From IMG/VR virus record IMGVR_UViG_3300028840_002431, positions 236,240 through 300,239 of that record: a stretch of 64,000 nt of DNA; one strand, written 5' to 3'. This DNA comes from a virus. The notes under the pieces were generated by a model that had not been told where the DNA came from, searched no databases, and saw only the letters and a program-made list of their open reading frames with translations. The first letter of the stretch is position 1. Every line of letters starts with the position of its first letter. Below, piece after piece: positions 1 through 64,000 of the stretch. The position numbers and the translations under genes are program-made.

Positions 1-498
1 ATTTACGACTACCACCGGTTGGACCGCGCCATAGGCGTACCCAAGGATTGGAGTCTGGCCCTGTCGGAACTCAACGCGGATCTTGGGGCCATCAAACAGG
101 TCAACATCATATTCATCGCCACGACCCAGAAAGACTCCATGTTCGGGGAGGCCCTGGAACAGAAGTGGCTCGGAGGTAAGAAGAACGACGTGGTAGCTAT
201 CGTCGGCACCTCTGGGAAGACGATCAAGTGGGCATATGTTATCGCATGGACCGACAAGGAACTCTTCAAGGTCTCGCTGCGAGATGCTCTCATGGAAGTG
301 GGGGAACTGGACAAAGATAAAGTGATGAAGGCTATTCGGACCAACGTATCCAAACACTATGTCCGAAAGCCCATGGCAGATTTCGAATACTTGAGGGCAT
401 CAATCACCCCGTCGGTGTTGCAATGGGTGATCGCCATGCTGATAGGACTCGTCATCTCAGGGATACTAGGCTTCGTGTTCTGGAAACACGACATTTAA
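1..498 (+). CDS. TPM-domain-like membrane-anchored protein, 5' end cut by window
   Basis: The reading frame is open from base 1, so the true start lies upstream and the protein is partial. The visible ~165 residues look like a TPM (YgcG/TPM_phosphatase) domain, followed by a single C-terminal membrane segment (ITPSVLQWVIAMLIGLVISG region) and a short cytoplasmic tail. The next gene is a LemA homologue 13 bp downstream; TPM and LemA genes are frequent neighbours in bacteria, which supports the call. The function in a phage is unknown; an envelope-associated role is inferred. Confidence 0.6.
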   Translation: MYDYHRLDRAIGVPKDWSLALSELNADLGAIKQVNIIFIATTQKDSMFGEALEQKWLGGKKNDVVAIVGTSGKTIKWAYVIAWTDKELFKVSLRDALMEVGELDKDKVMKAIRTNVSKHYVRKPMADFEYLRASITPSVLQWVIAMLIGLVISGILGFVFWKHDI

Positions 499-511
499 CG
501 GAGGTTACACA

Positions 512-1069
512 ATGAGCCGTGGAGCAATCATAGGCATAGGCGTTTTGTCCGTCATCGTTCTGTTTATCGTCATCGTCATCGCGTCGGTCATCGGAACGAA
601 CAACAGTTGCGTCGCTCAGGAAAAGGCCCTGGTCGCGCAATACGAGCAGAACAAGAACAACTACGACAACATGTGGAAGAAGTTCAGGGAGGCGGCTGGC
701 GTCACGAAGATGTACGCCGATGATTTGAAAAAGATCTACGACTCCGCCATTACCAAACGGTACGGGGACGAAGGTTCCAAAGCCATGTTCCAATGGCTCA
801 AGGAGCACAACCCCAACTTCGACTCCAAGTTGTATACTCAACTCCAACGGCTCATCGAGTCGGGCCGCAACTCCTTCGAGGCAAACCAGAAGATGCTCCT
901 GGACAAGAAGCGGGTATACGAGACAGACCTGGATATCTTTCCCAACGGTGCCATCGCAAGAGCGTTAGGTTTCCCGAAGATCGACCTGGACAAGTACGGG
1001 ATTGTTACATCCGACGAGACCGAATCGGCCTTCGAGACAAAGAAGAGCGGCCCAATCGAGTTACGATAG
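512..1069 (+). CDS. LemA family membrane protein
   Basis: 185 residues, opened by a strong ribosome site (GGAGG, 9 nt before ATG). Residues ~5-28 form one hydrophobic helix, so the protein is inserted with a long helical domain outside or inside the membrane. The C-terminal part has the LemA pattern: repeated helices, then 'FPNGAIARALGFPKID', which matches the family's fPs..iA...gf segment. It directly follows the TPM-like gene. LemA proteins have no firmly known biochemical activity; a membrane role during infection is only inferred. Confidence 0.75.
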   Translation: MSRGAIIGIGVLSVIVLFIVIVIASVIGTNNSCVAQEKALVAQYEQNKNNYDNMWKKFREAAGVTKMYADDLKKIYDSAITKRYGDEGSKAMFQWLKEHNPNFDSKLYTQLQRLIESGRNSFEANQKMLLDKKRVYETDLDIFPNGAIARALGFPKIDLDKYGIVTSDETESAFETKKSGPIELR

Positions 1070-1074
1070 ATTCT

Positions 1075-1094
1075 CTTTTCACGGTGTAGTATAA
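1075..1094 (+). promoter_or_regulatory. GGTGTA-type promoter motif
   Basis: Reads TTTTCACGGTGTAGTATAA, a member of the recurrent CCGGTGTARTATTA family of this window. Unlike most copies it is not next to a start codon: a strong hairpin follows at once and the next gene starts about 150 nt downstream. Confidence 0.5.
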
Positions 1095-1130
1095 GAGGCC
1101 GGTCCCGCTGCCAGGGGCCGGTCTTTGTGT
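1095..1130 (+). terminator. Hairpin, probable terminator or attenuator
   Basis: A 12-bp stem (1095-1106 with 1114-1125, three G-T pairs) encloses a 7-nt loop and runs into TTTGTGT. It can end the TPM-LemA transcript. Because it immediately follows a promoter-like motif it could also act as an attenuator for the downstream gene. Confidence 0.65.
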
Positions 1131-1241
1131 ATGCATTGATGGTGAAAGAATTCAATGCTTTCCGTACCTTCTGATTATAACAGTTGCAGGGGTACTTATC
1201 GGATTACACTAGGAGAGGTACCTGTAAGATCGAGGAATTAT

Positions 1242-1703
1242 ATGACTCCAGAGGAACTAGCGACTAACGCGGAGACACAAAGGCATATTGATGTCGTCCG
1301 AAAATTCTTACGAGTCGTGGCCGTCATGCTTCTGGAACGTGGCGAAAAACACGATAGGTCCAAACTCGAACCGCCTGAGTTAGAAGGGTTCACGGAGTTT
1401 ACACCCAAGCTCGCGGAATCGACGTACGGCAGTGACGAGTACAAAGGCTTCTTAGAGTCCATGAAACCGACTCTCGACCATCATTACGGCCACAACCGCC
1501 ACCACCCGGAGCACTTCCCCGATGGGATAGAGGGTATGAATCTGGTAGACATAGTCGAGATGTTCTGCGACTGGAAGGCCGCCACGCTTCGTCACAATGA
1601 CGGCAACATACTCCACAGCATCGGGGAGAACACCAAGAGGTTCCACATCAGCCCGCAACTGGCTGAAATCTTCAAGAACACCGCAGAGCTATTTGAAGAG
1701 TAG
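1242..1703 (+). CDS. DUF5662 family protein
   Basis: 153 residues. I chose the ATG at 1242 because GAGG lies 6-7 nt before it; the frame stays open upstream to 1155 but without a comparable site. The body matches DUF5662: 'GEKHDRSKL' early, then 'HHYGHNRHHPEH' and 'CDWKAATLRHNDG', a histidine/aspartate-rich layout resembling metal-binding HD-like helical proteins. The biochemical role is unknown. It overlaps the next gene by one base (TAGTG). Confidence 0.7.
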   Translation: MTPEELATNAETQRHIDVVRKFLRVVAVMLLERGEKHDRSKLEPPELEGFTEFTPKLAESTYGSDEYKGFLESMKPTLDHHYGHNRHHPEHFPDGIEGMNLVDIVEMFCDWKAATLRHNDGNILHSIGENTKRFHISPQLAEIFKNTAELFEE

Positions 1704-2158
1704 TGCCCGACTTCGAGTTCACACCTGACCAACTCAAGGCCCTGGAAGCCCTGGACTGGCTCTACAGCGAAGACCACCGCCGGACCGGTCGGACCACGGT
1801 GCTGGCCTTCAACTTTCTTCGCCGTATCGTTTTAGAAAGTAGATTCGAAAGACACCGCCCCGGCGATGGTTGGATCACTGTCCACGACCACTACCCAAGC
1901 TGGGAGTCGGTAGAACACATGGCGAGTGTTATTATGCATATGGCCGCACGCGCCGGAATAGACTCGGGGGCGATTGAGGTAAAACGACTGGGGCTGAGTG
2001 TGCAAATGAGGATGCGAGGCGATTATGTTCCAACGATCGAAGAGTTATGCAGCCTTGCCGAGTTAGGCGAGGTCACTTCTATACCAACGGAGCACGAGCT
2101 AGAGCCAGACCCGGAAGATACGGCTAATCTCTGGGATCACCTCACAGACCCTCAGTAG
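1703..2158 (+). CDS. Unknown protein with C-terminal LWDHL tag
   Basis: 151 residues from a GTG start coupled to the preceding stop (TAGTG). The N-terminal half carries 'TGRTTVLAFNFLR' after an acidic helix, similar to segments in phage ATP-binding proteins but without a convincing Walker motif. The last residues, 'ANLWDHLTDPQ', belong to a short tag shared with several unrelated proteins here. The 3' end overlaps the convergent gene by 17 bp. No family recognised. Confidence 0.6.
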   Translation: MPDFEFTPDQLKALEALDWLYSEDHRRTGRTTVLAFNFLRRIVLESRFERHRPGDGWITVHDHYPSWESVEHMASVIMHMAARAGIDSGAIEVKRLGLSVQMRMRGDYVPTIEELCSLAELGEVTSIPTEHELEPDPEDTANLWDHLTDPQ

Positions 2159-2603
2159 GGTCCCGGCGATCGTAAGACTCTGACGCGAGCTTGTGCTTCT
2201 CCAAGGCTTTTCTCAGCACGTCTTTCTGTCTCGCGCTCAGAGGTTGGCCCTTCTTGATCTGCTTTCCTATACTCTTCAAGAAGTTACGCATCCAGCCGTC
2301 ATCTTTCGCAGCGTTGTAAAGCTTACGGAGGCGTTCCAGGAATTCCTCCCGTTTCTCGACGAGCTTACGCCGCTTCGAGTCGTCGAAAAGAACATCCCCG
2401 TGTCTACGTTTGATGTCTTCCAGGACGGCGCTTTGCTTCGGGCTGGGACCCCAGGAATCCACGTCCTGGTGGTCAACCTGACGCCGAACGCTCTCCACGA
2501 ACTTGGCACCTCTTTCGTCACCAAGCTCCCGGAGAGCTTCGACCATGTCTCCTAACTGAGTTAGGTACAGCTTGTATTCGCGGATGTATTCGTCTCTGCT
2601 CAC
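2142..2603 (-). CDS. Unknown helical protein
   Basis: 153 residues, highly charged and mostly helical. Two similar segments, 'GPSPKQSAVLEDI' and 'PLSARQKDVLRKAL', suggest an internal duplication of a small helical unit of a type also seen beside helicase and zinc-ribbon modules in phage proteins. It overlaps the upstream small gene by 4 bp (ATGA) and ends convergently inside the + strand gene. Function unknown. Confidence 0.6.
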   Translation of the reverse strand: MSRDEYIREYKLYLTQLGDMVEALRELGDERGAKFVESVRRQVDHQDVDSWGPSPKQSAVLEDIKRRHGDVLFDDSKRRKLVEKREEFLERLRKLYNAAKDDGWMRNFLKSIGKQIKKGQPLSARQKDVLRKALEKHKLASESYDRRDPTEGL

Positions 2604-2806
2604 GCAAGAAGCTTTCTAACACCCAGCTTGATCAGAGCGTCCGCGTCCGCCGCGTTGAATCCAGAGTCGATCAGGTGTTTACGAACACCGTTGCGCCGGG
2701 CGACTAACATGGCCGCCACAGCGTTCTGAACACGAACCGTGACTTTCCCACCGGCTCTCTGAACGATTACGGCCGGTGCTGGTGCCTTTGGTTTAGCTGT
2801 TGCCAT
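2600..2806 (-). CDS. Small unknown basic protein
   Basis: 68 residues, with a good ribosome site (AGGAGG) before ATG. An Ala/Pro/Lys start is followed by a compact domain ending 'GFNAADADALIKLGVRKLLA'. No family recognised. It is the first gene of a two-gene minus-strand unit with the gene ending at 2142. Confidence 0.55.
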   Translation of the reverse strand: MATAKPKAPAPAVIVQRAGGKVTVRVQNAVAAMLVARRNGVRKHLIDSGFNAADADALIKLGVRKLLA

Positions 2807-2848
2807 TTGGAGTCCTCCTATACCCTTGACGGTTTGTTTAGGAGAATC

Positions 2849-3154
2849 TCAATGCCGCGTCCACTTCCCATCCTCATACAAATACACCACATTTCTTTCC
2901 CGGAGATGGACGTGGTCCCAGAAGCCCTCAGGAGCCTCAATTGCCATTTCCCGGAGTTGCTTCTGTAGATGCTGGGTGTGTAGGCTGTCCTGTTCACTGG
3001 GGTGGAATAGGGTGGTCCACACGACATCGCTCTCGTCTTCCGGAGCGTCCAGGTCGAGCACGGTCAAAAAATAATGCTTCAACGGATGGTCCCACCCGGC
3101 CATAACGGAGGCCCGCTTCCCGTTGTGCTTACAATCGAATACGACCTGACTCAT
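2849..3154 (-). CDS. Unknown protein
   Basis: 101 residues, starting at the ATG that overlaps the stop of the upstream gene (ATGA, 3154). It has short strands at the start ('MSQVVFDCKHNGKRASVMAGW') and a Trp/His-rich end. No recognisable domain. It is the last gene of a unit that starts with the Pol X gene at 4535. Confidence 0.55.
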   Translation of the reverse strand: MSQVVFDCKHNGKRASVMAGWDHPLKHYFLTVLDLDAPEDESDVVWTTLFHPSEQDSLHTQHLQKQLREMAIEAPEGFWDHVHLRERNVVYLYEDGKWTRH

Positions 3155-3582
3155 TTCTTTTTCTTGCCCTTGAGAAGGTAGCCGTAACAGTGCCAGGGGT
3201 AGCCCGTCGCAACATTGACCCCGACGATGATATGTCTGAGTTCGACGACCTCCCCATGGAACGCCGCCAGATATTCCTGGAACCAGCGGCCGGTGCCCTT
3301 CTCGGCTTTTTCGTCCGCCGTCTTGCGGGCAGCTTTGGCCTTTTCGTAGTCCCACTGCTCGATACGATCGGAGTAGTTGTAATGAAGTCCGGCTTGCTTC
3401 GCGCCGAAAATCGTTACGTCTTTCCCGCTTGAGAACCGTGAGTCGGTGTAGTGTGGGTACAAGTCCGGGAGTTGAGTGTCGAGGTTCGTTGTCGCGAATC
3501 GTGGCATTCTGTGACCATCCATTCTGACATACGGGTTGTCCCAGAATACTTCGTCGTCGTAGTAACCATCATACTTTGGCAT
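3151..3582 (-). CDS. Unknown protein
   Basis: 143 residues; the ATG at 3582 overlaps the Pol X stop (TGATG), so translation is probably coupled. The start is rich in Asp, Tyr and Pro, the middle has an Ala/Lys helix, and the end is 'GYPWHCYGYLLKGKKKK'. No family recognised. Confidence 0.55.
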   Translation of the reverse strand: MPKYDGYYDDEVFWDNPYVRMDGHRMPRFATTNLDTQLPDLYPHYTDSRFSSGKDVTIFGAKQAGLHYNYSDRIEQWDYEKAKAARKTADEKAEKGTGRWFQEYLAAFHGEVVELRHIIVGVNVATGYPWHCYGYLLKGKKKK

Positions 3583-4535
3583 CACTCACTCCGATCTTTC
3601 GGGTCCACATATTTCACCTTGAGGATATCGTATAGCTCGACCTCGAACTCTCCGCCGATACGCTCCTCTTCGACCATGTCGCCTTTGCTGGCGTTCGGTC
3701 CCTTGAAGAAGCCATACTCGTTGACCAGGATTCCCCGACTCTTGGCGATTCCTCGAAGCCGTATATTATGGGCCTTGCTGCCGGTGAAGTAGCAGAGTGC
3801 CGCGCCCCAACACAGCGGGTCCACAATCAACAGATCGACGTTGACAATGAAGTTGCCTTGGTAACGCAAAGTGATCTTCTTGTCCCCGGCCGACTGGATT
3901 TCACCGAAGCGAGCGGCCACCGACCTGACCTGAGCCATGGCCTTGGGGTTGTCGAGCGACAGGAGGATGTCAACGTCCTTCACCGTCTCCGACTCCCGAC
4001 GGAAGGAACCGGCCGGGCTGCACCGATACACACCGTCGATGGCTTTCAATTGCTTTACCATCTTCTCGACGAATGGTTTCACCACCTCACGCGGTAGGCG
4101 GCCCTGTTTCATCTGTTCGAGGCCGATCTTGGCTCGCTCCAGGAGGTCCGGATCGTCGCCGGTTGCCTCCAAGAGAACGATGAGTTCTTCCACACTCTCC
4201 ACACCATGGAGACGGGCAATATTGAAGGCCGACACCGGGCCGACTCCGGGAATAGCTTGTAGAGCAAACGCCCCCGGAGGAAACTGCTTTTCCAGTTCCT
4301 CGATCCGCTTGCACGTGCCGGTTTCCAGGATCTGGTGGATGGTTTCGGCCGTGCTCTTGCCGATTCCCTCGACTTCCAGGAGGTTGATAGACCCGGCGTG
4401 CTCAGGCATATCGCGGACCACACCAGCGACTTTTTCGTACGTCCTGGCCCGCCACTGGTCCTTTGCGACGCGATAAAGCTTCCCGATATAGGCGAGCTTC
4501 TCGGCCAGTTCCTGGTTCGTGGTGGGCACGTACAT
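3582..4535 (-). CDS. Family X (Pol beta-type) DNA polymerase
   Basis: 317 residues. It has an N-terminal 8-kDa-like helical domain (1-45), two helix-hairpin-helix loops ('VEGIGKSTA' ~55-63, 'IPGVGPVSA' ~95-103), then the nucleotidyltransferase core with 'GSFRR' (176-180), metal ligands D187/D189 ('KDVDILL') and D234 ('VNVDLLIV'), and 'TGSKAHNIRLR' (251-261), which matches the Pol beta thumb pattern. The PHP domain common in bacterial PolX is absent. The family does gap filling in base-excision and end-joining repair; a repair role is inferred. First gene of its unit, with a promoter-like motif right before ATG. Confidence 0.88.
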   Translation of the reverse strand: MYVPTTNQELAEKLAYIGKLYRVAKDQWRARTYEKVAGVVRDMPEHAGSINLLEVEGIGKSTAETIHQILETGTCKRIEELEKQFPPGAFALQAIPGVGPVSAFNIARLHGVESVEELIVLLEATGDDPDLLERAKIGLEQMKQGRLPREVVKPFVEKMVKQLKAIDGVYRCSPAGSFRRESETVKDVDILLSLDNPKAMAQVRSVAARFGEIQSAGDKKITLRYQGNFIVNVDLLIVDPLCWGAALCYFTGSKAHNIRLRGIAKSRGILVNEYGFFKGPNASKGDMVEEERIGGEFEVELYDILKVKYVDPKDRSE

Positions 4536-4550
4536 ACCTACACTACGAAT
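4536..4550 (-). promoter_or_regulatory. GGTGTA-type promoter motif, variant
   Basis: Minus strand reads ATTCGTAGTGTAGGT directly followed by the ATG of the Pol X gene. No Shine-Dalgarno sequence fits in between, so a leaderless transcript is possible. Confidence 0.45.
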
Positions 4551-4597
4551 CAGCGGGGCTGACCCTAAAGATTAAAAATACGGTATCAACCTAGATA

Positions 4598-5464
4598 CTA
4601 CTCCAACTGGTCGTGAGCGTCGGAGAAGCCAAGGTCGATCAAAGCCGCGTTCTTTCGCGGAGAGAAGTCCAGGCTGCTACCTATATCGCTCTGGGCCTCT
4701 ACGAGCTTAACCGTGACCTCCTTCTTCCCTTCTGGAGCCTTCCCGGCCCTGACCAACTCGTTGATCAACTCCGTCTTCCGGATATCGTCCCGGTGGATCT
4801 CGTTCATTATGATGTCGAGCACACGCGGGATTTGATCGAGCACCTTGAGACCCGGCTTGGGTTCGAACGTGACCTTGGGCGGCTGGCAGGTGACGACGTA
4901 CACCTCCGTCGCTCCCATCTCGATAGCTGTCCGAAGAGGGGTGATGTTACGAAGGCCGCCGTCGCTCCACGGGATGCCGTAAATCATGATCGGGTGGAAG
5001 AAGATCGGGAAACTGGAAGAAGCCAACACTCCTTCAACGATGTCGTCATCGCTCTCACCCCACGACCGGTTTTCGCCGGTACACAACGATGTCCCGATGA
5101 CCTTGAGCTTCTTGCCGGACCCGGCAATCAGGTTGGCGTCCAGGTTATCCTGGAGAAACTTCCGGACAGGAGACGAGTCGTAGACGCTCTCTTTCCACAA
5201 GACAGGCAGGTACCACAACAGGCCGTGGTACCACTTCTTGTAGATATCAGGTGTGTCGATGCTCTTCCAAAGATCGATGAGCCGGTGGCTCGCGTCAATC
5301 TCCTCGCCCTTCTTGAATTGAGCAATGTACGAGGAGTTGATTGCGCCCACGGAAGTCCCGCAGAGAATGTCCGGTTGTAAACCGAGAACGGAGAACAGAT
5401 ACTTGATCGCCCCGGCTTCGTAAGCGCCGTTAGCGCCGCCTCCCGATAAAACCAATGCTTTCAT
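4598..5464 (-). CDS. Patatin-like phospholipase
   Basis: 288 residues. The oxyanion loop 'SGGGANGAYEAGA' sits at residues 7-19, the nucleophile elbow G-x-S-x-G is 'GTSVG' (~38-42), and the dyad Asp lies in 'SDGGLRN' (~168). These are the three signatures of patatin lipid acyl hydrolases. No signal peptide, so it should act in the cytoplasm on the inner leaflet. Such enzymes also appear as effectors in bacterial antiphage systems, so a phage copy is unusual. A GGAG site precedes ATG. Confidence 0.88.
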   Translation of the reverse strand: MKALVLSGGGANGAYEAGAIKYLFSVLGLQPDILCGTSVGAINSSYIAQFKKGEEIDASHRLIDLWKSIDTPDIYKKWYHGLLWYLPVLWKESVYDSSPVRKFLQDNLDANLIAGSGKKLKVIGTSLCTGENRSWGESDDDIVEGVLASSSFPIFFHPIMIYGIPWSDGGLRNITPLRTAIEMGATEVYVVTCQPPKVTFEPKPGLKVLDQIPRVLDIIMNEIHRDDIRKTELINELVRAGKAPEGKKEVTVKLVEAQSDIGSSLDFSPRKNAALIDLGFSDAHDQLE

Positions 5465-5523
5465 GTTACACTCCAGGCCATGGCGCGAACGCCGTTTACC
5501 TGGGGTAACTATAAGAACATCAC

Positions 5524-6207
5524 CTACGGCAGCACGAACTTGAGGATATCGCCGCGTTTGTTCACGGCGTAAACCCCTCTTTTCTTTAGCAGATCCCAGA
5601 CAAGTTCCGCATGTTCGGTGTCTCTCGGACAGCCGTTGAGGCTCTTAACAATGGCTTTGTCGAATTCGTGAGCCTTGGCGGTGCTTTGAGTGTCCAGGAA
5701 TGTGCCTCCCAAGGCTCTACGCCATTCGTTGCCGGATATGTTCAGATCACTGGCGTCGAGAACGCCCTTGCCATTGAAGTGCTCTCGCATCATGTCCACT
5801 TCGGGGGCAAACAACTCACCAAGACGTTGATGGACCCAGTAGTATTCTGGCTCCAAGAACTCGCCCTTTAACTCTCTGTGGTCGTCTATCCTTTTGCCCG
5901 CCATGAACTTGGTTCCCCCGTTGGGGGAGACGACCGCTTCTTCTCCAACCATGTCGTCCGTTGCCTTGATGGGTCTGCCCGTTCCTACGAACACGGCCCT
6001 CCTAACAACATACCGGCGAGCCATCTTGGGCGGCCAGAATTGCGTCCCGTCCACGACCGTGTCTGAGGTCGTAGTGGTGCGAACCAACGCCAAAACCCCC
6101 TCCCAGTTAGAGAGCATCACCCCTTCCGGAAAGATGATCGACTCGTGGGAAAGGTTTGGTAAGAAGGTTCCTTCTCTATTACTATTCTCCAAAGCCCTTT
6201 GGCTCAT
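5524..6207 (-). CDS. Unknown protein
   Basis: 227 residues if started at the ATG at 6207, which overlaps the upstream gene by 26 bp; an ATG at residue 31 with an upstream GGAAGGGG is an alternative. It contains 'VVRRAVFVGTGRPIKATDD', a strand-turn segment, and a helical C-terminal half. No family recognised. Co-directional with the gene ending at 6182 and probably co-transcribed. Confidence 0.55.
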   Translation of the reverse strand: MSQRALENSNREGTFLPNLSHESIIFPEGVMLSNWEGVLALVRTTTTSDTVVDGTQFWPPKMARRYVVRRAVFVGTGRPIKATDDMVGEEAVVSPNGGTKFMAGKRIDDHRELKGEFLEPEYYWVHQRLGELFAPEVDMMREHFNGKGVLDASDLNISGNEWRRALGGTFLDTQSTAKAHEFDKAIVKSLNGCPRDTEHAELVWDLLKKRGVYAVNKRGDILKFVLP

Positions 6208-6829
6208 AACAGCGTACGTCCCGTCCCCTGACTACACCACTAGACGATTGGATCTTCCCCTGCCTTCGTAGTGTTTCCAGAGTACCCTTAATCAAAGAAA
6301 GTTGTTGCCGCGTAGAGAGTGCTTTGAATGCAGGGGCGTGCTCTCGCGGAAGTTCCCCGCCCTCCAAAAAGAAGCCCCGAATATACCCCGCCGTAATACA
6401 AGGCTCTTTCCTGAACACCCCTTTCTTGTATTTGCTGTAGATGTCTTCGATGAACGCCAGGATGCCTTCTTTCATCCAGCCGCGAAGAGCCTTATCGGTA
6501 AGTTTACGCTGCTCTTTCAGTCGTTCGCTGTGGACACGAGCGAGGCCCCTATCCAACTTGCCGCGATCCAGACTGAACTCGAAGCCGTTCCTCTCCTCTA
6601 TAACACCATCAACATCGTCGCCCAGTTTGTCGATGTCGGAGCCAGACAGCCGTTCGACCTCTCTCTGGATCTCACTGAGGTTCTCGACCGGCATCTTTTT
6701 CTCGTAGAGGCTCAGTCGGTGTCCGATGAGGACAGAGATGTAGGCTTTGTCCCCTTCAACCGAAATAGCTGTTTCCGGTCGAAGGGACGCCGTCTTGTAC
6801 CGTTGGACAACTCTCTCAGCTTCGATCAT
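6182..6829 (-). CDS. Unknown protein with RVAxRY-like N-terminus
   Basis: 215 residues. It begins 'MIEAERVVQRYKTASLRP', one of the RVAxRYL-type leaders seen on several otherwise unrelated proteins in this window. The middle is strongly helical and charged, and the C-terminus looks like a small winged-helix-type unit ('STRQQLSLIKGTLETLRRQG' followed by a short hairpin). No family recognised. Confidence 0.6.
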   Translation of the reverse strand: MIEAERVVQRYKTASLRPETAISVEGDKAYISVLIGHRLSLYEKKMPVENLSEIQREVERLSGSDIDKLGDDVDGVIEERNGFEFSLDRGKLDRGLARVHSERLKEQRKLTDKALRGWMKEGILAFIEDIYSKYKKGVFRKEPCITAGYIRGFFLEGGELPREHAPAFKALSTRQQLSLIKGTLETLRRQGKIQSSSGVVRGRDVRCYEPKGFGE

Positions 6830-6861
6830 CGCCGCCTCTACGTTACAACTTCGATAGATAG

Positions 6862-7938
6862 TTATTCGGCGGCCGAGTTGGTGTCCATCTTAACGGTCCG
6901 TGCCAGGATCTTGGCCTCTTCCGGCCCTTTCCAGTAAGGCTCGATTTGAATAAGCTTTCGGAGCGAGCGGCCCGGACCGTAAGGTTGGAACTTCCAGTGG
7001 CCTCGTACCAGGAACCTAACAGTCGGGCTTTTCCGTGTACCGCGCCCCTCGACGTAGTCCACGAGTGCCTGACGGCAGTTGATCTTGGTCGGGCGTCCGA
7101 TCACAAACGTCTGGATTTCCGGTAGCTCAGAGGTCTTAGTCTTAGGCTTGCCGTTGGTGCGCCGACCTTTCTTCTTACGGCCGGGCTTTTGCTTGCGGTA
7201 GTTGTCAGGATCGGACATGGCAACGCACATCGAGATAACAAGCCGTCCGACAAGATTGAGGACACGGTCGTCTCGTGAGTCGGTCTTGAATCCGAAGTCC
7301 CAGTTGCCCGCACCACAAACCTTCGCAGTTGTCAGTTCCTCAGGTTTCAGACCGTGCCGCCACAGTTGGAGACCGTGCTCCGTCATGGCTACGACGTTCA
7401 ACGTGTCAAAATCATGACGCTCAGCCCGCATCACATGGACGTATACCTTACGTATGCCGTGGAGAACGTCTTCTGCGTCTGTGATGGAGAGCAAGCCTTC
7501 CGGCATCTCCAAAAGAAACGCCTTCCATGGGAACACAATCTTATCGACCATGTCCCGGCCAACGTCGGTGGCCATTAGAAGACTGGCGTACTTGCTGTCG
7601 AACACGACTCGCGGGCAGCCTTGATCAACCCAGCGGCCCGCCCAGAGCATCATGCACTGTTCGTTCGGAATCTGGAGTTGCACCTTGAGAATGTCCGAAC
7701 CAACCAGGGTGTCGGAGGTAACAGCGCGAATCAGCCTTTCCAGAGCTTCGTCGTCCGTGGAGCCGCCGTCGTAGGTATACTCGTGCAGCTTCCGGCCATA
7801 AGCCATCATTTCTTCGTTCGAGAGATTGGGGTTGAAATTCGCGGCTTCTTGGATACGCCCCAGGAGATTGTAAGCCGCCTTGGCTCGCCTCCTATCGCCA
7901 TCGGGGATGACCCGATGTTTAGTTGAGCGTTTTGGCAT
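6862..7938 (-). CDS. AcrVA2-like family protein
   Basis: 358 residues from ATG 7938 (GGGGAAG close upstream; a TTG at 7950 is an alternative). Its C-terminal block 'VRGHWKFQPYG' followed by 'IEPYWKGP', the preceding 'VISMCVAMSDPD' and the 'FPWKAFLLEMPEG' strand reproduce the order of conserved blocks I remember for AcrVA2 (RGHW motif near the end, WLCVAEPD before it). AcrVA2 lowers Cas12a production. The family is widespread in mobile elements and most members are untested, so an anti-CRISPR role is not shown. A Lys/Arg-rich linker lies around residues 245-270. Confidence 0.5.
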   Translation of the reverse strand: MPKRSTKHRVIPDGDRRRAKAAYNLLGRIQEAANFNPNLSNEEMMAYGRKLHEYTYDGGSTDDEALERLIRAVTSDTLVGSDILKVQLQIPNEQCMMLWAGRWVDQGCPRVVFDSKYASLLMATDVGRDMVDKIVFPWKAFLLEMPEGLLSITDAEDVLHGIRKVYVHVMRAERHDFDTLNVVAMTEHGLQLWRHGLKPEELTTAKVCGAGNWDFGFKTDSRDDRVLNLVGRLVISMCVAMSDPDNYRKQKPGRKKKGRRTNGKPKTKTSELPEIQTFVIGRPTKINCRQALVDYVEGRGTRKSPTVRFLVRGHWKFQPYGPGRSLRKLIQIEPYWKGPEEAKILARTVKMDTNSAAE

Positions 7939-8203
7939 CTTCCCCGCCAAAGATCTGGTCGTAGTTATCGCGGTATTGCTTCGAGGCGACCTGAGGCGGC
8001 CCCTTTGCCTTGTAGAGGGACGTGATGCTCAAGACCGATGCGTCCCCTCCGGGTTCCAGACGGACCATTTCCATACCCGGAATCAACGCCTGTCCTTGGA
8101 CCATCGGCGTGACGAGCGCCTCCTTCTCTCCCTCGTCATTCACACGTGTCCCGACGAGGCCGCCCTCTTCCGTCATGCCTTTGATATGGAATTCGTCTTT
8201 CAT
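7919..8203 (-). CDS. Small unknown protein
   Basis: 94 residues, mostly strands and turns with no recognised motif. It overlaps the start of the AcrVA2-like gene by 20 bp and is probably transcribed with it, which makes it a candidate partner or regulator by context only. Confidence 0.5.
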   Translation of the reverse strand: MKDEFHIKGMTEEGGLVGTRVNDEGEKEALVTPMVQGQALIPGMEMVRLEPGGDASVLSITSLYKAKGPPQVASKQYRDNYDQIFGGEDAKTLN

Positions 8204-8243
8204 ATTATTACCGACGCTCTCAGTCAGAGACTTCTGACAAGTG

Positions 8244-8702
8244 TTACACCGATTTGTCCGGTATCAGTTCGTAAGGTTTATACGGGAGGATCACGTTGCC
8301 GGGTATTATTCTGACCCCATAACTCTCGGCACGGGTCTTGGTTCGCATCTTCCTCGACACCACAATCCCTTCTCTCGACATGCCCGTCCCCCTCACACGG
8401 ACCGGTGTCCCTTTCTTGATGAGGTCCGGGTCCGGGTTGAACTTGGGGCCGAAAACCTCGACGGCCCCGTTAATCCCACGTACCAAGTCGTGGTAGGTTC
8501 GCGAGGTGTCATACTCCCATACCAGTTTTCCCCGGCGCTCCACCTCGATTTTGAGGCCCTTGCGCCCACGACCCTCGATTCGGTAACGGCATCCACGTGG
8601 GTGTCTGTCTGTGCTGGATTTGCTTTTCCTGACGGACACCTGATAACCGGCGTCCATGGCTTCGATGGCTTTGCCCAGATCGTGGAGGGTGCGTATGTGC
8701 AT
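8244..8702 (-). CDS. Unknown protein with KOW/SH3-like patch
   Basis: 152 residues; AGGAGGGG precedes ATG. A helix at the start ('IRTLHDLGKAIEAMDAG') is followed by a basic strand-rich region including 'KKGTPVRVRGTGMSREGIVV', which resembles a small beta-barrel (KOW/SH3-like) hairpin. No family assigned. Possible nucleic-acid contact is inferred from the charge pattern only. Confidence 0.5.
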   Translation of the reverse strand: MHIRTLHDLGKAIEAMDAGYQVSVRKSKSSTDRHPRGCRYRIEGRGRKGLKIEVERRGKLVWEYDTSRTYHDLVRGINGAVEVFGPKFNPDPDLIKKGTPVRVRGTGMSREGIVVSRKMRTKTRAESYGVRIIPGNVILPYKPYELIPDKSV

Positions 8703-8731
8703 ACCCCTCCTACCGCTTGGGTTGCCGTAAT

Positions 8732-8962
8732 CTAAGACTTATTTTGGGACCGCCAGTAGTCGGCATCTTTACGGACCGGTAACTCCCAGGCATCGACCCT
8801 GATATTGGCCAACTGGTCAGATGTCAGGGTCCGGAGAATTTCACGTTGTTCTTCTGGGAGACGCTCGATTAGCTGGCCCGGCTTGGGGAACCGACGGCGA
8901 TCGAACAGACAACACCCGGCCACAACAGTGTCGAGTAATATGCTTTCCGGCGTCTTTTTCAT
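8732..8962 (-). CDS. Small unknown protein
   Basis: 76 residues, helical, with a central segment 'LPEEQREILRTLTSDQLANI'. The start codon has GAGGGAA upstream. No family recognised. First gene of the small minus-strand group 8244-8962. Confidence 0.5.
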   Translation of the reverse strand: MKKTPESILLDTVVAGCCLFDRRRFPKPGQLIERLPEEQREILRTLTSDQLANIRVDAWELPVRKDADYWRSQNKS

Positions 8963-9067
8963 TTAGGTTCCCTCTCGCTCGCGGGTAAGCCCAAGGTAAT
9001 GCCGCAATTTCCGAAAGCAACTTTGGAATTTTGGAGGCTCGTGTGTAACCCTTGAACACAGGATAAC

Positions 9068-9400
9068 ATGAAGCTCAGCGAAATCGACGAACAAACCTTC
9101 ACGGAGTTGGACGATGCTTGTGGCGCAGTCCTAAGCGAACTCCGTGCCTATTGCCTGATCAACGAATGCGAAGCGGTCCTCACCGTCCGAACGTGTTTGG
9201 AAGACTTGCCCAAAGGCGAGATGAAGCTGTACCTCCAAATCGTGAGTGATGGAGATACCGTGGACTACGCTGTCGCCAAAGTTCGCGGGTCCATCCAGAG
9301 AATCGGGTGGAACATCTATCTGGCCGACACGCTGGAAAGTGCCAGAAGCTATGTCGGCCGGGCAAACGAAAGAATGGCGATCGTCGAGAGGGCGAACTGA
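9068..9400 (+). CDS. Unknown protein
   Basis: 110 residues, preceded by AGGA. Acidic mixed alpha/beta protein without a recognised domain. A loose GTGTAACCCTT element lies ~20 nt upstream. It is coupled to the next gene by a TGATG overlap. Confidence 0.55.
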   Translation: MKLSEIDEQTFTELDDACGAVLSELRAYCLINECEAVLTVRTCLEDLPKGEMKLYLQIVSDGDTVDYAVAKVRGSIQRIGWNIYLADTLESARSYVGRANERMAIVERAN

Positions 9401-9903
9401 TGAAAGCTCGCAAGTGGACGCTCTGCTTTCGCAAGTGCATCATGGGTTGGCTTCTCGTGTCTGCCCGCCCAGCCCATGGACGCACCCTCAAAGGCGTGGC
9501 TATCCCCAGGCACGTGCTCGATTTCGCGGAAGCCGACGAACGCGGTTTCGTGCGAGACAAAGAGACCGGTAAGATAATCAGCGGTTTGGTCAACGATGCC
9601 TACGAGGGCAAGACGGTCCAGGAGATCGACGACCCCGCCAAGCCGCAAGAAGAGCCGCCCCGTCTCGACTGGGACGCCAGCGAAACGAAGTACATCGGGT
9701 CCGAAGAGGACGGGGTTTACTACGGTGCTGTGGAGAAAAACGGCAAGTGGTGGGCCATGGCGACCGTGGACAGCGACTCCGGAGGCTTCACCGACTCTCT
9801 CCTGGCTGAACTGGGAACGTCTCAGGAGACTGCTCTTCAAGCCGCCAGAGAAGTGGCAGAGGAGTGGTGTGCCTCAAACGAGGTGCTGGTCGAGTTCTCT
9901 TAG
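9400..9903 (+). CDS. Unknown protein
   Basis: 167 residues starting at the ATG that overlaps the preceding stop. A short hydrophobic stretch near the start ('CIMGWLLVSARPAHG') could be a weak signal or anchor, but arginines flank it. The C-terminal 60 residues form a beta-strand/helix unit ('EDGVYYGAVEKNGKWWAMA'). The stop codon interlocks with that of the convergent gene (TTAG). No family recognised. Confidence 0.55.
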   Translation: MKARKWTLCFRKCIMGWLLVSARPAHGRTLKGVAIPRHVLDFAEADERGFVRDKETGKIISGLVNDAYEGKTVQEIDDPAKPQEEPPRLDWDASETKYIGSEEDGVYYGAVEKNGKWWAMATVDSDSGGFTDSLLAELGTSQETALQAAREVAEEWCASNEVLVEFS

Positions 9904-10784
9904 ACCGACGCCAGAAGCTTCTTCAACTGCTTTGTGTCGGACATGAGATCCGAGGTCCAGTCCGCAACCGCCGAGAACGCCTTCTTCACAGCGCCCCAGA
10001 GCTTGTCCCAGGTGCGTACGAGCATGTTCCAGATGTCCACGCCTTGCTTGTCCGTGGCGATCTTGGGGTTGCTCATCTCCTCTTCGAAGCGGGCAAGCGC
10101 TCTCTTGGCCTGAGCCAGAACCTCTTTCTTGGCTAGGTCGTTGCTCGCCTGATGCAAAAGCATCTGGAACTGCTTCTCGAAGTCGATGACCGGGGCTTCG
10201 ACCTCTTCGTGCTTCTCGATGGTGTTCGAAAGCTCTTCGACGGCCTTTCTGGCCTTGACGATTTCCTTGCCAGCCATGTTGAGGTCTTTACGAGCACTCT
10301 CCAGCCACTTCTCACGCCGCTTGTCCTTGGACCCGCGTGCTATGGCGTCCTCGTGCTTCTTGATCCTCTCTTCCGCGTCTTCGATGGTCCGCTCCAGATG
10401 CTCGATCTCAAGCTGCCACTCCGCCGCCGTCTTCTGCGTATCGTTGATCAGATTCTGACTTCGGAGATATTCCTTGATCCAGTCCTCGATCTCGTCGCCG
10501 GACTTGACCTGGAAAGCTCCATACTGTGCCCGAACGTCAGGCCCGGCCGGTAGCTCGTGACCCAGTTTCTTACACTTGTTCTGCCAGTATTTAACAGCCC
10601 CTCCGTAACTGAATTTGGGACCCATTTTCTCGACCACGTATTTCCAGGCCAGCAAGACCTTTGGGTCCAGTACCCCCTCGTCAACCATTTGGAGGATATG
10701 CTTGTACTGAGCCGGAATGCGGTAACGATCGTCGGCTTCCAGAAAACGGCGGGCGACACGGTAGATAAGAGTAGAGGTTTCCAT
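9900..10784 (-). CDS. Coiled-coil protein with RVAxRFL N-terminus
   Basis: 294 residues. It starts 'METSTLIYRVARRFLEADD', the clearest copy of the shared leader of this window. Residues ~125-215 form a long charged coiled coil. The ends are helical with Trp-rich patches. No enzymatic motif. The leader plus coiled coil would suit a virion or internal structural component, but that is inference. Confidence 0.6.
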   Translation of the reverse strand: METSTLIYRVARRFLEADDRYRIPAQYKHILQMVDEGVLDPKVLLAWKYVVEKMGPKFSYGGAVKYWQNKCKKLGHELPAGPDVRAQYGAFQVKSGDEIEDWIKEYLRSQNLINDTQKTAAEWQLEIEHLERTIEDAEERIKKHEDAIARGSKDKRREKWLESARKDLNMAGKEIVKARKAVEELSNTIEKHEEVEAPVIDFEKQFQMLLHQASNDLAKKEVLAQAKRALARFEEEMSNPKIATDKQGVDIWNMLVRTWDKLWGAVKKAFSAVADWTSDLMSDTKQLKKLLASV

Positions 10785-10830
10785 ACCCCGCTCGTTTTAT
10801 GAAACGAAAACCGATTTTAGGTTTAACGGA

Positions 10831-10849
10831 TTCCGTGTGTAGTGGAGGT
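10831..10849 (+). promoter_or_regulatory. GGTGTA-type promoter motif merged with ribosome site
   Basis: TTCCGTGTGTAGTGGAGGT lies immediately before ATG 10850. It aligns base for base with the copy at 17546 apart from two shifts, and here the 3' part carries GGAGG. Confidence 0.5.
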
Positions 10850-11140
10850 ATGGATAATAGTACCCCCAAACCGGGCGACGTTATCTACGTCCCCTCAAGC
10901 TGGTATGTGTATCGAGGCCGGGACGATTTCCATGGAGGTAAGGCCACCGTCTCCGAAGTCAAAAAGGAGAGCTACGGCACCTTCGTCTCCATCGAATCCC
11001 GGCCGGGCCACGGGTATAACTGGGACATCCTGAAAGACAAACAGGAGAAGCTCGCCACCGAATATGGCGATACGTGGGCGCACCCGGACCCGGACTACCA
11101 CCCCGATGTAAACGACGACAACGCCGATTGGAGGCCGTGA
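10850..11140 (+). CDS. Unknown small beta-rich protein
   Basis: 96 residues from ATG 10850 (the frame is open from an ATG at 10799 with no ribosome site). The N-terminal 'PKPGDVIYVPSSWYVYRG' and following strands look like a small SH3-like barrel. Acidic C-terminus. One-base TGATG overlap with the next gene. No function assigned. Confidence 0.5.
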   Translation: MDNSTPKPGDVIYVPSSWYVYRGRDDFHGGKATVSEVKKESYGTFVSIESRPGHGYNWDILKDKQEKLATEYGDTWAHPDPDYHPDVNDDNADWRP

Positions 11141-11532
11141 TGAAATTGAAGTACGTTGGCACGCGCACCAAAAAAGGGTGCGAAATAATTGTACGAGAAG
11201 AGGACAGCGGCCACGAGTGGCCGCTTCCACCCAGACTGGATCTTTACAACCACAGTCCGACAGGCTTCGAGTGGGGCTACCACGGCTCCGGACCGGCCCA
11301 GACGGCTCTGGCTATCCTGGCCTCGCACCTCAAGAAAGAGGAACACCGGCCAGCCGTAATGAGCGCCCTGGGGATGCTCAGCCCTCCCGACGCCGAGACC
11401 ATGGGCATGGACACCCACGAGTATCTCGCCGTCTGTTACCACCAGCCGTTCAAGGCTCTCGCCATCGCGGGTCTGGATGAGGACCAATGGGAACTGACAG
11501 AGGACGAGATCGCCCGTCTCATCAAGCGTTAA
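11140..11532 (+). CDS. Unknown protein, possibly DUF6166-like
   Basis: 130 residues, coupled to the previous gene by TGATG. The order 'FEWGYHGSGPAQTALAILA' followed later by 'YHQPFKALAIAGL' is the pattern of small mobile-element proteins of the DUF6166 type (F.WGY.GSGP.qLALAil...), recalled from memory. The biochemical role is unknown. Confidence 0.55.
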   Translation: MKLKYVGTRTKKGCEIIVREEDSGHEWPLPPRLDLYNHSPTGFEWGYHGSGPAQTALAILASHLKKEEHRPAVMSALGMLSPPDAETMGMDTHEYLAVCYHQPFKALAIAGLDEDQWELTEDEIARLIKR

Positions 11533-11537
11533 ATCGT

Positions 11538-11550
11538 CGGGTGTAATCTT
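11538..11550 (+). promoter_or_regulatory. GGTGTA-type promoter motif
   Basis: CGGGTGTAATCTT lies 19 nt before ATG 11570, a weaker member of the family with a longer leader. Confidence 0.35.
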
Positions 11551-11569
11551 TCGATGCTAAGTGGTTTAC

Positions 11570-12676
11570 ATGGCATCGGTGAGTCCGTGGACGGTCGTTC
11601 GACGAGCATCCTTACGCAAGGCCGACGGCTTCCAACTAGAAGCTAGGTCCAAGGCCCAAATCCTGCCCAAAAAGCGTTTCGACGCCTGGAAGGACCGGTT
11701 CGACGGCTTGTCGGAAACTGCCGTGAAAGCGGCCGAGACGGTCCCTGACGAGGTAAAGCATTTTCTGGCCGACGACGAATTCCGCGAGTACACCCTCAAA
11801 GAAGCCGCGAAAGCCCTGAGAAAGCTAACCACAGAGCGAGCCAAGGAGATTGCTGCCGCTGCCGAGAAGAAGACGGAAGACCTCAAGGAGGCCGCCGCTG
11901 CCCTGATGGACGGCGGCGAGATGTCGGACGAGCAAAAAGAAGCTCTCGAATCAGCGGCCACCCGCATTGGCGTCAAGGCCGGGTTCGATGCCCTGGAAGC
12001 GTCTGTGCTCTCTGGCGCGAAGTCGTTCAACAAGGGGTTGGCCAGTTATGTGGCTTCCAAAGCATTAGGGCGGGCGTTGAAAAACCCAAAGGGCGTCGAA
12101 GGTCCTCCGGAGGAGGCTATCGTTCATCTCGTCGTGGGAGCCATGGGTAAGGAGATCAACGGTCTTGACGACAAGGGTCTCACGGAGGTGTTAGAAAAGA
12201 TGAAGCCGGAAAAGACAAAAACCAGTGCCGCTCGCGTTGCCAGCCGGTTCATAGAAGCCTCCGATATACGGGTCGTGAATGTGGATTTTGTCGGAGACAG
12301 ACAACCTCGCTGGGACGGCGATCCTGACTTTACCGCCGACGTTACTGTCACCTTCGACGTATCCGGCATGGCTCTGGCTCGTTTGTTCGGCAAGCAACGA
12401 AGGGTGCTGGAAGGCTTCCTCGAAAAGCTGGACGAAAAAACAGCGATCAAACGGATCGAGGCTGGCGGCAGTCGCACCAGCCAAATCATGAGAGCCATCG
12501 AACCTGAGGTCAACGACCTCATCATTGACTACAACTTGAACGAGTTCGATTCTGACTCCAAGGTCAGAGACTTCACACCCTCTGAGGACACATCATTCTG
12601 GGAAGCCGACATCGATCCCAGAAAGCAGAGAATCCGGTACACCATCGAGGTGGACGCGCACGGACTCTGGCAGTAG
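11570..12676 (+). CDS. Two-part protein with internal RVASRF segment
   Basis: 368 residues (ATG 11570; an in-frame GTG lies 9 nt upstream). Residues ~1-215 are Ala/Lys/Glu-rich helices; around 219-230 'AARVASRFIEAS' interrupts them, followed by a strand-rich second domain ('IRVVNVDFVGDRQPRW'). The same RVAxRF segment is an N-terminal leader in other proteins here, so it may mark the start of a second module or a processing site. No catalytic motif. Convergent with the metallophosphoesterase gene. Confidence 0.6.
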   Translation: MASVSPWTVVRRASLRKADGFQLEARSKAQILPKKRFDAWKDRFDGLSETAVKAAETVPDEVKHFLADDEFREYTLKEAAKALRKLTTERAKEIAAAAEKKTEDLKEAAAALMDGGEMSDEQKEALESAATRIGVKAGFDALEASVLSGAKSFNKGLASYVASKALGRALKNPKGVEGPPEEAIVHLVVGAMGKEINGLDDKGLTEVLEKMKPEKTKTSAARVASRFIEASDIRVVNVDFVGDRQPRWDGDPDFTADVTVTFDVSGMALARLFGKQRRVLEGFLEKLDEKTAIKRIEAGGSRTSQIMRAIEPEVNDLIIDYNLNEFDSDSKVRDFTPSEDTSFWEADIDPRKQRIRYTIEVDAHGLWQ

Positions 12677-12677
12677 C

Positions 12678-13580
12678 TCAGGGCTGGCGCTGGAAGAACC
12701 CGGACCAGCGATCCCCAGCGGTCTCGGATGTAAAGTCCAAGGTAGCGAGAGGGGTCGAGATCACCCCCGAAATATCGGGGGCACCGTAAACGGCTTTCCC
12801 GGTGAGGACTCTCAGGTTAGGGGCGGGTTGACACTCGCCATAACTATGAGTGTGCCCACAGAGCACCAGGATTCTATTCTCTGGGTGCTTAGCCGCCGCC
12901 GCAAGTAACATCTGACCCATGGCCTCACATGTGAACCAGGGGAGCCAACGGGAGTCAGAAATAGCTCCTTCGTGCCAACACGCCTCTTTGAAGGGCGGGA
13001 AATGCGTGGCGAATATAACAGTCTCACGGAGTTTGAGAGCTTCCAATAGTTTGGGTTTGGCCGACTCAGCCGCCTCAACCCCCAAGGCTCTTACCTTGTC
13101 CAGAAACGCCAGCCGCCCACGGCCGCCTCTCTCTTGCCATTCGAAGCGGTTATAGAACGCGGAAAGGTCGCTGATAAGCTCGAAGTCGTTAAGGACAACA
13201 TGCGATTTTTTGGGCTTTCCGATACGAGCATCAAACCACCCCTCGTGTCCTGTCAGAGCGGTCTTGTCACCCAAGAGAAAAATACCCGACCGGTCGAGCC
13301 AGGAAAGACTACCCGCAGCGGTTTCGAGTATTTCTTCTCGAACCTCCTCGAAGCTACTCTTGTAGTAGTCGTGGTTCCCCAGCGTGAAATACACTTGGCA
13401 CCCGACACCTTCGGCAAACTGTTTCAGGTGCCCGGCGACGTTGTCCCCCTCACCTATGTCCCCGGTGAGCACAACTGCGTCGAACTTTCTCTCAGACGTA
13501 AGGTATCGTCCGAAAGAACGGGCGGCTCCCTTGGCGGGGAGAAAGTTCAAGTGCGGATCTGTGATCCAGAGTAGATCCAT
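12678..13580 (-). CDS. Calcineurin-like metallophosphoesterase
   Basis: 300 residues. The five family blocks are present: D-x-H 'ITDPHLN' (~6-12), GD 'LTGDIGEGDN' (~37-46), GNHD 'TLGNHDYYK' (~66-74), a histidine in 'ATHFPPF' (~190) and 'CGHTHSYGE' (~240). These bind two metals and hydrolyse phosphoesters; the substrate (nucleic acid, nucleotide or protein) cannot be told. No signal peptide. Single-gene unit facing a convergent neighbour. Confidence 0.85.
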   Translation of the reverse strand: MDLLWITDPHLNFLPAKGAARSFGRYLTSERKFDAVVLTGDIGEGDNVAGHLKQFAEGVGCQVYFTLGNHDYYKSSFEEVREEILETAAGSLSWLDRSGIFLLGDKTALTGHEGWFDARIGKPKKSHVVLNDFELISDLSAFYNRFEWQERGGRGRLAFLDKVRALGVEAAESAKPKLLEALKLRETVIFATHFPPFKEACWHEGAISDSRWLPWFTCEAMGQMLLAAAAKHPENRILVLCGHTHSYGECQPAPNLRVLTGKAVYGAPDISGVISTPLATLDFTSETAGDRWSGFFQRQP

Positions 13581-13603
13581 AACGCGAGCCGTTTCGGTAG
13601 AGG

Positions 13604-14014
13604 TTAGGAGGGACGCCGGTATTCGCGGGGAGGGTCCCCACGATAGTCTCGGTCATCCCGACGGTGATTGTTCCGTCGATGGTTTCCGCCGCCATTCTTT
13701 TTACGGTAGGTATTCTCGCGTGGCTCCTGGCCGTCCAGGTGGATGATAACCTTCCGGCCGTCAAGATAGGCCGATTTGCCGAACAGATGAATTATGGCGT
13801 TCAAGGTCTGCCGGTTGCGGCCTATGACATGGCCACGGTCATCAGGATCAACAGTCAACGTCAAAAGCGTCACTGCCTTGCCACGAGCAACGTCAACTGA
13901 CACCTTCTCTGGTTTGCGGACGATGGAACGTGCGAGTTCGAGCAGAAGTTCCTCTTCTGTTAGGACGAGGCTTTCTGAATCGGTGCTTATTGTTTCGGAT
14001 TCGTTAGTCGGCAT
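13604..14014 (-). CDS. KH-domain RNA-binding protein (KhpA-like)
   Basis: 136 residues. Residues ~30-95 match a type II KH domain with the GxxG-type loop 'VIGRNRQTLNAI', as in KhpA/YlqC proteins. The last 35 residues are rich in Arg, Asn, Gly and Asp, a flexible RNA-binding tail. It overlaps the HNH gene start by 11 bp. RNA binding is strongly suggested; the target is unknown. Confidence 0.75.
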   Translation of the reverse strand: MPTNESETISTDSESLVLTEEELLLELARSIVRKPEKVSVDVARGKAVTLLTLTVDPDDRGHVIGRNRQTLNAIIHLFGKSAYLDGRKVIIHLDGQEPRENTYRKKNGGGNHRRNNHRRDDRDYRGDPPREYRRPS

Positions 14015-14480
14015 AGTCTTCCGGGTTGATTTCTTCGTCGTCGATATCTATATCGTCGTCGCTCATGTTGAGAAAAGGGTTAGAATCCGTGAGCCAACCT
14101 AACTCTTTGGCGTGTTCTCGACGGAAGCTTGGTCGGCGTGCGTATGCTAACCATTTACCGATTTCTAGGTTGATTGGTTTACGAGTCAGATAATGGATAC
14201 GTCTCTTGATTGCCTTGATGTTTCGCCCTTCGGAGGCGAGGTAGGCGTACCATTCTCGGAGAGTAAGATCTTTTTTAACAGAATTGCAGGATCGGCAACA
14301 GGTGACTAGATTAGCAGGGTTGTGCCCTTTTGTCGAGTCAAGGTGGTCCAGGGACAACCCGTAACCTAAGGGGTCAACAGGAAACACTCCCTTACACCAT
14401 ACACAATCAAACGAATCTCTGTGGTAGACGGCCATACGTTTGGGTAAACGTATCCAGTCCATGCCCTTGTTGTGCGGCAT
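14004..14480 (-). CDS. HNH endonuclease-like protein
   Basis: 158 residues. 'CVWCKGVFP' (CxxC), 'LSLDHLDSTKGHNPANLV' and 'CRSCNSVKKD' form a zinc-bound HNH fold with the catalytic His in LDH and the Asn/His positions in order. Acidic C-terminus. It may be a free-standing homing-type nuclease or a DNA-processing nuclease. AGAGG precedes ATG. Confidence 0.75.
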   Translation of the reverse strand: MPHNKGMDWIRLPKRMAVYHRDSFDCVWCKGVFPVDPLGYGLSLDHLDSTKGHNPANLVTCCRSCNSVKKDLTLREWYAYLASEGRNIKAIKRRIHYLTRKPINLEIGKWLAYARRPSFRREHAKELGWLTDSNPFLNMSDDDIDIDDEEINPEDYAD

Positions 14481-14492
14481 TGAGCCTCTAAA

Positions 14493-14783
14493 TCACCGAC
14501 TCTTACGCCGCTTCTTGGATTTCTTCTTAGCCTTCTTAGCCTCTTCCCGGATATCTCTTTCTAACTCCCGGACGTGTGTGCGGCAATCGTCACACAGGGT
14601 ACTAGGCTTCCCGTTTGGTAGGAGACGGGCCGGGTTCGGGCAGCGTGAACATAAGCCTTGTTTCTTACGTCCAGCCCGGTACTGAGCCATCTTCTTTCGT
14701 TGATGATCTAAGTGACGCTTGCAAAGGCGTTTGCCATCATGCACAACCTCACCGCAACCAAAAGCACAAAGTTTTTGAGTCAT
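14493..14783 (-). CDS. Small zinc-finger protein
   Basis: 96 residues. Two cysteine clusters are visible: 'CAFGCG...CKRHL' near the start and 'CSRCPNP...CDDCR' in the middle, each able to hold a zinc. The C-terminus is a basic tail. DNA or RNA binding inferred. Coupled to the upstream gene by ATGA. Confidence 0.6.
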   Translation of the reverse strand: MTQKLCAFGCGEVVHDGKRLCKRHLDHQRKKMAQYRAGRKKQGLCSRCPNPARLLPNGKPSTLCDDCRTHVRELERDIREEAKKAKKKSKKRRKSR

Positions 14784-15199
14784 ACTATATCATCGTCCAA
14801 ATGGGCAAATAGGTCTTTTGTCTCCGACTTGCCTTCTTCCGGCTCCCTGTCAGTGTACAGAGGGCCTTCTATTGTGGTTTCGCCCGTCAGGGTTAACGTG
14901 AAAGTCCTCGCTTCATCGTACGAAGCGAATTCGGAAAAGAGGTAGGCACCTTCTTTATGATATCTTACAGTCCAAATCGAGGGTTCGGCTTTCAATTCTT
15001 GTTCTTCGTAGACAGCCGCGACAATCTCGTCCTCATGACTCACGAGATAAGTAGCCCCTAAGTGGTCCACAACAAGACCAGGGCAGTCCGACCGTCGTGC
15101 CTCTTGATGGACTTTGGCCGCAACGAAGGCACGTCCCTCCAACAACGAGGATGCAGTTCTCACTGTTTCGTTCTTCATAAAACGCATTGGTGACATCAT
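14780..15199 (-). CDS. Unknown protein with LFAHL-type C-terminal tag
   Basis: 139 residues. The body has strands ('GLVVDHLGATYLVSHEDE') and no known domain. It ends 'DLFAHLDDDIV', a variant of the recurrent C-terminal tag. Two ATGs stand in tandem right after the promoter motif; a third in-frame ATG follows at MKNETV. First gene of the 13604-15199 unit. Confidence 0.55.
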   Translation of the reverse strand: MMSPMRFMKNETVRTASSLLEGRAFVAAKVHQEARRSDCPGLVVDHLGATYLVSHEDEIVAAVYEEQELKAEPSIWTVRYHKEGAYLFSEFASYDEARTFTLTLTGETTIEGPLYTDREPEEGKSETKDLFAHLDDDIV

Positions 15200-15215
15200 A
15201 TTCTACACCGGAATT
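15200..15215 (-). promoter_or_regulatory. GGTGTA-type promoter motif
   Basis: Minus strand AATTCCGGTGTAGAAT runs straight into ATGATG of the gene at 15199, leaving no room for a Shine-Dalgarno sequence. Confidence 0.55.
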
Positions 15216-15284
15216 ATTGCGGAAGACATCGTTTTTTAGGGTCTTTCGCATGGACCTTTTATCCGTAAGCAGTAGAGAGGACGA

Positions 15285-16499
15285 ATGACGAAAGCGACCG
15301 CACTGATGAAGTTTCTTTCCCAGGCCGCCAAACGGCTTGGGGTTGCCGACCACGTGTACATCGTTGGAGGGGCGGTCAGAAACTACCTCATGGGTATCGC
15401 CCCCAAAGACGTGGACATGGTCATCGACTCCCTGGCTCTGGGCCGGGGAAGGGACTCTGAGTGGTTCGCAAAGAAGCTCCAAAGGGTAATCCCAGCCAGG
15501 ACGAGCCTCACGACCAACCAGTACGGGGTAGCCATCCTGACGGTTGCCGACTCCTGGGAACTGGGCGGCCACGACATGAAAGGGGAGGTGTTGGAAATCG
15601 CCAACGCCCGTAAGGAGTCGTATGGAGGCCCAGAGGGCAAAGGCTACAAACCCCACACAGTGGAACCGGCGACCATCGAAGAGGACCTCCTGAGGCGGGA
15701 GTTCACATTCAACACCCTGTTGTGGCGGCTTCTGGATCTCGAACACGGTGCCGAGAGAGCCGAAGTCATCGACCTCCTTGGCCGGGGACGCAAGGATCTG
15801 GAAGAACGACTGCTAACCACGCCTGTCGATCCGGACAAGACGTTCTCCGACGACCCTACCCGGATGCTCAGGGCCATCAAGTTCGTGGCCAAGTATGGGT
15901 TCAAGATCCCACCGGACGTGAAGGCAAGCATCCAGAGGAACGCCGGGAAGCTTTTGCGGATGCCATGGGACGCCGTTCGTAAGATTCTGATTGAGGATAT
16001 CCTCGAAGGCCCGGCTCCCCGTAAAAGCGTGAAGCTGTTACACGACCTTGGGTTGGGAGAGGTTCTCAAGGACATGCTCCAAAAGGAATCCGGTTTCGCG
16101 GCGGCGTTAACCCGGAGCCTGAGCGAGAAGGAAATCCATCTGGTCCTGGATCTTCTCGACCTGGGTTGGACCATGAAGACGCCGGTATCCTTCTTGGACG
16201 CGAAAGGGTTGAGACGCCTCCGAGAAATCCTACTGTCGAATGCGAACGACCCGGCCTTCGAGAAACGGTTCCTGGCCTCCTTGAAGAAGCCTCCCATTGA
16301 TCAGGTACGCCTCTTCGAGACCTATCAGTTGAAAGGCCAGGATCGAGGTGAGGTCGCACAGTTAGCCCGTGCCGCTCTCTTGGAAGAACCGGAGCTTGCT
16401 GAGAAGCCGTCAGAGTTGGAGCGGCATGTTGAAGAGGCGGTCGAGAAGAGATTCAAACGTACGGCACGGATCGTGAAGAGATACCTCAGGAGTCTGTAG
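15285..16499 (+). CDS. CCA-adding tRNA nucleotidyltransferase / poly(A) polymerase family
   Basis: 404 residues. Class II head: 'VGGAVRNYLMG' (~27-37), metal-binding DxD in 'KDVDMVID' (~41-48), 'RREFTFNTLLW' (~137-147) and 'DPTRMLRAIKFVAKYGF' (~194-210), followed by a helical C-terminal body. These are the family A-E motifs. It could repair or finish tRNA 3' CCA ends, or act as a poly(A) polymerase; the two cannot be separated by eye. AGAGGAC precedes ATG. Its 3' end overlaps the NADAR gene on the other strand. Confidence 0.85.
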   Translation: MTKATALMKFLSQAAKRLGVADHVYIVGGAVRNYLMGIAPKDVDMVIDSLALGRGRDSEWFAKKLQRVIPARTSLTTNQYGVAILTVADSWELGGHDMKGEVLEIANARKESYGGPEGKGYKPHTVEPATIEEDLLRREFTFNTLLWRLLDLEHGAERAEVIDLLGRGRKDLEERLLTTPVDPDKTFSDDPTRMLRAIKFVAKYGFKIPPDVKASIQRNAGKLLRMPWDAVRKILIEDILEGPAPRKSVKLLHDLGLGEVLKDMLQKESGFAAALTRSLSEKEIHLVLDLLDLGWTMKTPVSFLDAKGLRRLREILLSNANDPAFEKRFLASLKKPPIDQVRLFETYQLKGQDRGEVAQLARAALLEEPELAEKPSELERHVEEAVEKRFKRTARIVKRYLRSL

Positions 16500-16989
16500 C
16501 CTCAGGTAGACGCTTTCTGACAAGGCACAACATCCGCCCCAGTTTGTTCTGGCCCGAACCATCTTTCCCAGTACCCCAGTAATAGTCGTAAGGGGAAGCC
16601 TCCACGAGAAGTTGGTCGCCAGTAGAACGGAGAGCCGCAGTAAGGTCGTGACGTTGCGTGAATTTTGCCACGAGCGCTGCGAACATGTAGTGGTCCTTGA
16701 CCAACTCCACAACGACGCCTTGATCGTCACGGAATATATCGTGGAGATGCTTTGTGCCCACAGAGGTTTCCCAGTCCTGTCTCATCTGACAAGCCCTTCC
16801 GAGTTTCTTTGCCAGTCCTGGTCCACCCGCGTCGGCAATACGTTGACGTTCTTCCGGCGTCGCAGCCTTACTGGCTTGGAAGAAGTGCTCGACAGTGATC
16901 CATTGCCGGTCTTCTATCTCGAACACAGCCTCGTAGAAGTTGGAAAGGAATCCGTGTGGACCCTTAGGGCTGAAAAATTCTATCGTCAT
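16486..16989 (-). CDS. NADAR domain N-glycosidase
   Basis: 167 residues from ATG 16989 (overlaps the upstream stop as ATGA). The NADAR signatures are all present: 'GFLSNFYEA' (~13-21), 'TVEHFFQASKA' (~32-42) and 'LVEASPYDYYWGTG' through 'GQNKLGRMLCLVR' near the end. Members cleave N-glycosidic bonds in riboflavin intermediates or reverse nucleic-acid ADP-ribosylation. In a genome with NAD salvage genes, a role against ADP-ribosylating defence is attractive but inferred. Confidence 0.88.
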   Translation of the reverse strand: MTIEFFSPKGPHGFLSNFYEAVFEIEDRQWITVEHFFQASKAATPEERQRIADAGGPGLAKKLGRACQMRQDWETSVGTKHLHDIFRDDQGVVVELVKDHYMFAALVAKFTQRHDLTAALRSTGDQLLVEASPYDYYWGTGKDGSGQNKLGRMLCLVRKRLPEATDS

Positions 16990-17540
16990 GTCTTCCAATC
17001 CGAGACGAAGGGAGCCGGGTCGGCCGTAAGCTCTCGCAACGTCTCTAGGTATTTGGGTAGCACCTTATCGAACAGAGCCACAGCATATGGCCCTCTTCGT
17101 TTTTTAACAGGAACCCGGAGTGTTATGATGCCCTTCTCCGGATCGGCCGGGAAAGTGAAGGTCGCCCCCAGGTTCTCAGTCTTCAACAGCTTTATGATCT
17201 GGTCCTCGTCCGGCGTCCCGGCTGGCCAGCCCTCGTCCTTGTAGGGCCACACTCTGCCGTCCCAGCCGAAGTCCTGGAGCAGTGAGCAGACGTGACGCTC
17301 CGTCTTCGGGTTGAAGGGAAGGCTCATGAGCAAGCCGCCGACAGATTTGGCCATCGTCTTGCTGAGCAACGCCAAACGAAGTATGACGACCGGCCAATGT
17401 TTCTTCCGGCTCGCCGTCCATCCTAACACAACAAAAGCCGGGTAAATTCCAGGACGTACGGCACCTTCCACCACGACGGCGGTGGGCACGTCTTTCCGCC
17501 CCCAAGCTTTTATATAGTCCTGTGTTCGCTGGTCTTTCAC
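16986..17540 (-). CDS. Unknown protein
   Basis: 184 residues from a GTG start. A central 'WPVVILRLALLSKTM' segment is moderately hydrophobic but probably buried rather than membrane-spanning. The C-terminal half is strands plus a helix. No family recognised. Coupled to the NADAR gene by ATGA, so a shared task is possible. Confidence 0.55.
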   Translation of the reverse strand: MKDQRTQDYIKAWGRKDVPTAVVVEGAVRPGIYPAFVVLGWTASRKKHWPVVILRLALLSKTMAKSVGGLLMSLPFNPKTERHVCSLLQDFGWDGRVWPYKDEGWPAGTPDEDQIIKLLKTENLGATFTFPADPEKGIITLRVPVKKRRGPYAVALFDKVLPKYLETLRELTADPAPFVSDWKT

Positions 17541-17545
17541 GTTAT

Positions 17546-17564
17546 TTCCGGTGTAGTATTAGGT
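17546..17564 (+). promoter_or_regulatory. GGTGTA-type promoter motif, best copy
   Basis: TTCCGGTGTAGTATTAGGT directly precedes ATG 17565. It is nearly identical to the minus-strand copy before the DUF1848 gene, including distance to ATG. Confidence 0.65.
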
Positions 17565-18110
17565 ATGCTTATAGATGTTTCGCGTAAGCCAATCAGGCTG
17601 ATTCCAGAGGAGTGCGCGTCCGTTGTCGTCGTTCGCACGATGGCGATTCGTGGCGGTGCTTCTGGTATTATACACCAGCACATAAAGACCAAATACACGA
17701 GCAAGGACTCCTCGTTAGCCCCGACTGTTACAGTCCCCAACGGTGACGTGGAGCACATAGAGACACTTTTACCAGCCCCGAACATCCTGGTACCCAAGGT
17801 CAAAGCACAACACGGCCTACATTCCCGGCCGGAACACCACACCGTATCAGGCTACCAAGACCTCACAACCAAACGGACCGGGACGTGGCGCGTCAATTTC
17901 ATTTTCGACGGCACACAGAAAGATGACTACTTGCTCACGTTGTTCGACGAGACCAACAGTGTAATGTTGTTCACGGTCCAGATACAACCGTCGGACAACC
18001 AACTGTGGCGTGTGACAACACCTCTACGGCGTTTTCTCAATCGCCAGATGAACGACGGACTCGAAGGAGCGGACGGTCTTTGGGGCGCGGTCCTGGACGA
18101 CGACTTCTAG
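17565..18110 (+). CDS. Unknown protein, possibly virion-associated
   Basis: 181 residues. Beta-rich pattern ('TWRVNFIFDGTQKDDYLLTL', 'NSVMLFTVQIQPSDN') with no known domain. It ends 'GLWGAVLDDDF', only loosely like the LYDHL tag. The ATG follows the promoter motif without a ribosome site. Confidence 0.55.
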   Translation: MLIDVSRKPIRLIPEECASVVVVRTMAIRGGASGIIHQHIKTKYTSKDSSLAPTVTVPNGDVEHIETLLPAPNILVPKVKAQHGLHSRPEHHTVSGYQDLTTKRTGTWRVNFIFDGTQKDDYLLTLFDETNSVMLFTVQIQPSDNQLWRVTTPLRRFLNRQMNDGLEGADGLWGAVLDDDF

Positions 18111-18137
18111 AACCACCGAACGGTCAAGGAGGAGAGC

Positions 18138-18410
18138 ATGAAATTGAAACCCACCCACCGCGAGTTTTTCGAGGCGTTAGCGAAGCTCTGTGACCGGCAC
18201 GCGGCCCAGATGGAGGGCGTCATCTGCATCGAGTTCCAGGACAACCTCCTCGCAGACGATGAGCCGGGGACCTTCGCAAAGAAGGGGACGGCAGAGGTCA
18301 CGCAGGAATACTGTCTCACGCAGGTGAAGCAAGACAGCGGCGCTCACACCGTCCGGTTCCACGACCCGAACGACACGGGCACGCGGGAGTTGTACATCGA
18401 TTGCCGATAA
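18138..18410 (+). CDS. Small unknown protein
   Basis: 90 residues with a strong ribosome site (AAGGAGGAG). A helix at the N-terminus and strands afterwards; no family recognised. Its stop abuts the stop of the convergent membrane-protein gene with no gap. Confidence 0.5.
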   Translation: MKLKPTHREFFEALAKLCDRHAAQMEGVICIEFQDNLLADDEPGTFAKKGTAEVTQEYCLTQVKQDSGAHTVRFHDPNDTGTRELYIDCR

Positions 18411-18611
18411 TCAGAGCCTGGGTGTGAGCAGAGCCGTCACCCACACCAAAGCGGTCCCAATAGCCGCAGCCGCTTGCGACGGTTGTCCGTGTCGAGAGAG
18501 CGCCCAAACCAACACGGTTGTCCCCGCCATGAAGTGTATACCCAAGCCGCCCATTAGGATCATAACGAGTTCCTTCTTCGCAGCGGCTATCTTTGCCTTT
18601 GTTTCGCTCAT
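18411..18611 (-). CDS. Small two-helix membrane protein (holin-like)
   Basis: 66 residues from ATG 18611 (ATGA overlap with the upstream gene). A charged N-terminus is followed by two hydrophobic helices (~17-36 and ~44-62) with a short polar turn. Size and topology fit small holins or envelope-targeting peptides, but no endolysin is adjacent, so the role is open. Confidence 0.5.
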   Translation of the reverse strand: MSETKAKIAAAKKELVMILMGGLGIHFMAGTTVLVWALSRHGQPSQAAAAIGTALVWVTALLTPRL

Positions 18612-18943
18612 TTCACATCCTTGACACAATCGAAGAAGTTGAGGGAGGGCTTCACGGGTTTGGTTGGTTTCCGTCCGCGTCGTAAAACCATACCGTCTTC
18701 GAACGGGACGGTTTCCTCTCTGTAGACCACGTACCAGTTCCGTTTTTTCTGGTAAACGTGAAAGCCGAGTCCGAACTGCTCGCTCGTTTCGTTCATACGC
18801 TTTTTCGTCGTGGTTGTCTTATGCCCACCGGAATCCAAGACTATACGCTTGTAGTTGAAACCAACGACTCTCGTTCCATGGTAAATGACGTTTGTTGAGT
18901 TCTCGTCCGTGTAAACCTGAGTCCCGGTTTTTCCTATGGTCAT
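18608..18943 (-). CDS. Unknown small beta-rich protein
   Basis: 111 residues; ATG 18943 overlaps the kinase stop (TGATG). The composition is basic and strand-rich, with repeated Tyr/Val strands ('GLGFHVYQKKRNWYVVYREE'). No family recognised. Position between kinase and membrane protein suggests co-expression with the NAD operon. Confidence 0.5.
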   Translation of the reverse strand: MTIGKTGTQVYTDENSTNVIYHGTRVVGFNYKRIVLDSGGHKTTTTKKRMNETSEQFGLGFHVYQKKRNWYVVYREETVPFEDGMVLRRGRKPTKPVKPSLNFFDCVKDVK

Positions 18944-19854
18944 CACACCGCTCGCTCAGGCATCGGGAACGGTCGGTACTTGCGTTTGCCTATGGCTCGT
19001 TTGAGCACGCCATCGAACTCCTCGTGGGCGTCCCATGCGTCCTGTGGGCGTTTGGAGGGTACCGACCAGAGACAGGTCTTTAAGAAATCTCGAACGAGCT
19101 TGGGGACAGAGTCCGACATCTGGTTGGTCGAGACATTACCCCCAACCAGCGCAACGGCACATTTGGCAGCCATGTAGATGTCTGTAGCAGCGGTGGGGGT
19201 CTCCTTGGCCAGAATCTCCGGAGCGTAGAAATCCTTGTAAGGAGCGCTGATCGCTTTCACGTGCGGGTTCGAGAGAAAGGTGTCATCCGTCAGGTAGTCG
19301 TATAACGTCGGACCCTTCTTGGCTTTCGCCTTCTTGGGTGTGATGTCCACGGCATAGGACCAGTCGATGATCTTGGCCCCGTGGTCGGTTGGATGGATCA
19401 GCACGTGGGGCGGTATCAGAGCACCATGCACAATGCGATTCGTGTGAGCGAACCCTATGCCATGCAGGATACGGTTGAACATCCACACCATATCCCGGAA
19501 GTCGATCCCATCTGGAAAAGCCTCCAACACTTCCGCGAGCGAGCGGTGCTCATTGAACCAAGGCAGGATGTTGACTCGCCGTTGGGACGGGACCAGGAAC
19601 GAATCTAACACCCGTGGGAGAAAACGGTAAAACTTCTCGTCCTTGGCCGTCGGCGGGTACAACCTTCCCAGGATCTTGGCTTCGTTCTCAACAAGATCAT
19701 TGTCTGCGCTTTGTTTGACCACTTTGAAAACTACCGGGTACTCGTTGGTCCCGTTGAACACTACGCAGTTATAAACGTCGCAGATGTCTCCCGACGCGAG
19801 TTTGTCAGTGAGGACGTACTTCTTGTTCTTGTGTTCGATCGCTATCGGTTCCAT
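18943..19854 (-). CDS. Atypical protein kinase-like protein
   Basis: 303 residues with a kinase-fold layout: glycine-poor loop 'LASGDICDVYNC' (~19-30), Lys44 in 'VVFKVVK', Glu in 'ENEAKIL' (~57), then 'IVHGALIPPHVLIH' (141-154) where HRD is HGA and the usual Asn is His, and 'IIDWSYAV' (162-169) in place of DFG. The metal Asp164 is kept, the catalytic-base Asp is lost, so activity is uncertain. The activation segment holds a Lys-rich stretch and 'TLYDYLTDD' (183-191), a copy of the tag found at other proteins' C-termini. It overlaps purA by 50 bp. Confidence 0.65.
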   Translation of the reverse strand: MEPIAIEHKNKKYVLTDKLASGDICDVYNCVVFNGTNEYPVVFKVVKQSADNDLVENEAKILGRLYPPTAKDEKFYRFLPRVLDSFLVPSQRRVNILPWFNEHRSLAEVLEAFPDGIDFRDMVWMFNRILHGIGFAHTNRIVHGALIPPHVLIHPTDHGAKIIDWSYAVDITPKKAKAKKGPTLYDYLTDDTFLSNPHVKAISAPYKDFYAPEILAKETPTAATDIYMAAKCAVALVGGNVSTNQMSDSVPKLVRDFLKTCLWSVPSKRPQDAWDAHEEFDGVLKRAIGKRKYRPFPMPERAV

Positions 19855-21205
19855 GTCTTTCTTCTTCCCGAGGCCACGGGGTCTTGTCTTCGTATGTGGG
19901 TCCGGTTGAGCACAGTGTTACAGGTGTCTTGAGTTCTTGCGCTATATCGTCCAGGAAAGCGCTTCTGTCAAAAAGCTTCACGACCGGGATTGCGTTTTCG
20001 ATCTTACGAGTTAACTCTTCTTGCTTGTCGAGATTGGGTTCTAGCCCTCGAAGGCAGCCGTAGAGATCCAGACGCTGTTGGACCGGCAGTTTGGTAATAG
20101 AGACGCCTTTTTCTAACACATAACCTACACACACTGACGGCCGGTCCGTTACTCTCAATTTATCGAGGTTGGTGATCACCAATTCATCTACACCACCGAT
20201 AACTTCAAGGGCGTATCTGGCCAGGACCATGTCGAAGTGCCCCAGGCGGAAGCTCTGTTGCCACTCGCCGTATTTGTTGTGTGTATCCGTGGCGTACTCT
20301 GTACAATTTCCGGCCGCGTCCTTGTCATGGACCTCCGTTGGGAAGGGGCCAGCGCCGTGCCTTGTCATGTAGGCGCGTAGAATTCCCATCCTACGTACCG
20401 GCCCGTTGAAATCTCCGAGTAGTTCGTAGGCGTTGTTGAAGGTTATGTCGGAGCGCGTGACGTAAGGGAAGAAACCGTAATCCTGGTCCAACAAGACCCC
20501 CTGCGCTCCCTCGAAGATAACGGTCGAATCCCGCGACAACCGGAATTCTAACCAGTTGCGATCGACGATGTTAATCTTGCAGCCAAAGGCGTGATACCGC
20601 ACCGCGTAGTAAGACAATGCCGCTTCATCCCGGAGCAAGAGCAGGTTGGGGTCCCCGGCATCAATGTCACACCCCTCGAACTCCTTCAGTTTCAGGTTTC
20701 GCGAGAAACGCAACTTCTCGTGAACCTTATCCCGATTCGGGAGATCCCCGATCCTCAGTGCCATGTCAGGATGCTCCAAGGCGTCCTTGGCTGTTTCTCC
20801 GATACCCATTCCGCAAGATCCGTGACGCTTGTTTCGAATGGTCTCTCGTAACCGGTTGGCGGCCACCTGATAGACGTTCGTTACCAGGGCTTCGCCTTCG
20901 ACGAACAAGACGTTGTAGGGAGAGTGGCCAAGGGCCACAAGAGCTTGGACCTCCTCCTCCAAGGCGAGCGGGTTGACCATCATGTATCGGCTCAAGAGAG
21001 TGTCCGCCCCGGCCAGCGTCCCGCTACCAAACTGTGCAAACGTGTGGTGAGTTCCGTTGGGGAGAACGACGTTGTGAGCGGCTTGAGCACCTCCACAGTA
21101 TCTGACTACCAGTTTGGAATGGTAGAGGCGGGTCAGGTAATCGACGATGGAGCCTTTGCCCTCATCCCCGAAACCCAACCCGGCTATGAGGATCACCTTT
21201 GCCAC
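19805..21205 (-). CDS. purA: Adenylosuccinate synthetase family enzyme
   Basis: 466 residues from the GTG at 21205, which overlaps the NAMPT stop (TAGTG). The GTP-binding start is 'GLGFGDEGKGSIVDYL', keeping the catalytic Asp. 'GGAQAAHNVV' keeps the catalytic His, and 'FEGAQGVLLDQDYGFFPYVT' matches the central IMP/GTP region. The family joins IMP and aspartate (GTP-driven) on the way to AMP. The 'GGAQAAHNVV' form resembles a divergent clade rather than textbook PurA. Placement inside an NAD operon links purine supply to NAD or dATP synthesis. Substrate IMP versus dGMP is not decided by sequence. Confidence 0.85.
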   Translation of the reverse strand: MAKVILIAGLGFGDEGKGSIVDYLTRLYHSKLVVRYCGGAQAAHNVVLPNGTHHTFAQFGSGTLAGADTLLSRYMMVNPLALEEEVQALVALGHSPYNVLFVEGEALVTNVYQVAANRLRETIRNKRHGSCGMGIGETAKDALEHPDMALRIGDLPNRDKVHEKLRFSRNLKLKEFEGCDIDAGDPNLLLLRDEAALSYYAVRYHAFGCKINIVDRNWLEFRLSRDSTVIFEGAQGVLLDQDYGFFPYVTRSDITFNNAYELLGDFNGPVRRMGILRAYMTRHGAGPFPTEVHDKDAAGNCTEYATDTHNKYGEWQQSFRLGHFDMVLARYALEVIGGVDELVITNLDKLRVTDRPSVCVGYVLEKGVSITKLPVQQRLDLYGCLRGLEPNLDKQEELTRKIENAIPVVKLFDRSAFLDDIAQELKTPVTLCSTGPTYEDKTPWPREEERHGTDSDRTQEQEVRPH

Positions 21206-22605
21206 TACAACTCCGCCCGCTCCCTGATGTGGGCCAGCGACTGATCCCACAGAAGCTCACCGTCCCGGAAGACCTCTGTCAGTTGTGGGACGCCCGCTGT
21301 TATGAAATTCCCTCGTTCGGGTACCGTGTGCCATGCCCCGTCTTGCTCGCGGATGACCAGGAAACGGCCCCGCTTGCTCTTCTTGGCCGACGACGTGACA
21401 GGGTCTTTGTACACGTCCCGCTCGTAGTCCTTACCCTTGGCCCACGAGCATTTGAAGGCGAACTGTAGGGTATCCCTGTTGAACTTCTGTAACAGGCCGC
21501 CGCCGCTACCGAAAGCGATGTTGTCGATCGACCACCCCGAGTTGAGCAAGGCCCTGACTATCGTCCCCAACATCTCCCTGTCGATACCATCTCCCTGGAT
21601 GACGCGGACTTGCGGGGGAAGGACCTTGTACCCTTTCTCGTTCTTCTCCACACCAAAAGCGTCTCCCAGACCCTTGAGGACCTGGAGCACGGTGATGGGA
21701 AGCTCTCCCGAGTCAGGACGGACTACGAGCGTACCGTCACGGCTCAGGATCTGGTCTTTCAGTTCCTGACCCCAGTACACTTCGACGGCCCTCATGATGT
21801 CGAAACTGTCGCTCACACAGGCCACCAGACCCGTGGGGTACTGGTTCAACATGTTCCTGAAAGCGTCGAGTTCGTGCTCTTTGCCCCATGCTGTGATGGT
21901 CGAGTGCTCCGAGGCCGGGATGCTAACACCCGGCATCTCACAGCCGTAGAAGTCCATCAACATGTTACAGGCGATGAACGTGTCGGTGCCCTGGAAGTTG
22001 ACCAAGTGGGCCGCCCCTCCAAGGGCCGCTTGCTCTGGGCACGAGACCCCACGGAAGCCGAAATCGTGGAGCTTGAATGGCAGCCCAGCAAGGTCTCCGC
22101 TCTTCTCCAGAGCGTCGTGGAGGATTTCCTTACACCCTCTCGAATTGGTGGCGATCGTGCTGGCGTACCAGACCTCAACGAGTATGGTTTCCAGCCAGTT
22201 GGTCAGCCAGTAGCACTCCGGGTCGGTGTTCTCGATCGTCATCAACGGCGTGCTCGTAGGAACGACCGATCCTTCCGGCACTGCCTGTATGGAGACGGGC
22301 AGCTTGCCGCCGTGTTTGTCGATAATGTGCTGCCAACCGGCGACATTGAAGAGCTTGTCGTTGCCGAAGTGGGCCGCCCAACGCTTCGCAGACTTGTCAA
22401 GCCCCTCCTGCGTTACAACGACACCAGCGAGGTATTGTTTCAAGAAGTATTGCAGCCCGAAGAACACGACATAATCGCTCCACGACAGAGGTTTGCCGCG
22501 TGACTCGAAGTACGAGTAGACGTTCGTCGTGTCAGGTGGGTATTGAAGCCAGTGGGTTCCCTTGTAGCTGTCGGTTGCCCGTGTGATATCAAGTATTGGT
22601 TGCAT
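21205..22605 (-). CDS. nadV: Nicotinamide phosphoribosyltransferase (NAMPT/NadV)
   Basis: 466 residues. It converts nicotinamide and PRPP to NMN. Diagnostic blocks are 'KLHDFGFRGVSCPEQAALGG' (~185-204), the active His in 'PASEHSTITAWG' (~234-245), 'VSDSFDI' (~270), 'VVRPDSGELP' (~300), 'GDGIDREML' and 'FGSGGGLLQK' for phosphate binding. Length matches the family. GGAGAAG precedes ATG and the start overlaps the NMN adenylyltransferase gene by 17 bp, so NMN is made and used by neighbouring products. Confidence 0.95.
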   Translation of the reverse strand: MQPILDITRATDSYKGTHWLQYPPDTTNVYSYFESRGKPLSWSDYVVFFGLQYFLKQYLAGVVVTQEGLDKSAKRWAAHFGNDKLFNVAGWQHIIDKHGGKLPVSIQAVPEGSVVPTSTPLMTIENTDPECYWLTNWLETILVEVWYASTIATNSRGCKEILHDALEKSGDLAGLPFKLHDFGFRGVSCPEQAALGGAAHLVNFQGTDTFIACNMLMDFYGCEMPGVSIPASEHSTITAWGKEHELDAFRNMLNQYPTGLVACVSDSFDIMRAVEVYWGQELKDQILSRDGTLVVRPDSGELPITVLQVLKGLGDAFGVEKNEKGYKVLPPQVRVIQGDGIDREMLGTIVRALLNSGWSIDNIAFGSGGGLLQKFNRDTLQFAFKCSWAKGKDYERDVYKDPVTSSAKKSKRGRFLVIREQDGAWHTVPERGNFITAGVPQLTEVFRDGELLWDQSLAHIRERAEL

Positions 22606-23518
22606 GGCTTCTCCTTATTGCGCGGGTTGCGATATCCAACAGTTCGGAATGGCTGTCGGCGTAGTCGTATTGCTCTAACCGGTCGATATTGACCCAGAGA
22701 CATTCGTCCAGATCGTCGTTGCCCTTGGCCGATCCGAAGACGTATTTGGCCAGATACAACGTGGTGAACATGGCGTAGCCAGGGGCGTCCCGCGCCACCA
22801 CTCGAATCTGAGACAGGGGCGTGAAACCAGCGGCCTCGATACCGGTCTCTTCCAAAAGCTCACGTTTGGCGGCGGCTTCTCCCCCGGCGTCGTCGGCATT
22901 GATATGGCCGCCTGGGAGCCTCAAGATACCGCCCTCCCGTTCACGCCTACCGAGTAGGACCTCAATCCCGCCGTCTTCCGTCGGCCGCCACACACAGATA
23001 TCCACGACCGGGTCACAGCGGGCAAACTGGTTTGTCGCGCCGTAGATGACACCTCTACGAAAAGCCTCCGACACCTCCTGGCTACGTCCCGCTTCTAACC
23101 GCAGTTCGGTTGCCGACACATGCGGGATCTCTTCGATCTCCCGAACCTGGAAAGGGCCATGATACCCGCTTTGAAGCGACTTCTTGGAGTTAGGACGGCC
23201 GCAGTAGATCACCACGTCATCCGTGGGGAACATGATGTTGATAAGTTGGTTGAGGTGTTTGGTCCAGCGCTCGTCTGTCGGTTGGTCGGGGAGCGGTACG
23301 ACCACAGCACGCGGGTACTCCTCCTTGATCATCTGCTCACGCGCTTGGTAATCCAGGGGGTCTCGCGGCGTTCCGATAACCCGACTGACACCGACGCAGA
23401 CCAGTAACTTGCTGTGGTTCCCGGCTGTGTTGAGCAACGCTCTGTGCCCCTCAGTCAACCTGTGGCACTGGAAACGTCCAATAACAACTCCGACGCTGGC
23501 TTTTCTCTTTTCGCTCAT
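22589..23518 (-). CDS. nadM: Bifunctional NMN adenylyltransferase / Nudix hydrolase
   Basis: 309 residues. The N-terminal NMNAT domain (1-175) has 'GRFQCHRLTEGHRAL' (GRFQxxHxxH-type nucleotide site) and 'VSATELR' (ISTxxR-type). The C-terminal Nudix domain (~180-300) has 'KRELLEETGI' with the REUxEE core intact, although the upstream Glu of the full Nudix box is Ala. The two-domain layout is that of Synechocystis slr0787 and phage KVP40 enzymes. It makes NAD+ from NMN and ATP; the Nudix half probably cleaves ADP-ribose. AGGA precedes ATG. Confidence 0.92.
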   Translation of the reverse strand: MSEKRKASVGVVIGRFQCHRLTEGHRALLNTAGNHSKLLVCVGVSRVIGTPRDPLDYQAREQMIKEEYPRAVVVPLPDQPTDERWTKHLNQLINIMFPTDDVVIYCGRPNSKKSLQSGYHGPFQVREIEEIPHVSATELRLEAGRSQEVSEAFRRGVIYGATNQFARCDPVVDICVWRPTEDGGIEVLLGRREREGGILRLPGGHINADDAGGEAAAKRELLEETGIEAAGFTPLSQIRVVARDAPGYAMFTTLYLAKYVFGSAKGNDDLDECLWVNIDRLEQYDYADSHSELLDIATRAIRRSHATNT

Positions 23519-23533
23519 GTTTCCTGGAGAGAT

Positions 23534-23559
23534 GGGGAGGGGGCCGGAACCCCCTCCCC
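23534..23559 (-). terminator. Strong GC hairpin between VWA and nadM genes
   Basis: A perfect 10-bp stem (GGGGAGGGGG/CCCCCTCCCC) with a 6-nt loop lies between VWA stop and nadM start. There is no T-run on the minus strand, so it may be an RNA-stability or processing hairpin rather than a terminator. Confidence 0.55.
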
Positions 23560-23572
23560 TATGGGTTAGGGT

Positions 23573-24553
23573 TTACAGTCGTACGTTTGTGCTCGCCTTA
23601 TCTCCGTCCGGGACATCCCCGACGGTCGCGTCTCGAAGGGCTTCGCTGTTGGCCAGGGAGTTCAGGGCGGCCGTGACCACCTTGGCGTCCTTGCCGCCGC
23701 CGAGATCCGCCTCCACCTTGTCCAGGGTCAGCGCGTTCTCGAACATACCGACGCACGATCCGATGGCCTCACAGACCACTTCCGGGTCGTCCAGCATAAG
23801 GACGTGCTCTTCACCGACCAGTTCGGACCACGTCTCCTTCAGCCACGGCTCGCTGTAGTAGGAACTGCCGCCCGGAATGATGAAGAACAGGTTGTAACGC
23901 TCCTGGACCTCCTTGATGAGTTCCTTCGTCGTCACGTTCTGGTTCACCTTGTCCCCGAAGATGTCCTTGATCTCCCGAGGGGTGGAACCCCCGTAAGGCC
24001 GCTCATCTCCGATCAGGAACAGGTAGCCCTTCTTGCCCCGCTTCTCCCAACAGTCGATGCTGGTCTTGCGGGCGAAGAAGTACAGGGCATTCTGGTAACT
24101 CTCTTCCCGGCTACCGCCACCCCCGCCTTCCAGGTACAGAAGGCCGAGTTGCTCGTCGATCTCGATTCCGGACTCGAACTGTCCGACTTGCAGTGGGACC
24201 CGGTCGGAGTTGTAGTCCCCAACACCGCCGACCATGATCTGAGGATCTTCGCAGTACTCCTTCTCCAGCAAAATCCCCATGAGCTTGGTCAGCTTCTCCT
24301 GTAACCGAGTCGGGACACTCCTCATGGAACCGGTGACATCGAACATGACTCCGATGGCTACCGAGTTCGGATGAGCGTCCGAATCCCGAGACTCCCGGAC
24401 CTCCACTCCCTTTGGGTCCAGCATGTCGTGGGCCTTGGCCGTCGTTCGCCCCCTTCTGATGTTGTCATCGTGGGCAAACGTCGGTGTGTTCGTCGCGGCC
24501 CGGTGACGGGCGCGGTCTCTGTACAGATCACTGCTCCAACTTGAACCACCCAT
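23573..24553 (-). CDS. von Willebrand factor A domain protein
   Basis: 326 residues. 'IGVMFDVTGSMRSVPTRL' (~68-85) is a MIDAS metal site (DxTxS type). 'GVGDYNSDRVPLQVGQF' and 'YLFLIGDERPYGG' supply the later Asp ligands. The N-terminal ~60 residues are Arg/His/Asp-rich. VWA proteins often pair with MoxR-type AAA ATPases or act as assembly chaperones; none is adjacent. It sits between the regulator and NAD genes, so a link to that pathway is suggested only by position. Confidence 0.8.
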   Translation of the reverse strand: MGGSSWSSDLYRDRARHRAATNTPTFAHDDNIRRGRTTAKAHDMLDPKGVEVRESRDSDAHPNSVAIGVMFDVTGSMRSVPTRLQEKLTKLMGILLEKEYCEDPQIMVGGVGDYNSDRVPLQVGQFESGIEIDEQLGLLYLEGGGGGSREESYQNALYFFARKTSIDCWEKRGKKGYLFLIGDERPYGGSTPREIKDIFGDKVNQNVTTKELIKEVQERYNLFFIIPGGSSYYSEPWLKETWSELVGEEHVLMLDDPEVVCEAIGSCVGMFENALTLDKVEADLGGGKDAKVVTAALNSLANSEALRDATVGDVPDGDKASTNVRL

Positions 24554-24555
24554 TG

Positions 24556-25311
24556 TTATTGTTCCTTCCTTTTGTTCGTTGTTTGCATCTCGAAGTTGAA
24601 TCCGTCGCGTACAGCCTTCTCGTAAGCCTTCTTGTTGAACCGGTAGAGTGTCGCGGGCGGACCGGGGCGCTTACTGTTCCGGCGTTCCCCCGCCTTGACC
24701 AAGATACCCGTGGCCTGATTGAGTATCCGAATGCGTTTCCGGAAGTTGCCCCTGTCCAGAGGCCGAAAGAGAACGGCCTCGTACAGCCTTTGAAGCTGTG
24801 CCAGCGTGAAGCGCCTAGGCAACAGGTTGAAGCCGACGATGGGCGCGTACATAACCTTGCCTTGAAGACGGGTAACTGCTGTTTGAAGAATCTCGTGGTG
24901 GTCGAAGGCCCAGTCGGATGGAGGCAACGCCATGGCGTCCGCCACCGACATCCACAACGCCTCTGTGGCGTCCGTGCCGCACTTCGCTATGTGGTCCTGA
25001 GTGCGAACAAGGCCGTAGTAGGCGACCGACAGGACACGACCACGAGGGTCGCGGTCCGGAGCGTCGAACGTGTAAAGCTGTTCCAAGAAACCGACCGTGA
25101 TGCCAGTCTCTTCTCGCAGCTTCCGTTCGGCCGCGTTTTCGGCTGTCTCGTCAGGGAGATTGATAAACCCACCGGGAAGCGCCCACTTTCCCTTGAATGG
25201 CTCCACGCCCCGACGGATCAACACGACCTCGATACGCCCTTCCGGGTGAAAACCAAAGAGGACGCAGTCCACGGTTACATCGGCCTTCGGGTATTTGTAC
25301 GTGTGTGCCAT
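24556..25311 (-). CDS. nrtR: NrtR-like Nudix transcriptional regulator
   Basis: 251 residues. The N-terminal Nudix domain (~10-145) carries 'GKWALPGGFINLPDE' and 'AERKLREETGI'; the RE of the Nudix box is RK here, so hydrolysis may be impaired, as in other NrtR regulators. The C-terminal winged helix (~160-240) contains 'LPRRFTLAQLQRLYEAVLF', typical of NrtR. NrtR senses ADP-ribose or NAD products and represses NAD genes; it heads the operon that holds nadM and nadV, which fits well. Confidence 0.82.
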   Translation of the reverse strand: MAHTYKYPKADVTVDCVLFGFHPEGRIEVVLIRRGVEPFKGKWALPGGFINLPDETAENAAERKLREETGITVGFLEQLYTFDAPDRDPRGRVLSVAYYGLVRTQDHIAKCGTDATEALWMSVADAMALPPSDWAFDHHEILQTAVTRLQGKVMYAPIVGFNLLPRRFTLAQLQRLYEAVLFRPLDRGNFRKRIRILNQATGILVKAGERRNSKRPGPPATLYRFNKKAYEKAVRDGFNFEMQTTNKRKEQ

Positions 25312-25445
25312 ACCAGCCTTCGTGTACTATGGACACTGTGCCCTTTGGACACAAATATGTCAATAAGAGAATGAAACAGATTCGCAACTTACCGGAACCA
25401 TTAGAATAAATAGGGCCGAAAAGACACAAATAAGCCGATGAACCG
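25312..25445 (-). promoter_or_regulatory. Operon leader with candidate NrtR operator
   Basis: This 134-bp gap before nrtR holds no gene. On the minus strand TTGACATATTTGTGTCC is followed by GGGCACAGTGTCC; on the plus strand GGACAC occurs twice, 17 nt apart, and GGACACTGTGCC is an imperfect palindrome. TTGACA could be a -35 box. These repeats are the likely operator region of the NAD operon. Confidence 0.4.
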
Positions 25446-25634
25446 TCAGCGCTTGGCCAGATACTTTTCGTTCAAGGTCTCGACCCAGAGCTTCTGGTGC
25501 GGGTCCAAATCCCCACCCTCCGAGACGTTCTTGGCTAATTTCTCGAAGGCCGCACGCTCCGGTTTCGTCAGTTTCTTGGATTCGAGTAGAAGTCGAACCA
25601 GAGTCTTGTGGGGAAGGTTTCTTCTCTTCGGCAT
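25446..25634 (-). CDS. Small unknown basic protein
   Basis: 62 residues from ATG 25634 (an in-frame GTG upstream gives 69). Two charged helices, 'KTLVRLLLESKKLTKPERAA' and a Leu/Lys-rich end. A GGTGTA motif stands 10 nt before ATG. No family recognised. Confidence 0.5.
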   Translation of the reverse strand: MPKRRNLPHKTLVRLLLESKKLTKPERAAFEKLAKNVSEGGDLDPHQKLWVETLNEKYLAKR

Positions 25635-25650
25635 TAAGAGGCGGTACACC
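25635..25650 (-). promoter_or_regulatory. GGTGTA-type promoter motif, weak copy
   Basis: Minus strand GGTGTACCGCCTCTTA ends at ATG 25634, with the usual spacing but a poor AT core. Confidence 0.3.
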
Positions 25651-25693
25651 ACCAAAACCGAAGACTTCCCTCAGTCGCTAGTACACCGTGGTA

Positions 25694-25906
25694 CTATAGT
25701 TGATAATTTGATGGATCTATGCCCAACCAGTCCGCGAATAACCGATCGTCGTTCAAAACGACGCGGCAAAAGTGATCCCTCTGCCGTTCATATTCGCTGC
25801 GGCACTCCTGGCTACAGCACATATCTCCATCAATACTAACAACCACCGCGCCCATGCTTTTGAGCGGGTCCTTACCACAGTTCTCGTTCAAGCATCTGGC
25901 CATCAT
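25694..25906 (-). CDS. Small zinc-finger protein
   Basis: 70 residues. 'CLNENCGK' and 'CCSQECRSEY' give two CxxxC-type pairs for one zinc, followed by a helix. Its ATG overlaps the stop of the S24-like gene (TGAATGATG context). A nucleic-acid or protein-binding adaptor is likely. Confidence 0.55.
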   Translation of the reverse strand: MMARCLNENCGKDPLKSMGAVVVSIDGDMCCSQECRSEYERQRDHFCRVVLNDDRLFADWLGIDPSNYQL

Positions 25907-26199
25907 TCAACCCTCGTGCAAACACCATAGATAGAGTTACGCCCTATCCAACCGTTAATGCGTCCTTTGTTGTTGCCGATCTGGAAGCGCTCTCCCTGGA
26001 CTGCCTTCACCAGATGCAGGTACTGGCTCCCTCGAACCTTACAAAGGACGATGTCTCCGACTTCGATTACTTTGGAGATCGGTTCGACCGTACACAACTG
26101 GCCGGACTCGATCTTCCCTTTCATGGAAGTACCGCGTGGGCGAAACCGAACCGTCTTACCAGCGTTGAGTTTCTCGATATGTTGAGTCGCCCAGCCCAC
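25903..26199 (-). CDS. S24/S26 peptidase-like domain protein without DNA-binding domain
   Basis: 98 residues from a GTG. 'RPRGTSMKGKIESGQLCTV' carries the Ser of the LexA/signal-peptidase fold (G-x-S-M), and 'LHLVKAVQ' supplies a possible Lys. The following strands ('FQIGNNKGRINGWI') match the rest of the fold. A helix-turn-helix is absent, so it is not a complete repressor. It may be a stand-alone protease, an ImpA-like processing factor or an inactive fold. Confidence 0.65.
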   Translation of the reverse strand: MGWATQHIEKLNAGKTVRFRPRGTSMKGKIESGQLCTVEPISKVIEVGDIVLCKVRGSQYLHLVKAVQGERFQIGNNKGRINGWIGRNSIYGVCTRVE

Positions 26200-26229
26200 G
26201 GAACAGCCTGAGTAGTTTAGCCACCGACG

Positions 26230-26949
26230 TTATGTGCGAGCGGCGGCCCGGCTCGATTTTTTTGAGGACTTGCCATTGTTGGCGTGTCGCAGTTTCCGAA
26301 GCTCCGCGTCCTGGTCGTCGTACTTGCTCTGCAACTCTTCGTACTTTCTCCGTAACTTGTAGTTCTTTTCCCGTTCCTGGTTGAGTTCGTCCCGTTCCGC
26401 TCGTAGCCGAGAGTAGTTGGCGAACAGAGCAGCGACGTGCTCACCTTTAAAGGTCTTCAACACATCGGCGGCGGCGTGAAAAGTGTCGCCCCTGGTCCGG
26501 CTTCCGCGAAACTCACGGATGAATTCTTCGCGGTGCTGCCATGGCGAGAAGAATTCCACCACATGCCCCCTCAAATTCGCGTTCATCTGTAGCTCGTGCC
26601 CCTTGCTTCGTAGCAAGTGTTCGATCGCCTCCATCTCGTCGCCCCTCGACCCTTGAAGATCCCCGAGGCTGGCCGCCATCCTGTCCAATTCCTGTTGAGC
26701 TTCTTCGGAAACTCTCTCTACCTTTCTGGACTCGATGTCGAAGCACAGGTTGAGAAGGTCGATTAACTTGACCTTCTCGTCTTTGGTGACGTGTTCGTTG
26801 TCGAACGCTTCCGTCACGATTTTACGGAGGGCGTCAACCTCGATCTCCGTGCTCTCCTGAGTGAGATTACCAGCGACAAGGGACGCCTTGCTCGTGATGT
26901 CTCTTTTGAGGGACTGAAAGTTAACTGCGGGTTTTTCGGTTTCTGGCAT
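26230..26949 (-). CDS. Coiled-coil protein of unknown function
   Basis: 239 residues from ATG 26949 (GGAGAAG upstream). All-helical; 'RAERDELNQEREKNYKLRRK' begins a long coiled coil (~165-220) that ends in a Ser/Lys/Arg tail. The middle has 'GHVVEFFSPWQHREEFIREF'. No family recognised. Follows the gene ending at 26988 and is probably in one unit with it. Confidence 0.55.
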   Translation of the reverse strand: MPETEKPAVNFQSLKRDITSKASLVAGNLTQESTEIEVDALRKIVTEAFDNEHVTKDEKVKLIDLLNLCFDIESRKVERVSEEAQQELDRMAASLGDLQGSRGDEMEAIEHLLRSKGHELQMNANLRGHVVEFFSPWQHREEFIREFRGSRTRGDTFHAAADVLKTFKGEHVAALFANYSRLRAERDELNQEREKNYKLRRKYEELQSKYDDQDAELRKLRHANNGKSSKKSSRAAART

Positions 26950-26987
26950 AGTATCTTCTCCACGTAGGTTATTAGGGTTATTAGGTT

Positions 26988-27782
26988 TCAAAGGTCTTGA
27001 GTGTCGATCCACCATCCGATAAGGAATGTCAGTCCGACCTCAGTGTAAGGTCCATCCCGGCGAACGATACGGCCGGTGACAATCGGATCACGAGCGCGAC
27101 GACGGGCGCGACGAGCCGGTAACACGCCGATCTCGTCAAAGAGTTTGAGGGCCATGGCTTTCCCGGCGTTGTCAAGAATCTGGGGTTTCACCCGTTTCAT
27201 GGGGAAGTCAGGAGGCTTCCAGGAGTCCGCCCAAGCTGTGACCCTGGTGCGAGTCTTGCCGTTGCTATCCGTTATCTCTTTACTTCTCTCGCGCAACTCA
27301 GCCTCAGGGCTTTGGTACTCACCCTCCCCAAGAGGCGGAGAGTCTGTTTGTTGATCCTGGATGTCGGGAACCCAACCGTGCTCGTTGGAGCGGGTGTTCT
27401 TCCGGGGCTTCTTCTTACTGGTACGGATGGCGAATATCTGGGTCGGAAAGTCGGGTATGATGCAAAACCCCTCTTCCAGGGCCGCCAAGCCCTTCTCGTA
27501 AAAGTTGAAACGGCCACGAGCGAGACCGACCTGACGTGTCCAGCCGCGAGTGGCCCACTTTCGTTTCTTGGCCTGTTCGAGGTTGGCTTCTGCGTCGTCT
27601 AGTTCCACCCTGGCGAGCCGGACCCTCTCCTGAAACCAGCCGATCAATTGCTTCTGGCTGGCCGCCATCTCTTGTGGGTCCTTGGCCAGGACCACCATGT
27701 TCTCAGCCAGGGGGAAACTGGGTAAGTTCTCCTGGGGCGGCGGTGCGACTATAGCTTCACCAGGGTTGGTTTTCTCGTCCAT
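26988..27782 (-). CDS. Unknown protein with conserved C-terminal DPIVxGRI block
   Basis: 264 residues from ATG 27782 (GGAGG, 6 nt spacing). The N-terminal half has a coiled region ('RVRLARVELDDAEANLEQAK'). The C-terminal half has 'FDEIGVLPARRARRRARDPI', then 'TGRIVRR' and 'TFLIGWWIDTQDL', an arrangement I have seen in unnamed phage and plasmid proteins. No activity known. Confidence 0.6.
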   Translation of the reverse strand: MDEKTNPGEAIVAPPPQENLPSFPLAENMVVLAKDPQEMAASQKQLIGWFQERVRLARVELDDAEANLEQAKKRKWATRGWTRQVGLARGRFNFYEKGLAALEEGFCIIPDFPTQIFAIRTSKKKPRKNTRSNEHGWVPDIQDQQTDSPPLGEGEYQSPEAELRERSKEITDSNGKTRTRVTAWADSWKPPDFPMKRVKPQILDNAGKAMALKLFDEIGVLPARRARRRARDPIVTGRIVRRDGPYTEVGLTFLIGWWIDTQDL

Positions 27783-27799
27783 AACACTCCTCCAATCTC

Positions 27800-27816
27800 C
27801 TAGTATTACACCGGAT
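27800..27816 (-). promoter_or_regulatory. GGTGTA-type promoter motif with normal leader
   Basis: Minus strand ATCCGGTGTAATACTAG, then a ~17-nt leader with GGAGG before ATG 27782. TTGCAG lies 17 bp upstream of TAATAC. It is divergent to the copy at 27853. Confidence 0.6.
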
Positions 27817-27852
27817 TTCAACACCCTGCAATTTATTTTGGATTTCCCAAAG

Positions 27853-27872
27853 GTGCGGTGTAGTAGTAGGAA
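27853..27872 (+). promoter_or_regulatory. GGTGTA-type promoter motif
   Basis: GTGCGGTGTAGTAGTAGGAA ends at ATG 27873, the start of the 27.9-33.4 kb plus-strand gene train. Confidence 0.55.
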
Positions 27873-28223
27873 ATGAGCCGCCCCACATTTACCGCCGAAT
27901 TCTACGAAAAACTCTATGATCTCTTAGTGGATCTCGCCGGGGCACCGGCTTCGATGAAAGAGAATTTCGTACACTACGCCACCAACGAAGCGGGCGATCA
28001 TTTCGAGTACCGGTTCCAGGGGAAGTTCGGTTTCGGGGGCAAGATCTGGCGACGGGCAGCCGATTACGACTACGAGACGCAAACCACCGCCTACCGCCAC
28101 GACATCAACGCCTACACCGAAGATTACACCCCGGAACTACGTAGGCTTCAAAAGGAGATCAACAAGCGTCTAGCTCAGATGGACGCCGACTTCTGCGAGG
28201 GAAAATGGAAATCCAATCACTGA
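27873..28223 (+). CDS. Unknown protein
   Basis: 116 residues, aromatic-rich and acidic, with 'HFEYRFQGKFGFGGKIWRR' as its most distinctive segment. No family recognised. First gene of a long plus-strand unit; overlaps the radical SAM gene by 19 bp. Confidence 0.55.
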   Translation: MSRPTFTAEFYEKLYDLLVDLAGAPASMKENFVHYATNEAGDHFEYRFQGKFGFGGKIWRRAADYDYETQTTAYRHDINAYTEDYTPELRRLQKEINKRLAQMDADFCEGKWKSNH

Positions 28224-29083
28224 GCATTTGCGTCCCGTCAAAAGGATGTCCCAACAGGTGTCCTTTCTGTGTTTCTCGCCAACACGATGAGCGTTGGAAG
28301 GCTCCATCGGATTTCGTGTACGAGAGGGACTTGATACGCCGAATGCAGTTCGCCCGTGACAACCACTGCAACACCGTTGTCCTGACGGGAACCGGCGAAC
28401 CGATGCTCAACCATGACTTCTTTTCCGTTTTCGGCAAGATCAACTGCGAGCTAACGACGCCTTTCCAGTGGATCGAGCTTCAAACATCCGGCGTCACGTT
28501 GAACGACACCCATCTGCTCGACCACCTCTACGATACAGGCGTAAGCACAATCAGCCTGAGCGTTGCCAACATCTTCAGCGGTGAGGGCAATGCCGACCTG
28601 ATGGAAATCCCCGCGAAGCTCCGGTTCTCTCTGCGAGAGCTTTGCAAGAAAATCAAGGATCGAGGGTTGAATCTACGCCTCTCGTTGAACATGACGGATC
28701 TTTACAACGATCGGTCGCCGGACGAGATCTTCGGCGCGGCCCAGTTGCTGGGAGCCGACCAACTAACGTTTCGGTACCTTTTCGAAAACAACGGAGACTC
28801 AAAACAGGCCCAGTGGGTGAAGGGCCATCGTTACGATCCTGACCCGGAGGTGCAAAAGACTGCCCTCTACCTGGACCCCATAAAGCGGTACATCGTGGGA
28901 GAGGGCCGCGAATTGGAGACGCTACCTTTCGGCGCTACCCGTTACTCTGTCCACGGGATCTCAACGGTGATCGACTCCGACTGCATGAGCGTCAAGGCAG
29001 ACAACGTTATCCGATATCTGATTATCCGTGAAAACGGCAAGCTGTACACCAAGTGGGACGATGAAGGGTCCCTGTTGTTCTAG
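28205..29083 (+). CDS. Radical SAM protein
   Basis: 292 residues. 'GCPNRCPFC' (~14-22) is the CxxxCxxC iron-sulfur site and 'VLTGTGEPMLN' (~60-70) is the SAM-binding GGE-type strand. A TIM-barrel-like body follows, with no SPASM cysteines at the end. The subfamily and substrate cannot be assigned; RNA or peptide modification are both possible. GAGGGAA precedes ATG. Confidence 0.8.
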   Translation: MEIQSLSICVPSKGCPNRCPFCVSRQHDERWKAPSDFVYERDLIRRMQFARDNHCNTVVLTGTGEPMLNHDFFSVFGKINCELTTPFQWIELQTSGVTLNDTHLLDHLYDTGVSTISLSVANIFSGEGNADLMEIPAKLRFSLRELCKKIKDRGLNLRLSLNMTDLYNDRSPDEIFGAAQLLGADQLTFRYLFENNGDSKQAQWVKGHRYDPDPEVQKTALYLDPIKRYIVGEGRELETLPFGATRYSVHGISTVIDSDCMSVKADNVIRYLIIRENGKLYTKWDDEGSLLF

Positions 29084-29091
29084 GAGAAGAG

Positions 29092-29829
29092 ATGCCAAGA
29101 CCAAAAACAGAACCCATCGAGCGGACGGCAGAAGGATTCGGAGGCGACCAGGAGGAGATCGAGAAGCACCCGGCTTTCGGTCTGATTCAGTTCAGTCGAA
29201 TCCAGGGAAGGCCCGGCAAGCTGTTCGGCACCCATCTGAACGACCACGGCTCGTTTATCCGAATGTCCGTGCTCAGGGCGGAACGCCGCCACCACCTGAG
29301 CTACGACCGGTATCACGGCACCATGCGGGGCCGCCCGGTAGTGGAACTCGAACTGTCCGCTGTCCAGTTCTCGGAACTGCTCACCTCCATGAACATGGGC
29401 GACGGCGTCCCCTGTACCCTTCGCCATTACGAGGGTCAGGCCATCCCTTACATCCCGGAGGACCTCGAAACCGAGCAAGAGAAGGTGGCCGAGAACTTCA
29501 AACGCGAGATGAAGGACCTTGCGGAGACACTGACAAAGGCGGAAGCCGATGTCAGGGAAATCCTGGCTAAGAAGTCTCTCCTGAAAGCCGACCGGGAAGC
29601 CATCAAACGTGCTTTCAGCAAAGTCGCCACGTTCCTGGCTTCTCACGCACCGTTCATCATGGACCAGTTCACAGAGAGCATCGAGAAGTCCACCAAGGCT
29701 GGCAAAGCCGAGATCGAGGCGTTCATGACAAACGCTCTGGTTTCGGCCGGACTCGAAGGTCTCAAAAAGAAGCTGGCGGAAGCTACCCAGGAACCGGCGC
29801 TCGTTTCCGGGGACCCGGAGGACGAATGA
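29092..29829 (+). CDS. Unknown phage-type protein
   Basis: 245 residues. The N-terminal half is strand-rich ('GLIQFSRIQGRPGKLFG', 'PVVELELSAVQFSELLTSMN'); the C-terminal half is a long helical bundle or coiled coil. The split layout suggests a DNA- or virion-associated adaptor, but no family is recognised. ATGA overlap with the next gene. Confidence 0.55.
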   Translation: MPRPKTEPIERTAEGFGGDQEEIEKHPAFGLIQFSRIQGRPGKLFGTHLNDHGSFIRMSVLRAERRHHLSYDRYHGTMRGRPVVELELSAVQFSELLTSMNMGDGVPCTLRHYEGQAIPYIPEDLETEQEKVAENFKREMKDLAETLTKAEADVREILAKKSLLKADREAIKRAFSKVATFLASHAPFIMDQFTESIEKSTKAGKAEIEAFMTNALVSAGLEGLKKKLAEATQEPALVSGDPEDE

Positions 29830-30056
29830 GAAAGCCGTTCTTAGCACGGTTGTTCGGGTGGGAGCCTTTCACCTTCCGGCACAGGGAACGCGAGGAGGCT
29901 GTGATCACGTTCTACGCTCGTGACGAAAAGAGTGCGTGGAAGAAGATGCGTGCCTTCGTGCGAGACAAAATGTATGGCCCATGTGCGTTGTGGTACCACC
30001 CGGCTGCGGTGAATCAGGCCATGGAGGGGATCTATTTGGAGGCCGAGAATGAGTGA
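29826..30056 (+). CDS. Small unknown protein
   Basis: 76 residues; it begins with a basic/aromatic segment 'FGWEPFTFRHREREEAVITF'. No family recognised. Overlaps both neighbours by 4-8 bp, so translation is coupled. Confidence 0.5.
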   Translation: MRKPFLARLFGWEPFTFRHREREEAVITFYARDEKSAWKKMRAFVRDKMYGPCALWYHPAAVNQAMEGIYLEAENE

Positions 30057-30291
30057 AGACGCGAAGACGAACCAGATCTTGAGGCTGATCCGGAACCGCC
30101 TGAAAGAAGAGAACAAGACCCTCGAAGCTGCATTCAAGGGCGCGACAGACGAGTTGGAATGGTTGCGCACCAAAGGGAAAGAAGCACGGGTCCCGTCCGT
30201 AGAAGATCTGACACGCCGGGTCGGTAACGTAAGAACGACGTTGGCGCGGATCGAGCTTCTACGGGAACTCGAAGAGGAAATCTCAGATTGA
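30049..30291 (+). CDS. Small helical protein
   Basis: 80 residues, two long charged helices, likely a coiled-coil dimer. No family recognised. Overlaps the next start by 4 bp. Confidence 0.5.
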   Translation: MSEDAKTNQILRLIRNRLKEENKTLEAAFKGATDELEWLRTKGKEARVPSVEDLTRRVGNVRTTLARIELLRELEEEISD

Positions 30292-30551
30292 CGAAAGAAG
30301 AGAGGATAACAAGAGCCGTAGCCGAAATTAACAAACGGTTCCGATTACGCACAGAGGACTTCGACCGGATTGTTGAGGCTCACAGCCTAGACCCAGATGA
30401 CGACGACCTAATCAGCAAGCTCATCGACGACGGCTGGGAGCACGTCCTCTGGGAAGCGTATAAAGGAGGCTTCGCGTACATGAACACCAACGATGAACCC
30501 GAACCACCTCCGCTACTTTTTCAAGAAATCATGAGGGACGAAAGGCGATAG
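30288..30551 (+). CDS. Small acidic protein, TTG start
   Basis: 87 residues. The only start that overlaps the previous stop is TTG (TTGA at 30288), with AGAGGAAA upstream. Acidic, with 'DPDDDDLISKLIDDGWEHVL'. No family recognised. Confidence 0.45.
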   Translation: MTKEERITRAVAEINKRFRLRTEDFDRIVEAHSLDPDDDDLISKLIDDGWEHVLWEAYKGGFAYMNTNDEPEPPPLLFQEIMRDERR

Positions 30552-30555
30552 AGAG

Positions 30556-30783
30556 ATGGCGAAGCCGAAATGTGCGCTCTGCAAGGAAAAATCCGCGAAG
30601 ATGTTGCCGCGTGTGCAGAATCGAGTTGGGTCGGCAGAGGAACCAGGATTCTGCTCAGTGACGTGCGCGGCGATCTACGGACTGATCGCGCTGAACGGCA
30701 ACGAACACCTGTGCTCGAAAACAGGCGAGTGGGAGATCGAGCCGATCGCGTGCGCCGAGTGTATGGCTAACGACGAGGAGTGA
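30556..30783 (+). CDS. Small zinc-ribbon protein
   Basis: 75 residues. 'CALCKEKSAKML' and 'CSVTCAAIYG', then 'CSKTGEWEIEPIACAEC', give cysteine pairs for one or two zincs. Probably a binding adaptor. Confidence 0.55.
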   Translation: MAKPKCALCKEKSAKMLPRVQNRVGSAEEPGFCSVTCAAIYGLIALNGNEHLCSKTGEWEIEPIACAECMANDEE

Positions 30784-30784
30784 A

Positions 30785-31072
30785 ATGGGCGACGTAGGCG
30801 ACATGGGTCGTGCGATACGAGAGCACACACGGGAGAAGCACGCCGAGTGGCATCGACGGAACCGTGGCCGCCTGGAGAAGTCAGGTATCCCGTTCACGGA
30901 CCGGGGAGAAACCCTCCTGTTCCGAGAAGAGGGCAAGCCGATGGTGGACTTCTACCCTTCGACCGGGCGCTGGCGAGTTCCGAACGAGAACCTCAAGACG
31001 TTTAGCGGCGGAGCGGGCAAGTTCCTCAAGTGGTACGAGAGGCAAAAACGAGATGTCAGATCCGACATATGA
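30785..31072 (+). CDS. Small unknown protein
   Basis: 95 residues with a GAGGAG site. Basic helix at the start (many His/Arg), then strands 'KPMVDFYPSTGRWRV'. The pattern of a short helix followed by a small beta sheet recalls phage 'zinc-less' HNH neighbours, but nothing can be assigned. Overlaps the next gene by 20 bp. Confidence 0.5.
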   Translation: MGDVGDMGRAIREHTREKHAEWHRRNRGRLEKSGIPFTDRGETLLFREEGKPMVDFYPSTGRWRVPNENLKTFSGGAGKFLKWYERQKRDVRSDI

Positions 31073-31541
31073 AATAGGCAAAAACGAGAAAGGGGAGCGG
31101 TACATCAAGTGCCTGACGTGCGGGATGGCGAGCTACCATCCGCAAGACATTGCGCACCTGTACTGCGGGAAGTGTCATAAATTCCACTACGGCCCTAACG
31201 ATCTCGACCCCGGCGATTATGCCCCGATTCACATGTGGTTCGGCTTGACCTACGCCAGTTGGTTGACCATACCCCGTGTCCTCATGGAAGCCATGCCGCT
31301 CCAATGGCAGAAGGATATGGTGCGTTTACTCAACGAGTTCAACGAGGAGTTCCCCCGCTGGTTGCCGGAAGACTTGTCCATCCATCTGTCCGGGAAACGA
31401 CGCGGCAAGTATGCGTCCTTACCCAGAGAATTACACGAATACCGGCACCCGGACCGGCAATGGTTAGCGCAGCAACACAGGAGTCATAACCATGACGAAA
31501 TGCTCAATGAAACCGATAAAGATATACGCGGAAAACGCTGA
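31053..31541 (+). CDS. Zinc-ribbon protein
   Basis: 162 residues from ATG 31053. Near the N-terminus 'CLTCGMASYHPQDIAHLYCG' followed by KCHKFH is a four-Cys zinc ribbon with extra His. The rest is a helical domain with many Trp/Pro/Leu. Such ribbons occur in small mobile-element proteins. It overlaps the RtcB start by 50 bp. Confidence 0.6.
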   Translation: MSDPTYEIGKNEKGERYIKCLTCGMASYHPQDIAHLYCGKCHKFHYGPNDLDPGDYAPIHMWFGLTYASWLTIPRVLMEAMPLQWQKDMVRLLNEFNEEFPRWLPEDLSIHLSGKRRGKYASLPRELHEYRHPDRQWLAQQHRSHNHDEMLNETDKDIRGKR

Positions 31542-32616
31542 CCCCAAAGCGCTGCACCAGTTCTATACAGCCATGGAACAGGACGCCGCCGTCCAGGGGG
31601 CGGTCATGCCCGACGTTCACGCGGGCTACTCATTACCCATCGGAGGGGTGGTGGCCACGGAGGGTGTAATATTTCCTTCGTGGGTCGGGTACGACATTGG
31701 GTGTGGAATGTGTGCTCAAGGCTTCTCTTTCGGAAGGGGAGCCGTCGAAGCCTACAGGCAAGAGATCTTCGAGAAGATCTATGAAGCCGTCCCGATCGGC
31801 CTTGGTAAATACCACGAGGGTCGGAAAAAGCTCACCTGGAAGAACGGTCCGCGCCCGATGCCCGAACACACGGAAGCCGTAAAAGAGATTCTCGCCAAGA
31901 AGAACGGCGAGTCACAGTTGGGCACTCTTGGGAGCGGGAACCACTTCATCGAGATAGGCTACGACGAAGACGATATGATCTGGGTGATCGTCCACTCAGG
32001 GTCGAGAGGCGTTGGCCATGCGACGGCCACACACTACATGAAGCTGGCCGGGGGAGGAAAAGCCAGGGAAGGCCACTTCGGACTCAGGGTCGATAGCACA
32101 GAGGGCCATGCCTACCAGATTGACCTGAACTTCTGCCTGGAGTTCGCCCTGGAAAACCGACGGCAAATGCTGACGACGATCTACACGGTGATGAAATCGT
32201 TCTGTGACGGAGAGCCGACGACAGAGCTTATCAACCGAAACCACAACCACGCCGAGAGTAAGGACGGCCGGTGGATTCACCGGAAAGGGGCCACCCACGC
32301 CGAAGAAGGAATGGCAGGAGTCATCCCCGGCAACATGAGGGACGGCTCCTTCATCGTGGAGGGGAAAGGCAACCCGGAGTCCCTGTGCTCCAGTTCCCAC
32401 GGTGCCGGTCGTGTGAAGAGTCGGAGTCAAGCGAAGAAGACCATCGACTTCACGACGTTCAAGGAGGAGATGGAGGGCATCACCGCGAAAGTCGAGCCGT
32501 CAGTCATCGACGAGTCTCCGGGAGCCTACAAGGACATCTTTGAGGTCATGAGGCTACAGTCCGGACTCGTGGACGTGAAACACCACGTGAGACCGATCAT
32601 CAACGTAAAGGCGTGA
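31492..32616 (+). CDS. rtcB: RtcB-family RNA ligase
   Basis: 374 residues. 'PDVHAGYSLPIGGV' (~37-50), 'GYDIGCGM' (~66-73), 'GTLGSGNHFIEI' (~143-154), 'HSGSRGVGH' (~168-176) and 'CSSSHGAGR' (~300-308, guanylated His) are the RtcB metal and GMP-binding blocks. The family joins 2',3'-cyclic phosphate ends to 5'-OH ends with GTP and Mn. It is shorter than the E. coli enzyme, as in several RtcB paralogues. It may rescue tRNAs cut by host nucleases. AGGAG, 8 nt before ATG. Confidence 0.9.
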   Translation: MTKCSMKPIKIYAENADPKALHQFYTAMEQDAAVQGAVMPDVHAGYSLPIGGVVATEGVIFPSWVGYDIGCGMCAQGFSFGRGAVEAYRQEIFEKIYEAVPIGLGKYHEGRKKLTWKNGPRPMPEHTEAVKEILAKKNGESQLGTLGSGNHFIEIGYDEDDMIWVIVHSGSRGVGHATATHYMKLAGGGKAREGHFGLRVDSTEGHAYQIDLNFCLEFALENRRQMLTTIYTVMKSFCDGEPTTELINRNHNHAESKDGRWIHRKGATHAEEGMAGVIPGNMRDGSFIVEGKGNPESLCSSSHGAGRVKSRSQAKKTIDFTTFKEEMEGITAKVEPSVIDESPGAYKDIFEVMRLQSGLVDVKHHVRPIINVKA

Positions 32617-32617
32617 C

Positions 32618-33118
32618 ATGCCGACCAAAGAGCAGAAGAGAAGGGCCGAAGTAAAAAAGAAGAAGGCCGAAGCCGAAGCCCAGCATCTGGACGTAGCTGT
32701 TAAAACGGTGAACTACTGGCTCCAGCGTGCCAGGGCCGACGGCCGGGAAGAGTTCGTTGTGACTGTGGAGCCGATGCGCCTGATTCTGGCCGCTCTCGAA
32801 AAGGAACTGGACGCCCTCAAGGACTGGAAGCGCGAGGCCAAGAAGAAAAAGAAGGCTCTCAAGCAACTGTCCGGTTGCGTCTCGTCTTTCCTGGTCTCCC
32901 TGGACACCCTCATGAACGAACCGGAGTCCTACGAGAGAGGCCGTAAATTCGCCCGAATTGCTAACACCCTGGACAGGGCCAATGATGAAGCCCGGTATTT
33001 CGAGCTAGGGGTGGACCACCGGAAAGACGAGAAAAAGCATGATCCTCTTGTAAGCTCGCAGGGGTATGAAGCTTGCCGAACGTGTGGCTGCCCGGTACCG
33101 GGAAGCGATAATTCGTAA
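32618..33118 (+). CDS. Lys/Glu-rich helical protein
   Basis: 166 residues, helical, with Lys runs at ~6-20 and ~75-90. The last ~35 residues read into 'ACRTCGCPVPGSDNS', a possible half zinc site. No family recognised. Its end overlaps the next gene by 53 bp. Confidence 0.5.
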   Translation: MPTKEQKRRAEVKKKKAEAEAQHLDVAVKTVNYWLQRARADGREEFVVTVEPMRLILAALEKELDALKDWKREAKKKKKALKQLSGCVSSFLVSLDTLMNEPESYERGRKFARIANTLDRANDEARYFELGVDHRKDEKKHDPLVSSQGYEACRTCGCPVPGSDNS

Positions 33119-33434
33119 AGAAAAGGGCGAATTCTGCGTCCGCTCGCCTAACAATCCCGACTGGAACGGGGGTTGTTACCCCACCGAGGGAGAGGCCAAG
33201 AAGCGCCTCCAACAGGTGGAGTTCTTCAAGCATAAGAAAGCCTGGGAAGGGAATGAACCTAACGAGTCTGAAGATCTGGCCGTGACGACATACGAAGCGT
33301 CAGAGGCCGCCGCCGACTACATCAAGCGGCATCTTCCCCGTTACTTCAAAATCGATTCCGGGACCCTTAGGCAGATCCAGAAGGCCACGTACTCAGCCAT
33401 GGCTGATATCCTGTCTCGGAAGTACCAACAGTAG
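33066..33434 (+). CDS. Unknown protein with RVAARY leader
   Basis: 122 residues beginning 'MKLAERVAARYREAIIRKEK', a clear copy of the shared N-terminal segment. Then 'CVRSPNNPDWNGGCYPTEGE' and helices; the body has no known domain. The start lies inside the preceding gene. Last gene of the plus-strand train. Confidence 0.6.
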   Translation: MKLAERVAARYREAIIRKEKGEFCVRSPNNPDWNGGCYPTEGEAKKRLQQVEFFKHKKAWEGNEPNESEDLAVTTYEASEAAADYIKRHLPRYFKIDSGTLRQIQKATYSAMADILSRKYQQ

Positions 33435-33436
33435 GC

Positions 33437-33865
33437 TCACTTCGGCCGCATTCTAACAACGCGGATAACTTGCGCGGGGGAGAACGGTGTCGTTGTGGTC
33501 GATGTCGTAGCCCAAGAAGTAAACGGCGACGCGCCAGCCCAAGTGTAAGATCCGTTATCCACCGTGTAAGTAACCTGGAAGGTGGGAACTGGTACGGGAG
33601 CCTGAACCTTTGTCTTGTCTAACTCTTCGAGGACACGGCCTAACAAGACAAAGAACTCCGCCTTGTCTTGGTCTCCCTGTGTCCGGTCGGGGTGTAGCTC
33701 TAACGCCAGCTTCTTATACTGCCGGTGCGCTTTCTTCTTGAGATCATCAAGGAGTGTTTGCGCCTGAGGGAGTGGTGATCTACGGATAGCTTCTAGATCC
33801 GTCTGGGTGACGCCGAGCGCTTGTAACGCCTTCTGGGCATCTTGTGGCGGAATCGGTGCTGGCAT
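33437..33865 (-). CDS. J-domain (DnaJ-like) protein
   Basis: 142 residues from ATG 33865. Helix II plus the HPD tripeptide are visible in 'YKKLALELHPDRTQGD' (~54-69), followed by helix III 'EFFVLLGRVLEELDK'. A Thr/Ser/Pro-rich strand-forming tail follows. J-domains stimulate DnaK ATPase; the phage protein may recruit the host chaperone. The start codon follows the promoter motif directly. Confidence 0.8.
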   Translation of the reverse strand: MPAPIPPQDAQKALQALGVTQTDLEAIRRSPLPQAQTLLDDLKKKAHRQYKKLALELHPDRTQGDQDKAEFFVLLGRVLEELDKTKVQAPVPVPTFQVTYTVDNGSYTWAGASPFTSWATTSTTTTPFSPAQVIRVVRMRPK

Positions 33866-33880
33866 GGTGTAACCTACACT
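33866..33880 (-). promoter_or_regulatory. GGTGTA-type promoter motif, palindromic
   Basis: Minus strand reads CTAGTGTAGGTTACACC up to ATG 33865. GGTGTAACCTACAC also reads as a weak copy on the plus strand, toward the gene at 33899. Confidence 0.45.
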
Positions 33881-33898
33881 AGCCGAGAAACAAGAAGA

Positions 33899-34621
33899 AT
33901 GCCCGCAGATAGCCCGCAAATTGGCGAGACTTGGTTCAACCCGGTCGCCCAAGTGAATGGTATTGTCGCTTCCATCGACGAAGAACGAATTTATTTCGTG
34001 AGCCTCACCGGGAAACGAGCGCCCATACCATTGAGGAGCGTTCTCCACGTTTGGGAGTTTCGAAAAGCTGCACCGAATACTTACAGACGGTGTTCCCGAG
34101 AGGGGTGCGACCGGAACGCCTTTATCCAATACGAACGCCCACGAAAGGGGTTAGAGATCGTCTGCCCCTTTCACGTCCCCAGAGGCGTCGAATCAACCAT
34201 TTACACAGACGATACGCGCCGACGAGACTTCTTCAAAGCTGAGACGTGCGAGAAGTGCGGTACGGACGGAACCGAAGTCTTCGGGGAGATGCCCGTGGAG
34301 TTAGCGGTAAAGGCGACCATGTGGAACTGCCAAACGTGCGGGATATGGTGGCTCAACGGGACCATACCGGAAATGGAGACTCCGGAGCGGTTCGTTCGAG
34401 GCTCAAAATCAGTAGAGAACGCTGGCTCTGACGTTCTCAACGAAGCGATCCGAAAATTCCACGGCATCCCTGGCTACCGAGGTGTTCGCGCCGAGACGTG
34501 GGTCAATCCACACAACATGGACTTGGGTTTCAACGTGTTCCTGAAACCCGGCCGCGATCACGAGTTGAAAGGGCCTCAACCCCTGACCCTCTTTGACTAC
34601 TTGAAGATGGACGACTTTTAG
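33899..34621 (+). CDS. Zinc-finger protein with LFDYL C-terminal tag
   Basis: 240 residues from ATG 33899. Cysteine groups 'CSREGCDRN', 'CPFHV', 'CEKCGTD' and 'CQTCG' suggest two zinc sites. The protein ends 'PLTLFDYLKMDDF', one of the clearest copies of the shared tag. Function unknown; binding of nucleic acid is likely from the zinc sites. Confidence 0.6.
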   Translation: MPADSPQIGETWFNPVAQVNGIVASIDEERIYFVSLTGKRAPIPLRSVLHVWEFRKAAPNTYRRCSREGCDRNAFIQYERPRKGLEIVCPFHVPRGVESTIYTDDTRRRDFFKAETCEKCGTDGTEVFGEMPVELAVKATMWNCQTCGIWWLNGTIPEMETPERFVRGSKSVENAGSDVLNEAIRKFHGIPGYRGVRAETWVNPHNMDLGFNVFLKPGRDHELKGPQPLTLFDYLKMDDF

Positions 34622-34748
34622 CGAAGAGCGCTCTCAAGGCCGGGGTCGGAGGTCGTGGGTTCTCCAACAGATCGAGCACTCGTGCGGCCGACCCAGGTGT
34701 TAGAATCAGCGGTTGGAGCCAGGGCTTCTTTTTAGGCGTACCGGTCAC
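34530..34748 (-). CDS. Possible small protein, doubtful
   Basis: 72 residues from a GTG at 34748 that overlaps the 2H ligase stop. 'ARVLDLLENPRPPTPALRAL' looks like the C-terminal segment of DUF1778-type antitoxins. However, its last 30 residues lie antisense to the end of the plus-strand gene and look like a shadow. Kept because the 110-bp gap has no other content. Confidence 0.35.
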   Translation of the reverse strand: MTGTPKKKPWLQPLILTPGSAARVLDLLENPRPPTPALRALFAKSRPSSSSQRGSGVEALSTRDRGRVSGTR

Positions 34749-35322
34749 GCCGTCCCCACGCTGCGACCTGGACCGCGATTCTGTAGAAAGCCGTATCGTT
34801 GACAGACGCCGTCTTACTCCCCGGCAGACTCAACGGGAACTTGACGACAAGGCGGCCCGTACCACGATTGGAACCCCACAGGACGAGTTCGTGAGCACCC
34901 CACGTTATTTCGGGGATGTCCAGGTCCACTTTTGTTTCCTCGTCGGGGGAGTAGGCCAGGGTCGTGTGAGGCTTGTAATCCGGGAACTTCTTATCGTAAG
35001 GGATCGCCGCTCTGTCCAGGGCCTCGCAGAGTTTCTCGCGGAACTCATGTAAGGGAGGGGACTCAATTTCAGCGATTACAGGAACCCCGTCTTCTCCCGC
35101 TGGGAAGTTAGATATGTGGTTGGTTGAGACGGAGAAGGGAATTGTCTTTGAAACCACGTCGAAAATAACCGGGACTGCCTTTCCTACCCGCTCGATAGGA
35201 ATATCTTTCCCGAGATAGATGATCGTGATGTGCGGGTCCTCTTTTTCGGAATCTCCTGGTACAGGAACTTCTCTTAGAACCCTTGCAGTCTCCTCAGGCA
35301 CCTGTAGCATCAACGCGGCCAT
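34732..35322 (-). CDS. 2H-family (2'-5' RNA ligase-like) phosphoesterase
   Basis: 196 residues. The two HxT motifs, 'DPHITIIYLG' (~29-38) and 'KPHTTLAYSP' (~118-127), define the 2H superfamily, which opens or makes cyclic phosphates and 2'-5' bonds. It may process RNA ends with RtcB or degrade cyclic oligonucleotide signals; sequence cannot decide. GGGAGAG precedes ATG. Confidence 0.85.
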   Translation of the reverse strand: MAALMLQVPEETARVLREVPVPGDSEKEDPHITIIYLGKDIPIERVGKAVPVIFDVVSKTIPFSVSTNHISNFPAGEDGVPVIAEIESPPLHEFREKLCEALDRAAIPYDKKFPDYKPHTTLAYSPDEETKVDLDIPEITWGAHELVLWGSNRGTGRLVVKFPLSLPGSKTASVNDTAFYRIAVQVAAWGRRDRYA

Positions 35323-35359
35323 AACTCTCCCTTACCGTACCATTTCTTACAAGTCGAAT

Positions 35360-35378
35360 TTCCGGTGTAAATTATATT
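35360..35378 (+). promoter_or_regulatory. GGTGTA-type promoter motif
   Basis: TTCCGGTGTAAATTATATT runs into ATG 35379, with no ribosome site between. Confidence 0.6.
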
Positions 35379-36080
35379 ATGACCTCACTTCTTGTTTGTC
35401 TCGCTCTGTCGATCGCCTTCTGTTTTGTGTTCGTGAAGGCCCAAGACAAGATCGCCCGGTTCATAGCCAAGAAGATGATCGAGAACGATGAGAAAAAGAA
35501 AGCCGAAACGGAGCGAGAAAAGTTAGACAGATTGATCTCCAAGACCGCTGAAAACATCGGTAGGGGCCTTAATGAGAGAGAAGAAACTCGTGAGCAAGAA
35601 AACCCCGCCGAAGAAGCACAAGAGGGACGTGGGGTCGTAGGTATAAGCGGCACCAGTGGGGGCCAATTTTCAGGTGTTTTAGGCACAGGTGTTATAGGAC
35701 ACAATGGAAGCACGGGGGAACACCACTGGGAAATACGCGGCAGCGATGAGCAGTTGAGGCGTCTGGAAGCCAACCTGGAAAGAATGACACAGGCTCTGGA
35801 ACGTGCGGGTGATCGGACCGATGCGCTGTCCAACAGCATACGGTCCAACCTTGTTCGATCCATGGCCCAAAGCCCGGACTACTCCGTCTTTCTCGAAGAA
35901 ATGCAACGGAGGCAAGAGAACATAAGTCAACGCCTTGTTCCCGGCAACCTTCATTTTTCCATGTCGGCAACCATGTCTGAGTCGAAGACAACGAAGCCAA
36001 AACCAGAACCCAAGGCGGAACCCAAAGAGCCGCCGCCAAAGACGCTCTACGACCACCTGACCGAAGACGGCTCAGAGTAA
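35379..36080 (+). CDS. Membrane-anchored protein with LYDHL C-terminal tag
   Basis: 233 residues. Residues ~3-20 form an N-terminal hydrophobic anchor, followed by a charged helix, a Gly-rich stretch ('GVVGISGTSGGQFSGVLGTG') and a coiled coil (~120-160). A Lys/Pro/Glu linker ends in 'TLYDHLTEDGSE', a model copy of the C-terminal tag. The anchor places the tag on a long stalk in the cytoplasm or virion interior. Confidence 0.6.
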   Translation: MTSLLVCLALSIAFCFVFVKAQDKIARFIAKKMIENDEKKKAETEREKLDRLISKTAENIGRGLNEREETREQENPAEEAQEGRGVVGISGTSGGQFSGVLGTGVIGHNGSTGEHHWEIRGSDEQLRRLEANLERMTQALERAGDRTDALSNSIRSNLVRSMAQSPDYSVFLEEMQRRQENISQRLVPGNLHFSMSATMSESKTTKPKPEPKAEPKEPPPKTLYDHLTEDGSE

Positions 36081-36512
36081 TCGAGGCGCTACCCACTCCG
36101 GGAGTAGAAGGTCGTCTTTCGTACACCCAAACGCCAGCCAGCGTTCCGGCTCCTTTTCGAACATGGGTCTGCCGATGATCGACACCTTGTTGAACATCAG
36201 ACCGTAACCTCTGGCGACGTACGCCCGGTCGGGCCATTTCATACAACCCGCGAATACAACATCCGCGATCTTACTGAACTGATCTAACATCCACGCTTCA
36301 TTGGCCGGTGGAGCGAAAACAAAAACACGATCGTTAACTGTACCAAAAGTTAACGCTGCGACGATCACGGCTTCTAACAACTCAGAATCCAAGGATTGAT
36401 TAGAAACTCCTCGAAAACTTGGAAACTTGTTATAAAATTCTTGTTGTTTTTCCGTCGCCTCTTTATCGAGTAATGTACGATGCTTCACTCTGAGTGGTGT
36501 ATTAACGGGCAT
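36072..36512 (-). CDS. Unknown protein
   Basis: 146 residues, alpha/beta, with 'AVIVAALTFGTVNDRVFVFA' as the core strand-helix pair. No family recognised. The start codon ATG 36512 follows the promoter motif directly. Its 3' end overlaps the convergent gene by 9 bp. Confidence 0.55.
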   Translation of the reverse strand: MPVNTPLRVKHRTLLDKEATEKQQEFYNKFPSFRGVSNQSLDSELLEAVIVAALTFGTVNDRVFVFAPPANEAWMLDQFSKIADVVFAGCMKWPDRAYVARGYGLMFNKVSIIGRPMFEKEPERWLAFGCTKDDLLLPEWVAPRLL

Positions 36513-36530
36513 ATACGATATTACACCAAA
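36513..36530 (-). promoter_or_regulatory. GGTGTA-type promoter motif
   Basis: Minus strand TTTGGTGTAATATCGTAT directly precedes ATG 36512, a leaderless arrangement. Confidence 0.55.
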
Positions 36531-36603
36531 GATACGAGGTCGGTAGTCTTCTTGTCATAAATGTACCTGCGAATATAAAACCGGGACGAGATCCAGACCA
36601 AAA

Positions 36604-36628
36604 ACTAGCATAGTTAGAATCAGCTAGT
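36604..36628. repeat. Inverted repeat in a 156-bp intergenic region
   Basis: ACTAGC and GCTAGT flank ATAGTTAGAATCA. The gap 36531-36668 has no gene; it holds this 6-bp repeat, a possible promoter core inside it (TTAGAAT) and the AGGAG site of the next gene. Confidence 0.35.
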
Positions 36629-36668
36629 CGCTGGAACTCGGAAGATGGGATTCAGTGTAGGAGCTTAT

Positions 36669-37547
36669 ATGCGACTCTTATTGCCTTCGTTATCGTTCAT
36701 CGTTGTTGTGCTGGCGCTAACGCCGATCAAGGCAGAACATAACCCAAAGGTTCCGCCAGAAGAGTGGACCCTAGAGACACAACTTAAGGCCGCTCACATG
36801 TTGTATGGAGAGGCGTCGTTTGAGTTCCAGGATATTCAGATCCTCAACATCGCCAAGAGGAGACAGAACATTCTGAACGCCGCGCAACAACGAGAGTGTA
36901 AGCGGAAAGGCATACCTGCGAACGAGTGTTCCCACGTCACATTTCTCGACACCATGCAAGCCTACTCGTTCGCCATCAAGCCCGGACACGATAAGGTTCT
37001 CCGTCGAATGTTGAAACACGCCAAGGCGAAAAGGGCGAAGGCCGAGATCGAGTTGCAGGAGCTTATCGAGGCCGGGGCGGATATGAAGAACCAGAAGCGT
37101 CTACGCCGAGACGTAGACAGGTTCACCAAACGAGCCAACAATCTCCGGAAGCGTTTACGCCGTTGGAAGCAGGTCCAGGATATGCCGTGGGGCGACTATG
37201 ACGGGTGGCCCAGCAACTACAACAAAGAGCGCTGCAACAAGAAATGGGCGACAATCCGAGAGCTTGTAATCCGTTGGAATAACGGGGAAATTCGGGACGC
37301 TTGCCCGAACACGACCCACTGGGGCGGCCGAAAAATCGACCCTGTTCAGCCGGGCTACAAAGAAGAACCTTGCCACAACACGGCCGGTGGTTTACTGCCC
37401 CAAAAGACAGAGACCGTGAACGCCATGTTGAAACAGACAGGTTATCGGGGAATCAAACGACACAGGAGTCGTGGCCGTGTTATCGACGCCCAAAAGGTGA
37501 AGAAGGCGTTCCAGAACGGACCGCTGACGTTCACCAATATCCGATAA
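36669..37547 (+). CDS. Secreted protein, possible SleB-like cell-wall hydrolase
   Basis: 292 residues from ATG 36669 (AGGAG, 6 nt). A signal peptide is clear: basic start, hydrophobic core 'LLLPSLSFIVVVLAL', likely cut before EHN. The mature part has 'AAHMLYGEASFEFQDI' and, near the end, 'ACPNTTHWGGR', in the same order as GEA and ATHW blocks of SleB-type hydrolases, with a long charged helical insert between. Degrading peptidoglycan is inferred. A tagged extension lies in the +1 frame after the stop (see findings). Confidence 0.6.
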   Translation: MRLLLPSLSFIVVVLALTPIKAEHNPKVPPEEWTLETQLKAAHMLYGEASFEFQDIQILNIAKRRQNILNAAQQRECKRKGIPANECSHVTFLDTMQAYSFAIKPGHDKVLRRMLKHAKAKRAKAEIELQELIEAGADMKNQKRLRRDVDRFTKRANNLRKRLRRWKQVQDMPWGDYDGWPSNYNKERCNKKWATIRELVIRWNNGEIRDACPNTTHWGGRKIDPVQPGYKEEPCHNTAGGLLPQKTETVNAMLKQTGYRGIKRHRSRGRVIDAQKVKKAFQNGPLTFTNIR

Positions 37548-37589
37548 GTTGAACATCCCTTTATTCGATTATCTCAGTAGAGGGGTACT

Positions 37590-38060
37590 ATGAAAGATCA
37601 CGAGCTAGTCGAATTCCGGGTCCGTTGTGCAACTGCTCAAACCTTTCAGCGGAAGATTGCAAACGCAGATGTGTATGCCGCTGAGTTGGAAGGTGAGACC
37701 GGGCCACTTCCACTTCCGCCCGGAGTGCCAAAGCATTCCCCGGCACATCTGATCCTTCTCCTCGACAAGGTCATCAAGATCCGATCCGGGAAGGAAAAGA
37801 AGGCCGAGCCGCCAAAGGCTAAGGCCGAGCCTAAGCCGAAAGCAAAGGCCGCTCCTAAGGCAGCGCCGAAGGCCAAGGCCAAGAAGGCCGAGCCTAAGCC
37901 GAAAGCAAAGGCCAAACCAGCCAAGAAGAAGGCTGCGCCCAAGAAGAAGAAAGCTGCCGCGAAGAAGGCTAAGCCAGCCGCCAAGGCCAAGAAGAAGGCT
38001 GCCCCTAAGAAGAAGGCTGCTACCAAGAAAAAGGCCGCTAAGAAGAAGGCCCGGCGCTAG
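37590..38060 (+). CDS. Histone H1-like basic protein
   Basis: 156 residues. A small ordered domain (~1-65, with 'LILLLDKVIKIRSGK') is followed by a ~90-residue tail of Lys/Ala/Pro repeats, as in histone H1 tails and bacterial Hc1/AlgP proteins. Probably compacts DNA or shields it during packaging. Its start overlaps a possible +1-frame extension of the upstream gene, and its stop interlocks with the convergent gene (CTAG). Confidence 0.7.
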   Translation: MKDHELVEFRVRCATAQTFQRKIANADVYAAELEGETGPLPLPPGVPKHSPAHLILLLDKVIKIRSGKEKKAEPPKAKAEPKPKAKAAPKAAPKAKAKKAEPKPKAKAKPAKKKAAPKKKKAAAKKAKPAAKAKKKAAPKKKAATKKKAAKKKARR

Positions 38061-38491
38061 TATATGGTGGCGTAGTACTCAGCCCACTGCTCGTCCCAGT
38101 AGGCGTGGTGCTCTCTCGCACACTCCCGGCATAAAGGAGAGGGGGCGTTAGGATCGGGCGGTTTATCATCGTACATGACCGCGATCCAGAGAGAGTAATC
38201 AGGTTCCACGTAAGCCGTTCGGGAATCTTCTAACTCCACGCCCTCAGTGGAACCACAACGCTCGCACGCCTCTTTCGTCGGCGGGTATTTTCTTCTGTAC
38301 GTGTTCTTGCCAGGACTCAGTTTGGCGAACTCCACGTTACCGGAAGTGGCCGTGGTCGTTGTTACTGGAAGCTGGACATCCCCGTTGGCGTTGGCCTCCA
38401 CATTATAATCGACCCGGATGGTGTTGTCAGACGCAACCGTGGGGACAGTCAGGTTGTAAACTGCGTTGCCGTGATTGAGGATGACCGGCAC
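38057..38491 (-). CDS. Unknown beta-rich protein with zinc site
   Basis: 144 residues. The N-terminal ~65 residues are Thr/Val/Asn strands like short virion-decoration repeats. The C-terminal half holds 'CERCGSTEGVE' and 'CRECAREHH', a four-ligand zinc site. Possibly a minor structural or adaptor protein. Confidence 0.5.
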   Translation of the reverse strand: MPVILNHGNAVYNLTVPTVASDNTIRVDYNVEANANGDVQLPVTTTTATSGNVEFAKLSPGKNTYRRKYPPTKEACERCGSTEGVELEDSRTAYVEPDYSLWIAVMYDDKPPDPNAPSPLCRECAREHHAYWDEQWAEYYATIY

Positions 38492-38492
38492 A

Positions 38493-38963
38493 CTACCTCG
38501 CGCTAACCATATCCACGGCGGCCCGGCAAACGGCGCTCAACGTGTCGCCGCCTGGGACCCGGTATTTGTTGGCGTAGTAACGCTGGTATCTGACCCTGAC
38601 CGCGTCAGGGGGAGCGCCGAACACCACCTTGCCTGACTTCTTCCAAAAACCCCACTCATCATTGGTCGTGAGCGCTGGCATCGTTTCCATGTCACGCGGA
38701 ACCCAGAACAGGATACAGTCGGCCCGGTTGAGAGCCTTCTCCTCCCATTCGATTTGAGCGGTATACACACCCTTCCAGACACCGTCAGCCGGTTCCGGAA
38801 CGAAAACGTAACCGTCATGACCCATGGCAGCGAGAAGTTGGAGAGCGCGTGGCCTCCAACTCCCGACCGTCTTGTCACGCGGTGTCGGCCCTGCCAGAAA
38901 AATGGATCGGAGCGTCTCTGACCGAAGATACGGAAGAGGCTCAGTGGCGTAGATCTGGATCAT
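38493..38963 (-). CDS. Nucleoside 2-deoxyribosyltransferase-like protein
   Basis: 156 residues. 'SIFLAGPTPR' (~20-29), 'QIEWEEKALNRADCILFWVP' (~70-89) and 'TTNDEWGFWKKSGKVVFGAP' (~98-117) match the Nuc_deoxyri_tr2-type family, which swaps bases on deoxyribonucleosides or hydrolyses them. The catalytic Glu is in the 'EWEEKAL' or 'NDEWG' region. A role in nucleotide salvage or base modification is inferred. Overlaps the next start by 4 bp. Confidence 0.8.
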   Translation of the reverse strand: MIQIYATEPLPYLRSETLRSIFLAGPTPRDKTVGSWRPRALQLLAAMGHDGYVFVPEPADGVWKGVYTAQIEWEEKALNRADCILFWVPRDMETMPALTTNDEWGFWKKSGKVVFGAPPDAVRVRYQRYYANKYRVPGGDTLSAVCRAAVDMVSAR

Positions 38964-39130
38964 AGATCACCTTTGCTCTTCACGGCCACAAACCGTTTCA
39001 ATAGCCTGTTCTCTTCCCGGAGCCGTTTAAGCTCCTTGAGCCATCGGGCGAGTTGCCGGTGTTCCCGGCCGCAGTCGGTCTTCTCGCGTCCGAGAGTCTC
39101 AGCGTGAGATATGGCGGCATCGATCTTCAC
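38960..39130 (-). CDS. Small coiled-coil protein
   Basis: 56 residues from the GTG at 39130, which follows the promoter motif; the frame stays open upstream to 39280 but would cross the promoter region. A charged helix 'LARWLKELKRLREENRLLKR' predicts a coiled coil. No family recognised. Confidence 0.5.
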   Translation of the reverse strand: MKIDAAISHAETLGREKTDCGREHRQLARWLKELKRLREENRLLKRFVAVKSKGDL

Positions 39131-39147
39131 ACTAAGTCTTACACCGC
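39131..39147 (-). promoter_or_regulatory. GGTGTA-type promoter motif
   Basis: Minus strand GCGGTGTAAGACTTAGT directly precedes GTG 39130, and decides that start. Confidence 0.5.
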
Positions 39148-39210
39148 TTGTCAAACCCCAGACCGAAAACAAAAGTTGAATCGGGCAAAATAAAAGTTGA
39201 ATTCCCCGTA

Positions 39211-39228
39211 TCTCCGGTGTAGTAGTAG
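39211..39228 (+). promoter_or_regulatory. GGTGTA-type promoter motif with normal leader
   Basis: TCTCCGGTGTAGTAGTAG, then GGAGG and ATG 39243. TTGAAT lies 17 bp upstream of TAGTAG and could be the -35 box. Confidence 0.6.
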
Positions 39229-39242
39229 TAAGGAGGAACAAC

Positions 39243-40211
39243 ATGCACGGAATCGAATACACCAACGACGCATGGTCCATGTTCTACGTCGGAGAGGTCC
39301 CCTGGCACGGGTTGGGAAAATCCCTGGAAGACCCTCCGACCATCGAAGATGCCATTCGTTTCGCGGGGTTAGACTGGAACGTCGAGCGCGTCCAGTTGGT
39401 CATGGAGGACACCGGAACCAAGGTCTCGGCCTTTGCCAACGTCCGTTCGACCGACCGGAAGGTGCTGGGCGTCGTGGGTCCGACCTACCGACCGCTACAG
39501 AATATGGACGCTTTCAAGTGGTTCCAGCCTTTCCTGGATTCAGGACAGGTGAGCCTGGAAACGGCCGGTAGCCTACGCGGCGGCCGACACGTCTGGGTTC
39601 TGGGCCGAGTCAAGAGCGACCCCATCGAGATCGTCAAGAACGACCCGGTGGCGGCTTACATTCTGCTCTCCAACTCGCACAACGGAACGGCCAGCATCCG
39701 CGCCGGGTTCACTGGCATCCGAGCCGTGTGTATGAACACCCTGGCAGCCGCTCACGACAACAAGTCGAGCAAGCTTCTCAAGGTGCGCCACACGGAGAAC
39801 GCAGTCATGGCTCTGGACGACATCCGTGAGTCGATGGACGTTGCCCGTCGCGAGTTCGTGGCGACCACGGAGGGCATGAAGCTGATGGCCCGCAAGGGTG
39901 TGAGCGTGGAGACCCTCAGGCAGTATGTGAAGGCCGTCTTCGAGCCGAGAATGACCCTCAAGGACGAGGCCGAGAAGAACGAAAAGCTGGAACGCCAGCT
40001 TGCCCGCGTCATCCCGCTCTTCGAGAACGGCCGGGGCACCGACGTACCGGGCGTCAAGGGCACCGTGTGGGGCGCTTACAACGCCGTGACCGAGCTTCTG
40101 ACCTGGGAGCGCGGCCGGTCCAACGACACCCGCCTGGAGAACCTGTGGCTGGGCGACGCCGGTAACATCGCTCAGAGGGCATACACCGAAGCCGTCAAGA
40201 TCGCGGCGTAA
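39243..40211 (+). CDS. DUF932 (phage/plasmid-like TIGR03299) protein
   Basis: 322 residues. 'SMFYVGEVPWHGLG' (~12-25) is the hallmark start of this family, followed by 'YRPLQNMDAFKWFQPFLDSG' and 'RAVCMNTLAAA'. It is widespread in phages and plasmids with no proven activity. A GGAGG site and the promoter motif precede it, so it is likely strongly expressed as a single gene before the palindrome at 40232. Confidence 0.88.
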   Translation: MHGIEYTNDAWSMFYVGEVPWHGLGKSLEDPPTIEDAIRFAGLDWNVERVQLVMEDTGTKVSAFANVRSTDRKVLGVVGPTYRPLQNMDAFKWFQPFLDSGQVSLETAGSLRGGRHVWVLGRVKSDPIEIVKNDPVAAYILLSNSHNGTASIRAGFTGIRAVCMNTLAAAHDNKSSKLLKVRHTENAVMALDDIRESMDVARREFVATTEGMKLMARKGVSVETLRQYVKAVFEPRMTLKDEAEKNEKLERQLARVIPLFENGRGTDVPGVKGTVWGAYNAVTELLTWERGRSNDTRLENLWLGDAGNIAQRAYTEAVKIAA

Positions 40212-40231
40212 CGATTCTCCGGTCGAAGACA

Positions 40232-40274
40232 GCCGACCGGTGTAATATATAACACCATTACGGCACCGGTCGGC
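40232..40274. promoter_or_regulatory. Nested palindrome holding a GGTGTA promoter motif
   Basis: An 11-bp perfect inverted repeat (GCCGACCGGTG at 40232-40242 with CACCGGTCGGC at 40264-40274) surrounds CCGGTGTAATATAT and a second small inverted repeat GGTGT...ACACC. It could be a promoter with built-in operator, or a terminator for the DUF932 gene; no T-run follows. Confidence 0.55.
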
Positions 40275-40300
40275 ACACCCGGCCGGTGCTACAGGACCCA

Positions 40301-41701
40301 ATGAAAACCGTCGAGAACCTCAGATACTGGTTCGCGTGCAACAGTTCCAGCACGCACAGCGTTGTATTCTACCCCGATCGTAAGCTGGAAGATGAGCTTT
40401 GCGAGGACGGCGAGTTCGGCTGGCAACCCTTTGTCGCCGCGTCCGACGAGATGAAGAGGAGTTATCTGGCGTCCATTCTCGATCACCGGCTGGATTACCT
40501 TGGAGACGGAGACGCCTCCGAAACCGCAAAGATGATCGTCGATCATCTTTTCCCATCGGTGATGACCGGCTTCATCGACCATCAATCAGTGCCCGTAATC
40601 CCTCGACGCTACGGATCGTCGGAGCCGCACTACGACTTCTTCCATGAGATGGTCTCGTACGTCATGAGAGAAGGCGTCGTCATCCACGGCGGAAACGACA
40701 ACGGAGATATAAACGATAATACGACGCCCCCGGCGACCAATATAGAATGGTACCGGCAGATACCACTGGACTCACGGGATGATAAGTGGGTCTGCCGTCA
40801 AGAGGGCGACTGGTGGCTCCTGTTCAACCACGAAGAGGGTATCAAAGCGACCGTCTCGTTCGAGGACAACCCCCGGCCCAGACCTTACGCCATGGTCCCG
40901 GAACTGGTCGATCTCAAGATCACCGACTTTTGCCCCTACGCTTGCCCCTGGTGTTATCAGGGAAGCACCCACAAGGGAGGTTTTGCAGAAAACGTCTCTA
41001 GCTGGCTCTACGCCTTTCACAGAATGGGTGTCTTCGAGGTTGCCATCGGTGGTGGTGAGCCGACTCTACACCCGGAATTCAAGCAAATCGTGGGCCACTC
41101 GTTGACCGATCTGAGAGTCAACTTCTCCACCCGTAACCTTGACTGGGTCTGCCACAATGCCCGGCTGATCAGAGAACACTGCGGTGGTTTTGCTTTCTCC
41201 GTGGACGGCGACCTTCACAAACACCTGGATGTGATCAGGGCGTTGAAAGAAGCCGAACTGTTGGAGAAGGCTACCCTACAGTACGTAATGGGAACGGGAA
41301 CGGACTACGACTTCGAGAATCTCGTCGAAGACTGTAGCAAGCACAACGTCCGCCTGACGCTGCTTGGCTACAAAGTGACCGGGCGTGGAGCACACGCACG
41401 AGGCAATTTACCAGTGACGCCGGTCCAGGACGGAGACGAGTGGATCGAGATCGTCAATAAGCACAGCTACAACCTCGCTATCGACACAACTCTCGCTGCC
41501 CGCGTCCCTAAAGAAGTCTTCGACGAAACCCTCCTCCGGAGAACAGAAGGCACCCATAGCATGTACGTTGATGCTGTGACATCGACGGCGGGTCCTTCCA
41601 GTTACGTGCCACAAAACGAGATGGTATCGCTCAGTGGCCGAAGACTCCAAGAGAGCCTCCTCAACGCCTTCGAGTCCTTCCAGACCAGGAGCACAAAATG
41701 A
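40301..41701 (+). CDS. Radical SAM protein with ~200-residue N-terminal extension
   Basis: 466 residues from ATG 40301 (AGGA upstream). The extension (1-200) opens with 'WFACNSSSTHSVVF'. The core has 'CPYACPWCYQG' (~210-220, CxxxCxxC) and 'AIGGGEPTLHPEF' (~247-259, SAM site). No C-terminal SPASM cysteines are evident. The substrate is unknown; a peptide or RNA-modifying role is possible. ATGA overlap with the small membrane protein that follows. Confidence 0.8.
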   Translation: MKTVENLRYWFACNSSSTHSVVFYPDRKLEDELCEDGEFGWQPFVAASDEMKRSYLASILDHRLDYLGDGDASETAKMIVDHLFPSVMTGFIDHQSVPVIPRRYGSSEPHYDFFHEMVSYVMREGVVIHGGNDNGDINDNTTPPATNIEWYRQIPLDSRDDKWVCRQEGDWWLLFNHEEGIKATVSFEDNPRPRPYAMVPELVDLKITDFCPYACPWCYQGSTHKGGFAENVSSWLYAFHRMGVFEVAIGGGEPTLHPEFKQIVGHSLTDLRVNFSTRNLDWVCHNARLIREHCGGFAFSVDGDLHKHLDVIRALKEAELLEKATLQYVMGTGTDYDFENLVEDCSKHNVRLTLLGYKVTGRGAHARGNLPVTPVQDGDEWIEIVNKHSYNLAIDTTLAARVPKEVFDETLLRRTEGTHSMYVDAVTSTAGPSSYVPQNEMVSLSGRRLQESLLNAFESFQTRSTK

Positions 41702-41925
41702 AACGACTCATCGAGATCATCGTCGTCGCTGCGATCCTTATCATCGGAGGCGCGGTGACGTGGTACCCAGCCAAACACCTACGCCCAGCGCGGGCTACCT
41801 CGTATAACGAAGGGGAGCAACGAGAACGGCTGATAAGAGCCTACCAGGAGCAAACCAAGGCGCTCAGGGAACAAACCAGGGCGCTTCAATCCATAGCCAC
41901 GAGTCTTAAACGGAAGTGTAAGTGA
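41698..41925 (+). CDS. Small membrane-anchored protein
   Basis: 75 residues. N-terminal hydrophobic helix (~4-23), then a charged helix with a repeat ('QEQTKALREQTRALQSI'). Coupled to both neighbours by ATGA and TGATG. Possibly a spanin-like or inner-membrane peptide, but no partner is recognised. Confidence 0.5.
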   Translation: MKRLIEIIVVAAILIIGGAVTWYPAKHLRPARATSYNEGEQRERLIRAYQEQTKALREQTRALQSIATSLKRKCK

Positions 41926-42587
41926 TGGAGTTCTCAATAAAAGAAGAAACCGCGATCCTCGAAAACAGCAAGCTCCCGGATTTGCTGGGGGACCTCCTGG
42001 ATAGCGTAAAGATGCAGTACGTTATCGGGGAAGCTCGTTATTACCACACCTGGGACCACGCCTTGGCGACCCTATCATGGGTCAACTGGGTTAACGAGTC
42101 TGTTCCGGCCTACGCAATGGCCCCCTTCTCTCGTTCTGACCTGTGTGTGGCCGCATTGTATCATGACGCTGTCTATACGGCTCAGGGGTCTCCCGGTAAC
42201 GAGAAAGCGAGTGCCGACCTTCTCGAAAAACAATGCCACGGAAAGATAGCCATCGAACGGCCGAGAGAACTCATCATGCTCACGGCCGAGCACGGAAAGA
42301 TCGAGGCCAACGACGACCGGTTGTGTGACGCCTCACGGCTATTCCTGGACTGCGACATCGCCAGCTTCGGGGAACCCCGTTGGGATATTTTTCTCGCGAC
42401 CAACGACGACATCGAGGCAGAACTATTGGCACACCACGAGGAGGACGTGGTCAAAGAAGGCCGACTCAAGTTCCTGAAAATGATGCTCAACAAGGAGAGC
42501 ATCTTTCTGTCCGACCACTTTCAGGTTCGGTACGAAGTACAGGCTCGTTACAACATTCGTCGTCTCATTCGGCTATTGAGCGACTAA
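41925..42587 (+). CDS. HD-domain metal-dependent phosphohydrolase
   Basis: 220 residues. 'YHTWDHALATL' and 'ALYHDAVYTAQGSPGNEKAS' give the H...HD...pattern of the COG4339 group, and a later 'CDIASFG' adds the final Asp. These proteins are predicted nucleotide or small-molecule phosphohydrolases. It does not resemble DatZ of Z-genome phages in layout. Coupled to the preceding gene. Confidence 0.8.
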   Translation: MEFSIKEETAILENSKLPDLLGDLLDSVKMQYVIGEARYYHTWDHALATLSWVNWVNESVPAYAMAPFSRSDLCVAALYHDAVYTAQGSPGNEKASADLLEKQCHGKIAIERPRELIMLTAEHGKIEANDDRLCDASRLFLDCDIASFGEPRWDIFLATNDDIEAELLAHHEEDVVKEGRLKFLKMMLNKESIFLSDHFQVRYEVQARYNIRRLIRLLSD

Positions 42588-42599
42588 CCGGAGGCAACC

Positions 42600-42794
42600 A
42601 TGGCAGCAACCGAGATCCAAGACACGACCATACGGCAGAAGCGAGGACGGCTGGTCCTTACCAACGCCTTCTTCAAATGCACCGGCCCCTGCGGGAGGAC
42701 GAAACCCGCCTCAGAGTTTGGTGTCCGTAAGATGCCCAACGGCGAGACCCGGAACCAGTCCCAGTGTAAGAAGTGTCGCGGAGAGTACAAATAA
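42600..42794 (+). CDS. Small zinc-ribbon protein
   Basis: 64 residues, GGAGG site. 'CTGPCGRTKPASEFGVRK' and 'QCKKCRGEYK' form a four-Cys ribbon of the type found in stand-alone HNH-derived phage proteins. Confidence 0.65.
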   Translation: MAATEIQDTTIRQKRGRLVLTNAFFKCTGPCGRTKPASEFGVRKMPNGETRNQSQCKKCRGEYK

Positions 42795-42814
42795 ACCTTA
42801 GGCTCCCCAAACCA

Positions 42815-42830
42815 CACGTGTAGCAGGAGT
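42815..42830 (+). promoter_or_regulatory. GGTGTA-type motif merged with ribosome site
   Basis: CACGTGTAGCAGGAGT lies immediately before ATG 42831; it keeps GTGTAG and carries AGGAG. Confidence 0.4.
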
Positions 42831-43451
42831 ATGGACCGCTTCCCGAAAATGGTAGAGATTGTCTCCCCTGGCAAGAGCGGGGACGCCGAGATACGACACA
42901 CCACGGTTTCCAGGGAGGCTTCCAGGTTCACGGCCTTGCGCCCCGGTGGCTTCGTCCCGGCCGGGAAGTACGCCGAATTGCTCGTGGATGGCGCACTCGT
43001 TATGTCCGACACCCGGCACGAGCACATCACCAACATCGACGCTGTGTTAGCCTCGCAAGGTCACGTCCTCATTGGTGGCCTGGGGTTGGGGATGATCTGC
43101 CACCCCATCGCCGCCAAGAAAGGCGTCACCAAGATCACTGTTGTCGAGCGAAACAAAGGGGTCATCGATTTGGTGTCTCCCACGCTACCGAAGAAGGTCG
43201 AGGTCATCCACAGCGACATCTTTGACTACAAGCCTGAGAAGGGTGCCAAGTTCGACACCATCTATTTCGACATCTGGACCGACATCTGCACCGACGCCCT
43301 CCCGGACATGGGCAAGCTTCTCCGCCGTTTCCGGAAGTATTTGGCCGATGACGGCTGGATCAATTGCTGGTGCCGGGACCGTCTCAAGAGCGAGCGCCGT
43401 CGGGAACTGGCCGAAGAAAGAGAGTACCGGGCACATGGAATACGAATATAA
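42831..43451 (+). CDS. Spermidine synthase-like / class I methyltransferase-fold protein
   Basis: 206 residues. 'VLIGGLGLGMICHPIAAKKG' (~73-92) is the nucleotide-binding loop, 'ITVVERNKGVIDL' the acidic strand, 'VIHSDIFDY' and 'FDTIYFDIW' later blocks, in the order of polyamine aminopropyltransferases. The N-terminal strands also fit. No catalytic Asp pair can be fixed by eye; small-molecule methylation is the alternative. Confidence 0.65.
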   Translation: MDRFPKMVEIVSPGKSGDAEIRHTTVSREASRFTALRPGGFVPAGKYAELLVDGALVMSDTRHEHITNIDAVLASQGHVLIGGLGLGMICHPIAAKKGVTKITVVERNKGVIDLVSPTLPKKVEVIHSDIFDYKPEKGAKFDTIYFDIWTDICTDALPDMGKLLRRFRKYLADDGWINCWCRDRLKSERRRELAEEREYRAHGIRI

Positions 43452-43593
43452 GATCGAACGCTGGTTCGATTACAACGAGCGGTCTCTCAACGCCATGTCA
43501 GAGAAGGGGTGGCAGTTGGTCACGGTTTTCACCACACTCAGGCGCGGCTTAGGGACCGAGTACGTCTGCACCTTCCGGAGGAAATGTGCCTAA
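43435..43593 (+). CDS. DUF4177-like small protein
   Basis: 52 residues from ATG 43435 inside the end of the previous gene. 'MEYEYKIERWFDYNERSLNA' followed by 'EKGWQLVTVF' matches the short beta-hairpin/helix/strand proteins of the DUF4177 type. No known activity. Confidence 0.55.
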   Translation: MEYEYKIERWFDYNERSLNAMSEKGWQLVTVFTTLRRGLGTEYVCTFRRKCA

Positions 43594-44746
43594 CGTCTTA
43601 TTCGTCGGTGGGTGGTTCGACAAAAAGGGCGGCCATCCCTCAAGGATCGTCCGGAAGTTGGCCTACGGCCTGTACGAAACCATCAACGGCGGGACTATCC
43701 AGGACCTGGAAGAGGTGCTCGATACCGTCCACCGGTATGACGCTGTCGTGTGGATGCCCCACATATCCAACTCCGAGACAAAACTTCTTCCCCGGATCAA
43801 AGAAAACGCGCCTCGCATCGTCCTCATTAGCTCCAAGCGTAACGACCGCAGAAAGTACGAGTTCGAACACGTTATCGACCGGGCGTTGAAATCCAAGTCT
43901 CAACTGCTTATCGAGATCAGGGACTCGCCGCTATCCAACACGGCCAGATGTTACGATCTGAGGCTCGTAGACCCGCTGGGCAACGTGTCCGAATGGTTTA
44001 CCACCGGCCGCATTAACGAACAGGGCGAGGAGGAGATCGCGGAGTTCCGTTGTCTCCTGTACGAGCGAATCCAATTCCTGTTGAGAATGAAAAGAGTTAA
44101 GTCAGTCTGTAGCGCTCTCCAACCCCTTGAAAAGGCTCGTCTCGATCGGCGGTTCATGAAAGCGATTCAGAAGTACGCGGACAGATTCCACGAGTTAATC
44201 CACGGTGATAACGAGAACCCACGCTTCATGGGTAACGCCTCATTCCGATGCACGAAGGGCGGCTTCCCTTCCCAGCGGACGGAGCACGCCATCTACGTCA
44301 GTCGGCGCAATGTTGACAAGCGCTGCCTCGATTCAGACGGCTTCGTCGCCGTGGACAACACCCTTGAACACTCCCGCATGATGCGCAGATCCCCCAGCCA
44401 CCTGAGAAAAGAGATTAGTGAGCAGTCTGTCATGTACTGGGGTGAGAACAAGCCCTCCGTGGATACGCCGGTCCAGGTCGAGTTGTACCGGCTCTTCCCA
44501 AACATCAACTTCATGCTCCACGCTCACGTCTACCATAAGGACGGCGTGATGACGGCCCGGTACGTGCCTTGTGGAGATCTCCGAGAGGTAGACGAAGTCG
44601 TGAACGCAATCGGAGACCCAGAGGCAAAACGCTTCATCGTGAACCTCAAAGGGCACGGTTGTATTCTGGCCAGCGAGAACGTGGAAGACCTTCTCGACCA
44701 GGAACCCAACTTCCGGGCCAGACCCACGGAAGAAAAGACGCTATGA
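43586..44746 (+). CDS. Two-domain protein, C-terminal class II aldolase-like
   Basis: 386 residues from GTG 43586, chosen because GGAGG lies 4-5 nt before it. The N-terminal third is an alpha/beta domain opening 'MPNVLFVGGWFDKKGG'. The C-terminal half has 'FRCTKGGFPSQR', 'VDTPVQVELYRLFPNINFML' followed by HAHVYH, and 'NLKGHGCIL', which line up with the metal-His blocks of class II aldolase/adducin proteins. A carbohydrate or nucleotide-sugar role is possible. Four-base overlap with the next gene. Confidence 0.5.
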   Translation: MPNVLFVGGWFDKKGGHPSRIVRKLAYGLYETINGGTIQDLEEVLDTVHRYDAVVWMPHISNSETKLLPRIKENAPRIVLISSKRNDRRKYEFEHVIDRALKSKSQLLIEIRDSPLSNTARCYDLRLVDPLGNVSEWFTTGRINEQGEEEIAEFRCLLYERIQFLLRMKRVKSVCSALQPLEKARLDRRFMKAIQKYADRFHELIHGDNENPRFMGNASFRCTKGGFPSQRTEHAIYVSRRNVDKRCLDSDGFVAVDNTLEHSRMMRRSPSHLRKEISEQSVMYWGENKPSVDTPVQVELYRLFPNINFMLHAHVYHKDGVMTARYVPCGDLREVDEVVNAIGDPEAKRFIVNLKGHGCILASENVEDLLDQEPNFRARPTEEKTL

Positions 44747-45849
44747 CAGACTTCGACTGGTCCGTATACGACCTTGAAACCTCCTGGCTTCCCGAGCAGA
44801 CGATCTACGTCACACGCCATGGGTCACAGGCGTACGGAACGTCACGGCCCGACAGCGATCTGGATCTTCGGGGTATCGCTGTCTCTCCCATGAGGTATTA
44901 CCTGGGAGTGGGGGAGGGCTTCGAGCAAGAGGTCATCCGCGAACCGGACGACTTGACGGTATACGATATACGCAAGTTTCTAACACTGGCCAAGGTTGCC
45001 AACCCAAACGTCCTCGAACTTCTCTACACAGAGCCGGAAGACCATCTAGTGGTTCACCCGGTTATGAGGTCCTTGTTCGATATCCGAGACACGTTTCTCA
45101 CCCAGAAGGTCAAGCATACCTTCTCCGGGTACAGCCGAGCGCAGATGAAGCGGATTCGTACCCATCGCCGCTGGCTGATGGACCCGCCAACGACCCCTCC
45201 CACGCGAGCCGAGTATGATCTCCCGGAGCGAACTGTGATCCCGGCCGACCAGCTTGCGGCGGCTCAGGCGGCGGTCCAGAAGCAAATCGACCAATGGTCC
45301 TGGCACGAGATGGAAAACCTGGAACCGGCCCTACGCCGGTCCCTGCAAGACGAGTTCACCCGACGCCTGTTGGAGATCACCCAGTGGTCCTGGGAAGAAA
45401 TCGATGACAAGGTCTGGTTCGCCGCTTCCAGGGCCGTGGGCCTGGACACCAATTTCATCGAACTGTTGGACCGTGAGCGCCGGTACACGGGTGCCCAACG
45501 GGAGTGGGCCAACTACCAACGGTGGAAGAAAGAACGTAACCCGGCGCGAGCCGCCCTGGAAGCCAAGCACGGGTACGACACCAAACACGCCATGCACCTC
45601 GTGAGACTCGCCCGCATGTGCCGGGAGATCCTCACGGAGGGTGTTGTCAGGGTCCGTCGTCCCGACGCCGAAGACCTGTTGACCATCCGGGACGGGGCAT
45701 GGACTTACGACCAGCTTGTCGAGTTCTCCGACAAGCAAGACGCCGAATTGGACGCCCTTCTCAAAACCTGTTCGCTGCCGTGGGGTGTTGACGAACGGCA
45801 AATCAGCAAAACCTGTATGGAGATTATCCTACACTTTCAAGGAGCATGA
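44743..45849 (+). CDS. Predicted nucleotidyltransferase (RlaP/PF10127-like)
   Basis: 368 residues from ATG 44743. 'GSQAYGTSRPDSDLDLRGI' (~27-45) is the Pol beta-type GSxxxG...SDxDxxG site of this family. Long helical regions with repeated Trp (~150-260) and an HxxR-type end follow. Members occur in phages and may nucleotidylate RNA or proteins; the target is unknown. Confidence 0.8.
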   Translation: MTDFDWSVYDLETSWLPEQTIYVTRHGSQAYGTSRPDSDLDLRGIAVSPMRYYLGVGEGFEQEVIREPDDLTVYDIRKFLTLAKVANPNVLELLYTEPEDHLVVHPVMRSLFDIRDTFLTQKVKHTFSGYSRAQMKRIRTHRRWLMDPPTTPPTRAEYDLPERTVIPADQLAAAQAAVQKQIDQWSWHEMENLEPALRRSLQDEFTRRLLEITQWSWEEIDDKVWFAASRAVGLDTNFIELLDRERRYTGAQREWANYQRWKKERNPARAALEAKHGYDTKHAMHLVRLARMCREILTEGVVRVRRPDAEDLLTIRDGAWTYDQLVEFSDKQDAELDALLKTCSLPWGVDERQISKTCMEIILHFQGA

Positions 45850-45850
45850 A

Positions 45851-46087
45851 ATGGAGATACCGACCCTGGAAGAGATGCCTCATTACGTAGTCGCCTTGAA
45901 CCCGGACACCGGAAAATACGAGTCCGTCACGGACAAACCGTTCCTCCTGGTAGAGAAAGCGGCAGAGGTCCGGGATCGGATTTCTGCCGATCGCAAACCG
46001 AGCGTCGTCTACGACTCCCGAGGCATCGGCGTTTTCCTGGCCGAGAAAAACGCAGAGTTAAGTTCGACGAAGCCCCTGGAAAGCTAA
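45851..46087 (+). CDS. Small unknown protein
   Basis: 78 residues, AGGAG site. Begins 'MEIPTLEEMPHYVVALNP'; mixed strands and helix. No family recognised. Last gene before a strong terminator. Confidence 0.5.
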   Translation: MEIPTLEEMPHYVVALNPDTGKYESVTDKPFLLVEKAAEVRDRISADRKPSVVYDSRGIGVFLAEKNAELSSTKPLES

Positions 46088-46116
46088 GCCCCAAAGCTTT
46101 CGGCTCCGTCAATCCT

Positions 46117-46156
46117 GAAACCCCGCTGGTCCCCCCGCCAGCGGGGTTTCTTTTGT
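46117..46156 (+). terminator. Rho-independent terminator
   Basis: A perfect 13-bp stem (GAAACCCCGCTGG/CCAGCGGGGTTTC, 46117-46129 and 46138-46150) with an 8-nt loop is followed by TTTTGT. It ends the 40.3-46.1 kb transcript. Confidence 0.9.
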
Positions 46157-46201
46157 AAGAACAACATGGATATAGATCGTTCACAACGAGGAGAGGCTTG
46201 T

Positions 46202-46852
46202 ATGATTAGTGACGTTCTGTCCGACGCTATCCACGCGATCAAAGAGTATAGAAGGCACCCTGGAACGAGGGATGCGTACTCAGACCCTAAGATCTCTCGA
46301 AAAATTGACCGGGTCGTGAAAGTCATGGACGACCTTAGGAGTGAACTCGACACCCCTCCTCGTATCGCGAGTTATGATCGCCGGGCGTCAACTCCAGGTG
46401 TCCGCGAACGCCAAAGAGCCAAGAAGGACTTAGTCAATGCCTTATTCACCCAATACCCGAACGTCCCCAAGAAAGAGCTTGGTAAGCTCGTGGATTCAGC
46501 AATTAGCGGCGTGGGATACAAGGCGAAAGAACTCAACAAGCGAAAGTCAGCGTCGGAACGGGTGGCCCGCCAATCCGGAAGGGAGATTTTCTACTCCATC
46601 GTTCCTGAGAGGCAAGCCGTTCGGCTTTATGACAAGTTGGAGAAAGAAGACGAACAGTCGGCCCAACTGTTTCTAGACGTGATCCAGGAGCTTCAAGACC
46701 AGTTGGACATCAGTCCCGGAGCGGAGTCGGCCCTGAGCAGAATCCGCAACGTGGTGGATAAGGGGTCAAGTTGGGACGCAGCACTCATTCGGAACAATGT
46801 GTTCAAGGCAGCCAACTCGTTGGGTATGAAGCTGCCGTCTCACATGTTCTAA
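46202..46852 (+). CDS. Unknown helical protein
   Basis: 216 residues from ATG 46202 (GAGGAGAGG upstream; the frame is open from 46166). Basic helical protein; 'ASERVARQSGREIFYS' is a mild RVAxxx resemblance in the middle. No family recognised. Confidence 0.55.
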   Translation: MISDVLSDAIHAIKEYRRHPGTRDAYSDPKISRKIDRVVKVMDDLRSELDTPPRIASYDRRASTPGVRERQRAKKDLVNALFTQYPNVPKKELGKLVDSAISGVGYKAKELNKRKSASERVARQSGREIFYSIVPERQAVRLYDKLEKEDEQSAQLFLDVIQELQDQLDISPGAESALSRIRNVVDKGSSWDAALIRNNVFKAANSLGMKLPSHMF

Positions 46853-46862
46853 GGGGTTATCC

Positions 46863-47420
46863 ATGAGTGAATATGACAAGATGATCGCGGAGTTAGAAGA
46901 TGAGTTTCCGAAGTTCCGGCTCATAGAGAAGAAAGATAGCTTCATGATGAAAGCTATCGACATCTTTCTCAAGGTCATCACCTTCTGGAAGATGAAAAGC
47001 TTCATGACCAAGTTCACAACCACGGTTGGTTATCTAGTGTACACACCATCCGGCTGGGGAAAGATGGACAAGGTCGGAATACTAGACCACGAGCGCGACC
47101 ACATGAGAAGGATGCGTAAGGTCGGCCGGATCTGGTTCACCATCTCCTACCTTGCCGTGTGGTTCCCTGTGGGGCTTGCCTACTACCGAAAAGAATACGA
47201 GCAGTCGGCGTATGAAATAACCATGCGTCGTGTTGCGAAAAGATTCGGAATAGAGACGATCGAGGGCGACGCATACAAGAACCACATGATCAAGCGCTTC
47301 ACTGGCCCGAAGTACGTATGGACGTGGCCGTTCCGAAAAGACATGGAAAAGTGGTACGACGGGGCTGTCAAAAAGATCAGGTTGGAGATGGGCCTTCCGC
47401 CGAAGGACAAAGCTGCCTGA
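46863..47420 (+). CDS. Membrane-associated protein with HExxH motif
   Basis: 185 residues. 'LDHERDHMRR' (~77-86) contains HExxH, with a hydrophobic segment just after ('FTISYLAVWFPVGLAYY') and a later 'EYEQSAYE' that could give the third zinc ligand. It may be a minimal metallopeptidase. No signal peptide. Confidence 0.6.
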   Translation: MSEYDKMIAELEDEFPKFRLIEKKDSFMMKAIDIFLKVITFWKMKSFMTKFTTTVGYLVYTPSGWGKMDKVGILDHERDHMRRMRKVGRIWFTISYLAVWFPVGLAYYRKEYEQSAYEITMRRVAKRFGIETIEGDAYKNHMIKRFTGPKYVWTWPFRKDMEKWYDGAVKKIRLEMGLPPKDKAA

Positions 47421-47437
47421 TGGTGTAGCTATCGGGC
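47421..47437 (+). promoter_or_regulatory. GGTGTA-type promoter motif
   Basis: TGGTGTAGCTATCGGGC ends at GTG 47438, the RNase HII start. There is no Shine-Dalgarno site. Confidence 0.5.
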
Positions 47438-48130
47438 GTGCCATCGATCCCCGATAGCTTGGCCCGCGAAATTGACAGACACGAGTACGTCTGCGGCTCC
47501 GACGAGGTAGGGTACGGAGCGTGGGCCGGACCGCTCGTGGTCTGTGCCGCCGTATCGTCAAACCGGGAGATACTGGCATCCCACAAAGACGGCATGGTCG
47601 TATCTCCCACGGACTCCAAGAAGCTCACCATCGCCCAGCGGGAGAGCCTGTATCCAGTCCTGGTCAAGACGGTCACACACGCCATTGTCCGTATCGAACC
47701 GGAGGAGATAGACGCACAGGGCCTTGGGAGAGTCTGGGAGGCGGCCCACGTGAGGGCCATCCAGGAGGCCCTGGACGCCCACAAGGGCAACGGGCACGAG
47801 GAGGTGCCCCTCGTCATCGTAGACGGTAACAGGAGCGTCTTCGGGGCCACAGCCCTACCAAAAGCCGACCTCCTCGTGCCAGCGGTCTCCATGGCCTCCA
47901 TCCTGGCCAAGGTCTACCGGGACCGCCTCATGTACGAGATGGACGAGAAGTACCCCGGCTACGGCTTCAAGAAACACGTCGGCTACGGAACCGCTCAGCA
48001 CAAGACGGCGTTATCCCAGCACGGTGTAACTCCCATTCACCGTAAGAGTTACGCACCCATCGCCGCCATGCTCAAACCGGAAACCTCGAATGTGTTGGAC
48101 CTGATCGAAAGCCTCGAACAGGATGTCTGA
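47438..48130 (+). CDS. rnhB: Ribonuclease HII
   Basis: 230 residues from GTG. 'GSDEVGYGAWAGPLVV' (~20-35) has the DE pair (D22, E23), 'VIVDGNRS' (~127-134) and 'AVSMASILAKVYRD' (~145-158) give the other acidic and Ser/Lys positions, and 'GYGTAQHK' near the end is typical. It removes ribonucleotides and RNA from RNA-DNA hybrids, useful in replication. Overlaps dam by 8 bp. Confidence 0.9.
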   Translation: MPSIPDSLAREIDRHEYVCGSDEVGYGAWAGPLVVCAAVSSNREILASHKDGMVVSPTDSKKLTIAQRESLYPVLVKTVTHAIVRIEPEEIDAQGLGRVWEAAHVRAIQEALDAHKGNGHEEVPLVIVDGNRSVFGATALPKADLLVPAVSMASILAKVYRDRLMYEMDEKYPGYGFKKHVGYGTAQHKTALSQHGVTPIHRKSYAPIAAMLKPETSNVLDLIESLEQDV

Positions 48131-49088
48131 CCGAACTTCACCCTTTTTGAAATGGGTTGGGGGTAAGAGACAGCTACTCCACAGCCTTTCCCGTGTGATC
48201 GCCAAGAAGAGTCTCACATACTACGAGCCTTTCCTTGGAGGCGGGGCTGTGTTCTTCCATTTCGCGGACAGACGGCGCTTTCGGGAGGCAGTCCTGAATG
48301 ACCGTAACCCTGAGTTGATCAATTGCTTCGAGGTGGTCAGAGACCGTCTGCCGGAACTCCTACAGGGACTCGACACCATTCGGTCGCAACCGGGTTGGAA
48401 CACCAAGCCCTTTTTCGAGGCTGTCCGGACATCGACACCCTCGAACCCTGTCAGCCGGGCCGTTCGAACCATCTACCTGAACAAGACGTGCTTCAACGGC
48501 CTGTATAGAGTCAACCAAACGGGTGACTTCAACGCTCCTTTCGGCCGGTACGACAACCCCCAGCTATACAACCGGGCTAATATAACGGCGTGCTCCGAGG
48601 CCCTACAGCGCTTCGCCACGTTACGGACCGGAGATTTCACGGACGCCGTAAAAGACGCTCAAGCCGGGGACCTCGTGTACTTCGACCCTCCTTACGTGCC
48701 GGTGTCAGAAACGGCCAACTTCACCTCGTATGCCGGTCAGTTCGGGCCAACCGAGCAAGAGGCGCTGGCTTCGTTGTTCCGGGAGTTATTCGACCAGGGT
48801 GTGATCGTCATCCAGTCTAACTCCGACACCCCACGTGTCCGCGAACTCTACGCGGGTTTTGACTTCCACGTCGTGGGAGCCAGACGCAGCGTCAACTCCA
48901 AGGCGGACGGACGAGGAGAGGTCAACGAACTCGTGGTCGTAGGGCAGCCGGAAAACCTGAAAGTTGACGTTCCGGCCGTGTCTTATCTGCCGGACATCTT
49001 CCCCCTGACATGCGCTGATTGTGGGACCCTATACAGTTCGTCTGATATCGTGTGTACGGAGTGCGGCTCGACTCGCACAAAGGAATAG
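48123..49088 (+). CDS. dam: D12-class DNA adenine-N6 methyltransferase with zinc-ribbon tail
   Basis: 321 residues. 'FLKWVGGKRQLLHSL' (~8-22, SAM site), 'FLGGGAVFFHF' (~38-48), 'NDRNPELINCFEVV' (~58-71) and 'LVYFDPPYVP' (~182-191, DPPY catalytic motif) are the alpha-class Dam blocks. The last ~40 residues add 'CADCGTLY...CTECGSTR', an extra zinc ribbon not usual in Dam. Methylating phage DNA (GATC or another site) protects it from restriction; the site is not known. Confidence 0.9.
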   Translation: MSDRTSPFLKWVGGKRQLLHSLSRVIAKKSLTYYEPFLGGGAVFFHFADRRRFREAVLNDRNPELINCFEVVRDRLPELLQGLDTIRSQPGWNTKPFFEAVRTSTPSNPVSRAVRTIYLNKTCFNGLYRVNQTGDFNAPFGRYDNPQLYNRANITACSEALQRFATLRTGDFTDAVKDAQAGDLVYFDPPYVPVSETANFTSYAGQFGPTEQEALASLFRELFDQGVIVIQSNSDTPRVRELYAGFDFHVVGARRSVNSKADGRGEVNELVVVGQPENLKVDVPAVSYLPDIFPLTCADCGTLYSSSDIVCTECGSTRTKE

Positions 49089-49163
49089 CAATTTTGAGCC
49101 TCTTACGCGACCATGGAACCTGGAAACTCTCGGCCCCTACTCGGTGCCTACCCAGTCAGAATG

Positions 49164-49568
49164 CTACTTGATTATCGGAGCTACTTCACCTGACATCTCT
49201 TCGTCAGCGAACTTCCAGCAAAACCCTTGGGCACTACTGTCTGTCCAATGTACAACCGAGGTGATGTTCTCCTTCACTGTCTGGCGTCCGTATTGATCCT
49301 CCGCGCCTTCGTTCTTATCAACGACGACCAGATTCACACACGGCCAATGCTTCCCGGCTTCTTTGTAGTCGGAAAGGATATGACCTTCTTCGTCCGTCTC
49401 AAAGATGTACGTGTCGTCCGTCCCCGTTGGGTTCGGGTTCGGCTTCCGACGTGACACCACCAAACGGCCTTTCGGATCACCGTGTATGCAAATAAGCAGG
49501 GCATCTCGCTCCTGCCTGTTCGCATCTACAAACACCAGATGCTGTCCGATTCTCAATTCACGTTCCAT
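49164..49568 (-). CDS. Unknown protein
   Basis: 134 residues, beta-rich with Arg/Pro/Asn-rich middle ('RKPNPNPTGTDDTYIFETDE'). No family recognised. The gap 49089-49163 to the convergent dam gene holds no feature I can see. Confidence 0.5.
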   Translation of the reverse strand: MERELRIGQHLVFVDANRQERDALLICIHGDPKGRLVVSRRKPNPNPTGTDDTYIFETDEEGHILSDYKEAGKHWPCVNLVVVDKNEGAEDQYGRQTVKENITSVVHWTDSSAQGFCWKFADEEMSGEVAPIIK

Positions 49569-49610
49569 GTTACCTGCCTTTCAGCGCGGCTCCATTGCCG
49601 CGTAAAAGGC

Positions 49611-50855
49611 TCAAAACTCTTCGGGTGCCCCACCGCAGTCTTCACACAACTCGTGGATGATAATTTTGTTGGGGCCGCTGCAACGGCATTGGCTGACGAC
49701 CGTCCCGCAGCTAGGACAAATGACTGTGTAGTGGTCGCCCGGCCCCACGTCGTCCATGGTCTTTGGCGCAGAAGCGAGCCTGATGGCAAGTCCAAAAGCG
49801 CCCAACTTGTCGATAATGGAGCCGTCTTTCAAATAGTTCTCGGCAAGACCCGGCACGAGATATTGACTCTTGAGAGTGGACGCCTCGTGGCCCACGGCTT
49901 CGGCCGTCTCTTCTAACGCCTTCTTGAACTCTTCTTTGAGCTTGGCCTTCCGTTTCTTGGGGTCGCTGGGCAACGCTCCTTTCCGGGCCGCTTTGAGGCG
50001 CTTACGCATCTCGTCATTCGCGTGGTAGCCACGGATATCCTTGGACGTTACCTCAAACGGTTTCAGGTAGGCGTTGACCTTGTCGGCTGTTACTTTGCCG
50101 CCATCCCAAGCCAGGATGTTAGAATCGCCCCCGTCCATGTCGTCATAGGCTTGCCGAAGAGCTTTCTGGATCGCCTTATCCGCGACCTTCTTCTCCTGTT
50201 TGACCCCGGACTTTCCCACGTACTTGATGAACGCCCCGTCCGGCTTGAAGCTTACCTGACTCCGTTTCCAACCCGTGACCCCGTAGTGCCCGTCTTTGGC
50301 TGACTGGTCATTCCCGATTCTCTCGTATGTGTGGTCCATGAGCGCCACAGCGAGAGCAGTGCGAGCCGTTTCCGGGTTGCTCGACTTCATGTCCTTCTTG
50401 ACCTTGGCCCTAATCCGTCTGATAGCCCGGCCTAGCTTTTGTAACCGTTCCGCCTTCTTGCGGTTCCGGTCAGCTATCTGACGCTCCGAGTAGACGTAGA
50501 CCGTGGTCTTGCCGCCATTCTCAGACTTGACTTCTTTCTTCTGTTTGTACTTACCGGTCAGGTACCTCTCGACGACGCCTTTCTTTTTCTTGAGGGCCGC
50601 CTCTTCCATCGCCATCGCTTCTGGCACCTTGTCGGGCGACATCTTACGAATCGTATAGAGGCCCATGGTCCGATTCTTCTTACGCCCCTTGGGAATCGGC
50701 TGAAGCTCGATCTTTGGGTTCCCTTTCTCGTCCAGGAACATACGAACGATCTTACCCCGCTTGTTCTTGAATTTGCCGAAGAGGATATATTCCCCCGGCT
50801 TGAAGTAAGCGGTCAGGTAGCGCGTCGCGACCCGGTGTGTGAGAGGTTCACCCAT
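49611..50855 (-). CDS. Type IB DNA topoisomerase with zinc-finger tail and RVATRYL leader
   Basis: 414 residues. It starts 'MGEPLTHRVATRYLTAYF'. The catalytic domain has 'TYERIGND' (R179), a Lys in 'KYVGKSG' (~211), 'KDIRGYHAND' (R275 and His), and the tyrosine in 'STLKSQYLVP' (Y332), in the order of bacterial/poxviral TopIB. The C-terminus adds 'CPSCGTVVSQCRC...CEDCGG'. It relaxes supercoils by a 3'-phosphotyrosyl step. Start codon lies in a palindrome. Confidence 0.88.
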   Translation of the reverse strand: MGEPLTHRVATRYLTAYFKPGEYILFGKFKNKRGKIVRMFLDEKGNPKIELQPIPKGRKKNRTMGLYTIRKMSPDKVPEAMAMEEAALKKKKGVVERYLTGKYKQKKEVKSENGGKTTVYVYSERQIADRNRKKAERLQKLGRAIRRIRAKVKKDMKSSNPETARTALAVALMDHTYERIGNDQSAKDGHYGVTGWKRSQVSFKPDGAFIKYVGKSGVKQEKKVADKAIQKALRQAYDDMDGGDSNILAWDGGKVTADKVNAYLKPFEVTSKDIRGYHANDEMRKRLKAARKGALPSDPKKRKAKLKEEFKKALEETAEAVGHEASTLKSQYLVPGLAENYLKDGSIIDKLGAFGLAIRLASAPKTMDDVGPGDHYTVICPSCGTVVSQCRCSGPNKIIIHELCEDCGGAPEEF

Positions 50856-50880
50856 ATTTACAAGAGCGACAGTAAATATG
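50853..50880. repeat. Inverted repeat across the topoisomerase start
   Basis: CATATTTAC (50853-50861) and GTAAATATG (50872-50880) are perfect inverted arms 10 nt apart; one arm includes the topoisomerase ATG. It could be an operator or a start-masking hairpin. Confidence 0.55.
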
Positions 50881-50882
50881 GA

Positions 50883-51851
50883 TTAATCCCCCTCATACTC
50901 CTTGAGGAACCGCCGAAGCTCCGTATACGGGTCCACGCGCTCCGAGTCCGGGTCAAATGTTATGCTGAATCCAGCGGCTTTGGTGTGGCCCCCGCCGCCG
51001 AACTTATTGCAAAATTCCGCACAGTTGAAATTCGTATGCGACCGTGTTGAGAACGTAAGGTTGGCCCTCCCGTCCTCCTCGATGCCGCCATACTTGAACC
51101 CGACCAACAGGTCAGCGTCTTCGTGGATGGCGTCGGCCGTGTCGCTGGTCAACTTGGTCCCGCTGATCACGGCGACTCTGGTCCCGCGAGGAGTCGTGAA
51201 GCGGAGAGCCTTGTTAACGGCGTAGTCAACATACCCCTCTGTGCGCTGCCTCAGGATCTGGCCAACCTCCCAGCGCTCTTCCCACCATCTCTTGAACTCC
51301 GCAGAGAAGATCCGATCCTTGGCCGCCACCTCCAACCAGGATTTCTCCGGGTAGAATCGGAACGACTCCGCCAGAACGCACGCCATACGCCATTGTTCGC
51401 TGTCTCTCTGCCATGTATCTCGAATACCCGACAGGGTAGCTACCTTCTTGGCAAACGCACGCTCCTCATCGCTGTGATTGCCGATAGCGCTCCACACGTG
51501 GTCATGGGCCAGGACCGCCCCGCAAACACCAGGGTCCTTGTTCTCATCCCCGAAGATGCCGTTCTCACCGAACGCTTCGACGACCTCCCGGCTCGTCATG
51601 TGGTGGTCCAGGACGATCGCCCCGGCGTCCACGAACTCCTTGAGACGATCTGGATGCGGAGAGAAGTCGCAGAAAAGCATACCCGGAGTCGCTTCTAACA
51701 TCCGGTGCTCCAAGGTGCTGTACTGGATGAACCTGACTTCCGCTTCCGGTAAAACGCTCTTACAGAAAACGGCAGCGGCAACACCGTCAGCACACCAACC
51801 ATGCGATATGATGGTCCTGACCTCTTTCAACTTGTCGAGCGAAATACTCAT
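50883..51851 (-). CDS. DHH/DHHA1 family phosphoesterase
   Basis: 322 residues. 'ISHGWCADGVAAAVF' (~14-28), 'LFCDFSPHPD' (~59-68), 'IVLDHHMTS' (~79-87) and DHHA1 'FGGGGHTKAAGF' (~284-295) are clear. The family includes RecJ-type nucleases, nano-RNases and cyclic-dinucleotide phosphodiesterases, so the substrate may be nanoRNA or a cyclic nucleotide signal; a defence-signal role is inferred only. Confidence 0.85.
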   Translation of the reverse strand: MSISLDKLKEVRTIISHGWCADGVAAAVFCKSVLPEAEVRFIQYSTLEHRMLEATPGMLFCDFSPHPDRLKEFVDAGAIVLDHHMTSREVVEAFGENGIFGDENKDPGVCGAVLAHDHVWSAIGNHSDEERAFAKKVATLSGIRDTWQRDSEQWRMACVLAESFRFYPEKSWLEVAAKDRIFSAEFKRWWEERWEVGQILRQRTEGYVDYAVNKALRFTTPRGTRVAVISGTKLTSDTADAIHEDADLLVGFKYGGIEEDGRANLTFSTRSHTNFNCAEFCNKFGGGGHTKAAGFSITFDPDSERVDPYTELRRFLKEYEGD

Positions 51852-52222
51852 GGGAACAAAATCTCGTATCTAACACCCGCGTCCCACAGCCTACCGGCCA
51901 TGTCCTTGCTTCCACGGCTCTTGGCCCCTGTAGCGAAACCGTAAGCCTTATCAATTATTACACCATCTAGGTCCGGGTTCTCTTTTTCTAGCATTTCGGC
52001 GTTTCGTATTGGCCCGGCCGCTCTGCCATGTCTGTCCCAGTCGGCCGGGTATTCTCTCACCTCGAAGCCGAGTTCTTTGCCGATGCGTCCAGCGGCCCGA
52101 TCCGCTCCGCGAGCACCTCCGTGAACCAGAGTTATGTGGTCCAGCTTCGCCAGCTTGGACAATACCCTTCGAATTATATCATCTCGAACCCAGTTCCGAG
52201 AACCGAAAACCAGGATTTTCAT
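51848..52222 (-). CDS. SLOG-superfamily (DUF2493/YspA-like) protein
   Basis: 124 residues. 'MKILVFGSRNWVRDD' (~1-15) and 'VHGGARGADRAAG' (~39-51) match YspA-like SLOG proteins, which bind nucleotide-derived ligands. ATGA overlap with the DHH gene suggests they share a pathway. Confidence 0.75.
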   Translation of the reverse strand: MKILVFGSRNWVRDDIIRRVLSKLAKLDHITLVHGGARGADRAAGRIGKELGFEVREYPADWDRHGRAAGPIRNAEMLEKENPDLDGVIIDKAYGFATGAKSRGSKDMAGRLWDAGVRYEILFP

Positions 52223-52896
52223 GATAACAGCGAGTGCTTCTTTGCCCGGATGCCGTCTAACAGCGCGTTGCGCAATTTTTGTGTGACGATCTTGTCCCGC
52301 AGTTCTTTCGTCTCAGCATACCACTCATTCAGGTTTTCCATGTTTTCTATTCTATTGAGGTCGGCCAGTAGTCGTCGCTGGATTTCGTACTCCTGGAACT
52401 CGGCTGGTGGTTTCTTGAACGCTTCCGCCGCTTCGCTCGTCGCCGCCTCTGGAACGTCTTCCAGCTTGTCCGTAAGCTCTGTGGCCTGTCTCGTGGCTGT
52501 CAGAGCCATCTCCAGGGCTTTCTGAGCCTCCTTCTCCGCCGACGTGTCCTGGGCCAGAATGGCGTTCAAAACGAGCTTGAGGGCGTCCATAGCGCCGACA
52601 ACGGCGTCGTACTGCCCCTGCGACTTGATGTCCGGCATCTGGCCCTTGAGCAGATCGGCCATGACCGCCTCAGGGTCCTTTTTCTCGGGTTCGGGGAGGC
52701 TCTCGGCCTCTTTCTCCAACGCCTCCCAGTCGAGCCAAGCGTAGTTTTCCCCCTTGGTCAGTTCTTTCCAGAACTCCTTGTGGCGTGGGCCGGTTTTGAT
52801 CGCCTGGACGGCCAGCCTTTTGACCTCATCTTTCCAGGCTGCCTCGCCCATGGTCTTGCGGAACTGTTCCAGATACTTTTCGACCTCGATATTCAT
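52219..52896 (-). CDS. Helical coiled-coil protein
   Basis: 225 residues, almost all helix, acidic, Lys/Glu/Ala-rich. No conserved motif visible. Overlaps both neighbours by 1-4 bp. Confidence 0.5.
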   Translation of the reverse strand: MNIEVEKYLEQFRKTMGEAAWKDEVKRLAVQAIKTGPRHKEFWKELTKGENYAWLDWEALEKEAESLPEPEKKDPEAVMADLLKGQMPDIKSQGQYDAVVGAMDALKLVLNAILAQDTSAEKEAQKALEMALTATRQATELTDKLEDVPEAATSEAAEAFKKPPAEFQEYEIQRRLLADLNRIENMENLNEWYAETKELRDKIVTQKLRNALLDGIRAKKHSLLS

Positions 52897-53177
52897 CAGT
52901 GGGGTTTCCCTCTCTTGATGAGACGTTGGTAGAAACGGTCAGACATCGTACGAGTCATGGTCCCAGGTACACCGGTTTCCCGTAGACCCATTTCATAAAG
53001 ACCTTTGAGCAGTTGCGCCCCCGCCTCCTGGTCTTCCATGACCTTTATACACGGGCCGCAGTAGTCCACCTCGTCAGAAGCGCTCTCTCCGATGGCTTTC
53101 TTCTCCTCGTCGGTGAGGACGAACGTCTTACCGCCGCTCTCGAACTCTTTTTGGCACACGCAACACGTCTTAGGCAT
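52896..53177 (-). CDS. Small zinc-finger protein
   Basis: 93 residues. 'CCVCQKEFESGG' and 'YCGPCIKVME' supply four cysteines for a zinc; the rest is helical and ends basic. Likely an adaptor. Confidence 0.55.
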   Translation of the reverse strand: MPKTCCVCQKEFESGGKTFVLTDEEKKAIGESASDEVDYCGPCIKVMEDQEAGAQLLKGLYEMGLRETGVPGTMTRTMSDRFYQRLIKRGKPH

Positions 53178-53775
53178 AGAAGTCCTTTGTGTACTGAAAC
53201 CTCAGATCATTGATCTCCAGGCTTCCCATTTCCAGGGACGCTCCTAACAACACGGCTTCTGACAAAGGCATCAAAGCTTCCAACATCTCGATTCGACGCA
53301 ACCGTGCCAGAAGAGTCTCGCAATACTCCACGACGACCTCTGAACTGGGTATCAACATCGTCGAGTTCCCCAGTGAATGTGGATGACACATCTCGGGATC
53401 ACCCACAGAGAAGGTGGCACGGCAATGCAAGGGGCGGATGCTGTACGCCGCACACATCCCGTCCTCCAATAACGGACACGGGATGTTGGTGAGAAGCCAG
53501 ACCTCAATAGAAAGGCCCAGCGTCTTTTCTCTATGCTCTTCGAGCGCCTTCTGTAGAGAAGGGGTCCAGTGTCCGCGAGAAGCCAAGTCGCGGTGCAACA
53601 GAATACCTTCCGCCACCGTGATCAGAAAAGGGTAGTGACAACAGTAGTGGCAGCCCTTTCTACAGGAAAATAGAACCTCGTCTTGCCGTAATTTACGCTC
53701 GTACTCAAACCCGGCCTGGGTTTGAAAAGCCTTGATCTCTGTCAAAGCCTGTTCGATTACGAGGGGGAATTTCAT
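53170..53775 (-). CDS. YkgJ-type cysteine-cluster (CxxCxxCC-family) protein
   Basis: 201 residues. 'CRKGCHYCC' (~33-41) followed by 'IPCPLLEDGMCAAYSIRPLH' and later Cys matches the PF03692 zinc/iron-chelating family. Members bind metal and are often found near phosphoesterases or methylases; the activity is unproven. Confidence 0.75.
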   Translation of the reverse strand: MKFPLVIEQALTEIKAFQTQAGFEYERKLRQDEVLFSCRKGCHYCCHYPFLITVAEGILLHRDLASRGHWTPSLQKALEEHREKTLGLSIEVWLLTNIPCPLLEDGMCAAYSIRPLHCRATFSVGDPEMCHPHSLGNSTMLIPSSEVVVEYCETLLARLRRIEMLEALMPLSEAVLLGASLEMGSLEINDLRFQYTKDFYA

Positions 53776-53780
53776 TAAGG

Positions 53781-54299
53781 CTATTCATCACCCATCAGGT
53801 GGTCGTAGAGGTTGGGCTTGGTAGCAGCTTTGGCCGCCTTGGCGTCTTCTCTCGCCTTTATTACCTTTTGTTTATCATTCAGCGGTTGGAAGTCACGGGG
53901 AATGTCGATCGGAAATTCTACAAGCCGGGTCCGCCCCGGACGAGAAAGACGTAAAACGAGCCGGTCTCCGTATCTTAAACTGAAGACTGGGTTAAGATAC
54001 AACGAGCCTCCCATCTGAAACTCGTCTATCTTGACCCAGTCTAGGAGCCATCTCAAAGGCACCGGGCCGCTTGGAGTCGGCATCAACAGAGCGTCCAGGG
54101 TGCCTTTTCGAGAAGGGAGCGTAACCGCTGGCCAGTCCAGAGTCGGATTGCAGACGATCGGGCAATCCGACTCTGTGCCTAGTATCTGTTGTTCGTGGTC
54201 CTGGGACTCGACGAAAGCAGTTTGTGTGGCTGGATCTATCTTGCGAACCAGCCACACCTTGGATTGCCATCGAAGTAAGTCACCAGTCCGGATCGTCAT
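53781..54299 (-). CDS. Unknown protein with LYDHL C-terminal tag
   Basis: 172 residues. Beta-rich, with SH3-like strands at the start ('LLRWQSKVWLVRKIDPATQ') and a Lys/Ala linker near the end. It finishes 'PNLYDHLMGDE'. The start codon follows the promoter motif. No family recognised. Confidence 0.6.
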   Translation of the reverse strand: MTIRTGDLLRWQSKVWLVRKIDPATQTAFVESQDHEQQILGTESDCPIVCNPTLDWPAVTLPSRKGTLDALLMPTPSGPVPLRWLLDWVKIDEFQMGGSLYLNPVFSLRYGDRLVLRLSRPGRTRLVEFPIDIPRDFQPLNDKQKVIKAREDAKAAKAATKPNLYDHLMGDE

Positions 54300-54318
54300 T
54301 GACTAATACACTACACCG
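54300..54318 (-). promoter_or_regulatory. GGTGTA-type promoter motif
   Basis: Minus strand GACGGTGTAGTGTATTAGTCA ends at ATG 54299. It sits in the 20-bp gap between this gene and the H1-like gene, which ends at 54320. Confidence 0.5.
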
Positions 54319-54319
54319 T

Positions 54320-55219
54320 CTAAGGCGTCGGGTCCGGCTGTTCCGTCAGGCCAAGGCCCTCCTTCGACACACCCAACTCGGAGAGTAGCTTGTCCGCCTC
54401 GTTCTCACCGTCTCCGGTTTCACTGGCCGGTGGAGTCGCCGCCGCTTCTTCTACGGCGGGTTGTTCCGGTTCGGCCGGTTTCTCCGGGGGTGAGGCGCTG
54501 GTCGTTGGAGCCGCCTCCGGGCTGCTAGGAGCCGTCTCCTCACCGCCTTTTGGGGACGAGGTCTTTCGGGTTGCCGTTATCTTGCCGTTCCGCTTCCGGA
54601 CCCAGTCGGCCACCTTGAAGCGACCCCGATCGACCGTATCGAAGACCTTGGCCTTCATGGGCTTACCGTCCTTGTCGCGAACGATCTTACCCTTCTTGTC
54701 GATCTCATTCGGAGCGTCCTTGGAGCCACGGGCACCGCTGAACACCGAACTGATGTAGGCCGGGAGGTTGTTGCTGGGCGGGTCGATCCCCTTCTCCGTC
54801 AGGGCTTCGGCAACGTCCTTAGCGCCCATGGTCTTCGCGCCCATGAGCTTGATCATGGTCTCGACCAAAGTACCCTTGCGCTTGTTCTTGCCACCCTTCC
54901 CCTTGGCCGGTGCTGCCTTCTTCTTAGGGGCTGCCTTCTTCTTCGCCGGGGCTGCCTTCTTCTTGGCTGCCTTCTTCTTCGGGGCCGCCTTCTTCTTGGT
55001 GGCTGGGGCCGCTGCCTTGCCGTTCTTCTTAGGGGCCTTGAAGAAATCGCGGAACCTGTCAGATTGCTCCTTGGTGTCTTCGTACTCCTTGAGAGCGGCC
55101 TCGTGTTCCGATGTCGCCTTGGCCAGAGCTTTCTCGGTCACACCCAATCTGTTTTTGGCCGCCGAGACCGCTTTATCCAAGTCCCGTTGAACCTTGTCGA
55201 ATATGACATTTGTTCCCAT
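54320..55219 (-). CDS. Histone H1-like protein with winged-helix-like middle
   Basis: 299 residues. A coiled-coil start (1-60) is followed by Lys/Ala/Pro repeats (~65-115), then a compact segment 'TLVETMIKLMGAKTMGAKDV' continuing into 'AYISSVFSGARG' and 'RGRFKVADW', which resembles a winged helix (as in H1 or HARE-HTH domains), then an acidic Pro/Glu/Ala tail. Likely a DNA-condensing or chromatin-like protein. AGGAGAG precedes ATG. Confidence 0.65.
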   Translation of the reverse strand: MGTNVIFDKVQRDLDKAVSAAKNRLGVTEKALAKATSEHEAALKEYEDTKEQSDRFRDFFKAPKKNGKAAAPATKKKAAPKKKAAKKKAAPAKKKAAPKKKAAPAKGKGGKNKRKGTLVETMIKLMGAKTMGAKDVAEALTEKGIDPPSNNLPAYISSVFSGARGSKDAPNEIDKKGKIVRDKDGKPMKAKVFDTVDRGRFKVADWVRKRNGKITATRKTSSPKGGEETAPSSPEAAPTTSASPPEKPAEPEQPAVEEAAATPPASETGDGENEADKLLSELGVSKEGLGLTEQPDPTP

Positions 55220-55387
55220 TTATCATCTCTCCTATTTGATTTGATACTAGGCGTACGACGCCTTGATACGATATACATACACCTCTTAACAGACTTCTGA
55301 ATCTAACCCTCCTTACACCCATCCGCAATAGAAACAAGCGATTTAACACTACCGGCGTAATAGCCTGTAATTTGCCCACTTTACGGG
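55220..55387 (-). promoter_or_regulatory. Intergenic region with palindrome
   Basis: This 168-bp gap holds no gene. AGGCGTACGACGCCT (55249-55263) is a perfect 6-bp inverted repeat with 3-nt loop, flanked by GATAC on both sides, in the 5' leader of the H1-like gene. A loose motif CCGGTAGTGTTAA lies on the minus strand further upstream. Confidence 0.4.
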
Positions 55388-55642
55388 TCAGGCTCTGCCG
55401 GAAAATTCTCGGTTGATATCTACCTCGTGAATGATTCCCAGGCTCCTAAGATGACGCTCTGCTTGGTCCTTGATCAATGCTCTCCTGAGTCCCTCAAGTC
55501 TACGGTCCTGGGTCGATTCGGCCCGCTTGATGGCCTTCTGTAGAAGCTGTTTCCAATCCTCCCGACGTGTCGGGGCTTGAACTCGTTTCTTGGGCTTCGT
55601 TTTCTGGGCTGTCTTCCCCCGCCCTAGTAGTCGTGTCGGCAT
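55388..55642 (-). CDS. Small basic protein
   Basis: 84 residues from ATG 55642 (GGGAGAAG upstream). Basic start, then helices ('EDWKQLLQKAIKRAEST'). No family recognised. It overlaps the end of the upstream gene by 143 bp in another frame. Confidence 0.5.
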   Translation of the reverse strand: MPTRLLGRGKTAQKTKPKKRVQAPTRREDWKQLLQKAIKRAESTQDRRLEGLRRALIKDQAERHLRSLGIIHEVDINREFSGRA

Positions 55643-55976
55643 CTAACTTCTCCCGTATTTGGGCTTCCATCGTAAGAACATCCTCTAGAGGAATATCCAT
55701 GCCCGTGGCGAACATGCGGAGATACACCTGTCTTTGTATATCAAAGCTGGCCTTTAGCTCCGCATTCTCTGACTGAGCTTTTTCAAGGGCTTCGTTGGCG
55801 GAATCCAACGCCGCGCCCAACTGTTCTACGTTGTCGGTATACGGCTTGAGGCGCTCAACCAAGCCTGTGAGTTCCTGTAAGGATTCCAACGACGAAAGAG
55901 CCTGAGTAAGCTCTTTCGGCAGATTCTTCGGCCCAGAAGTTGTCTTCTTCTGTGCCCTGCGTTCACGTCGGTTCAT
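55500..55976 (-). CDS. Unknown helical protein with disordered tail
   Basis: 158 residues. Helical coiled-coil body with 'GMDIPLEDVLTMEAQIREKL'; the last ~45 residues are Thr/Ser/Glu/Gly-rich and look disordered. That tail is encoded in the region overlapped by the next gene. ATGA-type coupling to the gene upstream. Confidence 0.55.
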   Translation of the reverse strand: MNRRERRAQKKTTSGPKNLPKELTQALSSLESLQELTGLVERLKPYTDNVEQLGAALDSANEALEKAQSENAELKASFDIQRQVYLRMFATGMDIPLEDVLTMEAQIREKLDADTTTRAGEDSPENEAQETSSSPDTSGGLETASTEGHQAGRIDPGP

Positions 55977-56377
55977 TGTGCGAAAGGCGGCCGTCCTCGA
56001 AAGATGGCATAGAAGGGTAACGAGCCGGGATTATTCGGTTCGTTATACAAGGCTTGTTCTGCGTCGGCCTGTTCGACAACGGGTAATTTGGGTGTCGTCG
56101 CGGCCAGTTCCCGTAGACGTTCGTCCGAGGTCACTCTTAACAGGTCCGCACGGGCCTTGTCATCCCGTTGCAGGATGTATACGACCTGACACTCCTCCAT
56201 CGTGTCGAGCATACACACGCCCGGAGCATTCACATCGTTCGGGCTGTCCCCTCTCTCCACCCAAACATTAGGTGTGCCGGGGACGTAGAGATCACATTTG
56301 GTAGTCGGAGTCGGAGGGCACTCCTCTTCGGTGGCCGGACATGCACACGGTTCGTTCTGACAAGTGACACAGGGCAT
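55973..56377 (-). CDS. Small Cys-rich-start protein
   Basis: 134 residues. The first 30 residues hold 'CVTCQNEPCACPATEEECPP', a dense cysteine group that may bind metal. The rest is mixed. AGAGG precedes ATG. No family recognised. Confidence 0.5.
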   Translation of the reverse strand: MPCVTCQNEPCACPATEEECPPTPTTKCDLYVPGTPNVWVERGDSPNDVNAPGVCMLDTMEECQVVYILQRDDKARADLLRVTSDERLRELAATTPKLPVVEQADAEQALYNEPNNPGSLPFYAIFRGRPPFAQ

Positions 56378-56401
56378 CGTTACCTCTTACCTAACTGATT
56401 G

Positions 56402-56665
56402 TTAAGAGGATAACCAGTCTGCCCGGAACACGATATTACCATCGTGCCCATTGGTACACCGAAAGCCCATGCGTGCGTAGAAAAAAGGCGTTCGTCTTCG
56501 CAAGGCATGGGCGTTGACCTCGACTTCCCCATCGCACTCCTGGCAGCGGAGTTGCCGTAGACGCTCTAGCATGGCATCCACAGACGGTACCGCAACCGCT
56601 GTTTCAACTTCGGCGTCGGTAAGGTCCTCAGAGTCCTCTTCTAACTCGCTTGGTAAATTCATCAT
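56402..56665 (-). CDS. Small zinc-ribbon protein
   Basis: 87 residues. Acidic start, then 'RCQECDGEVEVNAHAL' and 'FRCTNGHDGN', with two Cys and two further ligands (Cys/His). ATGA overlap with DUF1848 gene. Confidence 0.5.
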   Translation of the reverse strand: MMNLPSELEEDSEDLTDAEVETAVAVPSVDAMLERLRQLRCQECDGEVEVNAHALRRRTPFFYARMGFRCTNGHDGNIVFRADWLSS

Positions 56666-57459
56666 GTCGTGTCCCGCCGTTCGGCAGACAGGCTACTGTC
56701 CGCTGTGTAACAGTAGGCGCATTTATAAAGACACGCTTCATTAATCGTGAAGGGGTCAGCCATTAGAACGCACCCGCAGTCTTCCAGGGAGACCGGTGCG
56801 CCTGGGAAATCCGACTCCGGTACACAATGACCCGTCTCGAACGGAACGCCCGGCTTCACGAGGCTCTGGTCGTCGGAACACAGAATCACCCGCACGTCCC
56901 GCTCCGCAGCCTTATCTGCCAGCATGTTCAGTATATCGGATTTCTCCGGGCCGGTCCTGGTTTCCGGCATCCGATCGTTTTCCTGGAGAAAGGACACGTA
57001 CACGCGATCCAGACCGCCGCTCAGGGCGGCATACATCAGAATCTCAGAGAAGCGACGTAGCAACTCCTCGTTCGGCAAGAGAGGGACCGGGCTGAATCGC
57101 CAGTAGACCTTTTTGAACGCCTTGGCCGCGTCCGCCAAAAGGAGGGCCGATTCCCGAAGACCGGGAGCGCCTTCTTCCGCTTCTTCCCACCCCGTGGCCG
57201 TCATGTGGACGCTCACATCATACTCCTCGAAAATATGCTTGGTTCTAACAAGCATCCGGGGATTTTTCGTCCAGAAGACGAGGCCCAGCGTGTCCTCAGG
57301 AGCCAGAGACCACGCTTGCGGGGCGATCGACTTGGGGTCAAAAGCCACCATTTGACCCGCTTTCAGACAGGCCCGGAACCAGTCCCATTTGCTGGCAACA
57401 ACGTCCGTCCACCGGGACAGACTGTAAGGAATTCCGTCGGCACGGCCACTTCTAACCAT
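56662..57459 (-). CDS. DUF1848 radical SAM-like protein
   Basis: 265 residues. The order is that of DUF1848: 'SRWTDVVASKWDWFRACLKA' (~14-33), 'LGLVFWTKNPRMLVR' (~59-73), then the C-terminal 'CGCVLMADPF' and 'EACLYKCAYCYTAD' (~235-252), whose CxxxCxxC is the cluster site, located at the end of the protein as in that family. The reaction is unknown. The start codon directly follows the promoter motif. Confidence 0.8.
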   Translation of the reverse strand: MVRSGRADGIPYSLSRWTDVVASKWDWFRACLKAGQMVAFDPKSIAPQAWSLAPEDTLGLVFWTKNPRMLVRTKHIFEEYDVSVHMTATGWEEAEEGAPGLRESALLLADAAKAFKKVYWRFSPVPLLPNEELLRRFSEILMYAALSGGLDRVYVSFLQENDRMPETRTGPEKSDILNMLADKAAERDVRVILCSDDQSLVKPGVPFETGHCVPESDFPGAPVSLEDCGCVLMADPFTINEACLYKCAYCYTADSSLSAERRDTT

Positions 57460-57478
57460 GCCTAATATTACACCGGTT
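57460..57478 (-). promoter_or_regulatory. GGTGTA-type promoter motif, best minus-strand copy
   Basis: Minus strand AAACCGGTGTAATATTAGGC ends at ATG 57459, matching the copy at 17546 in sequence and spacing. Confidence 0.65.
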
Positions 57479-57496
57479 TTCTAACTATTGCGAGCC

Positions 57497-59134
57497 TTAT
57501 TTCCGGGTCTTGGGTTTATAACCCCTCCGGGTCGGCTCGACCTTGAAGCCGAACTTCTTACCCACCTTGGCCAGGGCTGCAAGGGTCGCTCTCTCGGAAG
57601 TGTCAACATCGCCGCCTTCATCGAGCGGGAACTGCACGTCAACACGGGTCTCGCGCTTCCAACCCATCTTCTCCTGTTGATAGGTCAGCGGTCCGGAGTA
57701 CACGTTGTTCAAGACCTTGAGATTCACATCGTGGACGTTACCGTCGTCGGCAACCACGGGAATCGTTGTACGATTGATGACCCTGATGGTGTCGATGTTG
57801 AAAGGAACGGGCTTGCGGCCCTCAACAAACAGAACACTCATCCGGTCAGTCGCGTAGCTGAAGCCGCCGACCTTCTCCAAGAAGCGACCGACGACCGACC
57901 CGGCTGATTTGAACTTGTCCTTGTTCTTCTCGTTTTCTTCACGCCATTTCTTGGCGTCTTCGGGACTCATGTTCTTCGTTGGGTCGGCTGGCTTACCCTC
58001 TTCAAACCGGCCGATCATCCCCTCATCCGCCGTTTCAGCGGCGGCCTTCAAACCTTTTTCTCTCATACTCTCCTCACGACGAGCTACGAAACGGTCCCAG
58101 TCATGCAGACGGTTACTAACGGTCAACGCCATCTCGGGGAAGGTGGCCCGGCCGCCGCTCTTGTTAGAGTCGAAGTGTGTCCACCGTCCGCCGTCTGACA
58201 TGCGGACGAAATCCCGAAAACTCCAGGTCAGCTTCAAGGTATCGGTACCGCCGTATACCTTGTCCGTGATGGAGACCTCCTGTCTGAAATCGTAATCTGC
58301 CCAGTCGCTACGGCCTGAGCCATAGACCGGCGTCGGCTTCCCCAGCTTCACGTTGAACCCAAGATCCTCGAACTCGGGCAGACTGGCGCGTTCGAAACCC
58401 ACCAAACGCCTCACAAGACGCTTAGCCGCCTCGTTGATGATATCGTTGATCTCTTCGAGTTCTCTTTGGTACTGCGGGAGGATGTGCTCGTGGAAGCCCT
58501 CCTCTTCCGAACGCCTCTGATACTCTTCGTCTCTGGAGTCAGTTACCCAGTCCACCTTCGTTCGCTGGGACACCATGCGATCGATTAGCTTGCAGTCCTT
58601 TGTCTCAACGGACTTGAACTGCGGGGCAGCGGCGTCCTTCTTGAATTTATCTTTGTTCTTCTGGTGCTCCTCACGCCACTTTTTGGCGTCCTCAGGACTC
58701 ATATTCTTCGTAGGGTCAGCGGGTTTCCCTTCTTCGAAGCGAGAAACGACCTCTTCGCTCGACGTGTCGGTCATGCCGGACTCCTTCGCGTAGCGCTCCC
58801 AACTTCTGGAGTAGACTTCTTCGTCATCGACTTCCATCTCGAACTTACGCCAAGCGTCTTCGGCCTTCTTGCCTACCATGAAAGTCTTGGTTCGCGGCCA
58901 GTACAACACGAGATCGCCGCGTTTAAACGGTGTCCCGTCGTCTGCCTTACCTGGGTATCTGGCGTGTATCCAACGGGGGTCGCCTTTGACGTAGCGAGCG
59001 CTCTTGAATTTATCCCCGTGCTCCTCGTTCATCTCCCGCCACTTGGCGGCCTGTTCGGCGCTCATGTTCTGAGTCGGGTCAGCGGGCTTACCCTTCTCGA
59101 ACTTGGAGACTACGTTTTCCCTGGCATTAGGCAT
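57497..59134 (-). CDS. Repeat protein with GKPADPTxNMSPEDAKKW units
   Basis: 545 residues. Three copies of a ~40-residue unit occur near residues ~10-45, ~130-170 and ~385-425: 'VVSKFEKGKPADPTQNMSAE', 'VVSRFEEGKPADPTKNMSPE' and 'MIGRFEEGKPADPTKNMSPE', each followed by 'KKWRE' and a Lys/Asp helix. A fourth short 'VVGRFLEKVGGF' follows the last. Each begins with a segment like the RVAxRYL leader. Between them are two globular strand-rich regions. Possibly a virion or injected protein cut into pieces. Confidence 0.6.
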   Translation of the reverse strand: MPNARENVVSKFEKGKPADPTQNMSAEQAAKWREMNEEHGDKFKSARYVKGDPRWIHARYPGKADDGTPFKRGDLVLYWPRTKTFMVGKKAEDAWRKFEMEVDDEEVYSRSWERYAKESGMTDTSSEEVVSRFEEGKPADPTKNMSPEDAKKWREEHQKNKDKFKKDAAAPQFKSVETKDCKLIDRMVSQRTKVDWVTDSRDEEYQRRSEEEGFHEHILPQYQRELEEINDIINEAAKRLVRRLVGFERASLPEFEDLGFNVKLGKPTPVYGSGRSDWADYDFRQEVSITDKVYGGTDTLKLTWSFRDFVRMSDGGRWTHFDSNKSGGRATFPEMALTVSNRLHDWDRFVARREESMREKGLKAAAETADEGMIGRFEEGKPADPTKNMSPEDAKKWREENEKNKDKFKSAGSVVGRFLEKVGGFSYATDRMSVLFVEGRKPVPFNIDTIRVINRTTIPVVADDGNVHDVNLKVLNNVYSGPLTYQQEKMGWKRETRVDVQFPLDEGGDVDTSERATLAALAKVGKKFGFKVEPTRRGYKPKTRK

Positions 59135-59137
59135 CTG

Positions 59138-59827
59138 TCACCGCCACTGCGAGAAATGGGTTTCCCAGTTGATCTTGTTCTTCCGGAACCAGTCAGTGAG
59201 GTTCCCCCAAGATACGTTCTTCAAGGCAGTAGGGTCGGCCTTGAGAATCTTGTACAGCTTACGGGCCGACGCCGGGGCCGTGGACTCGTACATCGTGTAG
59301 TGCGGGTCGGCTTGCTGGAAATCAGACTTGGGGTCGTAGACCTTGAAGCTGGTCCACCTTGCGTGAAGAGTGAAATCCTTGCCCTTGGCTTCGATCGGGT
59401 CCGTGTCCTCAGGCTCGATCTTGAGAAAGTGCTCGGTGAACTCGTCCCATCTCGGCTCTTTCTTGATCCACTCGAAGTGCTCTTTTTTATCCGGCTCCTG
59501 CTTCTCGTAGGCTATGTCGGCGGCAGTCCTCAGGGCCTCAGTGAGCTTGTCCTTCACCCGGTCGTAGTTGTCGGACCGGCTTAGCTTGGCATCGTCCAGG
59601 ACGTTCTCCGGGATGAAAGAGGAGAAGCCGTGCCAACCCCTGTCCATGAAGGTGCTCGCGGTAGATACCCGAAGCTTCTTTTTACCCTTCTGGGGCATCT
59701 CTTCCAAACGCCATACGTTACGGTTCCACCGAAGGCGGCAATCGCGGCCTAGGAACTTGCCGTCCCAACTGCCATAACGACCGGTCCTGCTTTGGAATCG
59801 AGTCAAAATCTGTTGCGCGTCAATCAT
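59138..59827 (-). CDS. Unknown protein with leader-like start
   Basis: 229 residues from ATG 59827 (GTG at 59836 possible). It begins 'MIDAQQILTRFQSRTGRY', a weak RVAxRYL-type leader. The body has several Trp/Lys-rich strands and no known domain. Neighbour of two other leader-bearing proteins. Confidence 0.5.
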   Translation of the reverse strand: MIDAQQILTRFQSRTGRYGSWDGKFLGRDCRLRWNRNVWRLEEMPQKGKKKLRVSTASTFMDRGWHGFSSFIPENVLDDAKLSRSDNYDRVKDKLTEALRTAADIAYEKQEPDKKEHFEWIKKEPRWDEFTEHFLKIEPEDTDPIEAKGKDFTLHARWTSFKVYDPKSDFQQADPHYTMYESTAPASARKLYKILKADPTALKNVSWGNLTDWFRKNKINWETHFSQWR

Positions 59828-59832
59828 AAGCC

Positions 59833-60240
59833 TCACCCTAACACCACGGTCACGTCGTACTTTTCGAGGGGGTCCTCAAGAGTCCCCGCTCCCGCCGCCG
59901 TGATGGTACCGTGGATGATTTGTTCCCTGCCCCTCTCGTTGACGTAGGGGATCTCGATTCGCCACACCTTTGAGCTAGGCATCTTTGGCCGGGGTATCGT
60001 CCGCGACCACTCGTAGTCAGCCCGCTTTATTTCATACGGGATATCGTGATTCCTGAAAATCTTGAAGATCTCGTGAACGGGCTTCCAGTACGTGTCTCGG
60101 AAAATACCGTCCGGCGTGTTGCCGATCAGCTTGTAGAGGTACCGGACCGCTTTCTGCTTCCGCATGGAATCCAGCGGGTTAGCTTCTTCCAGGGCGGATT
60201 TGTAGCGAGCTACGACCCGATCAGAGGCATTCGCGTCCAT
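59833..60240 (-). CDS. Unknown protein with RVVARY leader
   Basis: 135 residues beginning 'MDANASDRVVARYKSALEEA'. The rest is an alpha/beta domain with 'IPYEIKRADYEWSRTIPRP'. No family recognised. Confidence 0.55.
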   Translation of the reverse strand: MDANASDRVVARYKSALEEANPLDSMRKQKAVRYLYKLIGNTPDGIFRDTYWKPVHEIFKIFRNHDIPYEIKRADYEWSRTIPRPKMPSSKVWRIEIPYVNERGREQIIHGTITAAGAGTLEDPLEKYDVTVVLG

Positions 60241-60263
60241 GCCTTACAGAAAACACAAATACT

Positions 60264-61529
60264 CTAAGCGTTTTCCGCAGCCGCTTTTCTGACTATCAGG
60301 GCAGATCCAGGATTGGCCACCGCCTCTGCGGTGATTCGGATAGCGGAAACGTCAGGGCTGTCCGGAGCGTCGAAAGAGTAAGGTTTGAGCACGTCCTCCA
60401 TGATGGTCCTGAGCGCCCTGGCTCCGGTCTCACGCTTCTGGGCCAATTTGGCGATATCCCTAAGCGCTTCTTCTTCGAATTGAAGGTCGATGCCGTCAAG
60501 GGAGAACATGGCCCTGAATTGCTTGCAGATGGCGTTCTTCGGCTCAATGAGAATGCGAATCAACTCGTCTTCTGTCAGTTCGTAGGTCGATGTTAGAATC
60601 GGGAACCGGCCGACGGTCTCCGGTATCAGACCGAACTCCAGGACATCCTCAACTGTGATGTTCTTGTAGATATCGGTCTTGTCCCGTTCTTGGGCGTGTT
60701 CCCTTCCGAACCCGATGCCCGTCGAAGCGTTGAGACGATTATCAACAAGCTCCTCGATTCCGGCGAACGACCCGGCCGCTATGAAAAGGATGTTGGTCGT
60801 GTCGATGACATCGACAGGGGAAACCCCGGAAACCGCTCTCGTCCCGTGCCCCCGTGGGACCGGAACCTGATGGCCTTCCACGAGCTTGAGCAACGCCTGT
60901 TGCACACCCTCACCGGTTACGTCTCGATACCCGGAGGGACTACGGCCCGATTTGCGGGCGAGCTTGTCGAACTCGTCCAGAAAGATGATACCCCACTCGC
61001 ACCGCTCGATGTTCTGTTGGGCGTCCGCAAACAAGCCTTGAAGGATGGATTCGGGGTCGTCTCCGACGTACCCAGCTTGGGTCAGTCTGTTACAATCGGC
61101 CACGTAGAAGGGGACATCTAACGCTCTTGCGATCGCTCTGGCGATCAGGGTCTTACCAGATCCGGACGGGCCGGGGAGTAATATGTTAGATTTCTCGATC
61201 TCGACCCTTTCACCTTCTAACACTACCCCGCCATTCTTACTCACTTCCCGACGGCGGAAATGCTTGTAGATGGCTATGGCCATATCCCGCTTGGCGGCCT
61301 CCTGTCCGATGACAATCTCGTCCAGTAAAGCCATGATTTCACGAGGCTTTTTCAGCGGTACGTTGGAAGTGGACTCGGCCTTTCGCTCGACTTCCGCGAT
61401 AGCCCTGGACGCCTCCTCGATGCAACCCTCGCAGATGTGCGGGCCGTCCGTAGCGCCCACGAGATGGTTGACCTCGTTTCGGGGACGGTCACAAAAATCA
61501 CACTTCTTCTTAGGGTCCTTATCGGCCAT
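60264..61529 (-). CDS. clpX: ClpX-type AAA+ unfoldase
   Basis: 421 residues. N-terminal zinc domain ('CDFCDRPRNEVNHLV' with 'CEGC'), Walker A 'GPSGSGKT' (~119-126), pore loop 'AGYVGDD' (~152-158), Walker B 'IIFLDEFDKL' (~179-188), a ClpP-contact-like 'GIGFGRE' (~268-274) and sensor 2 'ETGARALR' (~369-376). It unfolds tagged proteins and feeds ClpP; keeping IGF suggests it can dock a protease. No clpP in the window, so host ClpP is the likely partner. Confidence 0.9.
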   Translation of the reverse strand: MADKDPKKKCDFCDRPRNEVNHLVGATDGPHICEGCIEEASRAIAEVERKAESTSNVPLKKPREIMALLDEIVIGQEAAKRDMAIAIYKHFRRREVSKNGGVVLEGERVEIEKSNILLPGPSGSGKTLIARAIARALDVPFYVADCNRLTQAGYVGDDPESILQGLFADAQQNIERCEWGIIFLDEFDKLARKSGRSPSGYRDVTGEGVQQALLKLVEGHQVPVPRGHGTRAVSGVSPVDVIDTTNILFIAAGSFAGIEELVDNRLNASTGIGFGREHAQERDKTDIYKNITVEDVLEFGLIPETVGRFPILTSTYELTEDELIRILIEPKNAICKQFRAMFSLDGIDLQFEEEALRDIAKLAQKRETGARALRTIMEDVLKPYSFDAPDSPDVSAIRITAEAVANPGSALIVRKAAAENA

Positions 61530-61565
61530 GACCCTAATATATTACACCGGAAACTAGGGTGTCAA
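61530..61565 (-). promoter_or_regulatory. GGTGTA-type promoter with TTGACA -35 box
   Basis: Minus strand TTGACA (61560-61565), then TTTCCGGTGTAATATATTAGGGTC running into ATG 61529. TTGACA lies 15-18 bp before the AT-rich core, the best evidence that this motif is a sigma70-like promoter. Confidence 0.65.
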
Positions 61566-62123
61566 CCACAAACCCAAAGACTGCAAAAGAGCTTTAGCAG
61601 CCTTGTATAGCTTCTCGACCAAACTTACGAGCGGTCCCACATCGTTGGCTCTCTCCGCCATTTTTATAAAAGAACTGGAACCTACAAAACTTAGCTGTTC
61701 GACGACTTTTTCATCAAGCCCTACCCGACCCGTTCCGATTCTCTTTTGCATGACGGCGGTGTCTCTGTCGTTCAGATCGGTTTTGAACTCGTTGATTGCC
61801 TTCTTCCACTCTCCTTCACGTACGTTATCGTCGAAATCCCCAAACGTCACATCACGCAAGGTAAACCGGTCCCCAAACTGTCCCCGTTTCGCCTTGGCGA
61901 TTCTGTCCCACTTGTTCCTGATCTGTCGATCGGCGGACAACCAAATCAAATAGCCCCAACTGTTGTACGGTAGCAGGTGGGTGTCGATAAAAGTCGATGG
62001 GATGTGTAAGGATTCCAGATACCCCGGCCCCCAATAGCGATCGGGAGGAGGTCCCCGCCATTCTTCAACCCGCGCTTCTCTATGAAACCCCTCAACATAA
62101 CGTTTGACGACGTTGTGTTTCAT
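61554..62123 (-). CDS. Unknown protein with NVVKRY leader
   Basis: 189 residues from ATG 62123, which overlaps the upstream stop (ATGA); upstream codons are open to 62204 but antisense of no site. It begins 'MKHNVVKRYVEGFHREARVE', the shared leader, then Trp/Pro-rich turns and helices. No family recognised. Confidence 0.55.
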   Translation of the reverse strand: MKHNVVKRYVEGFHREARVEEWRGPPPDRYWGPGYLESLHIPSTFIDTHLLPYNSWGYLIWLSADRQIRNKWDRIAKAKRGQFGDRFTLRDVTFGDFDDNVREGEWKKAINEFKTDLNDRDTAVMQKRIGTGRVGLDEKVVEQLSFVGSSSFIKMAERANDVGPLVSLVEKLYKAAKALLQSLGLWLTP

Positions 62124-62905
62124 GACACTACTCCATAGACGATACAATCTTGGCCCCAGACGAGGCCCTCGCACTGCACTCGGCCGTCCGGATAAATGAT
62201 ACAAACCCCGCCGTCCCCGAAATCGTTGTTGGCCTCCACACCGTACCTGTTGGACACAACGAGCACGGTGTTATTCTCTTCCGCGAACTCCATCCAGGCC
62301 GTGGCCGGAAACGAACCCTTACCCCAATTCGTGGACAAGGCTACGATGTCGGCATCACCCCTCTCGTAGAAGGACTTCCACTCGTTGTCCTTCTTGTCCC
62401 GTACGTCCCGACACAACAACAGGCCGACCTTGTGCTCTTTGAAGAGTTCGGTTTCCCCTGGTTCTCTGATCTTGACGATGGGTGGATTGGCTCTTCCCGG
62501 CGTGCTCCACAGAAAGTCGTTTCCGAACCCGTTTATCTTACGGACAGACTCAAACCTACCGTCAGGGCACATGAGGACCTGAGTGTTATGAAGCTTGGCG
62601 GTCCCACAGTCTTTCTCGACTAGGCCCCAAACGATATATACCCCGCGTTTGTCCGCTATGGAGTAGAACACGTCCATACTGGAAAGCGGGTCAACTACGT
62701 TGGTCGGGTCAAAATCCGTGATGGTCTCTGACAGCGGCTCCGCCTCTGCGAAACTCATCATGGAATACCCGGTCGTAGCGAGTTCCGGCAACACAATGAG
62801 TTGTGCCCCGTTCTCGGCGGCCTGATGAACCAGCGGGATCAAGGCCCCGATATTACCTCTACGCTCTCCGAACCGTGGTCGGAATTGAACAGCGGCAACT
62901 TTCAC
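62120..62905 (-). CDS. Nitrilase/carbon-nitrogen hydrolase family protein
   Basis: 261 residues from GTG 62905 (GGAGG, 6 nt). The catalytic Glu lies in 'VLPELATTGY' (~38-47), Lys in 'RKINGFGNDF' (~124-133), Cys in 'VGLLLCRDVRD' (~164-174), the E-K-C triad of the superfamily. It hydrolyses amides or nitriles; a nicotinamide, deamido-NAD or glutamine amidase role is possible given the NAD genes, but the substrate is open. Confidence 0.85.
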   Translation of the reverse strand: MKVAAVQFRPRFGERRGNIGALIPLVHQAAENGAQLIVLPELATTGYSMMSFAEAEPLSETITDFDPTNVVDPLSSMDVFYSIADKRGVYIVWGLVEKDCGTAKLHNTQVLMCPDGRFESVRKINGFGNDFLWSTPGRANPPIVKIREPGETELFKEHKVGLLLCRDVRDKKDNEWKSFYERGDADIVALSTNWGKGSFPATAWMEFAEENNTVLVVSNRYGVEANNDFGDGGVCIIYPDGRVQCEGLVWGQDCIVYGVVS

Positions 62906-62915
62906 ACCCGGCCTC

Positions 62916-63665
62916 CTATTGGGCCTTTTTCATAGGTGGAAGTTCATCGTGGGTCTTATACTGGTAGATCCACCGCTTTAACTGGGTCCCGGAGAAGGTG
63001 TGGCCCATCCCCATTCGAGCGGGAGAGCACATGGCGGCTGTGGGGTAACGGCCTTTCTTGCCGCCATTGATGTTAACCCTGAAACCCTCAACATCTGGGA
63101 CAACGTACGAGCGTCCCAACCGTTTAATAATGGGGAACACGTCCTCTATATCGGCTCGGAACCGTACGAAATTCGTCACACCGATCGCCGGGGTATCTAA
63201 CACCTGTATTTTACGGAACAGGATCTTCAACGCATCAGCCGCCTCAGTTACGACGTACGCCACGTCTTTGTAGTTTTCACCTCTCAGACGTTCGACGGCG
63301 AAATAGGTGCCCATCGAAACCCTGGCTCTGGGCGCTAATGTTATACGCGACGATCTCTTCGGTTTTTGGTAAATAGGATCGGACGGAGAGACCTCTTCGG
63401 GCATCAGTGCGTTCCGGGGCAGCGGAAGTTCAGACAACGGCAACTCCTTTGGAGGAGGGAACTCAGGTACCGGGGTGGCGGGTATCTTTACTGGCGGTAC
63501 ATCGGTCAAAGGCGGCGGGTTGATAGCGTCTTTTCTAAACGTCTTTCTCAGCCGCCAGATTGTTTTTCTACTAACGCCAAACGATTTGGCGAGCTTGGTG
63601 TCGGAAGGCTCGTCCGGGAGTCTGGATAAAATCGCCTGTCGAACTTCGTCCGCTATTTTTGAAGT
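62916..63665 (-). CDS. Helix-turn-helix protein with Pro-rich linker
   Basis: 249 residues from GTG 63665 (AGGA, 7 nt), in preference to a TTG at 63698. An N-terminal HTH ('TKLAKSFGVSRKTIWRLRKT') is followed by a Pro/Leu/Glu linker (~55-105) and a strand-rich C-terminal domain. It probably binds DNA; the N-terminus resembles HTH domains of phage-type regulators or transposase helpers. Confidence 0.6.
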   Translation of the reverse strand, partial: TSKIADEVRQAILSRLPDEPSDTKLAKSFGVSRKTIWRLRKTFRKDAINPPPLTDVPPVKIPATPVPEFPPPKELPLSELPLPRNALMPEEVSPSDPIYQKPKRSSRITLAPRARVSMGTYFAVERLRGENYKDVAYVVTEAADALKILFRKIQVLDTPAIGVTNFVRFRADIEDVFPIIKRLGRSYVVPDVEGFRVNINGGKKGRYPTAAMCSPARMGMGHTFSGTQLKRWIYQYKTHDELPPMKKAQ

Positions 63666-63734
63666 CACTATGAGATCCTGTTTCCCACCTACAAACAATA
63701 ATAGACTATGGGAACGGATCTTAGTCCCGGCCCA

Positions 63735-63998
63735 CTACTCGTGCAATGAATTCTTCGGGGGATGGGGCAACGCTATCCACGACTCTCCGTCTTCTTCCGT
63801 TATTACGTGGGCATCTTCTCCGTCGAGTTTATTTACCTCGTCAACTCGAACACCGTCGGCCTTCAAGACCTCTACGAACCCATCAATGTCGTCCGTCAGC
63901 ACATTGAAGACGTTCATCCCCGGTTCGATAAAGATAACGGAAGGCTCTTCGTATTGAACCGAGACGGTCGAGAAGGCTTTAACAGAATAGTAATTCAC
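63735..63998 (-). CDS. Unknown protein, start near window edge
   Basis: 87 residues if the GTG at 63998 is the start, two bases from the window edge, so the gene may continue beyond. 'NVLTDDIDGFVEVLKADGVR' has a glyoxalase/VOC-like strand-helix pattern. Not assigned. Confidence 0.4.
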   Translation of the reverse strand: MNYYSVKAFSTVSVQYEEPSVIFIEPGMNVFNVLTDDIDGFVEVLKADGVRVDEVNKLDGEDAHVITEEDGESWIALPHPPKNSLHE

Positions 63999-64000
63999 GA

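Follow-up and report, generated by a model that had tools for sequence, protein, structure and literature searches.

A 64,000-nt stretch (hereafter, the window) of a 416,539-base IMG/VR phage record (IMGVR_UViG_3300028840_002431) carries a short element that recurs immediately before start codons, raising the question of what this element does and where the transcripts it might govern begin. We propose that its GGTGTA core is, with high probability, a single-element promoter (class I) common to a clade of huge phages, with a start of transcription linked to the start codon and leaderless or near-leaderless mRNAs as the predicted product. This promoter identity and start position are inferred from the pattern of the sites, their spacing and conservation, and their distribution across the clade.

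A short conserved core before start codons

The element is real: CCGGTGTARTATTA, allowing ≤3 mismatches, matched the window 18 times, compared with 4.2 ± 2.1 times in shuffled sequences, and none of 100 shuffles reached 18. In the whole 416.5-kb record, 28 matches were found at ≤2 mismatches versus 4 for a reversed control. The element that a preliminary description of the window had reported has a shorter core than first described; in aligned sites only (Y)GGTGTAR was strongly conserved, and the TTCC ahead of it and the TATTA tail were weak. GGTGTA was the most enriched hexamer before genes (42 vs 4.8). We also compared five related huge phages (48–65% GC), using sampled stretches; in all five, a positional hexamer test independent of gene calls ranked GGTGTA as the top hexamer ~16 nt before ATG (z 8.9–27.8). 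A literature search for GGTGTA yielded no relevant match.

The distance to the start codon is best measured from GGTGTA (9–13 nt). Sites in the window were as follows:

17550..17555, plus strand: class I box, 9 nt before ATG 17565 of a 181-aa ORF; box and spacing kept in the G002 and G003 orthologues
25645..25650, minus strand: class I box, 10 nt before ATG 25634 (62 aa); kept in the G002 orthologue
27807..27812, minus strand: leadered GGTGTA, 24 nt before ATG 27782; GGAGG in the leader
27857..27862, plus strand: class I box, 10 nt before ATG 27873 (116 aa); divergent to the leadered box at 27807–27812
33875..33880, minus strand: variant box AGTGTA (one-base change), 9 nt before ATG 33865 (142 aa)
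35364..35369, plus strand: class I box, 9 nt before ATG 35379 (233 aa)
36522..36527, minus strand: class I box, 9 nt before ATG 36512 (146 aa); kept in G002 and G003
36654..36659, plus strand: variant box AGTGTA, 9 nt before ATG 36669 (292 aa)
39140..39145, minus strand: class I box, 9 nt before GTG 39130 (56 aa)
39216..39221, plus strand: leadered GGTGTA, 21 nt before ATG 39243; GGAGG in the leader
47422..47427, plus strand: class I box, 10 nt before GTG 47438 (230 aa); kept in the G005 orthologue
54312..54317, minus strand: class I box, 12 nt before ATG 54299 (172 aa); kept in G003
57469..57474, minus strand: class I box, 9 nt before ATG 57459 (265 aa, DUF1848 by Pfam); kept in G002, G005 and G006
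61543..61548, minus strand: class I box, 13 nt before ATG 61529 (421 aa, ClpX-like); kept in all related contigs at 51–82% protein identity
1083, plus strand: off the spacing rule, no start codon in range
11540: off the spacing rule, GTG at 15, ATG at 24, no Shine-Dalgarno (SD)
15209, minus strand: off the spacing rule, spacing 4 or 7
40239, plus strand: off the spacing rule, ≤62 nt to the likely ATG 40301, out of range

Among the copies listed in the preliminary description, ten fit the 9–13 nt spacing, two are leadered and one is a variant, while three belong to a different promoter class (class II, below) and four are off the spacing rule. The copy at 25635, described as weak, obeys the rule once it is read as the minus-strand box at 25650. 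The normal GGAGG-containing leaders noted for the copies at 27800 and 39211 were found, at 24 and 21 nt.

Spacing and an initiation signature at the start codon

Distances from GGTGTA to the ORF start showed a hard lower limit of 9 nt, were most frequent at 10 nt and tailed off to 13 nt, with 71, 114, 52, 29 and 17 sites at 9, 10, 11, 12 and 13 nt against ~8 expected; spacings ≤8 nt were at background level. The base before the start codon was a pyrimidine at 76% of motif sites, compared with 50% of other genes, and at 69–81% of sites within each spacing class. This is a Y(−1)R(+1) initiation signature with the start codon at its centre. With the box at the modal spacing, the TA of GGTGTA lies 12 and 11 nt before the start codon, that is, at −12/−11 if the start codon is +1. 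The sites thus resemble leaderless genes in having a core at a fixed distance that puts +1 at the start codon, and no SD. At the level of sequence, these observations support the earlier prediction of transcripts beginning on the start codon or very few nt away from it.

In the mechanism we envisage, an RNA polymerase holoenzyme would read yGGTGTAr alone, with no −35 box, and transcription would begin ~9–13 nt downstream of the box, on the A/G that opens the start codon or slightly before it, by a few nt. The T and A of GGTGTA, at about −12/−11, would occupy the place of the −10 box TA in leaderless promoters, and the GGTG just upstream would provide an extended contact replacing the −35 box. 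Because transcription would start at or near the start codon, the mRNA would be leaderless or nearly so and would not need an SD; where the box stands farther upstream, the leader would often carry one.

The comparison with sigma70 promoters is mixed. Over 279 aligned sites, the −35 position carried no information, with no column signal for a TTGACA-like hexamer 16–18 bp upstream; the only feature farther upstream was a weak A/T bump ~41 nt before the start codon. The TTGACA or TTGnnn −35 boxes proposed earlier are not borne out, the TTGACA upstream of 61548 being a single case, and with no column signal TTGACA was ruled out as a class I −35 element. Taking the start codon as +1, T −12 and A −11 agree with an extended −10 promoter, but the T at −7 was not conserved (0.31 vs 0.22 background) and TG adjoins TA directly instead of standing one base apart (TGn), which argues against a canonical extended −10. 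What survives of the proposed sigma70-like promoter is a probable promoter family at first genes, without its −35 box and without a conserved −7 T. A second factor may read GGTG, as the earlier description suggested.

Gene context and conservation

Motif genes were divergently oriented more often than SD genes (25/79 vs 16/168; p 3e-5) and rarely overlapped the upstream gene (3/79 vs 43/168), in keeping with the earlier statement that the element marks the first genes of units on both strands. None of 26 near-box genes had an SD, compared with 7 of 12 far-box genes; where boxes lie 17–45 nt upstream of the start, the box is kept and an SD is often added. The box is retained in orthologues whose flanks have diverged (odds ratio 20, p 6e-10). 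Class I accounted for 7–22% of called genes and SD-like sites for 23–29%, the class I fractions per genome being rough because the simple gene caller favours SDs and misses small genes.

GGTGTA pairs within 60 nt were mostly divergent (38, versus 10 convergent and 5 direct). We found 20 divergent pairs of start codons with two boxes each, some boxes being only 4–8 bp apart, and in some divergent intergenic regions of 42–47 bp the two back-to-back boxes are the only shared elements. Inverted GGTGTA/TACACC pairs occur at some sites (40239, 36527). A box stood just upstream of only 1 of 75 tRNA genes, which rules out class I as the tRNA promoter. No match to ribosomal protein S1 was obtained in the sampled stretches by tblastn with E. 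coli rpsA.

A second, bipartite class of putative promoters

A second class of sites at start codons is bipartite, here TTAGR-N17-GTAG-N7-ATG. The copies listed earlier at ~4540, 10831 and 42815 are not the GGTGTA element and prove to be the −10 part of this putative class II promoter, which occurs in the window at:

4535..4568, minus strand: class II promoter (TTAGG 4568, GTAG 4546, ATG 4535)
8702..8735, minus strand: class II promoter (TTAGA 8735, GTAG 8713, ATG 8702)
10817..10850, plus strand: class II promoter (TTAGG 10817, GTAG 10839, ATG 10850)
42798..42831, plus strand: class II promoter (TTAGG 42798, GTAG 42820, ATG 42831)

A class II promoter (−35 plus −10, spacer 16–17) was present in all four phages examined, and its sequence differs between phages. 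No ECF sigma was found in G005 by PF04542; the class II of this phage, GGAAAA-N16-CGTC, resembles ECF sigma promoters (GGAAC..CGTC). The −10 elements of class II lie ~2 nt closer to the start codon than those of class I, so class I transcripts could carry a leader of 1–3 nt.

Distribution among huge phages and a candidate reader

Besides this 417-kb virus, over 30 further huge viruses carry the GGTGTA pattern, with contigs of up to 529 kb. Across 36 related contigs, GGTGTA-N9–11-ATG occurred 1,384 times and its reversed counterpart 120 times, whereas four contigs with a distant sigma-region-4 protein had 14 versus 24. The class I element was absent from T4, phiEco32, 7-11 and the huge phages with this distant protein. 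An element common to a large clade of huge phages and absent from these others is plausibly virus-specific, as described earlier, though a host sigma may also be its reader.

If a phage protein reads the box, our best guess is a conserved protein with tandem sigma-region-4 helix-turn-helix (HTH) domains, which might redirect the host RNA polymerase. It is encoded at ~33.1–33.7 kb of G000, outside the window (PF04545, E 5e-14; 63–92% identity), and has a sigma-region-4 fold, matching sigma-4 structures with a TM of up to 0.86 by target and an rmsd of 1.0. Box and protein co-occur, yet the clade inherits the two of them, and in G026 the protein (60% identity) occurs with no box. Motif enrichment around its gene in 47 contigs was weak because the gene lies in a large-gene region with sparse boxes, and whole-record counts replaced this measure.

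Other readers were also sought. In none of the five genomes did Pfam detect a sigma region 2 at E 0.001, a threshold at which a phiEco32-type factor could be missed, phiEco32 gp36 itself scoring only E 0.002; phrog_1740 matched mainly sigma-region-4 HTHs, with one weak region-2 match in G005, and no full gp36 homologue was found. No homologue of T4 gp55 (phrog_234) or of the phiKZ beta' family (phrog_3015) turned up in the five genomes, the T4 and phiKZ controls being recovered, and RNA polymerase beta (PF00562) was likewise not found at the threshold used. PF00940 gave no match, which is not evidence of absence since this search had no positive control, and a DxDGD scan gave only DDDGD-type or scattered matches, none convincing as a catalytic motif. 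A 272-aa protein, present once in each of four genomes (L083, L082, L080 and L040), had weak scores (PF04542 E 0.083 in L082; phrog_1740 E 0.0012 in L040) that made it resemble a divergent sigma with region 2. We do not put it forward as one, because its structure model was poor (pLDDT 55) and profile-profile comparison with RpoE, FecI, gp36, 7-11 gp47 and gp55 did no better than unrelated controls.

Alternative explanations

The box could instead be an ordinary host promoter, read by a housekeeping sigma through a −10 box and an extended contact in a host rich in leaderless genes, such as Actinobacteria or Deinococcus, with no phage-specific reader. The TA at −12/−11 agrees with the TA-like signal that leaderless genes of bacteria show, the searches gave no canonical sigma or RNA polymerase of phage origin, and the A/T bump is what alpha-CTD contact might leave. 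We nevertheless consider this rather unlikely: the −7 T is not conserved and the TG is out of register for an extended −10, the same GGTGTA occurs in phages whose sampled stretches span 44–65% GC and which probably do not share one host, class II differs from phage to phage, and the box is found with the phages' own conserved sigma-region-4 protein and is missing where that protein is distant. A phage-encoded polymerase of the phiKZ/AR9 type, for which short single-element promoters are typical, is less probable by far and can nearly be dismissed, given that neither PF00562 nor the phiKZ beta' family nor a convincing DxDGD motif was found.

GGUG can pair with the CACC of the 16S 3' end, and a constant distance from the start codon, together with the lack of an SD at near-box genes, would fit a box that acts in the RNA as a non-SD ribosome-binding signal. 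Such a role is very improbable, since the spacing shows a hard floor and a one-sided tail with no symmetric optimum, pairing with CACC would fall ~6 nt farther upstream than it should, box genes begin units and rarely overlap upstream genes, and copies 17–45 nt upstream retain the box and often add an SD; moreover, as the only elements shared by the 42–47 bp divergent regions, the boxes must also carry the promoter there. Equally hard to sustain is an operator for a regulator of a separate promoter, with GGTGTA/TACACC pairs as its palindrome. Some inverted pairs and a conserved HTH protein exist, but no other common promoter element surrounds class I sites, most sites are single half-sites at a constant distance from the start codon, and the spacing of paired boxes varies too widely (4–65 bp).

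Implications and relation to known systems

A start-codon-linked promoter, the reading we prefer, is compatible with a broader scheme that we put forward tentatively, as possible but doubtful: this uncultured clade may run a two-tier leaderless programme on host RNA polymerase, combining GGTGTA and the tandem sigma-region-4 protein with a phage-specific bipartite class. If true, the programme would let the phages bypass SD initiation and would explain weak SD usage in some huge phages without phage ribosomal proteins. For one clade, the promoter itself would place the 5' end of the RNA on the start codon, a candidate explanation that differs from that of Al-Shayeb et al. The pattern would also let promoters be mapped from the genome sequence in more than 30 uncultured huge phages, correct start-codon calls, help operon prediction without expression data and name a testable protein partner. 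According to a review, jumbo phages without RNA polymerase probably rely on sigma homologues where their promoters are phage-specific (PMC13282480); our literature searches found no such promoter described for this clade.

In leaderless genes of Actinobacteria and Deinococcus-Thermus, the −10 box (TANNNT) has its T ~12 bp ahead of the start codon (Zheng et al. 2011, PMC3160421). The sites described here are similar in their TA at about −12/−11, missing SD and ATG or GTG starts, and differ in that the upstream GGTG is conserved and the −7 T is not, and in that they occur in phages. Promoters dependent on phiEco32 gp36 consist of a single element, tAATGTAtA, with no −35 and a start 6–8 bp downstream (PMC8948821). 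They share with class I a single TGTA-containing element, the missing −35 and a start 6–9 bp downstream, whereas our element is GGTGTAr, not AATGTAtA, and its predicted start falls on the start codon. Minimal single-HTH sigma factors and T4 gp33 are described for group 2 jumbo phages (comparative genomics of jumbo phages 2021, PMC7824862); these likewise pair a sigma-region-4-type HTH lacking region 2 with no RNA polymerase of the phage's own, but the protein here has two HTH domains in tandem, and its link to a promoter class would be new, a guess that we offer as a candidate only. The late promoters of the phiKZ and AR9 nvRNAPs are TATG and AACA-N6-TA/G, with AR9 leaders of 26–491 nt (PMC5312081). 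Those leaders, and the nvRNAP itself, which was not found in the phages here, set these systems apart from class I; a short promoter word used genome-wide in a jumbo phage is common to both.

A conserved GGTGTA element at gene starts

The 416,539-base IMG/VR virus record that contains the window (hereafter G000; the window spans its bases 236240–300239) belongs to a group of huge viral contigs, and the genes of the window are a mixture of phage-typical and metabolic functions (NAMPT, adenylosuccinate synthetase, NUDIX, RtcB, RlaP, topoisomerase IB, and a ClpX-like ATPase). Relatives were retrieved via the ClpX-like gene.

Related contigs (length; protein identity in the ClpX-like gene search)
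G002; 398 kb; 82%
G003; 203 kb; 66%
G005; 435 kb; 54%
G006; 407 kb; 51%

The 14-mer that the preliminary description placed at start codons is real, with 18 copies in the window at ≤3 mismatches versus 4.2 in shuffles, and 28 in the whole record at ≤2 mismatches versus 4 for the reversed pattern. When hexamers were counted without bias in 335 upstream regions, GGTGTA ranked first of all (42 vs 4.8). A positional analysis independent of gene calls returned this box, ~16 nt upstream of ATG, as the top hexamer of each of the five genomes examined, which span 48–65% GC (z 8.9 to 27.8); the same method applied to the huge phage G039 found the classical AGGAGG at −12 and no box. The box is kept upstream of the ClpX-like gene in every relative. 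When we asked how often the orthologue of a boxed G000 gene is itself boxed, 15 pairs had the box in both members, 12 and 14 in one only, and 224 in neither (odds ratio 20, p = 6 × 10−10); the conserved boxes have spacing of the same kind and diverged flanks.

Alignment of 279 of these sites, which we term class I, gave the consensus t/c-C-GGTGTA-R-w, with only weak preferences beyond it; an A/T bump lies farther upstream, ~41 nt from the start codon. The sigma70-like −35 box proposed previously is not supported by this alignment, in which no −35 hexamer is visible. The class I box departs from the standard extended −10 in two respects, a weak T at −7 and a TG that directly adjoins TA. Among promoters characterized by experiment it comes closest to that of phiEco32 gp36, which consists of one element (tAATGTAtA) and directs starts 6–8 bp downstream (PMC8948821). 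Almost no gene of a tRNA cluster (loci L007, at 80–100 kb of G000, and L011; 34 tRNA genes in the sampled part of G000) has a box upstream. At window positions 40239–40301, outside the class I spacing rule, a GGTGTA..ACACC inverted repeat and then a GC-rich repeat (CACCGGTCGG..CCGGCCGGTGC) precede the ATG of a radical-SAM gene.

Predicted leaderless transcription

Among 731 GGTGTA occurrences in sampled stretches of five phages, ORF starts at spacings of 9, 10, 11, 12, and 13 nt numbered 71, 114, 52, 29, and 17, versus ~8 expected at each, and spacings ≤8 were at background. This hard lower edge and one-sided tail are what a promoter with an RNA start 9–10 nt downstream would produce, since the start codon cannot precede the RNA start. 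A pyrimidine directly precedes the start codon in 69–81% of genes in each spacing class, compared to 50% of other genes. Since transcription usually initiates at a purine preceded by a pyrimidine (+1 and −1), the most likely first nucleotide is the start codon's own A or G, and some class I transcripts may carry a 1–3 nt leader. The T of GGTGTA occupies the same position as the −10 T of published leaderless bacterial genes, ~12 bp before the start codon (PMC3160421).

Genes with a box differ from those with a Shine-Dalgarno (SD) site in their surroundings: 25/79 are divergent from their upstream neighbour versus 16/168 (p = 3 × 10−5), and only 3/79 overlap it versus 43/168. An SD was present at none of 26 near-box genes versus 7 of the 12 genes with a box 16–45 nt upstream, and the copies at 27812 and 39216, noted earlier as having normal leaders, are of this far-box kind. 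Twenty divergent gene pairs have two back-to-back boxes in their shared intergenic region, some with just 4–8 bp between boxes and 42–47 bp across including both start codons; these regions hold no other common element, leaving the boxes as the probable promoter. At the level of sequence, the leaderless-promoter reading is well supported.

A second, bipartite class

Some G000 gene starts have TTAGAT ~34 nt upstream and GTAG near the start codon, as at these window positions:
10817–10850, +, putative class II promoter
42798–42831, +, putative class II promoter
8735–8702, −, putative class II promoter
4568–4535, −, putative class II promoter

Three copies assigned earlier to the 14-mer family (~4540, 10831, and 42815) belong here. 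Each of the four phages compared has its own pair, abundant in that phage only and located at a constant spacing from the start codon: TTAGAT/GTAG in G000, CTAGA-N17-TGTAAT in G002, GGAAAA-N16-CGTC in G005, and TTGAAC-N16/17-TGTA in G006. We interpret these pairs as a second promoter class at start codons, whose presumptive −35 and −10 differ among related phages.

Distribution and a candidate reader protein

The five genomes yielded no hit to a phage RNA polymerase, to gp55, or to a canonical sigma region 2, so the enzyme at class I boxes is likely the host RNA polymerase. The phiEco32 sigma family, used as a query, led to a 213-aa protein carrying a pair of HTH domains, of which the first is clearly a sigma region 4 (PF04545, E = 5 × 10−14):
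L074:1183–1824 (G000 ~33.1–33.7 kb), −, tandem sigma-region-4 HTH protein; homologues in loci L071–L073 and L087–L147

It is 63–92% identical among four of the phages and conserved across 61 loci on huge viral contigs, and its predicted model (pLDDT 76) agrees with structures of sigma region 4.

The pattern GGTGTA-N9–11-ATG was counted 1,384 times, and its reverse 120 times, in a set of 36 contigs of which nearly all have a version of this protein at least 52% identical; the enrichment was at least 2-fold in 34 of the 36. Some contigs of the set are near-duplicates (G007 and G000). Four contigs with versions 33–47% identical had 14 versus 24 reversed. The predicted promoter system extends beyond one phage; a description of this promoter class was not found in the open literature, a coverage that excludes subscription papers and preprints. 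The protein was not found in G003, a fragment among the 36, and the relative G026 (301,550 bases; L149–L154), which has few long ORF starts, encodes it at 60% identity with no GGTGTA enrichment. As common descent alone could give the co-occurrence of box and protein, we regard the protein as a candidate for box reading rather than the established reader.

A 272-aa protein (L083:1162–1980, −; homologues in L082, L080, and L040), present as one copy in each of four phages and weakly matching sigma region 2, was considered as a sigma factor with that region, and profile comparison was unsupportive. Other proteins have more than one sigma-region-4-like HTH (L079:1465–1998, +; L078:772–1962, +) or a single one at the C-terminus (L076:1408–2547, −), and a putative GIY-YIG homing endonuclease ORF of G003 (L075:943–1815, +) has several apparent C-terminal HTH repeats.
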